From Argopecten irradians (lineage: Eukaryota > Mollusca > Bivalvia > Pectinida > Pectinidae), in the NCBI RefSeq assembly GCF_041381155.1, contig NC_091144.1, forward strand, positions 5,861,501 through 5,925,500: a stretch of DNA of 64,000 bases, read 5' to 3'. The first letter of the stretch is position 1, and the number at the start of each line of letters is the position of its first letter. Below, in pieces: positions 1-64,000 of the stretch. The position numbers were made by a program, and so were the translations under genes. The notes under the pieces are model-generated. The model saw only the letters and a program-made list of their open reading frames with translations, ran no database searches and was not told the DNA's origin.

Positions 1-695
1 AGGCTAGCAGTTACAATACTAGTCCGCATAATTTGGTGTTGCTGATTTGATGATTTTGGCCACTCCTCAACATATACCAAACCAAAACCGTGGCCAAAGT
101 TTGGAAACATTTTAAGTTTTACAATATAACAGAAAGGCTAGAGGGTGGATGGGTGCAATTATTCTATATATACATATATATATTGACATGTGAATTAAAG
201 TATATAGTAGGAATAGTGAAGATGTGGTTATCTACCACTCATCAGTTGATTACATTACAGAGTAGTGACTTAAATGAATATCTATTGTTTTCAATAGACA
301 TTTGATACAACTAGATATACAAAGATCTTGACCATGATCCTGTTAACGTTGCTGAACTTTCACCACCTATTGTACCATGCATGTACATCTAAAACTTTCA
401 AGTCTGCCTACATGCTCTGTATCAGACAACTAGAGAAGGAAAAGTTAATTTTTAATTAGCCATGTGCTAGTTTAATCAGTCTGTTTCAGCCCTAAAGTCA
501 CTAATTAGGTTATCGTGTCTGCTAAAGGACCACAGTTTTACAATTGGTTGTTAATTAGGTTAGCTGATCATACACAGATTAGCTATTGCTCGTGAAGTCA
601 ATTTTCCATTTCTTTTCTTGTAGTTTAGAAGTCACTTGACTTAGCCAGCAGGTGTGTTCTATGTGTTGTGACTTAAGTCCCTGTTTCCATTACAG
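1..695. other. AT-rich stretch without recognisable gene
   Basis: I see no convincing coding exon here. The only longer open frame (90-305) has low-complexity composition and resembles no family I recognise. The stretch ends in a good acceptor at 695, which opens a candidate UTR exon. Confidence 0.5.
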
Positions 696-815
696 GTAGT
701 ACGATCTACCAGACGGCATGGACCTGTGTTTTATGTACTGGATTAGCTGGACTTGCTGCTGACCAGATGGGCCGCTAATCCACTTATCATTAGCGTACTG
801 GAGAAAACTTTTACT
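696..815 (+). other. Candidate 5' UTR exon (MGAT2 or an upstream transcript)
   Basis: A pyrimidine-rich tract ending in TTTCCATTACAG precedes the segment, and ACT|GTAAGTACC follows it, so it is bounded by near-consensus splice sites. No frame reads through convincingly: one frame stops early and another runs only to a stop inside the segment. If it is an exon, it is probably non-coding. It lies about 4.3 kb upstream of the MGAT2 start codon on the same strand. This is inference from splice-site quality only; transcript evidence would decide. Confidence 0.35.
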
Positions 816-1017
816 GTAAGTACCTAAAAATGCTACACCATTATGTAGTTATAAACAAACTGAACCTTGTTAATATAAGTATAGGTCTGAGATATATACA
901 TTTTGAATGGTGGTACAAACGTCTTTAAAAAGAAAAGTGATTATTCTCATATTTCATCTTATACATGGTATACATTAACCTAGTAAGACTATACTGTAAT
1001 GGTATATGACTTTAGAA

Positions 1018-2560
1018 TCAGGTACCTACTCTGTCATCGCTGTCTTAACTCAGGTACCTACTCTGTCATCACTGTCTTAACTCAGGTACCTACTCTGTCA
1101 TCGCTGCCTTAACTCAGGTACCTACTCTGTCATCACTGCCTTAACTCAGGTACCTACTCTGTCATCACTGCCTTAACTCAGGTACCTACTCTGTCATCAC
1201 TGCCTTAACTCAGGTACCTACTCTGTCATCACTGCCTTAACTCAGGTACCTACTCTGTCATCACTGCCTTAACTCAGGTACCTACTGCAATACTGTCATC
1301 CTGCTTAACTCAGGTACCTACTCTAACTTGGGTGATCGCTGTCCTGTTCTCTAACTCAGGTACCTACTCTCTGCCTTAACTCATACTATAACTTGGTGGT
1401 GATCGCAGTCTGGTAAACTCAGGTACCTACTCTAATATTGGGTGATCTCTGCTTAACTCAGGTACCTACTCTAATACTTGGGTGATCTCTGCCTTAACTC
1501 AGGTCCTACCTAATACTTGGGTGATCTCTGCTTAACTCAGGTACCTACTCTAATACTTGGGGACCTGCTTAATCAGGACTACTCTAATACTTGGTGATCT
1601 CTGCCTTAACTCAGGTACCTACTCTAATACTTGGGTGATCTCTGTCTTAACTCAGGTACCTACTCTAATACTTGGGTGATCTCTGTCTTAACTCAGGTAC
1701 CTACTCTAATACTTGGGTGATCTCTGCCTGCCTTAACTCAGGTACCTACTCTAATACTTGGGTGATCTCTGTCTTAACTCAGGTACCTACTCTAATACTT
1801 GGGGGATCTCTGCCTTAACTCAGGTACCTACTCTAATACTTGGGTGATCTCTGCCTTAACTCAGGTACCTACTCTAATACTTGGGGGATCTCTGCCTTAA
1901 CTCAGGTACCTACTCTAATACTTGGGGGATCTCTGCCTTAACTCAGGTACCTACTCTAATACTTGGGGATCTCTCTGTCCTAACTCAGGTACCTAACTCT
2001 ATACTTGGGTGATCTCTGCCTTAACTCAGGTACCTACTCTAATACTTGGGGATCTCTGCCTTAACTCAGGTACCTACTCTAATACTTGGGTGATCTCTGC
2101 CTTAACTCAGGTACCTACTCTAATACTTGGGTGATCTCTGCCTTAACTCAGGTACCTACTCTAATACTTGGGTGATCTCTGCCTTAACTCAGGTACCTAC
2201 TCTAATACTTGGGTGATCTCTGCCTTAACTCAGGTACCTACTCTAATACTTGGGGATCCTGCTACTCTCGACCTTAACTCAGGGACCTACTCTAATACTT
2301 GGGGGGTCTTATCAGTACCTCTCTGATCTCTGCTTAACTCAGTAACTCTAATAACTTGGGGACTGCTCGCTAACTAATACTAATACTTGGTGACCTGTAA
2401 CTCATACCTATCAGGTACCTACTCTAATACTTGGGTGATCTGCTTAACTCAGGTACCTACTCTATACTTGGGGATCTCGCTAACTCAGGTACCTACTCTA
2501 ATACTTGGGGATCTCTGCTTAACTCAGTACCTACTCTAATACTTGTTGTCGCTGTCTTAA
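1018..2560. repeat. Minisatellite, 32-bp then 41-bp units
   Basis: The core is AGGTACCTACTC followed by a variable middle and CCTTAACTC. The first eight or so units are about 32 bp and carry TGTCATCACTG. Later units are about 41 bp and carry TAATACTTGGGTGATCTCTG. From about 2230 to 2540 the units break up with many single-base gaps, which could be real decay or poor consensus sequence. The array lies upstream of the MGAT2 start exon. Confidence 0.95.
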
Positions 2561-4342
2561 TTCGTTGTTTAATTTGTTTTTGAGATGAAAAATCCATGTT
2601 TTGCTGCATTTCTGTTTCAGAAATGGAATAACCCCTAGCTTGTACATTGAATTCTGATTAGTTTCTCCTTTTATCAAGTTGATTATTAGAACTTAATAGA
2701 TTAGGTGATATAAATATGTCATTCTGTGACTCTAGCTTCATTAAAAATTTTATAGAGTTACCGCCCTTTAGTTTGTTCCTATGTGTCTTAGTAACAATCC
2801 AATTACATTGATCAGTTATTGCCCTTCGTTTCTATATGTAAACTTTCATTCATACCTACGTACGGGTGTAATACTGGCTGGTCTACAGCAATACACTCAT
2901 GTCGCCTGAGGCTCTATTGCATGGCAACCCATGCAATAAAGCTCGTGACGTTATGGCGTCAACAAAAACTCTATTTCCTTGGTAAAATTTTAACATTTTT
3001 TCACACAAATATGACAAGTTTTACTTTAACAGATGCAAACCATGGAATTTGTGATGTAAAATATCACGTAATTTTTCAAAATTGAAAATTGACTTCCAGT
3101 TGTGGTTTGCTTCGAATTATTTCAAAATGGCGGGATATATTAGTTGTAAAATTGCAATTAAACGTTGAAGTATGAAAGAAAAATGCTCTTGCCTAAGTTG
3201 ATATGAAGGATAATTATTCTACCCTCGGGATCACAAAATATTGCAAAACCCTCGGCAAGCCTCAGGTTTTACTTCATTTTTTGACCCTTAGGTAGAATAT
3301 CCCTATCCTTCATATCCACATACGAAAGAGTCTTATAATATATAATATGGCCTGTGGCACTTCTTACTGAATTGTATTAATGCACTTGCACATTTTAGTA
3401 TTACATGTAACATGTGCCATTGTTTAAGCCCCAGGTGTGAAATGTATAAGTTATATACCATCAATGTACAAATTTCAACTCCAATTATACCGATTCAACC
3501 TTCTTACTCAACTTTATCTCACTTGACCCAGAGCTATGAGGGCATATGGACATCATGTGTTCATGTTGTCTTGATTAGTAAATCAAATTGGTATACATCT
3601 GATTGTAAAACGATTGGAAATCAACACGGTCTTCCAGCTGTTACTGAGGTTCAGCTGTATTCTGTTTAGAGAGATATTCTTTAAATTTGGAGAAATGATG
3701 TTTTATTATTTGTGATGAATATATAATGGTACTGTAAAACAATGCAATTTTTGCTTTGATTTCTAATTCTAAAATTTCATAATTTTAGCTACACAGTTCA
3801 AACATTCACAAATTATTATGCATGGCATGGGGTAATTTTTGCGATCAAGTGACCTTTGTGCAATTACCGGGAATTTCCCAGGCCCCTAATTTGCATAAAT
3901 TTCCATGTGTACAGTAACTTATTATTTCATGTATTGAATATTCACAGCCGAAATGATGTCCTACCAAAACCAGCAATACAATAGGAACAAAATATATCTG
4001 AACCATATCGGTAATTATGGACTAACATCTGAACAATTCCTTTACTAGCCTAACAAGATCATGAACTGTCCATATGTACCTTTTAGGGAGTATAAGTCAC
4101 CAGTGACGTTATTGATATGCTGTTTCTAGATCTACCAATAAGCTGGGGGACTAATTTAGAGATAGTAGCGTTATAAATAAATCTTAAATGTAAATATGCA
4201 TACAAAATTGATAAAAAAATAAACCTGATGATGACAGACTATTCCCAGACAGAAGACTAAATAACTGTTGACCAATCTGTGTGTGTAGAAGGATGTGTTA
4301 TCTGAAATATGTCCTGTATTATAAGTTTGTTTTCCCTTTCAG
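2561..4342. other. Gene-free stretch with a small foldback
   Basis: No coding exon is recognised. The open frames at 2819-3085 and 3412-3669 have no family resemblance. A degenerate inverted repeat lies at about 3200-3234 against 3285-3317 (GATATGAAGGATA paired with TATCCTTCATATC), with a short GC-richer centre. It looks like an old foldback or MITE. Confidence 0.45.
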
Positions 4343-4406
4343 GTGGCATACTTATAATAGAGAGTGGTGAGGGACATCTGTTACTGCTGACGACAGTGGA
4401 ACATAT
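4343..4406 (+). other. Candidate 5' UTR exon of MGAT2
   Basis: The segment sits between an acceptor (TTTTCCCTTTCAG) and a donor (ATAT|GTAAGA). It is 64 nt long with no sustained reading frame. It lies 600 bp upstream of the MGAT2 start exon, so it could be a 5' leader exon. The support is splice-site quality and position only. Confidence 0.3.
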
Positions 4407-5024
4407 GTAAGAGACAGTCCAGGATTACCTGTATCAGCTATTCATCCTCTAATAATTACAGGGATTTTCAAGTACATATACATGGACAACTGCCAGTGGA
4501 CATGGACTAGCAGATCTTCTCTACATGGCTGCTGAAGACAGCTGGTACAACCTAGACGCTCACAACTTCCTTTATCTGTTACTGCGGAAGCTTGATGTTC
4601 TGGAGTTGAAATGTAACTTATGTAATGAAAACCTAGAGACAGAATTGATTCTAAACTACGGTCAGGTATTAGGTGTAATCTTCTTCCAGACAATTTTGTG
4701 ATTTATGGTCAGCCGTCTGTATGATGAATTGTAAATTTGGAGTGGGGTTTAGCCGAGGGGTTATTGTGTCTGAATTACATTATTGTCATTGAGTGGAATA
4801 CACTACAAGGCAACTCAACACGTCATTGTCTAGATCAAGATTAAAAAAATCTGTCTAGATCAGGATTAAAAAAATTTTCAACTCTAGCTTTATGAAATAA
4901 ATAAATAGAATGCTAGGTGGTGACTGTAGATAGAATGTGTGTTTACAGGATAGTTTAGTATCTAGCCCTTTGTGTTAGATGTGATTTTTCTATTTTACGT
5001 AATCCTTCTGTGATACTAAGAGAG

Positions 5025-5579
5025 ATGAAGGTTCGCCCCACTCGTCTCATCAGGACTCTGTTTATGGTCATCCTGGTTCTATTCGTTTTCCTCAATATGC
5101 ATGTCCTGATGCACTTCGAACCCCGAAACAGTGATGAAATCAGTCGATCTCTGCTCCATAAACTTCGTCACCAGGGGAACTGGGGCGATACAGCACACGT
5201 TCAGACACGATTATCGGAATTAAGCGATGCCAAAAATGGGAACGATTCAAGTGGATTAGAAGTGTTTATACCTGTGAATCAGTATAACAAGACATTCCTT
5301 CATCGCGAGATTGAGGAGAGTAACTTAACACAGATTCGTCTGGAAATAGAACGAGCCAATCGGGAACAGTTTATACATAACCTCAATAGGTTTGGGTTAA
5401 AACTGAAATCAGACAGTGTTGTGATTGTGGTTCAAGTTCACGATCGATCCCAGTACCTCCAGATTCTCATAGACTCCTTAAGAAAAGTTAATCAAATTAA
5501 GGACTCACTTTTAATATTCAGTCATGATGTCTATTCCGACGAACTGAACAAAATTGTACGTTCAGTGGATTTTTGTCCA
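5025..5579 (+). CDS. MGAT2: MGAT2 coding exon 1 (cytoplasmic tail, anchor, stem)
   Basis: The exon is preceded by acceptor GTGTTTACAG at 4948, so 4949-5024 is probably 5' UTR. It carries MKVRPTRLIRTLF followed by a hydrophobic run (MVILVLFVFLNMHVLMH), and ends ...SVDFCP before CCA|GTAAGT in phase 0. It holds 185 codons. Confidence 0.93.
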
Positions 5580-8500
5580 GTAAGTATTTTGTATTTCATT
5601 GTTTTAATTTTTTTCCCTTTAACTGGAAGTAAGTGGAAACTATTGAAAACTTTGAGTTAACCAAATATTCTAGTAATGTGTATCATACTGTGATTTCACC
5701 AACAAATCATTTCATTTTGAATAGAGTGTTGAAGATAGACACATTTGAGTAAAATAGATTTTTTCTATATATATATATTTATATATATATAAGAAATAAA
5801 AACAATAACGACTGACTAGTGAGCGCTTTCGCCCCATTCAAGCAAGTATGAATGGGGCGAAAGCGCTCACTAGTCAGTCGTTATTGTTTTTATTTCTTAT
5901 AGATTTCGTCCGTAAGGATTTTTCTTTAAATTTATCATATATATATATATATATACATAATGTAAGTGTCACTGATTCGATAATTATGGGGCAAAAATAG
6001 TTCCAATTGTGTAGACAAAATTTTCCAAGGCTGTCTGTAGCTATACCTCTTTATCATGATCATGAGACACACATAAAACATAGTCACATGAGAGATGCAA
6101 ATCTCGCTGTAAGGTAGTTATAGAGGCACAACTTCCAATTTGGTAAGGATTTTAGTAGAAAGTTAAATTCATACTAGGTAAGTAGCACAAAATATGCATG
6201 ACATACTCTCTGTCATGGACTTTATATTTTAGTTATATGTATGAAAAAATTGAGATCTTCTACTCAGGGAATTATTGTAGACAACCTAAGGTGGATATAT
6301 AAGGTCTCTTGAGTAAGGTTAAGAGTGTCCTGCATCTAAAATAGAAGACACTCCGGATCTAAATGTAAATCATGTTTCCTCATACATGATTATATAAAAC
6401 ACTTAAACTTTATCAATAATGCGGTGTATATAAACATTTTGTCGGTCCCAGGTCTTTCATTAATAAGAGTTTGAGTGATCATGATTGTTAATAAGAGCTT
6501 GGGTGATCATAATTGTTAATAAGAGCATGGGTGATCATGATCTTAACAGGTTGTGCAGACAAAACCCTGTGAACTATATAAGAACTATCAAAAGTTTCCA
6601 TATTATAATTCCATATGAGACTAAGTCACAACTACTTTATAACTATCATTCCTACATATGAATTATGTATAGCAGCATCACGATAGATGTAGTAGATGTG
6701 AAAGTTATTCATACAGGACTCTATATATACAGGCCTGCTTGTAGAAATGCCATTACCGGTAGTGTACATTCAGGTAAGGAAATAATTAGGTAGGTCATGC
6801 AAGGAAAGCCGACTGTGAAAGTCAAACAGTTATCATCAATAGATTTGTGTTCTGTAAAACCTCTTTAACTCGATCAGCAGGTCTAGGGGACCCTGTTACT
6901 AAATAAAGGCATACATGTACTGGGATGGGGTAATTTAATTATCACGATCGAGTCATCAGAATTCAGTCATCCACAGTCAAAATCTCATGACAAACCATGC
7001 ATGTCAATGTTGCTTTAACTTCTGTATTGTACGTAGGGTCTTAACCATTTAAAAAACAATAATTTATGAAAGTGAAAATGTTTTGATAAAAATGCTGACA
7101 TTAAAAAAATCTCAAGGGTATTCAATGGAAAGGGGGCGACATATATTTCTGGTTGAGAATAAGGGGTATTCAACGAACAATGGTTCAAGCTATCCAGGTT
7201 TTGTATATTAAATATATAGGGACATGGTCAGGATAATGCAATAAAAATAGTTTGACAAACAGTGTATTCAAGCAATACAAGTTTGAGATAGATGGAATAC
7301 TGTATATGCTTTCTCAATATTTTTCAACAAATTTGAAATAAATAATAAATAAATTATAGTATACCAGGTACAGAGTCAGTCTGGGAAGAAAAAAAAACCC
7401 AGCAACACTTGCATTGAAGAACATAAAACATGCACAAAAAATTAAACATTTGAGAAAAAAAATTAGTTCAAATTCATGGTTCATGGTTTGTTGGTAAATG
7501 GCTTACTTAAGCTATTGGTGACACATATATCTTCATGAGGATTGCGCTACAAGATTGTAGACGATAAATAATAAAACTACTCTACGGCTATATATATAAG
7601 GTACAAAAGATTTCACTACAAGATTGTAGACGATAAATAATAAAACTACTCTACAGCTATATATATAAGGTACAAAAGATTTCACTACAAGATTGTAGAC
7701 GATAAATAATAAAACTACTCTACAGCTATATATATAAGGTACAAAAGATTTCACTACAAGATTGTAGACGATAAATAATAAAACTACTCTACAGCTATAT
7801 ATATAAGGTACAAAAGATTTCACTTCAAGATTGTAGAAGATAAATAATAAAACTAGTACAGCTATATATATAAGGTACAAAAGATTTCACTTCAAGATTG
7901 TAGACGATAAATAATAAAACTAGTACAGCTATATATATAAGGTACAAAAGATTTCACTACAAGATTGTAGACGATAAATAATAAAACTACTCTACAGCTA
8001 TATATATAAGGTACAAAAGATTTCACTACAAGATTGTAGACGATAAATAATAAAACTACTCTACAGCTATGTATATAAGGTACAAAAGATTTCACTACAA
8101 GATTCTAGACGATAAATAAATAAATGATAAAACTACTCTACAGCTATATCTAAGGTACAAAAGATTTCGCTGGCGTAATTGACCCAATACTGTTATATAT
8201 ATATATATTCAATCTTGATTTAAAAGCACTTTGGGACTCTGGGCTTTTACAACATCTTACGGGATGGAGTTCCAGTTTTATAATTATGTTGAAATGTTAA
8301 TGTTAGTTTTAAATCTGTCTTTTTATAAAGGTTTTGAGAACTCCTTCGTAGATATCAATGAACAAGCTAAGCCTAGCCTAGCTACAGACCCCCAGATGTA
8401 AGGTTTAGATATAGGAATTTCTCAAGCTGAATTTTGATTCTTGATTGTCTCCTCTTTATTTAGAGACCAAAATTATACAGCCTATTCTTATGCCCTGCCA

Positions 8501-11500
8501 TATGAAATGTGGTATTGGGCATATGTATATGTAGAGGTGTGTATCCAAAGTGGGTGGCCATCAATACGATACCTATCGTCGTACAGGGACACGATATATA
8601 TATATGATACATATCTTAATAAATGGGTCATGATACGACATTCATTACGAAAAATTGTCTTTCACTCAAACAGATTATGCCTTGTCTTATAGATGCACCC
8701 TAGTTTTAAGATAAAATTTTAGAATTTTACCAACTGCTGGATTGTACAAAATTTAATGTACTATTGGGACTCAACCAACAAAAAACTTGATTCTGAATGT
8801 ATCAAGGAAGAAACCTATCTCTGTAAAGTTATTTAGCTTTCTACTTGGAATCAGTAGAAGATTGCAAACAACCTTTTAATAAAACCTATTTCTATACGTT
8901 AATTTTTTCAGGTGATGCAAATATATTTTCCCATTACACTTCAATTACATCCCAAGGAATTTCCTGGCCAGCACCCCAACGACTGTCCGCGGGATGTGAA
9001 GAAAGACGAGTGAGTAATTGGAAGAATAAAGTAAAGAACTCGACTGATTATAGTCATAATTGTTTCCTATATATTGTGTGATCTTAGGACTTATTGAGTA
9101 AGCTTTACATATACAAGGTCTTAAACGATTGATAAATTTTCAGTTTAAGTTGAAATTTATACATGTATTGGAATTTGACTCATTGAACGTACAGACAATA
9201 GCTAGTTTACGAAATCATTATCAATTATTTGCTGCTCTGATATAAGTTACTTCTACAAACACCATAAATACGATATCAGGTTAAATTGTTGTAGCAGATC
9301 TGGAATGATTTGTCAGTGTTAAATTGATGTGGCCATTATTTTTTAGGGCATTAAAGAAAAAATGTAACAATGCTGCATTCCCAGATAAATATGGCCATTA
9401 CAGAGAACCAAAATACTGCCAAACCAAGCACCATTGGTTGTGGAAGGTAACGTACCACAAACTTATACAGATTTCATGGTTAGAAAACATAACCAGGGTT
9501 AGCTGTAGACTTATACAGATTTCATGGTTAGAAAACATACCCAGGGGCAGCTGTATACTTCTACAGATTCCATGGTTAGAAAACATACCCAGGGGCAGCT
9601 GTATACTTCTACAGATTCCATGGTTAGAAAACATACCCAGGGGCAGCTGTATACTTCTGCAGATTTCATGGTTAGAAAACATACCCAAGGTTAGCTGTGT
9701 TCATATACAGATTTCACAAATATGGTTTTAGTCATATAACATACCGAGGATTAGTGTTTTTTTTGTTAGTTTTTTTTGTCCTATTGTTTTTTTGCTCTAT
9801 CTTCCACAGCTGTTTGATACCTTGTGGCGTGGCGAGGGGTATATAAAACATCAGTGACTGTATAAATGTCTCATTAGCACATTAGATACATTAAACATTG
9901 ATCATAGTGGGTGTATTCTGTATTTGCATATAACAGAGTTATCTGCTCTTGGGGGTAGGTTTTGATTGTGACGTCATGTGTTTGAGAACGTAATGCGATA
10001 CTTTTCGAAGAAAACGACGTGAATTGCGCTCACAAAATAATGACGTAACCATTGATACCTACTCGCAAGGGAGCTAACTCTGTAATATGCAGAGATGGAA
10101 TTTGTGACAAATCGGCTGTTCCAGCAGCGATAATTCAATTGTTTGTGTAAATATAATCACTTTTAGTGTCTGCTATTCTGAAATTGTTTAAGAACAATTT
10201 ATTAGCATGCTAATCTTGCACCTGTTTTATTTTTTGAATCCAATTTTATTACAATTTTATCTGATTTGCAATTATATACAGTGACACCTGTGTGACCACC
10301 TCTGTATAAAGACCACTTGTTTAATAAGACCCCTTTTTGGGTCCCAAATGGCTGATTACATGACATTTTAAAAACCACATAGCTATGATGACCACCTTGT
10401 CTCTGTCACTTGTTTAATAGATATATTTCAATGTATTTAAAACATTTGGAATGTTAAAGGAAATGAAAAACAATTGTAAGGCCTGTTCATTAGGTTTAAA
10501 AACTACTTATGACATAACTGGCCCATCTAGCCATGTCATAAATATCGTAAGACACATGTGTAATAACACTATTGTGACGTCACAAGCAGTTTTGACGTCA
10601 TTATTTTTATATGACATAGCTAGTATGATTGTCACATTAGAGGAAAAAGTCACATCCGAGCCGGATTTCTACTGTTTTATATAGAGACAAAATTAAAATA
10701 AGTATTTCACTTATACTTTTATTAATAAAAGTTATGTGATAAACAGAATCTTACACTTGTGACTATGTAATGTGAAATTTATCAAACTCGCTAAATAAGC
10801 CACTCATGTAAGATCCTGTATTTACCAAGGGGTAGATTTATTTATCAGATGAATGTTGATTTTGATGACTTGTTCAATTATGCTAGATTTGAGGGATGAG
10901 AGAGGATGGGCAATCAGATATTTTTGTCGAAAAATAATCTATAAACTTATGATTGAGGACTTTTTTGTTTTGACAGTTGGACCGTGTGTTTGATAAGTTA
11001 GATGTTATGAAGAACTACACTGGCCATGTGTTACTGTTGGAGGAGGATTATTATGTAGCTCCAGACATCATCACAGTTATACAGATGATGAATAACTTAA
11101 AGAAAAGGTCAGTATACATATCTGGATGGCCAATGGAACATCTTTTCCTGTTTTAGAATACTCTATCAAAGTTTGTGTGACAGCTATTTGGTAGATCTGT
11201 ATGAACACTTTATCAAAGTTTGTGTGACAGCCATTTGGTAGATCTGTGTGAACACTTTATCAAAGTTTGTGTGTGACAGCCATTTGGTAGATCTGTGTGA
11301 ACACTTTATCAAAGTTTGTGTGTGACAGCCATTTGGTAGATCTGTGTGAACACTTGATCAAAGTTTGTGCGTGAGTCATTAGGTAGATCTGTGGGAATAC
11401 TTTATCAAAGTTTGTGTGTGACAGCCATTTGGTAGGTCTGTGGGAACACTTTATCAAAGTTTGTGTGTGACAGCCATTTGATAGGTCTGTGCAAACACTT

Positions 11501-14500
11501 TATCAAAGTTTGTGTGTGACAGTCATTTGGTAGATCTGTGGGAACACTTTATCAAAGTTTGTGTGTGACAGCCATTTGGTAGATCTGTGCGAACACTTTA
11601 TCAAAGTTTGTGTGTGACAGCCATTTGGTAGATCTGTGCGAGCACTTTATCAAAGTTTGTGTGTGACAGCCATTTGGTAGATCAAAGTTTGTGTGTGACA
11701 GCCATTTGGTAGATCTGTGTGAACACTTTATCAAAGTTTGTGTGTGACAGTCATTTGGTAGATCTAAGTTTGTGTGTGACAGTCATTTGGTAGATCTAAG
11801 TTTGTGTGTGACAGTCATTTGGTAGATCTGTGGGAACACTTTATCAAAGTTTGTGTGTGACAGCCATTTGGTAGATCTGTGCGAGCACTTTATCAAAGTT
11901 TGTGTGTGACAGCCATTTGGTAGATCAAAGTTTGTGTGTGACAGCCATTTGGTAGATCTGTGTGAACACTTTATCAAAGTTTGTGTGTGACAGCCATTTG
12001 GTAGATCTGTGGGAACACTTTATCAAAGTTTGTGTGTGACAGTCATTTGGTAGATCTAAGTTTGTGTGTGACAGTCATTTGGTAGATCTGTGGGAACACT
12101 TATCAAAGTTTGTGTGACAGCCATTTAGTAGATCTGTGGGAACACTTATCAAAGTTTGTGTGAGACAGTCATTTGGTAGATCTAAGTTTGTGTGTGACAG
12201 TCATTTGGTAGATCTGTGGGAACACTTATCAAAGTTTGTGTGACAGCCATTTGGTAGATCTGTGGGAACACTTTATCAAAGTTTGTGTGTGACAGCCATT
12301 TTGTAGTTCTGGTGGAATACTTTATAAAAGTTTGTGAGACAGCCATTTGGTAGATCTGTGTGAACACTTTATCAAAGTTTGTGTGTGACAGCCATTTTGT
12401 AGTTCTGGTGGAATACTTTATAAAAGTTTGTGTGTGACAGCCATTTGGTAGATCTGTGTGAACACTTTATCAAAGTTTGTGTGTGACAGCCATTTTGTAG
12501 TTCTGGTGGAATACTTTATAAAAGTTTGTGTGACAGCCATTTGGTAGGTCTGTGTGAACACTTTATCAAAGTTTGTGTGTGACAGCCATTTTGTAGTTCT
12601 GGTGGAATACTTTATAAAAGTTTGTGAGACAGCCATTTGGTAGATCTGTGTGAACACTTATAAAAGTTTGTGAGACAGCCATTTGGTAGTTCTGGTGGAA
12701 TACTTTATAAAAGTTTGTGTGACAGCCATTTGGTAGATCTGTGGGAATACTTTATAAAAGTTTGTGAGACAGCCATTTAGTAGATCTGTGCTACAATCAT
12801 TACACGTTGATATTATGTATGTTACAGAGATTGTAAAGAGTGTAGAATGTTAACAGCTGGGAATTATGATAAGACACAAAGTTTTGTGGTCAACTCAGGC
12901 AAGGTAAGAACAACTTGTTTATATTCCATGTTTTAGTGTAGTTCATCTTCCACATGAGGATGTTATTGATCTTTTGGTAACCTTGATCTTGTAGTAACCT
13001 TGGCATTAATTTGATGCTAACATTATGATGACCCTGCCCTTGAGGTGACTTTTGCCTTGAACTGTGGTGAACTTTTAACCTTGTGGAAAGCTATACATTG
13101 TTAATAACCTTGACATGTTTGACATATGACCTGTTATGGTGTTTCAGGTGGAGTTGGCTACCTTCATTTCCTCCAGACACAACATGGGTATGACGTTTGC
13201 GAGGGATTTGTGGAACGAAATTAAAAAATGTGCCAAGGTAGGCAAACCCCAGCTTAAATACGTGTAATAATGAGGTAATGCCGGAATGAGAGCTAGCATG
13301 TCCTCAACTCTAGTACGGGACCTAGTGATATCAGTCCTGATAATGATTTACTCTCAGTCCATCCGTCCAGGCTGTAACTCCAAACCTTATCAATTATAAG
13401 TAACTACATCATGTTTACAGGAATTCTGTGACTTTGATGACCTAATTAAGAAACTATGTCATGTTTACATTAATTTTGTGACTTTGATGACCTAATTCAG
13501 TAACTATGTAGTGTTTACAGGAATTCTGTGACTTTGATGACCTAATTAATTAACTATGTCATGTTTACAGGAATTCTGTGATTTTGATGACCTAATTAAG
13601 TAACGATGTCATGTTTACATTAATTCTGTGACTTTGATGACCTAATGAAGTAACTATGTCATGTTTACAGGAATTCTGTGACTGATGACCTAATTAAGTA
13701 ACTATGTCATGTTTACAGGAATTCTGTGACTTTGCAGACCTAATTAAGAAACTATGTTGTGTTTACAGGAATTCTGTGAATTTGATGACCTAATTAAGTA
13801 ACAATGTTATGTTTACATTAATTTTGTGACTTTGATGACCTAATTAAGTAACTATGTCATGTTTACAGGAATTCTGTGACTTTGATGACCTAATTAAGAA
13901 ACTATGTCATGTTTACAGGAATTCTGTGACTTTGATGACCTAATTAAGTAACAATGTCATGTTTACAGGAATTCTGTGACTTTGATGACCTAATTAATTA
14001 ACTATGTCAAGTTTACAGGAATTCTGTGACTTTGATGACCTAATTAATTAACTATGTCATGTTTACAGGAATTCTGTGATTTTGATGACCTAATTAAGTA
14101 ACGATGTCATGTTTACATTAATTCTGTGACTTTGATGACCTAATGAAGTAACTATGTCATGTTTACAGATATTCTGTGACTTTGATGACCTAATTAATTA
14201 ACTATGTCATGTTTACAGGAATTCTGTGACTTTGATGACTATAACTGGGACTGGACACTTCAACATTTAAGTATGAAGTGTATCGCCAACAAGGTACAGG
14301 TGATGAAGATGAAGGCTACGCGAGTTTTTCACATGGGCGATTGGTAAGTCTTGTTCATTTTAGTGTTTGAAACCTGTTTTCTGTGCTGTATCTTCTTTGT
14401 GTAAACCCTCCTCTCTGTAGATGTTTCTGGTAAGGTAGCCACCAGCTAAGAGCTGCTACATATTGTACATGTTGCTTAGTGATATGAGGTGTAATGAGGT

Positions 14501-17436
14501 AGCCACCAGCTGCAACCTCTTATATGTTATTGTGTGACATAGGTACTAACTGCTGCTTCTTGCGTTGGTACAATTAGGTACTAAAAGAGAAGTTCTAGTC
14601 TTGAGTGTTCAGAGATGATTTCAACTTGAGGTCAATGTTCAAAAATTGTTTTAGAAATTTTAGATCTGTTGCTTGAATAGTTTGAATAGATGGACTTGAT
14701 TGATGAAACAATGTTTGTCAGAGAAGGAAAAAGACCTAACAGACATGATTTAAAATGGATCGAAGGGTAGTTTTGTTCAGAGTGGAACTGGAATTCAAAC
14801 CGTATTATTGATGGAGTCTGAGCTGACTTGGTGTGATTTGATACTCCAGGTCTAGTGATCAGACTATAGCTAGCTTGTCTGCCCTTTCTGTAGATACGTG
14901 TATAACCCTGTTGCTGGGTGCTCTAACAGCCGGTATGAATTATAGAGGACCTCTTATAGCCCTGGTGGTCATTGATTGTTTCTGTATAACAGTGTTACTG
15001 GTCGGGACAGCTGTGGTAGAAATATACCAATACAAATTAACAGGTGATCATTAAAATGTAATTGATGTGCCTTAATAAAAAAGTCAGGATAATGTTGTTA
15101 TAATAAATATTGGCTTCATGTGGCGGGATATAATCGGGAAGATTGGAATTTCATACAGATGATGATGGAGATAGTAAATATTGGCTTTATGTGCCGGGAT
15201 ATAATCGGGAGGATTGGAATTTGATAGAGATGATGATGGAGATATAGTCATTATTGACTTTATGTGCCTGGTGAGGACAGTTGTACATAGTTATTGTAAT
15301 TATTGACTTTATGTGCCTGGTGAGGACAGTTGTACATAGTTATTGTAATTATTGACTTTATGTGCCTGGTGAGGACAGTTGTACATAGTTATTGTAATTA
15401 TTGACTTTGTGTGCCTGGTGAGGACAGTTGTACATAGTTATTGTAATTATTGATTTTGTTAAGATCATTATACTGATGCTTGGTTATCATGCAGCTATCA
15501 TAGGTTCAGAATAAAACAGAGATTTGCTTGTTCTACATTTTAACTTCAAATAGTGATTATCAAAGTTTTCTAGAAATTTGTGTTGCTGATATTATTATTA
15601 GGACATGTGTCATCCTAAAAGTTTTTAGTTTTAGAGAAATGTCCTCCATACACATTCATTGATGATATAAAGATATCCTAGATTTTGTTCTCAGTTTTTA
15701 GTTTTAGAGAAATATCCTCCATTCACATTCATTGATGATATAAAGATATCCTAGATTTTGTTCTCCGTCACTGATGTACCGTATACTGATCGTGTCTATA
15801 TGTTACCTGTACATTAAACTTTGGTCCTGATTTCCATAGACACATTGATGGGGATCGTTAGTGTGTTACATCATTGTGATGGCAGTTGTGTTAATAGGAT
15901 ATCTTAGTGCTGTAGTGTATGATATATCATCAAGTCCTGAATAGGAGATTGCTCTGTCTGACACATTTGGCTTTGGTGAAGTTAAGTCACGCGTCAGTAA
16001 GTTAATGATAATCGATCATGGCTGAATTGTTGTCGTGATGTCTACTAATGCAACCTGAGAGCAGTCATCCATGAGAAAGTTAAACGTGAAATATTCTATG
16101 TTTGTATACTACTGTTTGTTTAGTATGGTTTCATATTTTATCCCATCATTACAAAATGGTGAGTTAGACTGAACAACACCAATCATTTTGTGTTTTAGTG
16201 GGGTTATTTTTCTGTAACCATAAAGGACTAAGACAGCAAATGCTTCTAATGCTGCATGTAATTAAAATATAAACATTTCTGACCCATGATGGAAATCACA
16301 CAAATGAAATGTGTATTTTGTCTTGTTTGTTTAGCTGTTACACACCAAGTATTGGAGAACAGTTGACAGTCATCCATTGTTGAAGTCACATTCTTTGTCT
16401 GACCATTTTCTCAAAAACTGTGTCGGATCACCAAGAAATTTTGTGAGGTCATTTCTGGTGACCTGCAAATGTGTTGACCTGTTTAATTTTATCCGACAAG
16501 TATCCAAGATGGCCACCACAGCCTTTTTATTGTTCAAAATTGAACTGCTTATAGATATTACTCGTACAATTTGCCCGGAATCGCTGTCAATATGCAGTTT
16601 AAATCAAATTCTAAATCTCTAAAGCGAAAAATACCATATTATGAGGGGGAAAAAAATCAAAATTTCTTACTGTTCTTTTCTACCATAATGTTCTTGGAGT
16701 TCAGCAGGGATCCATTTTAGGTCCACTTTTATTTTGTTATATTGTTCTGATATAAATGATATTGTTTCCATTGATATTACACTATAGAAAATGAATGATC
16801 CTTACTAGATGATCCTGTTTACAGCTTCCATTTTGAAAATAAAACACAATTTTTTTAATCAAGATGGCGGTCACAGCATGCAATTGGTCAAAATTGAACA
16901 AAAAGGAACATGATTGAGAATACAAATCTAATACAATTATAGACATTACTGTGCCTAACATATTATTTTTAAAAGATGATGTGACTTTTCGAAAATCATT
17001 TTTCTTCTGTGAAATAAAATTTATTTACCGGTAAAACAATGTCACATCATCATTTAGGGGAGGTCACTCTTGTCAAATTAGGCTCTGTGCAGATTTGGGG
17101 AACATTATGTGACTGCACCCGTCACAATTAAATCTTGTTTTAATTTCTTTTTTGCTTTTATTTTCCAGTGGAGTACACCACAAAGGAAAGAAATGTGAAC
17201 CACTTGTGAAGCAGAAACAGATTGACAAAATCCTACAAGATAACCATCAGCATCTAAATCCAAATGTGATGAAGGTTGCGGGCACATCAAAGGTCAAAAT
17301 CCGCGACCCTAAACCAAATGGAGGCTGGGGTGATATACGCGACAAAAAACTTTGTCACAGCTTTGTGTCAGAGGAAGATAATCGAAAGATGCAACAATTC
17401 ATGAAATCAAATGATATATCTATACTTACTCGATAG
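5025..17436 (+). CDS. MGAT2: Alpha-1,6-mannosyl-glycoprotein 2-beta-N-acetylglucosaminyltransferase (GnT-II), 8 coding exons
   Basis: GnT-II adds GlcNAc in beta-1,2 linkage to the alpha-1,6-mannose arm in the Golgi, the step that commits N-glycans to the complex type. I join exons 5025-5579, 8912-9009, 9347-9446, 10977-11107, 12828-12903, 13148-13237, 14219-14343 and 17169-17436. This gives 1443 nt or 480 aa (human about 447), with all phases consistent. The product is a type II membrane protein: a short basic N-terminus, a hydrophobic anchor at about residues 9-29, then stem and catalytic domain. Family landmarks in order are YGHYREPKYCQTKHHW, the metal-binding-type EED in LLLEEDYYVAPD (about residues 273-275), RHNMGM, DDYNWDWTLQHL (about 356-367), GDCGVHHKGKKC and NGGWGDIRD near the C-terminus. 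The start is ATG 5025; an upstream GTG in the same frame is not used because the next ATG gives the normal basic-then-hydrophobic N-terminus. Vertebrate MGAT2 is a single coding exon, so this gene's eight exons are notable. It converges on SRP72. Confidence 0.95.
5789..5900. repeat. Perfect 52-bp-arm hairpin with 8-nt loop
   Basis: The left arm 5789-5840 and right arm 5849-5900 are exact reverse complements, with loop AGCAAGTA. The core includes GAGCGCTTTCGCCCCATTCA. (AT)n tracts flank both sides (about 5766-5790 and 5937-5956). It is compatible with a young foldback or MITE inserted into an AT tract. No coding capacity. Confidence 0.93.
7544..8165. repeat. Minisatellite, 69-bp unit, about 9 copies
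   Basis: Units read GATTGTAGACGATAAATAAT, then AAAACTACTCTACAGC, then TATATATATAAGGTACAAAA and GATTTCACTACAA. The unit is divisible by three and lacks stops in one minus frame, so it produces long spurious open frames. Some units have lost the TCTAC block. Confidence 0.95.
8912..9009 (+). CDS. MGAT2: MGAT2 coding exon 2
   Basis: Acceptor TTTTTTCAG at 8911 and donor GA|GTGAGT at 9010. It encodes VMQIYFPITLQLHPKEFPG and then QHPNDCPRD, matching the family's ...FPxSIQLYPNEFPG..DCPRD segment. It ends in phase 2. Confidence 0.93.
9347..9446 (+). CDS. MGAT2: MGAT2 coding exon 3
   Basis: Acceptor TTTTTTAG at 9346 and donor AAG|GTAACG. It encodes ALKKKCNNAAFPDKYGHYRE and then PKYCQTKHHWLWK, the conserved GHYREAKF.QTKHHWWWK block of GnT-II. 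It ends in phase 0. Confidence 0.95.
9460..9715. repeat. Minisatellite, about 48-bp unit, 5 copies, in MGAT2 intron 3
   Basis: Units contain ACAGATTTCATGGTTAGAAA followed by ACATACCCAGGGGCAGCTGT. The array starts about 15 bp after the exon 3 donor but does not include exon sequence. It yields spurious open frames on both strands. Confidence 0.9.
9926..10090. mobile_element. Short palindromic MITE, copy 1
   Basis: Both ends carry related inverted sequences: left GCATATAACAGAGTTATCTG, and right, reverse-complemented, GCATATTACAGAGTTAGCTC. These are followed inward by ...GGTAGGT and ...GAGTAGGT. The interior contains GACGTCA and AATAATGACGTAAC. A clearly related copy lies at about 49460-49635, so this is an interspersed family rather than a local palindrome. 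Confidence 0.75.
10977..11107 (+). CDS. MGAT2: MGAT2 coding exon 4 (metal-binding EED)
   Basis: Acceptor TTTTGACAG at 10976 and donor AG|GTCAGT at 11108. It encodes LDRVFDKLDVMKNYTGHVLL and then LEEDYYVAPDIITVIQ. The EED (codons 11040-11048) matches the acidic metal/UDP-GlcNAc motif of the family (LFLEEDHYLAPD in vertebrates). It ends in phase 2. Confidence 0.95.
11165..12790. repeat. Minisatellite, about 49-bp unit, about 33 copies, in MGAT2 intron 4
   Basis: Units are TTTATCAAAGTTTGTGTGTG, ACAGCCATTTGGTAGATCTG, TGTGAACAC. Shorter 29-30-bp variants lacking the TGTG...TTTATC part appear around 11680-11810 and 12050. A second variant with TTTGTAGTTCTGGTGGAATA dominates after 12290 and alternates with the first. 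It fills nearly the whole intron. Confidence 0.95.
12828..12903 (+). CDS. MGAT2: MGAT2 coding exon 5
   Basis: Acceptor TATGTTACAG at 12827 and donor AAG|GTAAGA. It encodes RDCKECRMLTAGNYDKTQSF and then VVNSGK, aligned to the family's CPECDVLSLGTY..S segment. It completes a split Arg codon and ends in phase 0. Confidence 0.9.
13148..13237 (+). CDS. MGAT2: MGAT2 coding exon 6
   Basis: Acceptor TGTTTCAG at 13147 and donor AAG|GTAGGC. It encodes VELATFISSRHNMGMTFARD and then LWNEIKKCAK, the EHNMGLALTRNAYQKLIEC segment of the family. Thirty codons, phase 0 at both ends. Confidence 0.93.
13413..14210 (+). repeat. 50-bp minisatellite made of exon 7 acceptor copies
   Basis: Sixteen units precede MGAT2 exon 7. 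Each reads GTTTACAGGAATTCTGTGAC, TTTGATGACC, then TAATTAAGTAACTATGTCAT. The first 28-29 bases equal the real acceptor and the first 21 bases of exon 7 (EFCDFDD). Twelve units keep TTTACAG; four (13463, 13613, 13811, 14111) have TTTACAT and so lost the AG. The real junction at 14211-14218 is the seventeenth copy. Translating a decoy gives EFCDFDDLIK and then usually a stop. Confidence 0.95.
14219..14343 (+). CDS. MGAT2: MGAT2 coding exon 7 (DDYNWDW motif)
   Basis: It encodes EFCDFDDYNWDWTLQHLSMK, then CIANKVQVMKMKATRVFHMG and D. The DDYNWDWTLQ motif is near identical in all GnT-II proteins and includes the catalytic acidic residue region. The donor is TG|GTAAGT (phase 2). Its acceptor is the last copy of the intron 6 array; only this copy continues into DYNWDW. 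Confidence 0.96.
14344..17168 (+). other. MGAT2 intron 7
   Basis: No exon is recognised in this 2.8-kb intron. It holds short tandem duplications: about 70 bp twice at 15113-15235, about 49 bp four times at 15250-15460 (ATTGACTTTATGTGCCTGGT), and about 80 bp twice at 15620-15770 (AAAGATATCCTAGATTTTGT). Confidence 0.8.
15113..15465. repeat. Two short tandem repeats in MGAT2 intron 7
   Basis: The first has two copies of a roughly 70-bp unit with GGGATATAATCGGGA. The second has four copies of a 49-bp unit, ATTGACTTTATGTGCCTGGT followed by GAGGACAGTTGTACATAGTT. Confidence 0.88.
17169..17436 (+). CDS. MGAT2: MGAT2 coding exon 8 (C-terminus)
   Basis: Acceptor TATTTTCCAG at 17168; stop TAG at 17434-17436. 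It encodes CGVHHKGKKCEP, a divergent linker, then DPKPNGGWGDIRDKKLCHSF, matching the family C-terminus (RKNGGWGDIRDHELCKSY). A short extra tail of about 20 residues follows. Confidence 0.95.
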
Positions 17437-18500
17437 CTTATCATTATGACTTCAATGATATATATTTTTCTACTGTGTTCATACCATGGATTAGATATCA
17501 CTAAATTTGTCTTGTTGCAAAAATGTTATGAATGACTGGTCTTTTTACCTCAGGGCGAAATGTCATGTGTAATGGGTGAGAGTTGGGGAAGACATAGGGA
17601 TAATGTCAGTGGTAGTCTACTTTAGTGGAGATTTCAAAACTTTTATCAGTGATATTCACACTGTGACAGTTTTGAACAGATTTCATGGACAAATTTTAGA
17701 ATGTGAAAATTGAAATATTTTCTGGGATCAAGCAAGTCAGAAATAATTAACCAAAAAATGATGTTTCCAGAGCAACAGAATCTGCTTCTAAGGCTGTATA
17801 GAAATACAAGTGATAATTCATGATGCTGGACGAAGCTTGTTAAATTCTACAAGTGATAATGACTCTGAGTAATGTACTGAACTTATGTCTACAAGTATAT
17901 ATATAGCGACTCACCATTCTGGACATATTCCTAAAAGTGATAATTTCTCAAAATCTGTGTACAGTTGTTGCAATTTCTGGCACCACAGCTATTGCTACAT
18001 TGAGTGATATTTTATTAGTTTACTTTGTGTGAGAGAATAATTCATCTTGTTTAAGCAGATTTAATTGTACAATAATCATCTGTATTATAGAATATTATTA
18101 AATGATAGACATACAACTAGACCCCATATTATAAATTGTTCAAACAAGACATACAACTAGACCCCATATTATAAATTGTTCAAACAAGACATACAACTAG
18201 CTAGACCCCATATCATTAATAGTTAAGTACCAATTCCACTTTATATGCCAGATTTTATGAAGGAAATCAATCCACTGTCAATCCCGTTATCATGTTCATG
18301 TATAAGTGTTTTATATTCTGTAAAAGGAAGGCTTTAACTTTACAACTTCATTTTAATATTTAATGAAAGTTACATTCAAATTTCATTATGAGAAAGAAAA
18401 GAGTTAAGCTTTAGATTCATTTTGCTTAACACTAGTTCATTTCAAATCTAATTTAATATAAATGTATGACTGCATGCATATTGTAGAAGTAAGATATATA
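17437..18500. other. MGAT2 3' flank, probable 3' UTR
   Basis: No open frame of interest. It includes a 2.3-copy repeat of about 40 bp at 18112-18205 (GACATACAACTAGACCCCAT). I could not place a polyadenylation site with confidence; an AATAAA-like string lies beyond the hairpin near 18680. Confidence 0.45.
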
Positions 18501-18502
18501 GT

Positions 18503-18651
18503 GATTGAATGTATTTTTCTAATTTTCATAGCGGCTATGAATAGCAGAAGCTATCTTAATATTCCATAGAGCGTGTTAGCGCTCCTCAGAAGATATGTAG
18601 ATAGCTTCTGCTATTCATAGCCGCTATGAAAATTAGAAAAATACCTTCAAT
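18503..18651. mobile_element. Foldback/MITE-like hairpin with 46-bp perfect arms
   Basis: Arms 18511-18556 and 18599-18644 are exact inverted repeats containing TTTTCATAGCGGCTATGAAT and AGCAGAAGCTATCT. One further mismatch lets them extend outward by about 7 bp (GATTGAA). The 42-nt centre includes GAGCGTGTTAGCGCTCCTC. No coding capacity. Confidence 0.9.
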
Positions 18652-19149
18652 CCATGTATTAACATTAGAATAATTTATTAAAATAAAAATTATCGAAAGG
18701 TTATTATATTATATCTAAAATTATGACACGCATATACGACGAGAAACAAGATTAATGGAACAGCTGAATGACAAAGTCGTTCAACAACGTCGCGTTTTCA
18801 AGCTTCTGCCTTCCGGTCGACCTTCTTTTGCAAATGACAAAGGATAAACAAGCAATATATTTAAAATAAGATTTGATTGACTTATTACTGTAAACCTTAG
18901 TTAATTCTATCTCAAGAAACAACACATTAAAGTTTATACATTAAAATATTGTGGAGGACTATTTCAACAACGTTACATGTCAAACAATAATGTTTGAAAT
19001 CAGCTGATCGATGCACGAGAATCATTGTTTTCATAGTGTTTTCATAGGCAAATGTTTGTTTTCGTCAGTTGGTTGACTCATATTGTGACGAAACACTCAA
19101 AATGTGAATATAACTTGATAAACGACTAACTTTAATAAGGTAATATGTA

Positions 19150-19965
19150 CATTGATGACTAACTTACTATGAACATTATTGACGACTAACCTAATATGTA
19201 CATTATTGACGACTAACCTAATATGTACATTATTGACGACTCACCTGATATGTACATTATTGACGACTAACCTAATATGTACATTATTGACTACTAACGT
19301 AATATGTACATTATTGACGACTCACCTGATATGTACATTATTGACGACTAACCTAATATGTACATTATTGACGACTAACCTAATATGTACATTATTGACT
19401 ACTAACGTAATATGTACATTATTGACGACTAACCTAATATGTACATTATTGACGACTAACCTGATATGTACATTATTGACGACTAACCTGATATGTACAT
19501 TATTGACGACTAACCTAATATGTACATTATTGACGACTAACCTAATATGTACATTATTGACGACTCACCTGATATGTACATTATTGACGACTAACCTAAT
19601 ATGTACATTATTGACGACTAACCTGATATGTACATTATTGACGACTAACCTAATATGTACATTATTGACGACTAACCTAATATGTACATTATTGACGGCT
19701 TACCAAATATGTACATTATTAACTACTATCCTAATATGTACATTATTGACGGCTTACCAAATATGTACATTATTGACGACTAACCTAATATGTACATTAT
19801 TGACGACTAACCTAATATGTACATTATTGACGACTAACCTAATATGTACATTATTGACGACTAACCTAATATGTACATTATTGACGACTAACCTAATATG
19901 TACATTATTGACGACTAACCTAATATGTACATTATTAACTACTAACCAAATATGTACATTGATGA
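19150..19965. repeat. 27-bp minisatellite, about 30 copies
   Basis: The unit is GACGACTAACCTAATATGTA followed by CATTATT. Its length is divisible by three and stop-free, so it creates a 283-codon open frame repeating TTNLICTLL. That frame is a repeat artefact, not a gene. Confidence 0.96.
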
Positions 19966-20024
19966 TGAGTTGTGATATACCTGGTGACTATACCAGTATT
20001 TATATTATGTATATGATAAACCTT

Positions 20025-20245
20025 AGGTAATTTAATTGTTCTGTGTTAACCTTAGGTAATTTAATTGATTTGTGTAAACCTTAGGTAATTTAATTGTTCT
20101 GTGTAAACCTTAGGTAATTTAATTGTTCTGTGTAACACTTTGCTAATTTAATTGTTCTGTGTAAACCTTAGCTAATTTAATTGTTCTGAGTAAAACTTTG
20201 CTAATTTAATTGTTCTGTGTAAACCTTAGCTAATTTAATTGTATA
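20025..20245. repeat. 29-bp minisatellite, about 7 copies
   Basis: The unit is GTGTAAACCTTAGGTAATTT followed by AATTGTTCT, with a variant ACTTTGCTAATTT. Confidence 0.92.
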
Positions 20246-20364
20246 TGTGTAGCGTGGAAAGATTGTAATGTGATAACACTGCTGTGTACAGGAGGTTGTA
20301 TGTAGAATATGAGATAATTAGAGTAAACAGTTCTAGACAAAGTGCTATAGTAAGTCAAAGTAAG

Positions 20365-20960
20365 TTTTTCTTCAGGCCTGGTAAGCTTCAGGTCATGACA
20401 AGCTTTAGACTACGGTAAACTTGAGGCTAGGTAAGCTTCTGGTCATGACAAGCTTTAGACTATGGTAAACTTGAGGCTAGGTAAGCTTCTGGTCATGACA
20501 AGCTTTAGACTATGGTAAACTTGAGGCCTGGTAAGATTCAGGCCATGACAAGCTTTAGACTAGGGTAAACTGGAGGCCAGGTAAGCTTCTGATCATGACA
20601 AGCTTTAGACTACGGTAAACTTGAGGCCAGGTAAGCTTCAGGCCATGACAAGCTTTAGACTATGGAAAACTTGAGGCCAGGTAAGCTTCAGGCCATGAAA
20701 AGCTTTAGACTTTGGTAAACTTGGGACCAGGTATTTTAATTATAAGCTCATGGCCATAGCAAGATTGTCAAGCCTCAGGTAAATATCATGGCAAGCCTTT
20801 GGCCATGGGAAGCTGTAAACATTATAAGCCTTATGCAGTTGCAAGCCTTCAATGATCGAGAACCTTTGTCTTTGACACTGTGGTAAGCCTGAAGCCAGGT
20901 AAGCTCATGCCCATGACATATCAAGCCTTCAGCCTAGACAATCCTTTGATAAAATAGTAC
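20365..20960. repeat. 50-bp minisatellite, about 7 copies with a decayed tail
   Basis: Units read GGTAAGCTTCTGGTCATGAC followed by AAGCTTTAGACTATGGTAAA and CTTGAGGCTA. After about 20745 the units lose register but still contain AAGCCT-type motifs up to about 20960. Confidence 0.9.
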
Positions 20961-21689
20961 TATAAGAAATGTTAGCTATCCAAGTTAGGCATTGTTGTAG
21001 CTAGCTTCGGGCCAAGGCAAATTTCCCATAAGCCAATCAGTCGAAAGTCCAGAGGGGATTTTCACAGAATAATAATCTGGAGTTATGTAATATGTTTTAT
21101 TTATTATGTGAGAGCGTAGAAATTCTTGTCTAAAAGCCAATGGCTGTACAGTGTATATCATGTTGGGTGACCGTAGAATTAGGTTTAATTATATATGCCC
21201 TTGAAGTTAAATTGAAAATATTTTTTATGTTTTAGGTCCAAATCATGAAATTTTGAATTTTAGAAGTCAAACTTAGGTTTTTTTGAGCAAGGTTTGGGTG
21301 ATTTATCCTGAATTTTGGGCTGTATTAGTTGTGGCTATGAATCTCGTTAACAGACATACATTTAGTTGATAATGAATGTCATGAGTATTTAATACAGTAA
21401 CTAAGATTTTGTGTTTGAGATTGATTTTAAGTAGACGATAGAGTGTGATTGGACCCTATAGATGAGGTATGAGAGAAGGGTATACTTGATGTGTTTCACT
21501 TGTGTCTGGGGACATTTAGATATTTCTACTTTCCAAGTAGACAGGCAATCTGTACTGGGGTATATAATGTTTATCCTGTATCTAGTTTTAATTATTTTAA
21601 CATTGATATGACGACTTTGCCTATTTTGTTGTTTTAAGATGATGTGATGTATGTCTGAAGAAAACCAGCACCAAAACTATGTTAAGATT
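20961..21689. other. Gene-free intergenic stretch
   Basis: AT-rich, with no recognisable exon, element or repeat between two arrays. Confidence 0.5.
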
Positions 21690-23310
21690 TACGTATGATA
21701 GACCATGTATGATACATCAAAACCATGTACCTGTATCAAACCATAAATACATATATGATAACCATGTATGATACACCATGTATGATACACCAGGTATAAT
21801 TGACTAAAACCATGTACCTGTATGACACACCAAACCATATATACATATATGATACACCATGTATGATACACCAGGTATAATTAACTAAAACCATGTACCT
21901 GTATGACACACCAAACCATATATACATATATGATACACCATGTATGATACACCAGGTATAATTAACTAAAACCATGTACCTGTATGACACACCAAACCAT
22001 ATATACATATATGATACACCATGTATGATACACCAGGTATAATTAACTAAAACCATGTACCTGTATGACACACCAAACCATATATACATATATGATACAC
22101 CAGGTATGATACACCAGGTATAATTAACTAAAACCATGTTCCTGTATGACACACCAAACCATATATACATATATGATCACCAGGTACTATGTACCTGTAT
22201 GACACCCAAACCAATATACATATATGATACACCATGTATGATACACCAGGTATAATTAACTAAAACCATGTACCTGTATGACACACCAAACCATATATAC
22301 ATATATGATACACCATGTATGATACACCAGGTATAATTAACTAAAACCATGTACCTGTATGACACACCAAACCATATATACATATATGATACACCATGTA
22401 TGATACACCATGTATGATACACCAGGTATAATTAACTAAAACCATGTACCTGTATGACACACCAAACCATATATACATATATATATGATAACCATGTATG
22501 ATACACCATGTATGATACACCAGGTATAATTAACTAAAACCATGTACCTGTATGACACACCAAACCATATATACATATATGATACACTAGTATGATACAC
22601 CAGGTATAATTAACTAAAACCGTGTACCTGTATGACACACCAAACCATATATACATATATGATACACTAGCTATGATACACCAGGTATAATTAACTAAAA
22701 CCATGTACCTGTATGACACACCAAACCATATATACATATATGATACACCTATGTATGATACACCAGGTATAATTAACTAAAACCATGTACCTGTATGACA
22801 CACCAAACCATATATACATATATGATACACCATGTATGATACACCAGGTATAATTACTAAAACCATGTACCTGTATGACACACCAAACCATATATACATA
22901 TATGATACACCATGTATGATACACCATGTATGATACACCAGGTATAATTAACTAAAACCATGTACCTGTATGACACACCAAACCATATATACATATATGA
23001 TACACCATGTATGATACACCAGGTATAATTAACTAAAACCATGTACCTGTATGACACACCAAACCATATACTGTATACATATATGATACACCATGTATGA
23101 TACACCAGGTATAATTAACTAAAACCATGTACATGTATGACACACCAAACCATATATACATATATGATACACCATGTATGATACACCAGGTATAATTAAC
23201 TAAAACCATGTACCTGTATGACACACCAAACCATATATACATATATGATACACCAGGTATAATTAACTAAAACCATGTGTATGTATGACACACCAAACCA
23301 TGCAAGATAC
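21690..23310. repeat. 81-bp minisatellite, about 20 copies
   Basis: Units are CCATGTACCTGTATGACACA, CCAAACCATATATACATATA, TGATACACCATGTATGATAC, ACCAGGTATAATTAACTAAA, A. Some units carry an extra CATGTATGATACAC. The unit is divisible by three, and all the minus-strand open frames here (repeating SYMYIWFGVSYRYMVLVNYT) are artefacts. Confidence 0.96.
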
Positions 23311-24565
23311 ACCAAAGCTATTTATTATATACTAAACCCATGTTTATAAGAATTAAGGTATGTTACACCAAAACATTTTACTATTACCAAAGTAAAAATG
23401 TATTTTATTAAACGTTAGACTTGTAAGTCACGAGATTTTGATCCCTATAATGGTTCCCATGTGTAAGTAATACTGGGTGATACATACAGAGGAATATATA
23501 CAGAAATATATTGTGATATCAAAAGAACAAAGTTAGACACAGTCAATCCTCATTAAGGTAATGTAACCATGGTAACAGTATTATCTTGATCAGTATATTG
23601 GAAATAACAAATTATATACTTCTATGTTTTGTTTTAAAAAGGGTATGCAAGCTTGAGTTAGTACCATGCAGACTTGACTGTTGGGTACATAAGTCTATGT
23701 TACCTTGTGCTTTAGGTCATGTTATTATTCCTAAACTTGTAAATATATAATCTATGACTTGCCTATATTGTCAAACTTCTTTATATGGTGCATTAACCCC
23801 AGTTTCTGGCCAAAATAATAGAAGTAGATAAGAGATGTGTGCACTATATGTTAACACAGAGACAGCTTTAGGTATGCTATTACATGTACACTGAAAATAT
23901 CATTGTATTTATGTATAAGTATTACGTAGGGTATGATTGTTCCATCAAAATATCATTGTATTTATGTATAAGTATTACGTAGGGTATGATTGTTCCATCA
24001 AAATATCATCCATATACGGTGTTTATGAAAATCCTAATCTCCTCAAACATCAGATATTATTTCTGTCTATTAATGTCTCTTCAGAAAATACATACATGTA
24101 TTTGTTTTAATGCCCATTGACTAAAGATGAAATTTATCTTTCAATAACAAAATGATATTTAAATATAGACAGTTTCCTGCAATCAACCATGATATTTTTC
24201 CATTGATAGCTCGAGTTTTACGAGACATAAAACATACCTTCACAATACACCGTTATCACTGACTCTTAAACGTCACATACCATCTAAAAGTATACAATCA
24301 TAAACCAACTTAATAATCACTGATATGTGCAATATATAATCATATAGGTTTCTTTCTGATTATCTCCCCTGGGACCAAACTTCTAGCTATACATTCAGCA
24401 TTTGACACCAAAGCTTATTGAGGGAAGATAACTCCAATTGATATTATTTGACTCAAATTTAAAATATCCTTTTCATTCAGTGTTTATTTAAAGATTCGTC
24501 AATTGAAATGTAGTTATGATTGACATGAATACATTTTACTATATTAAGCAACTCTGTCGGTATAT
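23311..24565. other. Gene-free stretch with one tandem duplication
   Basis: A roughly 57-bp segment is duplicated at 23893-24006 (TTTATGTATAAGTATTACGT). No exon is recognised. At 24359-24434 the ends TTATCTCCCCT and AGGGAAGATAAC are weakly inverted and may mark a small MITE remnant. Confidence 0.5.
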
Positions 24566-24569
24566 ATAG

Positions 24570-25090
24570 CAGATGTATTCTTATAATATCAAGTCGGTAC
24601 ATATATATGTGCAGTATATATACAGTAAATGTATTCTTGTCATATCAAGTCAGTACACATATGCAGTATAAATACAGTCAATATATTCATGTCATATCAA
24701 GTCAGTACATATATGCAGTATATATACAGTAAATATATTCATGTCATATCAAGTCAGTACATATATGCAGTATAAATACAGTAAATATATTCATGTCATA
24801 TCAAGTCAGTACATATATGCAGTATAAATACAGTAAATATATTCATGTCATATCAAGTCAGTACATATATGCAGTATAAATACAGTAAATATATTCATGT
24901 CATATCAAGTCAGTACATATATGCAGTATAAATACAGTAAATATATTCATGTCATATCAAGTATACCCTCAGTACATATATGCAGTATAAATACAGTAAA
25001 TATATTCATGTCATATCAAGTCAGTACATATATGCAGTATAAATACAGTAAATATATTCATGTCATATCAAGTAAGTATACCCCCAGTAA
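24570..25090. repeat. 52-bp minisatellite, about 9 copies
   Basis: Units read TCATGTCATATCAAGTCAGT, ACATATATGCAGTATAAATA, CAGTAAATATAT. Two units carry an insertion before AGTACA. Confidence 0.93.
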
Positions 25091-25844
25091 GTACACCACA
25101 GAGGATATTTGAATTTTGTTTGCTCAACGATCGTACATAAGTGGTAACTGTTAACTGTCTCCAGACTACTGAATGTCTCTGAGAAAGGCTGTTATACTAT
25201 TGTGTCCCAATACCTACATTTATACAAATGAATTAAAATGCAAATAAGGAAGTCAATATATGGGCTGTAAAGATAATCTTTATTTGCATAGTATGTATAT
25301 TTCAATTAATTTTGTTTACCTAGCTTTACTTATTAATGTAACTGTTCAGTTATTGTATGACATAGAATTTGTATTATCACCTTTAAAAATGGTGTACAAT
25401 AATTAAACACATCATCTGCCGGTAATCGTATGAATCTACTAAGGGAACATATTTCTGGCATTGTTTGTTGTCCCGCCATCAAACCACCTGAGGTTTTCCA
25501 ACACATTTTTCAGATCTGTCAAAATTGAGGCTGCTAGTTTAACACTACACTTTTTAAAAGTGATTTTTAGGAGTTATCTTCAAGCATCATATAAGTACAA
25601 CTAGGTTCTCTAAAATAAACATACAAGCTTTGTTTTTAAAATAATCTCAAATAAAAAAATCATTCATTTCATATCCTATATGTATACATACAACTTAGAC
25701 AGTATTATAATCAATAAATGAGCAGTATTTGATCAATAATGTGTAAAAGTTTGACATCATGATAACAATATACAATATGTACTACAGTGTCATCATTTGA
25801 TTACATATCTCTGATAAGGAAATTACTGAAAGGGGTTGAAATAA
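25091..25844. other. Gene-free intergenic stretch
   Basis: AT-rich; no exon, SINE or MITE recognised. Confidence 0.5.
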
Positions 25845-26740
25845 TAGGGAAAAAATTGGTGACTACCAAGATTATAAAAACGATTAAGATCTTTGTAAAA
25901 TAGGGAAAAATTGGTGACTACCAAGATTATAAAAACGATTAAGATCTTTGTGTTATTGATATCTGATGTTTGTGATATAGATTTCTGTATTATTGATATC
26001 TGATGTTTGTGATATAGATTTCTGTATTATTGATATCTGATGTTTGTGATATAGATTTCTGTATTATTGATATCTGATGTTTGTGATATAGATTTCTGTA
26101 TTATTGATATCTGATGTTTGTGATATAGATTTCTGTATTATGATATCTCTTGTTTGTGATATAGATTTCTGTATTATTGATATCTGATGTTTGTGATATA
26201 GATTTCTGTATTATTGATATCTGATGTTTGTGATATAGATTTCTGTATTATTGATATCTGATGTTTGTGATATAGATTTCTGTATTATTGATATCTGATG
26301 TTTGTGATATAGATTTCTGTATTATTGATATCTGATGTGATTGATGTTTGTGATATAGATTTCTGTATTATTGATATCTGATGTTTGTGATATAGATTTC
26401 TGTATTATTGATATCTGATGTTTGTGATATAGATTTCTGTATTATTGATATCTGATGTTTGTGATATAGATTTCTGTATTATTGATATCTGATGTTTGTG
26501 ATATAGATTTCTGTATTATTGATATCTGATGTTTGTGATATAGATTTCTGTATTATTGATATCTGATGTTTGTGATATAGATTTCTGTATTATTGATATC
26601 TGATGTTTGTGATATAGATTTCTGATTTCTGTATTATTGATATCTGATGTTTGTGATATAGATTTCTGTATTATTGATATCTGATGTTTGTGATATAGAT
26701 TTCTGTATTATTGATATCTGATGTTTGTAATATAGATTTT
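25845..26740. repeat. 37-bp minisatellite, about 21 copies, preceded by a 50-bp duplication
   Basis: The main unit is TATTATTGATATCTGATGTT followed by TGTGATATAGATTTCTG. It is very homogeneous, with one short insertion near 26338 and one near 26625. Just before it, a segment with TTGGTGACTACCAAGATTAT is present twice (25850-25950). Confidence 0.95.
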
Positions 26741-27839
26741 AGATGACATACAATGAACACCTGGGACCGATTGTTCAAATGATGATTAGCTTAGTAATTT
26801 GATTTATTTAGCAAACTTTAAATTTCTCACTTTGTCATTTTAGCTTCATAACTTGATTTATTCAGTAAATTTCAAATTTCTCGTTTGCTGAAGAACCTGC
26901 ATTATCATATCTCCACTAATCGGATAAAGAGTGGGTTCTAAGTATCTTTAAACAATTTTATAGTCACTATTGTCAGAAATCATTCTTGATTTAAATATTA
27001 AACTGTGATTAACCTAATCACCTTTTGAACAACTGGGCCCAGCATATTTACGTAATAACCAGATAATACAAGTCCACTGCTGATATAGCCACTATGTATG
27101 GCATCACTTGTTATCTCTCCCTCATCTGTTGTTTTGTTTATTGCTTTAAACTTCGACATTCGTTATTTAATGATACATAGGAGTATAATCCTAATTGTCA
27201 CGTGTATTTATCATAATCTCCCTTCAAACATTTATGTATATTTTGGAACGAAGCAAGATGATATGCATTGTATATAGAACATTGAACACAATTTTATCAC
27301 TGTATATGTAATTGTATGAGTTATGTTCCTGATTTAGATAAAAAAAAAAGAGTAAATATTCTGAAAGATTAACATTATTTTTATATTATAAAGGAAGAAA
27401 TAAAAAGATTGTTGAGGGTTTGTTGTTCTTGTGTATTTATTTTTTGCGAAGTACATCATAGATGGTTTTTACTGAAATTTGTCACATTCTGATACCAACC
27501 TGAACACCTTCGAGTATTACACATATTTATCTCCCCTTGGTCGCTCGGGTTGATTCTGATACCATTTTCTGGATACATACTACTTGACAACAGTTCAGTG
27601 CTACTGGCTGTCTTTTGGTCTCAAAATGTAATATGCATAACAAGTCACCAAGGCAAACCTACATACGTGTATACAATTTGAAGAATATACCTTCAGTGCT
27701 TTTTGAGAATTAAACATCAATATGAACTATTTATTAGCATTTTTTTTTTCTGATCGGTCCCAGAATGCAATGTGCATAACTAGGCACCAAGGAGAAGCTG
27801 CATAAGAAATCCGAGAGATCCCTTATCGGTATTTAAACA

Positions 27840-28005
27840 CTGATCTGCCAAAATTACTTCCCTTTATTTCTCTGTCAGTAATTAGAGTGAAATGAAGGGA
27901 AGTAACTCTTTATTTCTCTGTCAGTAATTAGAGTGAAATGAAGGGAAGTAACTCTTTATTTCTCTGTCAGTATAGAGTGAAATGAAGGGAAATAACTCTG
28001 ATAGA
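27840..28005. repeat. About 53-bp tandem repeat, 3 copies
   Basis: Units contain TTTATTTCTCTGTCAGTAAT followed by TAGAGTGAAATGAAGGGAAG and TAACTC. They are embedded in a region (27600-28240) where a degenerate motif AATGCAATATGCATA...TAGGCACCAAGG recurs about four times at irregular spacing, suggesting an old interspersed repeat. Confidence 0.8.
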
Positions 28006-28249
28006 TCAGAATGGCACTTTCAGAAATGACAACAAAATACTTTTAATTGTCAAAATCCAAGATGAGTTTCTGTCAGCCATATTGTTTTCAGGTAAACCCA
28101 GAAATGCAATTAGGTACCAAGGGGAACCAACAAAAGGAATGATTGCAATTATGACAAACTTTAATTTTCAAAATCAAATATGACTGCCTGTTGGCCTAGA
28201 AATGCAATATGCATATCTAGGCACCAGGAATCTACACATGGAATTTGGG

Positions 28250-30160
28250 GAAGTTTTCTACAGTAGTTTAACCTAAGAAATAGTGATAACAAGAATTATT
28301 TATGGAAGGACGGAAGTTTAATTCAAATCTATCCAATGCATCTTCGTTTGACAGAACAGACATCCGTACTTAAAGCTGACAGTGCAAGTTTTTATAAAAA
28401 GCATGTATTTGAAATTTCGAAAAAATATATATAATGAAAAAATATTCAAAAATTGTTTCCGAGACATTCCCCAGTTATGACAGTATCGTATCCAAGGAAG
28501 TGGCAGCCATTTTTCCTTTTGCTCTGCTTAGTTATCTTCACTTGCCAACCCATATAAAGCATGGGACTTGACACAAGTGCGTTATTCTAAAAATAGCTTG
28601 TATCGGATACACAATGTGTATTACATATGCTCTGATATTCCAAATAACAATGTCAAACTGAAAATAAACACTGCACTCACCTGACAAGGTTTCATTGAAG
28701 TAATACATGTAGGTTTTATCAGCTAAATCTAAAAATATGTCCAAAATGAGCTTATATTTAAACACTTCAATACACACTAGGTTTTACATGTACATTGACA
28801 CATGTGTGTACTTGGTAGTTGTTGCTTGCTCGGGACAGGTAGTCATGGACATATGTGGACAGTTTGTTATTTGGATTTTTATTCACTTGTATGGAAATTT
28901 TTATTTTGACAGTTCAGAGGAGCTGAGGTGTTTTGTTGCTTAACGAGCCCCATAAGCTTTACAGGTAAGGGTTTTGTTTACGTATTTGTAGGTGATACAC
29001 AGTGGACAACTGCTAGGTGTGTATATATGTACGTGTCTAAACTGAGCGTACTTGTGTCAATTCACACGCTTTATATAGGGGTGTGTGAGCGCTCCAGAAT
29101 ACAGGTAGAAAGACAAACAAAAATGGCTGATCTCGACAGGGGGATGTCTCATAAACGATTCTTGAAATACAAGTGCACTTTTTTTTTTAAATCTCTATCA
29201 AATGCCTTTTAACTTGCATCGTCAGCTTTGAGGGTTATTGGTAAAGAGACTATTAGGGAAAAGCATGATTAAACATTGAAATATCTCACTCTTATGCAAA
29301 AGAATTCAATCATCTTGGAAAAGGATATGAATGCATAGGCATGTCTTTCAAGAAACATGCAAGTGCATTGTATCTACATAAAACAACACCATATACAGTT
29401 ACATGTATTTATTTCTTTTATCTTCTAAATTTTGACATTTTTATAAAATTTATTCTAAAAGTCTTTTTTTTTTTAGTACATAACATTGTACAATGTACAA
29501 GATATGCCCACCTCAGTCCAGAATTAATAAATTTCTTAACATTTCAGAAAAGAGGACCTCTTTTAATAAGGCAGCTGACAATTTAACAAACAAACAAAAA
29601 AGAACAAAACAAAGGATAATCTCTATATCAATTCAGGCTAGTAGTAAGAGAACAAATGTAGATAAAGAAATTAAATAAGTTACATTAATGCTTAAGTTAA
29701 TTTTACGAAAAACATTTCACCCTATGATTTGAAAGTCAGTTGTCTTCAAGTAATTTGCCAGTGAGTACATTTTGAACACAAGGGCCATGATGTTTTTAAG
29801 CTCTATGGTTTAGTCATATCAAAAAGTTAATATTTTGATTTCAAGGTAGATTTTTTTTAAAGTTCCAAAATTCAACAGGAATGAACAATCATGATGGTGG
29901 AATCCAGGAAAATGTGGAAAAGGCTATGAGGACGTCGATGAAGGATAAAGCCATCAGAATTAAAAACTGCACTTAGTCTATCTTTCCAACAACAGGTGCA
30001 TTTTGAGAGTTCAGTTAAAACTAACTTCCTACTTCCAGCAGAATCTCCAAATTTCCAATCTTCACAGAAAAAGTTTAATATATGACCTGTATGTACTGGA
30101 GGAGAAAACATTCCCAAACCATGAGGATAAAACATTTCACTTTTGACACTAAATGTTAGA
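28250..30160. other. Intergenic region and probable SRP72 3' UTR
   Basis: Several short open frames (28538-29678) show no family resemblance and lack splice-supported partners. The part nearest 30160 is downstream of the SRP72 stop codon on the minus strand and is probably its 3' UTR; I cannot fix its end. Confidence 0.45.
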
Positions 30161-30326
30161 TCACCATTTGCTTCCTTTCTTTTTCTTTTTCTTCTGAGCT
30201 TGTGCAGGTTTTTGTTGTCGGGGCCCCTGGGGTAAGGCTGCTGCAGCAGCACTGGCCATAGGGGACGGAGCAGATCCCGGGCGTGGGGAGCTGGCTTCAC
30301 TACCAGACCCTCCCTTACTGGCATCC
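30161..30326 (-). CDS. SRP72: SRP72 coding exon 20 (C-terminus)
   Basis: Acceptor TTGTCTTACAG, stop TGA at 30163-30161. It encodes DASKGGSGSEASSPRPGSAP, an Ala/Gln/Pro stretch, and a basic end KKKKKKGSKW, as in the vertebrate tail (SPRPGSA..., KKKKGGKGGW). Confidence 0.95.
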
Positions 30327-33300
30327 CTGTAAGACAAACACACATCACTCAAATCTCCTGTTAACAAATGTAACATCTGACAATATACTGATACAAAGCT
30401 CTCCACAATATTCTAATTGTTGATCAGAAATACTGTACAGTCGCTAATTTTTTGCGCGGTTGATATATTCACAGAATATTGCTAAGGTCACAAAATATAG
30501 AGAAAATGGATTAATAAAGATTTCCTTAATATAGCCGAATTGTGAAATTTTAAAACAGATTCAATCAAATTTTCTTGATTTTAGTTGAAATTACAACAAG
30601 AGGCCCAGAGGATGTTTGTGGCCAAACTTGGTAACAATCCATGCAGAAATCTATAACTAGTAGCAATTTAAAGGATTAACCTCTATTCCCCTATTCGGCC
30701 CCGCCCATCCTGCCCCCGGTGATGCAGAACCAAAATTTTTACAAACTCTGAAATTTAAAGGATTAACCTCTATTTTCCCTATGGGTCCCCTCCACTCCTG
30801 CCCTGGGGGGTCAGACCCAAAATTTATACAAACTCTATTCCCCTTTTTCCAAAGATGTTTCTGGTCAAATTTGGTTAGAAACCATGCAGAACTCTATGAC
30901 TAGTAGCGATTTAAAGGATTTAAAGGATTAACCTCTAGTTCCCCTATTAGGCCCTGCCCCTCCTACCCCCGGGGGGGAGGGGGGGGGGTCAATCCAAAAT
31001 TTATACAAACTCTGTTCCTCTTCCCCCAACGATGTTTCTGGCCACATTTGGTTAGAATCCATGCAGAACTCTATGACTAGTAGCGATTTAGAGGATTTAC
31101 CTTTATTTCCCCAATTGGGCCCCGCCCTTCCTGCCCCTGGGGGGGGGGGGGGGGGGGGGGGGGGGGGTCAGAGTCAAAATTTATAAAAACTCTGTTCTCC
31201 TTCTCCCAAGGATGATTCTGGCCAAATTTGGTTAGAATCAATGCTTAACTATATGACTAGTAGCGATTTAAAGGATTAACCTCTATTTCCCCTTTTGGAC
31301 CCCGCCCCTCCTGCTCCCCGGGGGTCAGAGCCAAAATTAATAAAAACGCTGTTCCTCTTCCCCAATGAATGTTTCTGGCCAAATGTGATTAGAATCCATG
31401 AAGAATTCTATGACTAGTAGCAATTTAAAGGATTAACCTCTATTTCCCCTATTGGGCCCCGCCCCTCCTGCCCCCGGGGGGTCAGAGCCAAAATTTAAAC
31501 AAACTCTGTTCCCCTTCCCCCAAGAATATTTCTGGCCAAATTTGGTTAGAATCCATGCAGAACTCTATATGACTAGTAGCGTTTTAAAGGAAATGTTGAT
31601 GGACGGCCGCCGGACGCCGCGCAATGACCTAAGCTCACCGGCCCTTCGGGCTAGGTGATCTAAAAATTTTGACTGGCAAAAATGTCTGGCTAAACCATAC
31701 TATTTAAGTCACTAAGAAACATGCTTTTCATTCATCGTCATTTCTTATTAGGTAGTAATTGATCATTATTTTTCAAAACCTGTCAGACAGAACAAACCAA
31801 CAGTTTATAAACGCCGATATAAAAAGAAGGAGGTAACTCTCTATAACTTACATGTCGCCCGATGGTACGGAAGCACTTCCTTGTGTTCCTTTGCCTGAAA
31901 ACAATATGTTTAAATCAATAATTAACACACTCGTCTATTTAACACATAGTGATATGATAGAGAAATAAATACAAAAAGTTTTATAAGAACAAATAATTTA
32001 TAGTAAACTTTTCTCTATCAACTAATCAGAAGACAATTGGACAGTTTTGGTTGATCACTTCATCATCGAACTGCCGCTATACCTTTGTACGCTGTCCCCA
32101 CGTTCTCGATAACTTAATTTGTCAGTGTTTGCAGTGTTCTCCTTTAAGGATTTTTTTCTGTTGGTCCTAAGGACCAGCTGACCCTAAAAGTTACTGGTCC
32201 ATACAAAGTTACAATTCATCCTTGTAATTTACATAATTACAAAAAATATTCTAGCAAAGTAATAGTTTTACTATCGAACAAAATATATCTGCATATCCCG
32301 ATTAGTATTGTAGGGTCTCAACAAAGTTGACTGAAAACCAGAATATTACGAAAATTTGTTTTGTACAGTTTGATCTTCGACCTTTCTACAATTCTACTGC
32401 CATTTTTTTTTGGTATATCTTTTATCTGGACCAAAAGTTGCCGGTCAAAGGACCAGCTACCTGGTAAAAAGTGTCTGCCAGACTACAAGATTGCCGGTCA
32501 CGTTAATTTCCAACACTGAGTGTTTGTGATGTTATCTCGCCAGTGCGGACAGGTGACGCTGTTATATCATACGCATATGTGTAGGCACAAGTATAGCTGC
32601 AGCGACAAGCGACAACAATTACATGTACACATGTTTTTAACATAACGTTCCAATTGCAGGACTTTCAGCAATTTACTGAAGTAGTTTACATATTGTAACA
32701 TTACGTTCAGTATGTACATATAACATAGTTACCGTAGTCAAACTTGACACAAGTGTGGATTTGTTTTGGCACCTTTTGAAACATTATCACGGAGAAATCG
32801 AAGACTGAAATTTAGTCTACACAAAAGTACGAACTACATGAATTAGGAAACCGGACGACAGTTATGTACAGAAGCTATAGGTAGTTTATTAATAGTATTT
32901 CTGTGTGTAGGCTTGTGGTGATGTTTTTTAAAACAAATAAAATTTTATTTAACCTTAGAACGATGCCAAAAATTTAAAATAGTAATATCTCTTGATAAGG
33001 GTCATTATGAATTCATTTAATGACAAGTTTCTGTGAAAATCAAACTCATTTAAATCTACAGGTCTGGAGTTGATCTACAGATCATGCTGCAGACAAAATT
33101 ATTGATATTAATATCCATTTTCAATCTCTTTTTTAAATCTTCTGTGACTTGTGAGTTTTGCCAGTGTTATATTACTGAATCTTTAACTTAGTACTGGAAC
33201 TGTCTGAAAAGGGAAAGTATGCTGTAACAACTGTATTGTAGCCTATAACAGAAAAGGGCTCGTATATCAGGAGATGCTGGGATACATGTATTATGAAGCA

Positions 33301-36300
33301 CATCAAAATCTCCAATATTATTGATTTTTTCTCTCTTTTTTTTTTACAATTGGTTCTAATTAGCAACGATGTACTGTATGTGTGTATTATATAGTTCATG
33401 TTGCGGAGGCCCAAGATTTAGATAGTAGGCTACTGTAGCTAATGTATTGCCTCGATCTCTTGATTAACCAAATAAATATGACAAAAACAATCAAATCAAG
33501 TTGTTGTATATGTATCAGGTCGTAAGTATAAATAAGTGTAAATAACAACGGTTAACTTCTCATTGTATGTACCTGAAAGTCATAAAGCTCAACAAAGTCA
33601 TACATTTTGACGGCAGTTCAGTTAGGCTACCGGCACCGTGGAGATAACATCACCCACTGTGACCAAGTTATCGAGAATGTAGGGACAGCGTGTTAATGTA
33701 TAGCGAGTTTGCTGATGTAGTGATCAACCAAAACTGTCCATGGTATAATTGTGTCAGGAGTAAATCTTTATTACAAGTGACAGCTTTATAACCACATTGT
33801 TTTGTATAGTCAGCTGTCCTCACCAATGTCCTTTTTCTTGTCCTTCCTTTTACCCCTGTAGTATGAACGCTCCCGTCTTGGTACCCAACGTTCAGGGTCG
33901 ACTTCTGCGTCAAGATTCTTTGGTAGTTTTCCTGAAATTGAGAGAATTATGTGTCACTTATACTCTTTCCTTAGATATCTGACAGTTATACAGAAGGCAG
34001 AAAATGTTTTTACATACAAAAGATAATTTCTCATTATTAATTTTTAATCCTGTTTCTAGTAAAGCTACAGTACAAAACTGTGAATATGGGATTAAGTTTT
34101 GGCTTAATTGTATGATATGTAGTCTCTACGAACATGCATGGCCAGACGGTTTGAGCTACCATATAGTATACCTACCCTTCTTTTTCTTCTTCCTCCTCGC
34201 CTTCTGAATAATCATGTCACCAGACCTAAGAAATAAAACATAATACAGTATAATATAATAACTCCAATATTGTTGTGTAGAAAATTCATAAAGTGATTTA
34301 AATAAAATTTAGAAATACTACAATAAAGATGCAAAAGTTGCCATCTTAGTGGCAACTTTTGTATAAATATCTATACATACGGCCTCTTTGACGACCGAGT
34401 CCCTGACTTTAGTATGTGTTACAGGGTGCAGGATTTACAATAACATTAATACCAGCCTTTGCAAGGGATCGAGCTCAGAACCTCTGGATTACTAGTCTGA
34501 CACTCAACCTATCGAGCTTAAAAGAAATTATCTCTAGCTGAGCAATATATTGCAGCTAGTCTTGACCAGGGTAACATACTCTCACTCCAGGAATCAACTC
34601 GTCCTTGAGTTTCCAGATGTCACAACGATTCCTTCGCAGGTATCATAAAGTATCATTCCCGAGTCCCTACGTGGGCGCTAGCGTAACAGAGTGCAGGATT
34701 TACAATAAATTTAATACCTGCCTCTGCCAGGGATCGAACTCGGGACCTCTGGATTATTTGTCTGAAGCTCAACCGATCAAGCTAAAGAGAATTTCTCTAG
34801 CCGAGCGATATATTGCGGCTAGTATTGACCAGGGATACATATCTATACGTACGGTCCCGGTGACGGCTGAGTCTCTGATTTTTGTGCTCGTTTCATGTAT
34901 TTTGGTCCTAGTGTACTGAATGCTGCCTCCACAGCGTCTACATCAACATTCTGGGCCAAGGTCTTCACCGAGGGCAGGTCACGGCTAACACTGGCACAGT
35001 TAGGGATCACTCAAACCAAAATATTTATATCATAGTTCTTATAACTTCTTACATCACTCAAACCAAAACTTTAATATCAATTCTTACAAGTTAGGTACTT
35101 CTTATATCACTCAAACAAAAACATTTATATCATAGTTCTTATAACTTCTTATATCACTCAAACCAAATCTTAAATATTAATTCTTACCACTTAGGTACCT
35201 CTTATATCACTCAAACAAAAACATTTATATCATAGTTCTTATAACTTCTTATATCACTCAAACCAAAACTTTAATATCAATTCTTGCAACTTAGGTACCT
35301 CTTATATCACTCAAACAAAAACAATTTTATAACAAAACTTTTACAACTTACTTCTTATTTCACTCTAACCAAAACATTTATATAATCATAGTTCTTATAA
35401 CTTACCTTTTTCACTCAAACAAAAACCTTTATATAATCATAGTTCTTACAACTTACTTTTTTCACTCAAACCAACATATTTATATCAATTCTTACAACTT
35501 ACTATTATTAAATTGCAAAAGTAGAATTTTATAAATGCTGTAACCAACTGTTATAACAGCTGAGACTGATATTGTATTATTACAAGGAAGGATACAATTG
35601 TGCCTTTTCCGGGTCAAACTGAGAATATGCTGATATTAGCTGAGCAAGCGTGTGTGGATCATTCGGCTGAGACCTGGAAAGAAAGCAGAAAACTGACATG
35701 AAATCTGAGCAGAGCAACAATTCCATATGACATTAAAATCTTTATTTTTTATTATTTACATGTATATGAATGTGTTTTTGGAATGACTGAATGGCGTTTT
35801 TATTCTTTACTTCAGATCTATGGGAAATTTTTTGTCTTTTCCAGTTTACTTGAGATCTTTGCATATTGATGCTATGCAAAGTTTACCTTACCTATTTATT
35901 ATCATTTCCTCTTTAATAGAGAAGAAACAAAATCATTGTTAAACTTTACATCACAGTTTTAACAGTTTTACTGATAAATATATAGTCATACAATGATAAA
36001 TGTCAGATAAAGATTTGTAACACTTCGAATTCTATAAACTTCTAATGATTGAAGATTCTAAAGATCTAAAGATTCTAGTGCTGATAAATTCTTGCATTAA
36101 CCTGATCCAAAGTCATTAATTGTATATAGCTGATGAGATTACAGGTATGGTTACCTCCTGAGGTCCTCCAGCATGGCAGCGGCCTGTTGAGGATTACCAT
36201 TCTTTAACTGGAAATTTGCATTTTCCCTAGTCATCAATAAATGGTCCGAACTGTTTGGCTACAAAACAATATTGTAATACTTCAGTCAAGGTTGCTTCTA

Positions 36301-39300
36301 TTTCTGTTGAAGTAAAAGTAAAACAATTTTTTTAAAATCCTAACAAAATCATATTAAATGTATTTGTCAATTTAATTTTAGTAATACTTACAAATTCACT
36401 CTTCCTGTTGAACTAAATCACACATTCAGTCTGGAGTAATATTTGCAGTTTCTTAGGGACTTTTTGGAACAAAACTACCCCTGTCTCCCTTGTTTAACAA
36501 AATTGAATATTGAAATCAATCTGAAGTACCAGCAGTTGTGGCAATAGATAAAGTTACCTGGTGTTTTTGATACCATTTAACGGTGCGGTCGAGTACGTCT
36601 GAGGCCGAGTCATTGTCCTCTTGACTCATATAAAGAGTGACGAGCGCGGACACCTGTAACAAAGATATAGAAACTTTATTCATGTACATTACTGGATGTT
36701 TCTACTTTTCTTGTACTAAACAAATACACCGTTATCAAAGGTTTTGAACAGTACAACTTTAAAATAAGAATCCATGTGTATTCTGTTATAATTTGTGGTA
36801 TACATATTTTCCATCTTTTATAGTAAATTAAAACCTGTACAATCTGGAATCCTGACTATATCAGGAAAATAGGCTGGTCCTTGTGACATCTGATTTAGAT
36901 ACACTACATACTTAGTACTTAATTTGTAGTTTTTAAGTTTAATAATTCTTGAAATAACAATAACATATAGACTCTGTGCTGTAGGTCCCTGTAAGGGTGA
37001 TCAGGTAGTGTAGTGGTTAAGCCATTTACCTAACTGACCGGGGTTTGATCCATGGCACAGACGTGAGAAGGTAAAGGGTCACCTGCCCGATTACATGGGT
37101 TTTCTTCAGGTACTTATATTAGTACTCCAGTTTCTTTCCTTCTAAGATCTCTCGCACGTTTACCCCTGGGCCATTGAAAGTGACTTGTATATATAACTTG
37201 TTTCGCAATCAATGTAAAATTAATAATGTTTATATTTACTATTACGTACCACGCCTGGTCTGTATTGTAGGTCCCCCAGGGACCTAAAATAAATAATGTT
37301 GATATTTACTATTACGTACCACGCCTGGTCTGTATTGTAGGTCCCCCAGGGACCTAAAATAAATAATGTTTCTTTTAACTATTACGTACCACACCTGGTC
37401 TGTACTGTAGGTCCCCCAGGGACTTGAGGTCGTCACAAGCCTGGTACACTTCACCATGTATTAGATGGATCTGAGCAGATGCCAGGTGTATTTTCACCGA
37501 CTGTTCAGGGTGAGCCTTAGCGTAGTCCTGTAAAGTCATCACATCAAGTTTATTATAACAAACGGAATCAGCACCCAAAAAGTATGGAAGCACAATTATG
37601 TAGCCAGATCATAGCATCAAAGGTCTGCCTGTAAGGATGAAGATTACAGTTTAAGATTTTTATAAATACATGTATCTCTTTTATCTCTCTAAAAGTGGTT
37701 TAATTCAAAAGAGACCATATCAGCTGCCTTTCCAAATGGGAATCAAATTTGAAAATAAATTCTTTGTCTTTACATGTTTCAATTAGTTAAAAACTTAGTC
37801 TGTTATATATGATCATAACAGTACACATACATCATCGTTATACTTGCCTGCATGAGCTGGATGGCACGTTTGTAGTCCTTGTCCTTGACATACTGGGCAG
37901 CGTCCACCAGTACAGGGGTCGAAAGGTCAGGGAACTGAGTCTTCAGTCTGGCCGCCAGTGTGTGACACTGTTCTCCCTGTAAACAATGATTTTGGTCCAT
38001 CGTTAAAATAGTATTGTATTTCTGGTTAATTACAATTCAATTCTTTTATTTCCTTGAACATTTCAGTTCATCAGAAAAAGTGCATGAATATAAACAGTGC
38101 AACAAAACTTACAATATGCAATCACATAGATATTTAACACACAGACACACATACATAGTACAGATACATCCAACACGTACACGACCACTACGCTAGTGTA
38201 GAGGGTGTTTCTGGTAAATTACGATCCCATTGAAAAGGTAAACAAGAGGCCCATGGGCCTTAACGGTCACCTGAGTTCAGATACATAATGCAACAAAGAC
38301 ATATAAACACTATATATTTGCCAATCAGGCCCAAGAAGTAAGTCAGTGATTTTATAAATTTATAAAATTTTTGAAGATTGCTTGGTTTCATCAAATCTGT
38401 GAATTCAGATGAAAGATTTTTGAAATTTTAGCCATTTTGACCCCTTCTGGCCTCGCCCCTCTGGCCACTGGGGGTCAGCTAGGACCAATATTGATAAGAT
38501 GTTAAAATGCTATTTCAGGCTAACAATTCTAACCCAGCTTGACTCATTTCCTATGAAAACTAAGCAAATAATATTTATAAATGTGTTTTCCCTTGATATA
38601 AACTTAAGTAAATTTGTACCCCTCCCCAGGTGAAAATCTGAGATCCCTGGGCCATGAAATTCACAATTCTTAGAAAGAGCCTTAAAACCTTTCAATCTAT
38701 GAAGAATATCTGGTTCCATCAAATCTGTGAATTCAAAAGAAGATCTTTGAAATTTTAACTATTTTGACCCCTTTTGGCCCTGCTCATCTTGCCCCTGGGC
38801 ATCGGCCAGGACCAATATGGATATGACGTTAATATGCTATTTCAGGTTAATAACTCTAACCCAGTTTGACTAATTTCCTATGAAAACTAAGCAAATAATG
38901 TTCATAAACATGTTTTTCATATATAAACTATAGTAAACTTGACCCCTCCTCAGGTTGAAACGTGAGACCCCATGGTCATATAATTCACAATTTTTGTAAA
39001 GGACCTAAAGACCTTTACATCTATAAAGAGTATTCGATTCTACCAGTTCCATAATTTCAGAATAAGAATTTTGAAGTTTTAGCCTATTTGACCCATTTTG
39101 GCCCCACCTCTAAGGCCTCTGGGAATCAGTCATGTAAAATTTGTTACTAGGATGCAATGGCCATTTCATAGGGATAATTCTGACAACATCTGACAAATTT
39201 CCTATTACAAATGACCAAATAATGCTCAAAAATGTGTTTTCCTATATAAACTATTATATAGTAAACTTAACTCCCTCCCCATGGGGAAACCTAATTATAA

Positions 39301-42300
39301 GACCCCAGAACCATGAAATTCACAAGTCCTGTCAAATCTGTGAATTCAAAGGAAGATTTTTGAAGTTTTAGCTAATTTGACCCCTTTTGGCCCCACCCCT
39401 AAGGCCCCTGGGTATCAGTCATTTAAATTTGTTAATAGGATTCAATGGCCATTTCATAGGGATAATTCTGACAACGTTTGACTAATTTCCTATTACAAAT
39501 GACCAAATAATGCTCAAAAATGTGTTTTCCCTATATAAACTATAGCAAACTTAACCCCCTCCCCAGATGAAAACCTGAGACCCCAGGGTCTCATAATTCA
39601 CAATCCTTGTAAAGGGCCTTTAGACCTTCCTATCCATGAAGAGTATTTGATTCCATCACATCTGTGAGTGGAGAAGAAGATTTTTGAAATTTTAGTCAAT
39701 TTTACCCCTTTTGGCCCCTCCCACAGCCCCCTGGGGGTGGGGGTCATACAAGTAACAATTCTGATTGGCCTTATGCCTTAGAGGGTTTGTGGAAAATTTC
39801 ATTTCGTCTCAGGTGACCTAAAAAACAGAATCGTTACTAAACCTAGTTAGTATGTTAATACTATAAAAACTTTTTCTATGCTAAACTTTGAAGTTGGTGG
39901 TGTGCAAATTTCATTTACAAAGAAGGTTCTGAGATTTTTCTTTATTCTCGAAGGCTGTCAATCTTTGTATATATATTTATTAAAGGTAATTATTAATTTC
40001 TTACACTACTTAAGGCTAGCTATGGCGTTTTGTTCAGTCCCAAATATACTAGCGTAAAATTACATGGGAGCACAACTTATACAATACTTACCTGGTTTGT
40101 ATGTAGATGGAGCAGACATTGGTTGATATTGATGCTCTGTCTCTGCCGTGTAGTTAATTTGTGTTTCAGGTTATCAGAAGTTGCAGATTTCATTTTCTTT
40201 TTTGAGTCAAAAACATTTTGATCCTACAAAAACAACATTTTATGTTGGCACCATTTATATCTTATTATGTTGACATTTAATATTAATAATACTCTGGATC
40301 ACAATTTACACAAACAAAGTTTCTAATACAAATTACACAAATTCTATTAATGACTTGGATTCATAGAATCTAAGACTCTGTAATCTATAGATTCTATTGA
40401 TGATTCCGATTTACACTTTAGACACTATCAATCACTTGGATGAACACGACACTGATTCTGTTCCCGAGGTGAGGAAAGCTTACCTTATTCAGAGTAACAA
40501 TGTTATTGGAAGCAACAGCAGATATTCCTGCATCGGAGGGTCTGAAAAATAACACAGGAACCATGTTCCAAGTTTATTCTTAATATAGTTCAAAACAAAT
40601 TTACAATAACACCTACAATCATATTGTATCTTAACAATTTGATATATTTTAACATTTAACTGACACCATTTTAATCAGGAAGAATATCTAGACAGTTTTA
40701 GACCCCTGGTGTATACAGAAAAATAGTACACCCTAATGTTAAAATGATGTTACTGAAAAAGGTGTGTAGTATAATTATTTACTTGGGTTTCATCACCTGG
40801 TTATATATACTAAGCCTCCAACTCCCTCAACCCCATCCCCACCACCACCATCACTACTATCCTTACCTCACCCCCTAATACCCCGACCTGTATTACTTAC
40901 TTGTGTTTCATCACCTGGTTATATATACTAAGCCTCCAACTCCCTCAACCCCATCCCCACCACCACCATCACTACTATCCTTACCTCACCCCCTAATACC
41001 CCGACCTGTATTACTTACTTGTGTTTCATCACCTGGTTATATATACTAAGCCTCCAACTCCCTCAACCCCATCCCCACCACCACCATCACTACTATCCTT
41101 ACCTCACCCCCTAATACCCCGACCTGTATTACTTACTTGTGTTTCATCACCTGGTTATATATACTAAGCCTCCAACTCCCTCAACCCCATCCCCACCACC
41201 ACCATCACTATTATCCTTACCTCACCCCCTAATACCCCGACCTGTATTACTTACTTGTGTTTCATCACCTGGTTATAGATACTAAGCCTCCAACTCCCTC
41301 AACCCCATCCCCCCACCACCATCACTACTATCCTTACCTCACCCCCTAATACCCCAACCTGTATTACTTACTTGTGTTTCATCACCTGGTTATAGATACT
41401 AAGCCTCCAACTCCCTCAACCCCATCCCCACCACCACCATCACTACTATCCTTACCTCACCCCCTAATACCCCAACCTGTATTACTTACTTGTGTTTCAT
41501 CACCTGGTTATAGATACTAAGCCTCCAACTCCCTCAACCCCATCCCCACCACCACCATCACTACTATCCTTACCTCACCCCCTAATACCCTAACCTGTAT
41601 TACTTACTTGTGTTTCATCACCTGGTTATATATACTAAGCCTTCAACTCCCTCAACCCCATCCCCACCACCACCATCACTACTATCCTTACCTCACCCCC
41701 TAATACCCTAACCTGTATTACTTACTTGTGTTTCATCACCTGGTTATAGATACTAAGCCTCCAACTCCCTCAACCCCATCCCCCCACCACCATCACTACT
41801 ATCCTTACCTCACCCCCTAATACCCCAACCTGTATTACTTACTTGTGTTTCATCACCTGGTTATAGATACTAAGCCTCCAACTCCCTCAACCCCATCCCC
41901 ACCACCACCATCACTACTATCCTTACCTCACCCCCTAATACCCCGACCTGTATTACTTACTTGTGTTTCATCACCTGGTTATATATACTAAGCCTCCAAC
42001 TCCCTCAACCCCTCCCCCCCACCACCATCACTACTATCCTTACCTCACCCCCTAATACCCCAACCTGTATTACTTACTTGTGTTTCATCACCTGGTTATA
42101 GATACTAAGCCTCCAACTCCCTCAACCCCATCCCCACCACCACCATCACTACTATCCTTACCTCACCCCCTAATACCCCGACCTGTATTACTTACTTGTG
42201 TTTCATCACCTGGTTATATATACTAAGCCTCCAACTCCCTCAACCCCATCCCCACCACCACCATCACTACTATCCTTACCTCACCCCCTAATACCCCGAC

Positions 42301-45300
42301 CTGTATTACTTACTTGTGTTTCATCACCTGGTTATATATACTAAGCCTCCAACTCCCTCAACCCCATCCCCACCACCACCATCACTACTATCCTTACCTC
42401 ACCCCCTAATACCCCAACCTGTATTACTTACTTGTGTTTCATCACCTGGTTATAGATACTAAGTGCCTCTTCTGTTCTCTGTAGCTTCTGAAGGACGAAG
42501 GCAAGCTGTACCCTGTCAACAAAGGACTGATTTTAATTGAGGATGAAAGTGATGTAAATCCTACACTTATTATATACGATAAGGACTTTATAAACAAGTT
42601 TGACGTGTTTTTTTGTTAAATATGTATGATAATAAAACCCTTTTTTCTCCTACCTTATGATGGCCAATTCATCTTCTATTTCCTCCTCTGTCACTTCTGA
42701 ATCGTCCTCAAACATTTTCCTGCAGTACACTACACAAACAAGTTATGAAATTAGTGATCTTTCTTCTCACAAACAATTATAGTCACAGTAACATTTCTTA
42801 ACCATTTTCATTCAAAAAATTAGTTGTGAAATTGTTAAACTTCATTCCCTTTAACATTAAAATACTTAATTTGTATCTATAAACACACAAATGCAAGTGA
42901 AATTTAAGAATAACAAAATTCTCATTTAATTGAAAATCACATAGTTTTGTAACAACATGTAAATTTGCCTTCGTTAGTTTATTCTCTGTGCCTTGGACAC
43001 CCATATACAATGTAACAATGAGTTGATTATAGGCCATGCTATAACAAATCTAATTACCTTCTGCTTTCCTTAGTTTTTTCTCTGCGCCTTTGAAATCTTT
43101 ACGACCGATGAGATAGCATGCCATGTTGTAACACAACTCGTAAGATTCTTCCTGTAGTCCTGGGTCCTCCTGTTAAAATATTGATATACATGTTAGATAA
43201 ACTTTCTGATGAAGTGAGGAAAAGTGACCGGACTATTACCACTTGTTTCACCTCGAGGAAAAGGTAACAACATAATCTGATGGGGCCAGACTCATCAATG
43301 TTGTTTACCTTAAGGAAATTTTTCTACTCAAGTCCCAGTATCTGTACCTGTCTTATTTTTTTCATGATTTAGATGAATGTTGAAAAAAAAATACTGATGC
43401 ATAATTATGCAGAGACAGGACTATTTCGAAGTCAAGATGAGCAATAATTAGTTGAAAACTTTTGATAAAAATCAAATAAATATTGAACATCACTAGGTGG
43501 GTCCCATTTAGTCAAACAAGCTGAAGTTATTTGACATTGTAACCTTGTTGCTGATCAGAACGTCATGTGATTACCATAACTACATAACGTCTGTCCGAAC
43601 TTTTCCGAGAACGGGTCATGAACTTTCCAACTTCCATTCAGCAATAATAGTAACTTCTACGGCAACCAATTTAAAATAAAGACATGTTTACAAGTAGATT
43701 TACAAGTATCGACATTCAACAACTGTTGTACCAAAGTTGTTTAGAAATCATTATATATATTCTTTGATATAACTTATTTCAACTACATCTACAAATAATA
43801 ACAATATTGGGGTCAAATCTAACTTGACTTTTTGTTGATAGTTCCGTATAATGTGGCTTTAGGATTGTCCACAGGAAAATATTTCAAATCTTAAGAAATT
43901 ATCCTTCACTAAAGAAGTTAAGATTCGATAAAAAATTACATGTTAAATGACAAACTTACCATATCTACCTCATCCCATAGCTGACGAGATGCAAGTACTG
44001 CTGACAGATTTGTCTCCCTTTCCTCATCATAATCATCCTAAAATGTAACAGCATTTCACAAATTAAGATTTATGTCAAAAAACTTTGCATCTATTAATTT
44101 CTATTTGCTCAAAATTATCTTTGATGTGTGTGAAATTTTTCAGCTGGTAGTAGGTTTGATCAACTACTACCAGAACCACAGAGTTAGAAACTAACAAATA
44201 ACTTCAAATTTCATTAATGTCATTCTTATAATACATTTCAGAACCAGAATAAGTGCCTGATAACACATTTGGATTACTCTTGTTCAGAGACCTGACCAGT
44301 CCATTATAAAGTCAAACCTCGATGATTCGAACTTCGATGAATCGAATTTCTCGCTGTATCGAACTTTTTGTCTGGTCCCGAATTTCTTCCCTATATAACA
44401 TTACTAACAAACCTATGTATGAATCGAAGTTTTATGAATCGAAGTTCTCGATGTATCGAACTTTTTTCACGGTCCATTTGTTAAGAATCATAGGTAATTG
44501 ACACTCAATGATTCGAACAAAAAATTTACCTGTACAGATCATTACACAGGTGTTCACCGATGCCCCGCGGCATACCTGACACACTTGTCTCGCAACAGCC
44601 CGTACACCGGACAATAGGGATTATGACAGCTTGTGTTGTCTACTCAAGGTTATCAGGTTAATTACTGAGCAGCAGGCCGATACCCGGGACTTTGTTTTTA
44701 CAAGCCACGTCATTACATCATTAGTATGGTGGCTAAACTGTTAATCGTTATTGATGTTCGCCGCCGCCATTGTGAACCAATGGACCAAGGGGTAATTCGC
44801 AATTTCAAAGGCCATTACCGCAAGCTTATGATTCAGCGACAACTCCGACTCATCGAGACATCAGACTCTCCTCCGACCAGTTTGCTCGACGCACTCCATC
44901 TGATGAAGAATGCCTGGCGACTAGTCTCTCCTACTACCATTGCGAATTGCTTCGGTCATTCCGGATTTCGTCAACAGCCAACCGAACAGCAGTCCGACTC
45001 TGAAGACGACGACCCGGAAGATGACGTCCCCCTTGCAGCCTTAAGCAGACTAGCCACTGGTGTGACGTTTCAACAATACACAACAGTCGACTCAGAGCTA
45101 GAAGTGTGTGCAGACCCTACAGACGACGACTTCATCGAACATGCCCTTTCTAGACAACCTGCTACCAACGACGATGACGACGACGATGACGACGATGATC
45201 CACTACCTAAACGCAACGCAACCATTCTAGACGCCATCAAAGGTTTAGAGACCGTTCGTGACTTTTTGACACACCAAGGTATCGGCGACGACACAGACGT

Positions 45301-48300
45301 TACACTCAACAACATCGATGACATCAGCAACACCATCTACAGGCATTTCATGCGAGGGATGCACCAGAGACAGACCACCATGGAGGACTTCTTCGGAAAC
45401 TTTACAACGGCCCAGGATTAATGTGTGTACAAATAGAGACTTCATAAACGTTTAGTGTGCTTCCGTGACTTTCCGTGACTCTTATTTCGAATATTAGTGC
45501 TGTGCATAATGAACTGAAAAAAAATGACATTTTCGCGTAATTCTGATGGTAGTTATAAAATACGTATACTGTTATTGAAAGACTGTGATAAGTGATATTT
45601 TGTTGTGTGACTTTGTGTTTTAGTGCTTCGTTTTGTCTTTTTCTTACGATGTATTTGTATCGATATTGTAGTGCTCCCGGTTCTTCCTTTTTCGTTTCGT
45701 TTTATTTATAGCCTTGAATAGTGCATATTCGATCCGCAATATATATAAGTAATCCATCACTTCCGGAGTCAACGTACATGAAACGTAAACGTAAGTGTGA
45801 ATTGTAGATGCTTTCTGTTTTTGTTTGTACCTTTATTGTAAGTGATGATATATCAGAGTCAGTAATAAACATGAATCAGTTTAAAGTTCGATTTTATTTT
45901 GTTTTATTTGAGTAAATACAGTGATTATCAAGTTTACAACACAATAGACACTTGCAACGTGTAACAGACATGTAACAGCTATGGTTATGGTCAACAAAAC
46001 ATCGATCAAACGTCCACCATAAATAATTCGAAGTCTCGATGTATCGAAGTTTTTCTGTCGGTCCCTTGAACTTCGATACATCAAGGTTTGACTGTAATAC
46101 ATTTTAGAACCAGAATAAGTGCCTGATAACACATTTGGATTACTCTTGTTCAGAGACCTGACCAGTCCATTATAATACATTTTAGAACCAGAATAAGTGC
46201 CTGATAACACATTTGGATTACTCTTGTTCAGAGACCTGACCAGTCCATTATAATACATTTCAGAACCAGAATAAGTGCCTGATAACACATTTGGATTACT
46301 CTTGTTCAGAGACCTGACCAGTCCATTATAATACATTTTAGAACCAGAATAAGTGCCTGATAACACATTTGGATTACTCTTGTTCAGAGACCTGACCAGT
46401 CCATTATAATACATTTTAGAACCAGAATAAGTGCCTGATAACACATTTGGATTACTCTGACCAGTCCATTATGAAACTACAAGATTGAATGAGTTAAGCA
46501 CACATACCTCTGAATTCTGGATGAGAACTCTATAGAGTTGGTAACACATACCTCTGAATTCTGGATGAGAACTCTATAGAGTTGGTAACACCTACCTCTG
46601 AATTCTGGATGAGAGTTCTATGGAGTTGGTAACACCTACCTCTGAATTCTGGATGAGAGTTCTATAGAGTTGGTAACACCTACCTCTGAATTCTGGATGA
46701 GAGTTCTATGGAGTTGGTAACACATACCTCTGAATTCTGGATGAGAACTCTATAGAGTTGGTAACACCTACCTCTGAATTCTGGATGAGAGTTCTATAGA
46801 GTTGGTAACACCTACCTCTGAATTCTGGATGAGAGTTCTATAGAGTTGGTAACACCTACCTGAATTCTGGATGAGAGCTCTATAGAGTTGGTAACACTCT
46901 CTGAATTCTGGATGAGAGCTCTATAGAGTTGGTAACACCTACCTCTGAATTCTGGATGAGAGTTCTATAGAGTTGGTAACACTCGTCATAATTCTCCATC
47001 CTGTAAAGCTAAAACATAAAACACAGGTATGGATACCGACAATGACACATTAAAAGCAACATGGAACTTCATGTATGCAATTAAGATTTAATCTTAGTCA
47101 GCAATTAATAATTTTTTTAGACTTGTGTCCAAAAACGATTCATATCTACTTGCCATCTTACAGCTATTATAGACTTACCACTTGTGCAAGGAGTTCATTA
47201 GTTCTATTGTCTGGTTTCTCCACACTCCGGAGAGTTGTTAGAGCTTCTACTGTACGATTCAGCCGATACTCACAGTATGCCTTCTCAAACTTCAGACCAC
47301 TGCAAAACATTCAACTCTTACATATAATCACAGTATGCCTTCTCAAACTTCAGACCACTGCAAAACATTCAACTCTTACATATAATAAACAGTCATTCAT
47401 AAAACAGAGTGTAAATGAATTGACAGTCTATTTTCAAATTATAGATGCGTTGGCATCTTTGACAGAATGCACATAAAGGAACACTACAAGTCATCCTTAT
47501 AACTGTTGAATATTTTCATTGTGTTGTCACATTACGTTTACCATATATCACACCCATCCACCATCATCTTATATTAATTAATTATGTACCTAATTAAACT
47601 TGTGACATTTTTTTTTTAATTATGGAGTCTGCTTTGATAGGATTTTTTGTTTTGAAGGTCCCAAAATCCATCCCACCTGGTCCTTCAAACTATATCAGTT
47701 CCTGAGTATTGTAAATACCATTACCTTGCGTGAGCTTTGCCCTTGTGAAGAGCCGTCAGAGCCTCATCAAATTTGTCCAATTTGCTGAGACATACAACTT
47801 TACAATGAAAAGCTGCTGTCTCTCCAGCATCTTCCTGTAAAACTAAAAGTGGTGATCACATTTACATTACATGTTTTGACAGACCTGTAGTAGCATGGAA
47901 TAGCAGACCATACATGTTTATTATTAGAAATTATTTGAAATAAAAATTTATAATCATAAAACACTATAATAATTATGGGTATATCTATACATATTGTATA
48001 TATGGAATATTTACAGAATGGGCAATATATTTTATCTTTCACATTTGCTAAATTTAAAATATTTACATGTATATCAGTCTAACCAAATTCAAACTTAAAA
48101 GATAGAATTTTATGAAATAATAAATCACTCCCTACTCAAATCAGACAAAAACATCTAATTTAGTCATTTATTTTTATCAATCAATTCTTTGAATCGGATT
48201 ACCCATATCACATTTAGAATTCTGATAATCCAATTAACATTTCAGGAAATACAATGTCAGAACAGGTACTTTACAGTACAGCAATCATTTCATTCTAACT

Positions 48301-48674
48301 GTAAATAGGTCTATTCAGAACTTCAATTTCTAGCACTACGAATAATCTATTTTTAAAATAAAAAACATGTAAAGAACACGTTTTTTGTTGGTTATCACAG
48401 ATGATTTGATTACGATTCGTCTCTTGGAATTCCCTGCATCCTTCGTAAACTGTGATGCATGTGGCCATATGTTGCACTGCCACATCGTCAAGTTAATAAG
48501 GTTACTATGAAAATGTTTGTCAAATGACAAATGGATACTTCTAGATTAAAATAAGATTTCATGGTAAAACTTACTTTTATTGGCTAATTTCAAAGCTCTT
48601 TCAAATTCCTGATTCTGTCCAAACTTCTTCAATTCGGCATATAGAGCCGGTATACTCTGCTGAGCCTGTGCCAT
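30161..48674 (-). CDS. SRP72: Signal recognition particle subunit SRP72, 20 coding exons
   Basis: SRP72 binds SRP68 and 7SL RNA in the signal recognition particle, which targets ribosomes making secretory proteins to the ER. Minus-strand exons in transcript order are 48674-48575, 47842-47725, 47299-47179, 47008-46943, 44037-43960, 43169-43058, 42729-42654, 42512-42432, 40541-40484, 40223-40092, 37976-37848, 37527-37390, 36653-36558, 36258-36155, 35673-35596, 34990-34853, 34225-34176, 33931-33824, 31894-31852 and 30326-30161. They total 1992 nt or 663 aa (human about 671), and all phases close without a stop. Landmarks are the N-terminal TPR-rich part (KKFGQNQEFERALKLANK, FEKAYCEYRLNR, ELCYNMACYLIGR, RTEEALSIYNQV, DQNVFDSKKK), HTLAQLISAYSQFDPEKA, the SRP72 RNA-binding motif DPERWVPRRERSYYRG (about residues 570-585), a Ser/Pro-rich stretch SSPRPGSAPSP, and a lysine-rich tail ending GSKW. 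Intron 11 is GC-AG. Intron 4 holds a DNA transposon, and several introns hold arrays copied from exon edges. Confidence 0.97.
30594..31664. mobile_element. Non-autonomous element with internal tandem repeats (pearl/Helitron-like candidate)
   Basis: The left end is ACAACAAGAGGCCCAGAGG. The interior is about five diverged units of 130-190 bp with AAAGGATTAACCTCTATT, GGGCCCCGCCCCTCCTGCCC, a G run, and AGAACTCTATGACTAGTAGC. The right end has a stem TCACCGGCCC/GGGCTAGGTGA followed by TCTAAAAA. The element at about 38239-39823 shares the CAAGAGGCCC start and AGGTGACCTAAAA end. A short-end, tandem-core, hairpin-CTAA design fits pearl-type Helitron derivatives described in bivalves; that assignment is inference. 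It lies in SRP72 intron 19. Confidence 0.6.
31139..31167 (+). repeat. G homopolymer run of about 29
   Basis: An uninterrupted run of G inside one unit of the surrounding element; other units have 4-9 G at the same place, and 30969-30988 has G runs broken by an A. The exact length is doubtful because such runs are hard to sequence. Confidence 0.85.
31852..31894 (-). CDS. SRP72: SRP72 coding exon 19
   Basis: Acceptor TGTTTTCAG and donor AT|GTAAGT. It encodes (G)KGTQGSASVPSGD(M), matching the vertebrate IGKGTQGA segment. It is 43 nt long. Confidence 0.92.
32125..32516. repeat. Possible interspersed element with GGTCC/GGACC motifs
   Basis: The left side contains GCAGTGTTCTCCTTTAAGG and the right side, reverse-complemented, CAGTGTTGGAAATTAACG. 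The interior repeats GGACCAGCT and TTGCCGGTCA motifs. The ends are only weakly inverted, so the boundaries and class are uncertain. It lies in SRP72 intron 18. Confidence 0.35.
33824..33931 (-). CDS. SRP72: SRP72 coding exon 18 (RNA-binding motif)
   Basis: Acceptor CTCAATTTCAG and donor TTG|GTGAGG. It encodes KLPKNLDAEVDPERWVPRRE, then RSYYRGKRKDKKKD. The PERW-PxRERSYYRG signature is the conserved SRP72 7SL RNA-binding segment. Confidence 0.97.
34176..34225 (-). CDS. SRP72: SRP72 coding exon 17
   Basis: Acceptor ATTTCTTAG and donor AAGG|GTAGGT. It encodes SGDMIIQKARRKKKKK(G), the lysine-rich segment before KLPKN. Confidence 0.9.
34365..34840 (-). mobile_element. Two copies of a tRNA-derived SINE in a local duplication
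   Basis: On the minus strand both copies show a Pol III A box (TAGCTTGATCGG in the copy near 34790) and a B box (GAGTTCGATCCC near 34735). They are followed by GCAGAGGCAGGTATTAAAT and TTGTAAATCCTGCAC. Copy 1 spans about 34415-34565 and copy 2 about 34680-34830. A diverged copy of the SRP72 exon 16 3' edge (TATCTATACATACGG...GAGTCCCTGA) sits at about 34368-34412, suggesting that the duplication included the exon edge. Confidence 0.7.
34853..34990 (-). CDS. SRP72: SRP72 coding exon 16
   Basis: Acceptor AACTGTGCCAG and donor ACC|GTACGT. It encodes VSRDLPSVKTLAQNVDVDAV, then EAAFSTLGPKYMKRAQKSET and QPSPGP, matching the family's LPSSDSM..KVDVEALE....YIRKK stretch. Confidence 0.9.
34995..35510. 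repeat. Tandem repeat with two alternating unit types in SRP72 intron 15
   Basis: About ten units of 47-53 bp alternate between TATCACTCAAACAAAAACAT...AGTTCTTATAACTTCT and TATCACTCAAACCAAAACTT...TTAGGTACTTCT. It begins within about 10 bp of the exon 16 acceptor, so it makes up the whole upstream splice region but includes no exon bases. Confidence 0.88.
35596..35673 (-). CDS. SRP72: SRP72 coding exon 15
   Basis: Acceptor GGTCTTTCCAG-type and donor TT|GTATCC (weak). It encodes SQPNDPHTLAQLISAYSQFD and PEKAQ(F). The join to exon 16 gives PEKAQFVSRDLPS, the same length as the vertebrate PEKAKALSKHLPS, which supports the weak donor. Confidence 0.92.
36155..36258 (-). CDS. SRP72: SRP72 coding exon 14
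   Basis: Acceptor GTTTTGTAG and donor AG|GTAACC. It encodes PNSSDHLLMTRENANFQLKN, then GNPQQAAAMLEDLR(R), aligned with LSLIREAANFKLKYGRKKEAISDLQQL. Confidence 0.95.
36558..36653 (-). CDS. SRP72: SRP72 coding exon 13
   Basis: Acceptor TTTGTTACAG and donor CAG|GTAACT. It encodes VSALVTLYMSQEDNDSASDV, then LDRTVKWYQKHQ (family: VSALVTMYSHEEDIDSAIEVF...WYQNHQ). Confidence 0.96.
36985..37205 (+). mobile_element. tRNA-derived SINE
   Basis: The head has an A box in TAGTGTAGTGGTTAAGCC and a B box GGGTTTGATCC, then ACATGGGTTTTCTTCAGGTA followed by ACTCCAGTTTC. The latter resembles the conserved central domain I recall from mollusc SINEs (GGGTTTTC...GTACTCCGGTTTCC). The tail boundary is unclear. It lies in SRP72 intron 12. 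Confidence 0.72.
37222..37389 (-). repeat. 70-bp repeat copying the SRP72 exon 12 donor edge
   Basis: Two copies, with GTACGT donors at about 37241-37250 and 37311-37320, precede the authentic one at 37381-37390 in plus coordinates. Each includes about 34 nt of the exon 12 3' end (minus: GTCCCTGGGGGACCTACA..., then CCAGGCGTG|GTACGT) with small substitutions. The period is exactly 70 bp. Confidence 0.92.
37390..37527 (-). CDS. SRP72: SRP72 coding exon 12
   Basis: Acceptor GACTTTACAG and donor GTG|GTACGT. It encodes DYAKAHPEQSVKIHLASAQI, HLIHGEVYQACDDLKSLGDL and QYRPGV. The join to exon 13 (PGV|VSALV) fits the vertebrate KPGMVSALV. Confidence 0.95.
37848..37976 (-). CDS. SRP72: SRP72 coding exon 11 (GC donor)
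   Basis: Acceptor TTGTTTACAG. It encodes GEQCHTLAARLKTQFPDLST, PVLVDAAQYVKDKDYKRAIQ and LMQ. The exon ends CAG|GCAAGT, a non-canonical GC donor, and the join LMQ|DYAKAHPEQ aligns without a gap to LLQEFSDQHPEN in vertebrates. Confidence 0.93.
38239..39823. mobile_element. Second non-autonomous element with internal tandem repeats
   Basis: The left end is AACAAGAGGCCCATGGGCCT (with a perfect 14-bp palindrome AGGCCCATGGGCCT), then GGTCACCTGAG. The right end is CTCAGGTGACCTAAAA, so GGTCACCTGAG is an exact 11-bp inverted repeat of the right side. The interior is about four diverged units of 370-400 bp, each with TTTGACCCCTTTTGGCCCC, a CCCCTGGG...GTCA block, TTCCTATGAAAACTAAGCAA and GTGTTTTCCC. 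It is in SRP72 intron 10. Confidence 0.65.
40092..40223 (-). CDS. SRP72: SRP72 coding exon 10
   Basis: Acceptor GTTTTTGTAG and donor CAG|GTAAGT. It encodes DQNVFDSKKKMKSATSDNLK, HKLTTRQRQSININQCLLHL and HTNQ, matching DQNVFDSKKKVKL...KLSKKQLQAIEFNKALLAMYTNQ. Confidence 0.97.
40484..40541 (-). CDS. SRP72: SRP72 coding exon 9
   Basis: Acceptor TTATTTTTCAG and donor AAG|GTAAGC. It encodes PSDAGISAVASNNIVTLNK (family: PTDVGLLAVIANNIITINK). Fifty-eight nt. Confidence 0.96.
40782..42431 (-). repeat. 118-bp minisatellite made of SRP72 exon 8 donor-edge copies
   Basis: About 14 units follow exon 8 in intron 8. Each carries, on the minus strand, the last 31-33 nt of exon 8 (CTTAGTATCTATAACCAGGT, then GATGAAACACAA) and an intact donor GTAAGTAATA. 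About 80 bp of C-rich (plus strand) spacer follows, with CCCCATCCCCACCACCACCA. Units are nearly identical; two subtypes differ at TATATATAC versus TATAGATAC. The 5'-most exon copy is the authentic exon. Confidence 0.96.
42432..42512 (-). CDS. SRP72: SRP72 coding exon 8 (TPR)
   Basis: Acceptor TTTGTTGACAG and donor AA|GTAAGT. It encodes VQLAFVLQKLQRTEEALSIY, then NQVMKH (family: GQMAYILQLQGRTEEALQLYNQIIK). Its last 32 nt seed the adjacent array. Confidence 0.97.
42654..42729 (-). CDS. SRP72: SRP72 coding exon 7
   Basis: The acceptor used is TTTGTGTAG at 42730, not the TGCAG 10 nt further in; only the former keeps frame and gives (V)YCRKMFEDDSEVTEEEIED, then ELAII(R), aligned to DLCRRSLSED...EEDPQAELAIIHG. 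Donor AAG|GTAGGA-type, phase 2. Confidence 0.93.
43058..43169 (-). CDS. SRP72: SRP72 coding exon 6
   Basis: Acceptor ATTTTAACAG and donor AAG|GTAATT. It encodes EDPGLQEESYELCYNMACYL, then IGRKDFKGAEKKLRKAE (family: GTHELCYNTACALIGQGQLNQAMKILQKAE). Confidence 0.96.
43960..44037 (-). CDS. SRP72: SRP72 coding exon 5
   Basis: Acceptor TTACATTTTAG and donor ATG|GTAAGT. It encodes DDYDEERETNLSAVLASRQL and WDEVDM; DDYDEERxTNLSAV is strongly conserved. Confidence 0.97.
44217..44308. repeat. 79-bp minisatellite unit left of the transposon
   Basis: One unit (CATTTCAGAACCAGAATAAG, TGCCTGATAACACATTTGGA, TTACTCTTGTTCAGAGACCT, GACCAGTCCATTATA) that belongs with the array 46095-46460. The transposon insertion splits the array here. 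Confidence 0.9.
44309..46094 (+). mobile_element. pogo/Tigger-type DNA transposon, internally deleted, TA target duplication
   Basis: The ends are inverted: left AAGTCAAACCTCGATGATTC; right, reverse-complemented, CAGTCAAACCTTGATGTATC. Both are followed by further ATCGAA-type subterminal repeats and GGTCCC. TA flanks both ends (44307-44308 and 46095-46096). Removing the element plus one TA rejoins the 79-bp minisatellite unit (CCATTATAATACATT) perfectly, so the boundaries are firm. The internal ORF (44726-45421) encodes only the transposase C-terminal part, so the 1.8-kb copy cannot be autonomous. It sits in SRP72 intron 4, opposite in sense to the gene. Confidence 0.9.
44726..45421 (+). pseudogene. 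Truncated pogo/Tigger-like transposase (C-terminal part)
   Basis: The 231-aa open frame contains EPMDQGVIRNFKGHYRKLMI and a NCFGHSGF motif, both typical of the C-terminal end of the pogo/Tigger/CENPB-type DDE domain (PLDQGVI..FK.YYR, NCW.HAGF). An acidic tail follows, with a run of ten Asp, and then an Ile/Phe-rich end (TTMEDFFGNF). The N-terminal CENPB-type DNA-binding domain and most of the DDE catalytic core are missing, and only about 400 bp separate the left end from the ATG. The frame is intact, so it could be young, but a functional transposase is not expected. Family assignment is from memory of motifs. Confidence 0.75.
46095..46460. repeat. 79-bp minisatellite, about 4.6 copies, right of the transposon
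   Basis: Units TTATAATACATTTTAGAACC, AGAATAAGTGCCTGATAACA, CATTTGGATTACTCTTGTTC, AGAGACCTGACCAGTCCAT. It is continuous with the unit at 44217-44308 when the transposon is removed. The frame-compatible repeat peptide on the minus strand is an artefact. Confidence 0.93.
46500..46942 (-). repeat. 44-bp minisatellite made of SRP72 exon 4 donor-edge copies
   Basis: About ten units lie directly downstream of exon 4 (minus sense). Each contains the last 30-35 nt of exon 4 (minus: TACCAACTCTATAGAACTCT, CATCCAGAATTCAGAG) and, in most, an intact donor GTAGGTGTT or GTATGTGTT. The unit next to the exon has lost the GT. Substitutions (AACTC/AGTTC/AGCTC) distinguish units. Confidence 0.95.
46943..47008 (-). 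CDS. SRP72: SRP72 coding exon 4
   Basis: The acceptor is TATGTTTTAG at 47009-47010, with a second ACAG 8 nt inside the exon that would shift frame. It encodes LYRMENYDECYQLYRTLIQN and SE (family: LYRLERYDECLAVYRDLVRNSQ). The donor is GAG|GTAGGT. Sixty-six nt. Confidence 0.95.
47179..47299 (-). CDS. SRP72: SRP72 coding exon 3
   Basis: Acceptor GTTTTGCAG and donor GTG|GTAAGT. It encodes (S)GLKFEKAYCEYRLNRTVE, then ALTTLRSVEKPDNRTNELLA and QV; FEKAYCEYRLNR is highly conserved. Confidence 0.97.
47270..47385 (-). repeat. 58-bp tandem duplication across the SRP72 exon 3 acceptor
   Basis: The 58 bp at 47270-47327 (first 30 nt of exon 3 plus acceptor and upstream intron, minus sense) are repeated at 47328-47385 without a difference that I can see. 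The transcript therefore meets an identical decoy acceptor 58 nt before the true one. Confidence 0.95.
47725..47842 (-). CDS. SRP72: SRP72 coding exon 2
   Basis: The acceptor is CACTTTTAG at 47843-47844; a second ACAG lies 8 nt inside and would give a stop. It encodes (I)LQEDAGETAAFHCKVVCL, then SKLDKFDEALTALHKGKAHA(R) (family: ILQINKDDVTALHCKVVCLIQNGSFKEAL). The donor is AAG|GTAATG. Confidence 0.95.
48575..48674 (-). CDS. SRP72: SRP72 coding exon 1 (start)
   Basis: ATG at 48674-48672. It encodes MAQAQQSIPALYAELKKFGQ, then NQEFERALKLANK; the vertebrate start reads VPALWSEVNRYGQNGDFTRALKTVNK. The donor is AAAA|GTAAGT (phase 1). This is the first ATG with family similarity. Confidence 0.96.
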
Positions 48675-49455
48675 TTTTCACTCACTTCAGAGAACGGAAG
48701 TCTGGACCCGTGACTAATATACAGAACGGAGAAGAAAATACGGACTGAAATTCCGGAATGCTTAGGGCAAAAAAATGTGTCTTTGATTTATAAGATATAT
48801 TTGCAAGTTTTAAATATCACCATTTGATTCTATATCATTGATATGACATATCATTATTGTTTTAATAACAAGAACCAGATTTCTATTCTTTTACATGTCA
48901 AATGTATCTATTCTTCTTCTTCCAGATCAAGAGTCAGACTCAAAGGGTTGAGTGCATTTGACTCCGGGAGATGGCATGGAATTTCACGTTGCTTATATGA
49001 TTTATAATAAAAATTGTCCCTTTATGGGTGGTAATTATTGGCAAGGGCAGACCTGGAGGGGTTCATGTTTGTTATGCTTGCTACTGAAGCTGGTAGGGAA
49101 TTCCAGTCTGAGATGGTTCTGGGAAAAACGAATATTTTATGTGATGGATTTATAGCCACTGTTTGTAAAAACATATATTACTAATAAGTATGTGAACAAT
49201 ATTTTTCATTTTACTTGATGACTCCTTTCATAATCATTTATTATTTCAAATTGTAATAGTGACTCCTTCTGTAAAAAATGACACATTTTTTTTTTATTTA
49301 ATGGTCTCTGTTTAAAAAAAAAATGATTTCAACTCATTTTATTACGTGATATAATATCATTAAATATCCAAACTTCTACAGTTGTGACCATCATTGACAG
49401 GAAAAGAGAGGGATCCTGATATTATTATTATTAAGTGTTGGCCTAGACAGGTTAT
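48675..49455. other. SRP72 promoter/5' flank, no gene recognised
   Basis: The SRP72 5' UTR and promoter must lie just right of 48674, but I see no convincing TATA or initiator element. The open frame at 48952-49155 may come from an interspersed repeat; it matches no protein family I can name. Confidence 0.4.
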
Positions 49456-49459
49456 TCTG

Positions 49460-49636
49460 TATATTACAGAGTTATCTGCCCTTGCCGGTGGACAGGTATA
49501 TTGATTATGACGTCTCATGTTTGCGAGTACGTGTAACATCATACTTTTCGGAGCAAACATCGTGAATTGCACTAAAAAAATAATGACGTAGCAATCAATA
49601 CCTACCCGCAAGAGAGCTAACTCTGAAACATGCAGA
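49460..49636. mobile_element. Short palindromic MITE, copy 2
   Basis: It is related to 9926-10090 along its length: ATTACAGAGTTATCTGCCC at the left, GACGTCTCATGTTTGCGAGT and AATAATGACGTAGCAATCAA inside, and CCCGCAAGAGAGCTAACTCT at the right. Outer ends form an imperfect inverted repeat of about 35 bp. Confidence 0.78.
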
Positions 49637-49670
49637 CAGAATTCTGTATTTCAATGGACCATACCAGTTA

Positions 49671-49887
49671 ATGGGACGGAATAATTCACATACCAAGTCA
49701 TAACCGATAAAGTTTGTGCGGGACTATTGGTTGTATTGGTGATGGAATGACGTCAAAAGATGATATCTCGCACTAACGTCATTTCAGCTGAAAGATTACA
49801 AGTAGTTATAAAGGTTCCATCACCTCTGGAGATACTAGTCCCGCACAAACCTTATGGTGTATCATGTGATATGTGAATAAGTCCCAT
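49671..49887. mobile_element. 217-bp MITE with TA target duplication
   Basis: The ends ATGGGAC and GTCCCAT are flanked by TA (49669-49670 and 49888-49889). The inverted repeats extend imperfectly for about 75 bp, sharing TTTGTGCGGGACTA and GGTGATGGAA with their complements. No coding capacity. TA duplication suggests a Tc1/mariner or PIF-like mobiliser. It lies only about 35 bp from the previous MITE. Confidence 0.85.
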
Positions 49888-50009
49888 TATATACAGAGTG
49901 TGTATGAATATATACATATCTAGATATAATTTAAATGGCTTATTCTGGTACATGTATAATGATATCTGGTTTAACCAAGTTCATGTTGTAATTGACGGCA
50001 TCCATTAAT

Positions 50010-52060
50010 TGACTCTTTCTGTTGTAACTGACACCTTCTGTTGTAATTGACATTCTCTGTTGTAACTGACATCCTCTGTTGTAAATTACATCATCTGTTG
50101 TAACTGACATCCTCTGTTGTAAATGACATCATCTGTTGTAAATTACATCATCTGTTGTAAATGACATCATCTGCTTTAAATGACACCTTCTGTAGAAATT
50201 TATTTTCTGTTGTAATTGACACCCTCTGTGTAATTGGCATCCTCTGTTGTAATTGACAGCCTCTGTTATAATTGACATCCTCTGTTGTAATTGGCATCCT
50301 CTGTTGTAATTGGCATTTGTTTTAATTGACATCCTCTGTTGTATTTGACACCCTCTGTTGTATTTGACATCCTCTGTAGTAATTGACATCCTCTGTTGTA
50401 TTTGACATTTGTTGTAACTGACATCCTCTTGATCTGTTGTATTTGACATCCTCTGTTGTCATTGACACCTTCTGTTGTAATTGACATCAGTTGTAATTGG
50501 CATCCTCTGTTGTAACTGACATCCTTTGTTGTAACTGACACCGTCTGTTGTAACTGGCACCGTCTGTTGTAACTAACACCTTCTGTTGTAATAGAAACCC
50601 TCTGATGTAACTGACACACTCTGTTGTAACTGACATCATCTGTTGTAATTGACACCTTCTGTAGAAATTTACTTTCTGCTGTAATTGACACTCTCTCTTG
50701 TAATTAATATCCTCTGTTGTAATTGATACCTTCTGTTGTAACTGACACCCTCTGTTGTAATTGCCACCCTCTGTTGTAATTGACACCCTCTGTTGTAACT
50801 GACACCCTCTGTTGTAACTGACACCCTCTGTTGTAACTGACACCCTCTGTTGTAACTGACACCCTCTGTTGTTATTGACATCCTCAGTTGTAATTGCCAC
50901 CCTCTGTTGTAACTGACATCCCTCTGTTGTAACTGACATCCTCTGTTGTAACTGACATTCTCTGTTGTTATTGACATCCTCTGTTGTATTTGACACCCTC
51001 TGTTGTATTTGACATCCTCTGTAGTAATTGGCATCCTCTGTTGTATTTGACATTTGTTGTAACTGACATCCTCTTGGTCTGTTGTATTTGACATCCTCTG
51101 TTGTCATTGACACCTTCTGTTGTAATTGACATCAGTTGTAATTGGCATCCTCTGTTGTAACTGACATCCTTTGTTGTAACTGACACCGTCTGTTGTAACT
51201 GGCAACGTCTGTTGTAACTAACACCTTCTGTTGTAATAGAAACCCTCTGATGTAACTGACACACTCTGTTGTAACTGACATCATCTGTTGTAATTGACAC
51301 CTTCTGTAGAAATTTACTTTCTGCTGTAATTGACACTCTCTCTTGTAATTAATATCCTCTGTTGTAATTGATACCTTCTGTTGTAACTGACACCCTCTGT
51401 TGTAATTGCCACCCTCTGTTGTAATTGATACCTTCTGTTGTAACTGACACCCTCTGTTGTAATTGACACCCTCTGTTGTAACTGACATCCTCTGTTGTAA
51501 CTGACACCCTCTGTTGTAACTGACACCCTCTGTTGTAACTGACACCCTCTGTTGTAACTGACATCCTCAGTTGTAATTGCCACCCTCTGTTGTAACTGAC
51601 ATCCCTCTGTTGTAACTGACATCCTCTGTTGTAACTGACACCCTCTGTTGTTATTGACATCCTCAGTTGTAATTGCCACCCTCTGTTGTAACTGACATCC
51701 CTCTGTTGTAACTGACATCCCTCTGTTGTAACTGACACCCTCTGTTGTAACTGACACCCTCTGTTGTAACTGACATCCTCTTGATCTGTTGTTATTTACA
51801 TCATCAGTTGTAATTGCCACCCTCTGTTGTAACTGACATCCCTCTGTTGTAACTGACATCCTCTGTTGTAACTGACATCCTCTTGATCTGTTGTTATTTA
51901 CATCATCAGTTGTAATTGCCACCCTCTGTTGTAATTGACACCCTCTGTTGTAATTAACACCCTCTGTTGTAATTGACACCTTCTGTAGAAATTTACTGTA
52001 TGCTGAAATTGACACTCTGTGTTGTAATTAATACCCTCTGTTGTAATAATAGTAGATGCC
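50010..52060. repeat. 19-bp minisatellite, about 105 copies, with a higher-order period near 645 bp
   Basis: The basic unit is ACACCCTCTGTTGTAACTG with many point variants. Landmark variants (for example GACATCAGTTGTAATTGGCA at 50483 and 51128, and CTGTAGAAATTTACTTTCTG at about 50660 and 51305) recur about 645 bp apart, indicating block duplication. A third diverged landmark is near 51983. The 19-bp period cycles through all frames, so the long minus-strand open frames are artefacts. Confidence 0.95.
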
Positions 52061-53056
52061 CACCTGTATTGGCAGAAAACTTTGTGAAATGTAAATACAA
52101 AATATCTGTTTGATTGCCGACCAGAAAAATTATAACTGAAACTTATATCCAACACAAATATATTTTATTCACACAAACATGTGTAGTTGTTTGTTTTATA
52201 TGTCATGATTTCACTTAAAACTGAATAATGGTATACCAACATGTGTCATATACCACTTCCACATCATAAACAACAAAATACTAGGATAGAACAGGGGCTT
52301 GTCACAAATCTCACACCTCTAGTCTGATATCTATAATGTGAGGTACAACCTTTGTACCAAGTCCCTGTGGTTTATTGGGATATACGTAAAATTATCTACA
52401 GTCAAACCTGTGTATAACGATCATGATCAGGCCACGTTAAACCAAGTAATAAATTAATTGCACACTGTCACACTACAAGAACTATAAACATATCAAAATC
52501 AAACCACATAATTGACGTGCTTGAAGGACAATGTTTTTAACACATGGTAAATCTAGCCTAGGTACTTACATGGTAAGTTGTACAACATCATAAATACAGA
52601 TAAATTCTGGTTTTAACAAAAACATGGTTAACAAAGCAGGGCATTATACTATGAACATAATAAATGTATACCCTGCACTAGAGTTAAGTCCCTTGATATA
52701 GTATATATAGTAACAAATGTTCTATTTACCATAAGTTTATATATAGCAACAAATGTTGTATTTAAGTCTTTTTTTTGCTTTTGTTTGTCCCCTCCTCAGT
52801 TTGGTTTTTCAATCAATATGATTGCTGGTGTTGAAACAAAGGTTCATGTGATGTACAATGGATTATTTTTCTAAATCAATACACAACATTGACGTCTCTA
52901 TTGTAACGTCATCAATAAGTCAGATTTTTGCGCCATTCTTGGATTTTCTCTTCATAGTATATGAAGAAAAAAAAATCTGCAAATCAGAGAGTTGGATTTA
53001 CCAGGTAGTATGAAAACAAATAAAAATGTATTATATGTATATGAAACATGCAGAAA
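52061..53056. other. Gene-free intergenic stretch
   Basis: AT-rich, no exon recognised. Contains a short direct duplication (AGTAACAAATGTTCTATTTA near 52709 and a variant near 52750). Confidence 0.5.
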
Positions 53057-53060
53057 TTAA

Positions 53061-53413
53061 AGATGCTCCACCGTCGACAGAGCATAAACGATACTCATTA
53101 TTTAACAGGAATTGGTGTTTAATTGTGTATATATATGTCTAATTAGCACAAAAATAATATGAAATAATTCATTTTGCGTTTTGTGCATGAGCAATCAGTA
53201 CTTCATTCCATATTGGCCATAATGCCAAGGAATTTTTTTCAGGATGCAATGAATTATTTTTAATATTTTTATGTTGAAGTAAAATTAGAAGCTCCAACTT
53301 TTCAATGGTGGTAATTATGTAAAGAAGTAACTTTTGTAACTGAAGAAAAATACTAAATCGTCTGCTCCTGTTTTTGATAGAAAAAAATACAATTTGTCAG
53401 CGGTGGAGCATCT
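53061..53413. mobile_element. 353-bp MITE with TTAA target duplication (piggyBac-like ends)
   Basis: The ends AGATGCTCCACCG and CGGTGGAGCATCT are exact inverted repeats (13 bp, then GACA/TGTC after a short mismatch). TTAA flanks both sides (53057-53060 and 53414-53417). The interior is AT-rich with no coding capacity. Confidence 0.88.
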
Positions 53414-53554
53414 TTAAACAAGAAAGATTCTATTATCTCCTACTGTAAGACAACACGGGATACAGAGAAATGTTCACAACACAGGTAAGTCTAGTGTTGT
53501 ACCTCAGACTTTGCAATCTGACACTGAACTTAGGATCACAACACATTTCATTCC

Positions 53555-56335
53555 TTTATAAAACCACCTCAACACCAGGGATTCAGGATTCTAAACCACC
53601 TCAACACCAGGGATTCAGGATTCTAAACCACCTCAACACCAGGGATTCAGGATTCTAAACCACCTCAACACCAGGGATTCAGGATTCTAAACCACCTCAA
53701 CACCAGGGATTCAGGATTCTAAACCACCTCAACACCAGGGATTCAGGATTCTAAACCACCTCAACACCAGGAATTCAGGATTCTAAACCACCTCAACACC
53801 AGGGATTCAGGATTCTAAACCACCTCAACACCAGGGATTCAGGATTCTAAACCATCTCAACACCAGGGATTCAGGATTCTAAACCACCTCAACACCAGGA
53901 ATTCAGGATTCTAAACCACCTCAACACCAGGGATTCAGGATTCTAAACCACCTCAACACCAGGGATTCAGGATTCTAAACCACCTCAACACCAGGAATTC
54001 AGGATTCTAAACCACCTCAACACCAGGGATTCAGGATTCTAAACCACCTCAACACCAGGGATTCAGGATTCTAAACCACCTCAACACCAGGGATTCAGGA
54101 TTCTAAACCACCTCAACACCAGGGATTCAGGATTCTAAACCACCTCAACACCAGGGATTCAGGATCCTAAACCACCTCAACACCAGGGATTCAGGATCCT
54201 AACCATCTCAACACCAGGGATTCAGGATTCTAAACCACCTCAACACCAGGGATTCAGGATTCTAAACCACCTCAACACCAGGGATTCAGGATTCTAAACC
54301 ACCTCAACACCAGGGATTCAGGATTCTAAACCACCTCAACACCAGGGATTCAGGATCCTAACCACCTCAACACCAGGGATTAAGGATCCTAACCATTTCA
54401 ACACCAGGGATTAAGGATCCTAAACCACTTCAACACCAGGGATTAAGGATCCTAAACCACCTCAACACCAGGGATTAAGGATTCTAAACCATCTCAACAC
54501 CAGGGATTAAGGATCCTAAACCACCTCAACACCAAGAATTAAGGATCCTAAACCATCTCAACACCAGGGATTAGGATCCTAAACCACCTCAACACCAAGA
54601 ATTAAGGATCCTAAACCATCTCAACACCAAGAATTAAGGAACCTAAACCATCTCAACACCAAATTAAGGATCCTAAACCATCTCAACACCAGGGATTAAG
54701 GATCCTAAACCACCTCAACACCAGGGATTAAGGATCCTAAACCACCTCAACACCAGGGATTAAGGATCCTAAACCACCTCAACACCAGGGATTAAGGATC
54801 CTAAACCACCTCAACACCAGGGATTAAGGATCCTAAACCACCTCAACACCAGGGATTAAGGATCCTAAACCACCTCAACACCAGGGATTAAGGATCCTAA
54901 ACCATCTCAACACCAGGGATTAAGGATTCTAAACCACCTCAACACCAGGGATTAAGGAATTCTAAACCATCTCAACACCAGGGATTAAGGATTCTAAACC
55001 ACCTCAACACCAGAGATTAAGGATCCTAAACCACCTCAACACCAGGGATTAAGGATCCTAAACCACCTCAACACCAGGGATTAAGGATCCTAAACCCTCA
55101 ACACCAGGGATTAGGATCCTAACCACTCACACCAGGGATTAAGGATCCTAAACCACCTCAACACCAGGGATTAAGGATCTAAACCACCTCAACACCAGGG
55201 ATTAAGGATCCTAAACCACTCAACACCAGGATTCAGGATCCTAAACCACTCAACACCAGGGATTAAGGATCCTAAACCACCTCAACACCAGGGATTAGGA
55301 TCCTAAACCATCTCAACACCAGGGATTAAGGATCCTAAACCACCTCAACACCAGGGATTAAGGATCCTAAACCACCTCAACACCAGGGATTAAGGATCCT
55401 AAACCACTCAACACCAGGGATTAAGGATCTAAACCACCTCAACACCAGGGATTAAGGATCCTAAACCACCTCAACACCAGGGATTAAGGATTCTAAACCA
55501 CCTCAACACCAGGGATTAAGGATCCTAAACCACCTCAACACCAGGGATTCAGGATCCTAAACCACCTCAACACCAGGGATTAAGGATCCTAAACCACCTC
55601 AACACCAGGGATTAAGGATCTAAACCACCTCAACACCAGGGATTAAGGATTCTAAACCACCTCAACACCAGGGATTCAGGATTCTAAACCACCTCAACAC
55701 CAGGGATTCAGGATCCTAACCATCTCAACACCAGGGATTCAGGATTCTAAACCACCTCAACACCAGGGATTCAGGATCCTAAACCACCTCAACACCAGGG
55801 ATTAAGGATCCTAAACCATCTCAACACCAGGGATTCAGGATCCTAAACCACCTCAACACCAGGGATTCAGGATCCTAAACCACCTCAACACCAGGGATTA
55901 AGGATCCTAACCATCTCAACACCAGGGATTAAGGATCCTAAACCACTCAACACCAGGGATTAAGGATCCTAAACCACCTCAACACCAGGGATTAAGGATC
56001 CTAAACCACCTCAACACCAGGGATTAAGGATCCTAAACCACCTCAACACCAGGGATTAAGGATCCTAAACCACCTCAACACCAGGGATTAAGGATCCTAA
56101 ACCACCTCAACACCAGGGATTAAGGATCCTAAACCACCTCAACACCAGGGATTAAGGATCCTAAACCATCTCAACACCAGGGATTAAGGATTCTAAACCA
56201 TCTCAACACCAGGGATTAAGGATCCTAAACCACCTCAACACCAGGGATTAAGGATCCTAAACCACCTCATCACCAGGGATTAAGGATCCTAAACCATCTC
56301 AACACCAGGGATTAAGGATCCTAAACCATCTCAAC
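53555..56335. repeat. 32-bp minisatellite, about 87 copies
   Basis: The unit is AAACCACCTCAACACCAGGG followed by ATTAAGGATCCT. Early units (to about 54340) carry ATTCAGGATTCT and later ones mostly ATTAAGGATCCT, with a mixed zone around 55540-55900. Single-base deletions cluster at 55090-55260. It is the longest array in the window and lies between SRP72 and ZRANB1. Confidence 0.97.
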
Positions 56336-58316
56336 ACAGTACAATTAAAGAAAATGTTATACATGTATACAGACACAGTTTCATTTCAAATTTGACTAAA
56401 ACTGTCTTCCAAATGTTCAAGTTTATCTAAAAGGCCTGCATTGTTTTAAGGAAGTTAAATATCCCAGTGGAAAGATATTTAACTTCAAAAGCAGACTTAC
56501 GTCATAAGCATTTCCAACTACAAAATGTAACAATCATTCTATAAAGAACATATACATAATTACCGTAACAATATTTGTTTGATTGTTTTCATAACAAAAA
56601 TATAGGCTCAACCAGACACCAATCCTACCTATGGGAGGTCACATATATATATTGAAATCTAAAAATCCCTTACATTATCACCATGACAACACAAGACATT
56701 AGTTACAGTTCCTTTTGTAGTGAAGATTTACTTGCTACTGTGAGTAATTTTACGGAAAGCAGTATTTGTTTTCTTCTTTTTTCCCCACACTGTTACTAGA
56801 AGGAGGAGATAACTCCAAATGCTTAAAGATACAACACAGTTTAACATCATAATTCATCGTCGTAATAAAACCCTAACTAGGAGATGAGGCTGGGTATTTA
56901 CCTGAGGTTCTATCTTAAATTCCCAAGACAAAAAGAAGTACATGTATATCTAAATCAAAACTCTGAGTGTTAAAAGTGACTTATTGTAAGTAACATTTTT
57001 ATACAATGTAATTGGTTGTAGATGTTTTATAGCAAGCTATGATTTAAATACATGTATTAAGAGAAAGGAAAACAATCTAAAATAAGCCACAAAATGAGAT
57101 CTCTTTCTTTAACATTTTGTGGTTTTTAATATTATAAGATTTTACTTTGGTGTATAAAGATATGATATTTAATTGTATCAAAATGATATAGTTTTAGTGA
57201 GTCTATATAGTATGCTAATGTATAAATTTAGCGAGTCTATATAGTGAGTTTATGTATAAATTTAGCGAGCATATATAGTGAGATAATGTATAAGTTTAGC
57301 GAGTCTATATTGAGTTAATGTATAAGTTTAGCGAGTTTATATTGAGTTAATGTATAAGCCGAGTGTCCACCTAATCTCTACCAGGCAGTGGTTTGTTATC
57401 ATGGCACAGTGTACTTAAAAATCTCTATATACTAACTTTATAACATCAATTTCAGGATATGTAAATTATTGATATTAGTAAATATTTGTACTGTTATATA
57501 AACATTCCATATGGTTATATATGAACACTAAAGTTCAGAGATCACCTTGAATAAACATATAAATCACATTAATTCCAGTGTTATCAATTTATTTTTTGTA
57601 TCGTTAGAATATTTGGTACATATTCATTATCATACTCTGTCCTTCCAGACTTATGCGCTATTCAGGGTCAATTTTAATTGCTATTTTATTAGTTTAAATG
57701 CCAGAATTATGTTTTGTTTCCTTTCAGAAGAGAATATTGGTACATATTCATTATCATACTCTGTCCTTCCAGACTTATGCGCTATTCAGGGTCAATTTTA
57801 ATTGCTATTTTATTAGTTTAAATGCCAGAATTATGTTTTGTTTCCTTTCAGAAGAACATGAAGTAATGTTCACAAACATGTGCTATTACAATCCTTACCT
57901 ACCCTAACAGCAAGAGCAGATAACTCTGTATTAGGCAAGTACAACATCACGTCATAGTTAGATAAACCTGACAGTACCAATTCTAGCAGGAAATCCCCTA
58001 TCCAGCCACAGTATAGAAAACTACCCTGACACTCAAAAAGGTATTCAATCACTTGTCTATGGGCCATGCAGGAAAGATAATACAATTCATTGGGTTCAAG
58101 TGAAAAACTGATAGTAAATGATACATTTTGATATTTTGCTTACAGTAGACTTGACAAACAACAGAGAAATAATTTGTGTAACTGGGACACTACATATAAC
58201 TTCAGAATGTCAAACCCTGGCTACTGCACCTCCTTACAATAACAATCAACATGGTTAAATGGGAAATGAAAGAAATGCAGAATCAAATCTAACAAGTGGT
58301 GATATTTAATAAAATT
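56336..58316. other. ZRANB1 downstream region with short repeats
   Basis: It holds a degenerate 30-35-bp repeat at 57190-57360 (TTTAGCGAGTCTATATAGTG) and a 124-bp tandem duplication at 57615-57850 (CATACTCTGTCCTTCCAGAC). The part nearest 58316 is probably ZRANB1 3' UTR. No exon is recognised. Confidence 0.5.
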
Positions 58317-58550
58317 CTATTCCTGATCACTTTCCCCATCACTAGAGAAATTCTGAGCAGCCACTAAACTAGCTGGGTTCCCTGAGGGTACATTTGAGTG
58401 TGAGAGTTGGCGGTAATGGTCAACCCAATCCTCCAACATCCTCTTGACCAGTAGTGGACGCTTTCCTATTTTCTGTAGGGCCACTAGACTGCCTCCTTTT
58501 GTAACGGAGACATCAAGCCACTCTCTTAACAACAGTTCTTCTCTGCCAAC
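58317..58550 (-). CDS. ZRANB1: ZRANB1 last coding exon
   Basis: Acceptor TATTGTTACAG; stop TAG at 58319-58317. It encodes VGREELLLREWLDVSVTKGG, SLVALQKIGKRPLLVKRMLE and DWVDHYRQ, then an acidic Ser-rich tail (family: EKLLREWLDCCVTEGGVLVAMQ...VEKWLDRYRQ). Confidence 0.95.
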   Translation of the reverse strand, partial: VGREELLLREWLDVSVTKGGSLVALQKIGKRPLLVKRMLEDWVDHYRQLSHSNVPSGNPASLVAAQNFSSDGESDQE

Positions 58551-61500
58551 CTGTAACAATATGAAAACAAGTCAAATTTAAAATCCATCGACATTTAATG
58601 TCACTAAGACAAATTATAGAAACTAGCGAGTCAATCAAACATACAAATTACCTGTACAAGAAACTAGCGAGTCAATCAAACATGCAAATTACCTGTACAA
58701 GAAACTAGCGAGTCAATCAAACATACAAATTACCTGTACAAGAAACTAGCGAGTCAATCAAACATACAAATTACCTGTACAAGAAACTAGCGAGTCAATC
58801 AAACATACAAATTACCTGTACAAGACACTAGCGAGTCAATCAAACATACAAATTACCTGTACAAGAAACTAGCGTGTCAATCAAACATACAAATTACCTG
58901 TACAAACTCCCTACACCTAAACTTACAATGGGTAATCATTGTTCCTACAAATGTTACTTTGGTTACACTTACAAAACTTACTATAATGATATCACTAAAG
59001 TTTCTACAACGGCTTCTATGGCCAATTTTTCATTCTTACAATAGTTACTATTATAATAATGATATCACAAAGTTTCTACATTGGAAGCTATGACAAAGGT
59101 CAACATGGAATTACACAGTTCCTAAAGTGGTTAAAGGGACAATTCAGTCTTAGAGAACATTAAAATCTGTACATATACCGGAAAACCAGTTCTAATGGAA
59201 ATTAGATCAGTCTTACTGTGACATGCCTGAAAAGCCCATGGTTGTGACATATGTGTAGATGTTCAAACTCGCTCGCTGTCCGCCATTACACATTGTGATC
59301 GAACTACTTGTATGCCGAACCTGTCCCTTGCTCGTAGAGTAATGCTACTTTTGTCTAGAACGGCTCAAATCGCTCTGACAGTAGTGTGTTTACCTTATTA
59401 GGTGAATTGTCCTGCCTAAAAACCATTTTATCACCTTCTCAGTGGTTATGTAGTTTATTTGTTTAACGTGCGTGACTTTGGCTCGGGTATGGGTACAGCG
59501 TCCATATTGCACCTGCTTAATCGTATTGATCAACGATTTGATATTTCAACGATAGTAATTAAAATACTAAACAATGACATGGAATTTGTCAATATTTTAT
59601 GTTATATGTTTCATAAGAAATGTAGAACAAAACATTTATGCTGTATTTTGCTTCTTGTTTATGTAAAAATTAGCCTGAGTGAATTGTCCCTTTAAACAAT
59701 GTTGTTATGGAAACTACTAATTCCTTATACCAAGGTTGGGCTGAACGTGACGCCACACGATAGAGCAGGAGAGGACAGACATAGATAACAGAGTCTCCCT
59801 CCATTTTGTATCAGGGCAATTGTATTGTTAAATATTGTTCCTTCAACAGGGCATCACACTTTGATGACTTCGATATGACTATGGTTACTTTCAGTTCACT
59901 GCATGGTGAATATGTTTAAAGCTTGGTTCCGACAATAATTACAGTGATAGTTACAGATAATTCCAACAATGATCGCTGTACATGTGGTAACGACTACTTT
60001 CTACTGCAACAAAATCCCTACTCTACCTCTGATGTCCGTAGGAAATGAACAGGAAGTAGTTTCCCCTCAACATCAACCAAAGGGAGATAAGCCATCTGTT
60101 CCTCCTCAGAGGTTTCAACGACAGCTCCAGCACCGATAACATCACTCGTGTTCATTTCCATGGTAACAAGGGCTGAGAAGTGACCGCGTGTGTAGGACAG
60201 AGTGACGGGAGACTTCCAGCAGAATCCTCTCTCCCACAGCAATGGAAGGTACACACCTAGGGAAAAAAACATATATGTTACATTAAATCTGTACCTCAAA
60301 GGTGAACAGAGCAATTCAGTTATACAACAAACTCAAATAAGCTATCAGTATATTTGTTAGTTGAGTAAATATAAAGAAATATTACTGTACATGTATTACA
60401 TGTAGAAATGATAACACTAGAAAGAACATCAACTTTATTATGAACATTGTTCAGAGAAAATTAGACCGAAAGGTTATAAAACAAAACCTACCTTGGAAGC
60501 GCGCTAGTCCAATAGTCTCCCCACGAAAACTTTTTACATATTTCACGCCATACACAATTACTGGTCTCCTGAGTATATGAGCTATGGCAAAAATGTGGAT
60601 CTGCTCTAAAGAAGCACCTGTATAAAACAATCCATAGATTCATTAAATGTAACATGGATTAAAAGAGCATGAGTTGGACTTAATTATTACAAAGATTCGA
60701 CTGAATCCTTTAGGGAGGCAATTGCAAGGAAAATACTTTTCTGGAAAAACGGCTGTAGTTGTACAAGTGGTGTCAGAGCCACCAGAACATTACCTGTAGG
60801 TAGGGTTATAACATTCTGATATATTTAGCATTAATACTGATACACTGGGGGTGTATATACACCAAATATGATATTATCATCTACACCGAGAGTTGCCTTA
60901 TATATTTGATAACATGTAAATAAATCACATATGCAGAACAGTACCTGGAGTACACGCTATACTGAGGATATCTGCCCAGTCGTTCTGCCACTGAGCTTCG
61001 TCCAATGTGAAGTGAAGCATTTCTGCATGCATGGCTTCGTACTCCTTCCAACGAGGGTAAAACCTGCAAAAGTAATAATTTATATTTTCAATAACATATA
61101 AATGAAGACGGCCAACACCATATTTATGTTACGTCACATTCTTTGCAAAAATATATCATGGCAATGTCACAGGTGTGCTATCTATAAATGATCCTTATTT
61201 ATCTCACCTTATAAACATCTACATCATGTCTGTGTGTCTGAGGTGTTGTGTGTGACCTAGTTATCTCCCCTTTTAAAGACCTTCATCATGTCTGTGTGGC
61301 TGAGGCGTTTTTACGGTGACTTCTAGTTATCTCCCCTTATAAACATCTACATCATGGTTGTGTCTGAGGTGTTGTGTGTGACCTAGTTATCTCCCCTTAT
61401 AAACATCTACATCATGTCTGTGTGACTGAGGTGTTGTGTGTCACACACAACACCTCAGTCACACAGACATGATGTAGATGTTTATAAGGGGAGATAACTA

Positions 61501-64000
61501 AGAGTCACCGTAAAAACACCTCAGTCACCCAGACATGATGAAGGTGTTTATAAGGGGAGATAACTAGGTCAATTTTATTGTGTGTGACCTAGTTATCTCC
61601 CCTTATAAACACCTTCATCATGTCTGTGTGACTGAGGTGTTTTTACGGTGACTCCTAGTTATATCCCCTTATAAACATCTACATCATGGCTGTGTGTCTG
61701 AGGTGTTGTGTGTGACCTAGTTATCTCCCCTTTTAAACACCTTCATCATGGCTGTGTGACTGAGGTGTTGTGTGTCTGAGGTGTTGTGTGTGACCTAGTT
61801 ATATCCCCTTATAAACATCTACATCATGGCTGTGTGACTGAGGTGTTGTGTGTGACCTAGTTATCTCCCCTTATAAACACCTTCATCATGTCTGTGTGAC
61901 TGAGGTGTTTTTACGGTGACTCCTAGTTATATCCCCTTATAAACATCTACATCATGGCTGTGTGACTGAGGTGTTGTGTGTGACCTAGTTATATCCCCTT
62001 ATAAACATCTACATCATGGCTGTGTGACTGAGGTGTTGTGTGTGACCTAGTTATCTCCCCTTATAAACACCTTCATCATGTCTGTGTGACTGAGGTGTTT
62101 TTACGGTGACTCCTAGTTATATCCCCTTATAAACACCTTCATCATGTCTGTGTGACTGAGGTGTTTTTACGGTGACTCCTAGTTATATCCCCTTATAAAC
62201 ATCTACATCATTGCTGTGTGACTGAGGTGTTGTGTGTGACTTTGTTATATCCCCTTATAAACATCTACATCATGGTTGTGTGACTGAGGTGTTGTGTGTG
62301 ACCTTGTTATATCCCCTTATAAACATCTATATCATGGCTGTGTGTCTGAGGTGTTGTGTGTGACCTAGTTATCTCCCCTTTTAAACACCTTCATCATGGC
62401 TGTGTGACTGAGGTGTTGTGTGTCTGAGGTGTTGTGTGTGACCTAGTTATATCCCCTTATAAACATCTACATCATGGTTGTGTGACTGAGGTGTTGTGTG
62501 TGACCTAGTTATATCCCCTTATAAACATCTACATCATGGTTGTGTGACTGAGGTGTTGTGTGTGACCTAGTTATATCCCCTTATAAACATCTACATCATG
62601 GTTGTGTGACTGAGGTGTTGTGTGTGACCTTGTTATATCCCCTTATAAACATCTACATCATGGCTGTGTGACTGAGGTGTTGTGTGTGACCTAGTTATCT
62701 CCCCTTATAAACACCTTCATCATGTCTGTGTGACTGAGGTGTTTTTACGGTGACTCCTAGTTATATCCCCTTATAAACATCTACATCATGGCTGTGTGAC
62801 TGAGGTGTTGTGTGTGACCTAGTTATATCCCCTGATAAACATCTACATCATGGTTGTGTGCCTGAGGTTTTTTTGTGTGACTCATAATTCTCCCCTTATA
62901 AACATCTACATCATGGCTGTGTGACTGAGGTGTTGTGTGTGACCTAGTTATATCCCCTTATAAACATCTACATCATGGTTGTGTGCCTGAGGTTTTTTTG
63001 TGTGACTCATAATTCTCCCCTTATAAACATCTACATCATGGCTGTGTGACTGAGGTGTTATGTGTGTCCTAGTTATATCCCCTTATAAACATCTACATCA
63101 TGGTTGTGTGCCTGAGGTTTTTTTGTGTGACTCATAATTCTCCCCTTATAAACATCTACATCATGGCTGTGTGACTGAGGTGTTGTGTGTGACCTAGTTA
63201 TATCCCCTTATAAACATCTACATCATGGTTGTGTGCCTGAGGTTTTTTTGTGTGACTCATAATTCTCCCCTTATAAACATCTACATCATGGTTGTGTGAC
63301 TGAGGTGTTGTGTGTGACCTAGTTATATCCCCTTATAAACATCTACATCATGGTTGTGTGACTGAGGTGTTGTGTGTGACCTAGTTATATCCCCTTATAA
63401 ACATCTACATCATGGTTGTGTGACTGAGGTGTTGTGTGTGACCTAGTTATATCCCCTTATAAACATCTACATCATGGTTGTGTGCCTGAGGTTTTTTTGT
63501 GTGACTCATAATTCTCCCCTTATAAACATCTTCATCATGTCTGTTTGACTGAGGTGTTTTTACGGTGACTCCTAGTTATATCCCCTTATAAACACCCACA
63601 CATCATGGCTGTGTGTCTGAGGTGTTATGTGTGACCTTGTTATATCCCCTTATAAACATCTACATCATGGTTGTGTGACTGAGGTGTTGTGTGTGACCTA
63701 GTTATATCCCCTTATAAACATCTACATAATGGTTGTGTGACTGAGGTGTTGTGTGTGACCTAGTTATATCCCCTTATAAACATCTACATCATGGCTGTGT
63801 GCCTGAGGTTTTTTTGTGTGACTCATAATTCTCCCCTTATAAACACCTACATCATGGCTGCGTCACTGAGACTGTCTGACATGGCTTTCCTTAGAGTGTT
63901 GTCAGAGTCAAAGATGCCCCATGTTGACTGAAGGATGGAATCAAGAAGACAGTCGCCTGCAGTTCTATTCCACAAGGCGTACAGACGGCTGCCAAGTCTA
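58317..64000 (-). CDS. ZRANB1: Ubiquitin thioesterase ZRANB1/TRABID, C-terminal OTU part, truncated by window edge
   Basis: TRABID is an OTU-family (A20-like) deubiquitinase that trims atypical (K29, K33) and K63 ubiquitin chains and is linked to Wnt signalling and cytoskeleton control. Five minus-strand exons are present: 64000-63851 (open at the edge), 61063-60945, 60617-60492, 60256-60027 and 58550-58317. All phases are consistent. Landmarks are ALWNRTAGDCLLDS with the catalytic Cys (codon 63951-63949), FYPRW, RRPVIVYGVKYVKSFRGETI, GVYLPLLWERGFCWKSP, TRGHFSALV with the catalytic His (codon 60182-60180), FLPLVD-like YLPLVDVEGKLLPVHFL and LLREWLD. The last exon ends in an acidic SSDGESDQE like the vertebrate tail. 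The NZF zinc fingers and ankyrin-like ubiquitin-binding domain would lie right of the window. All residues I can place as catalytic are intact. Confidence 0.95.
58655..58915. repeat. 41-bp minisatellite, about 6.5 copies, in the last ZRANB1 intron
   Basis: The unit is AAACTAGCGAGTCAATCAAA followed by CATACAAATTACCTGTACAAG. On the minus strand each unit contains CTTGTACAG|GTAATT, a donor-like string, but no exon bases. Confidence 0.92.
59135..59691. mobile_element. 557-bp MITE with TTAA target duplication
   Basis: The ends AGGGACAATTCA and TGAATTGTCCCT are inverted repeats, flanked by TTAA (59131-59134 and 59692-59695). Its interior open frame (59459-59695) is short and matches nothing I know. 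It lies in the last ZRANB1 intron. The ends differ from the element at 53061, so it is a separate family. Confidence 0.85.
60027..60256 (-). CDS. ZRANB1: ZRANB1 coding exon with catalytic His
   Basis: Acceptor TTTTTCCCTAG and donor GAG|GTAGAG. It encodes (G)VYLPLLWERGFCWKSPVTL, SYTRGHFSALVTMEMNTSDV, a variable loop, and YLPLVDVEGKLLPVHFLRTS E. The TRGHFSALV His is the OTU catalytic base. Confidence 0.96.
60492..60617 (-). CDS. ZRANB1: ZRANB1 coding exon (GASLEQ..FRGET)
   Basis: Acceptor TTTTATACAG and donor AAG|GTAGGT. It encodes (G)ASLEQIHIFAIAHILRRPV, then IVYGVKYVKSFRGETIGLAR and FQ, near identical to TRABID SLEQTHIFVLAHILRRPIIVYGVKY. Confidence 0.97.
60945..61063 (-). CDS. ZRANB1: ZRANB1 coding exon (FYPRWKEYE)
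   Basis: Acceptor TACTTTTGCAG and donor CCAG|GTACTG. It encodes FYPRWKEYEAMHAEMLHFTL, then DEAQWQNDWADILSIACTP(G), matching FYTRWKDWE...LREEQWQEDWAFILSLASQPG. Confidence 0.95.
61195..63845 (-). repeat. 62-bp minisatellite derived from the edge of the ZRANB1 catalytic-Cys exon, about 40 copies
   Basis: Plus-strand units read ACATCTACATCATGGCTGTG, TGACTGAGGTGTTGTGTGTG, ACCTAGTTATATCCCCTTAT, AA. The final copy at 63838-63875 is the real exon edge (ACCTACATCATGGCTGCGTC, ACTGAG). In minus sense each unit therefore holds a diverged copy of CTCAGTGACGCAGCCATGAT|GTAGGT, usually as CATGAT|GTAGAT. A subtype with CCTTCATCATG lost that GT. Two units at 61441-61570 are inverted. Confidence 0.92.
61381..61503. 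repeat. Perfect inverted junction inside the ZRANB1 array
   Basis: About 58-60 bp to the left of 61439-61441 (ending GAGGTGTTGTGTGT) are the reverse complement of the segment that follows (starting CACACACAACACCTC and running to GGGGAGATAACTA). The centre has essentially no loop. Array orientation switches here and again near 61570. Confidence 0.88.
63851..64000 (-). CDS. ZRANB1: ZRANB1 coding exon with catalytic Cys, partial at window edge
   Basis: It is open at the right edge and encodes RLGSRLYALWNRTAGDCLLD, SILQSTWGIFDSDNTLRKAM and SDSLSDAAM(M). GDCLLDS carries the OTU nucleophile. The donor is CATGAT|GTAGGT (phase 2), and the join gives AAMMFYPRW against vertebrate CSHWFYTRW. The reading without splicing hits TAG at once. 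Confidence 0.95.

Follow-up and report, generated by a model that had tools for sequence, protein, structure and literature searches.

We begin with the frequency of tandem arrays whose repeat unit carries an exon edge together with its splice site. In the genes of the scallop Argopecten irradians modelled here, a fair summary is that such junction arrays occur near the frequency given by chance placement, perhaps up to twice as often. They are probably ordinary minisatellites whose founding duplication lay across a splice junction, the copy next to the exon being the one that is spliced. If our gene sample is representative, duplicated sites occur at about 3.5% of all splice junctions, the count being 19 of 544 with one of the 19 borderline.

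The window, that is the whole 64-kb stretch of DNA analysed (part of contig C11 in a genome of 846 Mb), contains MGAT2 on the plus strand and SRP72 and ZRANB1 on the minus strand, as placed by spliced alignment; the spliced models agree with the gene names proposed in an earlier note on this DNA. The SRP72 protein of Pecten maximus shows 96% identity to our model, with Tegillarca granosa next at 70% among the best 120 of 1293 matches; compared by eye, the exon edges of the model match the annotated P. maximus protein. A protein search with the cullin-2 model from the same genome gives 97% identity to P. maximus and 76% to Mytilus, the next. Both results point to a scallop (Pectinidae); a search of the assembly for mitochondrial COX1 gave no match. 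The donor of SRP72 exon 11 is GC in the model (CAG/gcaagtat; window 37848, minus strand). The six junction arrays reported by the earlier note are real features of the sequence: all six are called by Tandem Repeats Finder (TRF), and each overlaps the exon edge set by spliced alignment (Table 1).

Table 1. Genes and junction arrays in the window (positions in the window; extra copies are copies of the authentic splice site)
Feature	Position	Strand	Extent, basis or repeat unit	Exon + intron nt in unit	Exon edge	Extra copies with intact GT or AG
MGAT2 gene	5313..17364	+	8 exons located			
MGAT2 exon 7, EFCDFDDYNWDWTLQ...	14219..14343	+	spliced alignment with human MGAT2			
MGAT2 exon 7 acceptor array	13397..14239	+	50-bp unit x 16.9 (TRF, spliced model, copy comparison)	21 + 29	start 14219	AG, 12/16
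SRP72 gene	33819..48656	-	exons 1-18 of first model			
SRP72 exon 3 acceptor array	47266..47386	-	58-bp unit x 2.1	34 + 24	start 47299	AG, 1/1
SRP72 exon 4 donor array	46500..46982	-	44-bp unit x 11	about 36 + 8 by eye; 40 + 4 by TRF	end 46943	GT, 8/10
SRP72 exon 8 donor array	40774..42463	-	118-bp unit x 14.3	32 + 86	end 42432	GT, 14/14
SRP72 exon 12 donor array	37215..37423	-	70-bp unit x 3	34 + 36	end 37390	GT, 2/2
ZRANB1 gene, 3' part	58320..63999	-	two more exons outside window			
ZRANB1 GDCLLDS-exon donor array	61578..63870	-	about 62-bp unit x 37	array covers 20 exon nt	end 63851	GT, 26/35 found; all 26 score below authentic donor

Could these arrays be copies of a mobile repeat? A DNA search of the genome, which skips very common words, places the three arrays searched only at their own loci, and the idea is set aside for these three; for the SRP72 exon 4 and exon 8 arrays it found no second genomic location.

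Several other arrays lie in the window. One with a 49-bp unit (11156-12790) nearly fills MGAT2 intron 4 without touching an exon, beginning 48 nt past the donor and ending 37 nt short of the acceptor. Two large arrays lie between SRP72 and ZRANB1, one of a 19-bp unit in 107 copies (50006-52047) and the other of a 32-bp unit in 87.5 copies (53561-56337). Between MGAT2 and SRP72, outside the models, the copies of a 50-bp array (20370-20733) mostly carry GGTAAG, which is either an unrecognised exon edge or chance. A 27-bp unit is repeated 30 times at 19151-19960; because it is a multiple of three, a 285-codon open frame persists there (19173-20030, plus strand), which is probably no gene.

The next question is "how often would an array cross a junction by chance?" Since the pattern was first seen in the window itself, further genes were added by family and not by their arrays: CCT1-8, HSP60, CUL1-5, VCP, ATP1A, MCM2, MCM3, MCM6, MCM7 and part of XPO1. 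The 24 modelled genes, 21 of them outside the window, contain 272 introns (188.5 kb in total) with 544 junctions; they are a sample of conserved housekeeping genes taken by family, not a random draw, and family PF00122 (15 matches only) is left out. Arrays are counted when the unit is at least 20 bp, shorter units being excluded. The stretch for CUL2 was extended by 3 kb after an array was seen cut by its edge. Dubious end exons are dropped (CCT6 exon 1, CCT2 exon 1, CUL3 exon 14, CUL4 exons 1-2, CUL5 exon 15, MCM2 exon 1, MCM6 exons 11-12, SRP72 exons 19-20, ZRANB1 exon 8); the dropped CCT6 exon 1 bore an array otherwise countable as a donor case. Some weak junctions are kept in the models, e.g., the donors of CCT1 exon 5 and MCM2 exon 11, neither of which is crossed by an array. 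In the null model, one unit is placed at random in the array's own intron, edges included, after the intron is cut to its pre-array length, and a crossing is scored by either of two criteria: any overlap, or at least 8 nt on each side. Two further nulls, a gene-wide null and a splice-competent null that admits only placements compatible with splicing, cover 23 genes, with XPO1 omitted.

By this count, 19 of the 65 intronic arrays straddle a junction: 6 belong to the window and the other 13 to genes elsewhere. Donors account for 11 of the 19 and acceptors for 8, of which 7 are clear and 1 is borderline. The borderline case is MCM3 exon 3 (unit 25), where base-by-base extension barely reaches the exon; it is counted among the 19 and left out of the extra-copy and reading-frame tests below. 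Random placement gives 13.4 crossings by any overlap and 10.8 by the 8-nt criterion, so that observed over expected is 1.42 and 1.75. With arrays treated as independent, these ratios have P = 0.043 and 0.003, while the gene-bootstrap intervals, 0.82-2.04 and 0.99-2.66, both include 1. Restricted to genes outside the window, the ratio is 1.35 by the first criterion (P = 0.12; interval 0.61-2.26) and 1.69 by the second (P = 0.019; interval 0.72-2.87), falling to 1.25 and 1.56 (P = 0.22 and 0.047) when MCM3 is also removed. The gene-wide null expects 12.5 and 10.3 crossings (P = 0.026 and 0.002). Within the three window genes, 6 of 18 arrays with units of at least 20 bp straddle a junction, where the same-intron null expects 3.1-3.8 (P 0.057-0.13) and the gene-wide null 2.6-3.2 (P 0.03-0.07). 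Chance crossings are common because introns are short and junctions dense: the median pre-array intron is 414 nt long, there is about one junction per 350 nt of intron, and a unit of 50-60 bp will often straddle an edge.

The main competitor of chance placement is that duplication is favoured at splice junctions, for example by R-loops or by processing-coupled breaks at exon edges, at about 1.5-2 times the intron rate. The ratios above point in this direction, and the excess is clearer against the splice-competent null, which at the same unit limit of 20 bp expects 10.6 and 9.5 crossings for the 19 observed (P = 0.003 and 0.0006). Pure chance plus a filter for working splice sites therefore does not fully explain the count. 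The cases are also clustered, 10 of the 19 lying in three genes (SRP72, 4 of its 7 arrays; CCT3, 3 of 3; CUL2, 3 of 4), which again speaks against chance and for a junction hot spot. Against the hot spot stand the bootstrap intervals that include 1, and two features of the arrays themselves. No pull of arrays towards exons is seen among the 46 non-straddling arrays, whose positions in their introns are uniform (KS P = 0.65), and the break point is not fixed relative to the splice site, the break points within the unit looking uniform over the 19 arrays (KS P = 0.40). We treat duplication favoured at junctions as a tentative reading, and consider it rather unlikely that splice junctions in this scallop genome form a mild hot spot where tandem duplication is raised 1.5- to 2-fold by a process linked to transcription or splicing at exon edges. 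It is the excess over the splice-competent null that keeps chance placement at no more than probable and gives the hot spot its minor share of belief. A mild preference for junctions may also act alongside chance placement. If the hot spot is true, arrays would sit at a few percent of all junctions and set up natural competitions between splice sites in their thousands; in some of these, the first of about 60 consecutive, near-identical donors must prevail. For the junction-favouring process suggested in the earlier note, the duplicated junctions are borne out, with 13 more in 21 genes, while the need for such a process is not; its other suggestion, that arrays are tolerated where a working site adjoins the exon, is the better fit.

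We turn our attention to the anatomy of the straddling arrays. In most of the clear cases the copy beside the authentic one plainly has the exon edge and the splice site once more, along with some intron sequence. The exon and intron parts of the unit vary from gene to gene: 27 + 8 nt in CUL2 exon 5 (68 copies), 46 + 9 in CUL2 exon 6 (55 copies), 47 + 6 in CCT3 exon 12, 25 + 32 at the CCT1 exon 11 acceptor, and 63 + 190 at the MCM2 exon 7 acceptor (two copies). All 18 clear arrays reach less than one unit into the exon, which puts the authentic site in the end copy. This is what had been proposed for the six arrays of the window, where the terminal copy nearest the exon body is the authentic one in every case; the position is nearly forced, since other arrangements would put repeat sequence into the mRNA. 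The proposal that no unit is a multiple of three has fared less well. It holds for the six consensus units (50, 58, 44, 118, 70 and 62 bp), but the first step of the ZRANB1 array is 63, and over all 19 arrays there are consensus units of 60, 90 and 66 and first steps of 63, 60, 96, 57 and 66.

The intron part of the unit has a lower limit at both kinds of junction. All 11 donor units contain at least 6 intron nt, and all 7 clear acceptor units contain 24 or more. Two of the donor values, those of SRP72 exon 4 and CCT2 exon 3, were taken by eye or from TRF, ungapped extension having disagreed with TRF there; the alternative values are 4 for SRP72 exon 4 (TRF alone) and 75 for CCT2 (ungapped extension). 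Under uniform break points, the joint chance of both minima is 0.015, with the limits chosen after looking. Minimum intron parts of 6 and 24 nt roughly match the lengths of the donor and acceptor signals. Array units are otherwise 10-100 bp with diverged copies, apart from two longer units of 118 and 253 bp. Compared with 44 other arrays of the same genes, the straddling ones differ neither in unit length (P = 0.42) nor in copy number (P = 0.22). In a comparison directed at homogenisation, which covered the 12 arrays with at least two extra copies, 3 have the authentic copy as their outlier.

Combining the count with the anatomy, we propose the following course of events. A segment, mostly of 35-120 bp, would undergo a tandem duplication whose position depends little or not at all on the junction. 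The gene would survive if the copy touching the exon retains a complete splice signal, a filter that would pass donor units keeping roughly the first 6 intron bases or more and acceptor units keeping roughly 24 or more. Slippage or unequal exchange would then expand the array into the intron. As judged from the protein, the spliceosome would choose the site next to the exon, probably through exon definition, and the remaining copies would be removed together with the intron. Most of the pattern is in this way probably a side effect of abundant minisatellites and short introns, combined with a filter for a working splice site.

What, then, of the extra splice sites? A scan of the 18 clear arrays for sequences matching the authentic site by at least 65% found 218 extra copies, of which 192 have GT or AG intact. 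Splicing at 191 of the 192 would put the reading frame out or introduce a stop, so that the exon-adjacent site must be used to make the protein. In P. maximus cullin-2, the segments ALDKACAAAINYR and SAELLAKYC span the exon 5/6 and 6/7 junctions without an insert, and SRP72 of the same species likewise has no insert at the junctions concerned (both by eye). This protein comparison suggests that the exon-adjacent site is the one used in this animal, and exon definition is the proposed ground for the choice. CUL2 intron 5 gives an extreme case, having 61 intact donors after the real one, of which 55 score at least as high as the real one by our own simple consensus score. If our sample is representative, junction arrays would offer ready natural tests of exon definition, in which dozens of matching rival sites would show how fully the exon-adjacent choice wins.

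It can be asked whether the repeated sites are useful, as spare sites or as decoys that lower or tune productive splicing, with the arrays kept by selection. The large share of extra copies retaining GT or AG is in line with such a use. However, sites of which all but one would break the frame are not spare sites for the same protein, GT and AG are no better conserved than other positions (mismatch 7.3% against 6.0%), and the arrays occur in unrelated housekeeping genes; we consider a useful role very unlikely. The same mismatch figures give no overall sign that the extra sites are being inactivated. Four large arrays stand out: at MGAT2, at SRP72 exon 4 and at exons 5 and 6 of CUL2, GT or AG differ 2-4 times more often than the neighbouring bases. 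The extra sites there may not be quite neutral, with the caveat that the copies of one array are not independent. At CUL2 exon 6, GC replaces GT in 4 of the 54 extra donors found, among them the first after the real donor.

These arrays have a close counterpart in a known system; the earlier note had known of none with a name. The mirages of amphioxus are described in the globins BflGb6 and BflGb9 (PMC3087553), in troponin C and PGBD5 (PMC3902484), and also in Adh3. They are, in the accessible text of these papers, minisatellite-like tandem duplications of the intron/exon boundary, 5' or 3', in unrelated genes; many copies keep the splice dinucleotide, the authentic junction lies at the exon, and splicing is undisturbed by RT-PCR (PMC3087553, PMC3902484). 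Further traits of mirages are array lengths that vary between haplotypes and inner copies that are homogenised to the exclusion of the boundary copy. The scallop arrays share the boundary duplication, in the 18 clear cases as judged by copy-by-copy comparison, and its occurrence at both boundaries, donor and acceptor alike. They differ in reaching 68 copies, where the largest amphioxus count in the accessible text is 6, in their scallop host with 19 of 544 junctions affected, and in that splicing is deduced here from the protein and in amphioxus from RT-PCR. Judged from sequence, the scallop arrays thus appear to belong to the known kind; in literature searches of open-licence papers we recognised no report of boundary arrays in a scallop or other bivalve and no count of them against chance. 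With this finding mirages occur outside the lancelets too, and may be the form that near-random birth of minisatellites takes where a genome has short introns and abundant arrays.

Two other comparisons are instructive. With ordinary minisatellites the junction arrays have in common the unit length and copy number, the diverged copies and, for the three arrays searched, confinement to a single locus, and they differ in that the unit contains an exon edge and a splice site. Intron gain in the potato RdRp gene reportedly proceeded by tandem duplication of an AGGT-bearing segment. The scallop arrays likewise copy splice-site sequence in tandem, but no new intron is seen: the arrays lie inside an intron whose exon edge is supported by homology. 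The minisatellites of C. elegans that have been linked to splicing were weighed as a further parallel and rejected, being, in the accessible text, a dispersed intronic repeat and a different matter (PMC4039745).

All of this presumes that the arrays are present in the animal, and the remaining alternative is that arrays or copy numbers are artefacts of the assembly. Some low-copy arrays do have near-identical copies (CUL2 exon 9, 100%; MCM2, 99%), and the assembly seems to retain duplicate regions. Nevertheless, the copies in many straddling arrays have diverged (TRF matches 78-100%) and the genes concerned are spread over many contigs; an artefact is highly improbable as the source of the pattern; the copy counts in the assembly could be wrong. 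The duplicate regions concern an apparent second copy of an MCM gene (contig C3, 55742977-55745523 and 55786197-55789690) and of CCT5 (contig C4, 11541074-11569547, and contig C451). These are apparently either tandem copies or unmerged haplotypes, and are suited to measuring how arrays change.
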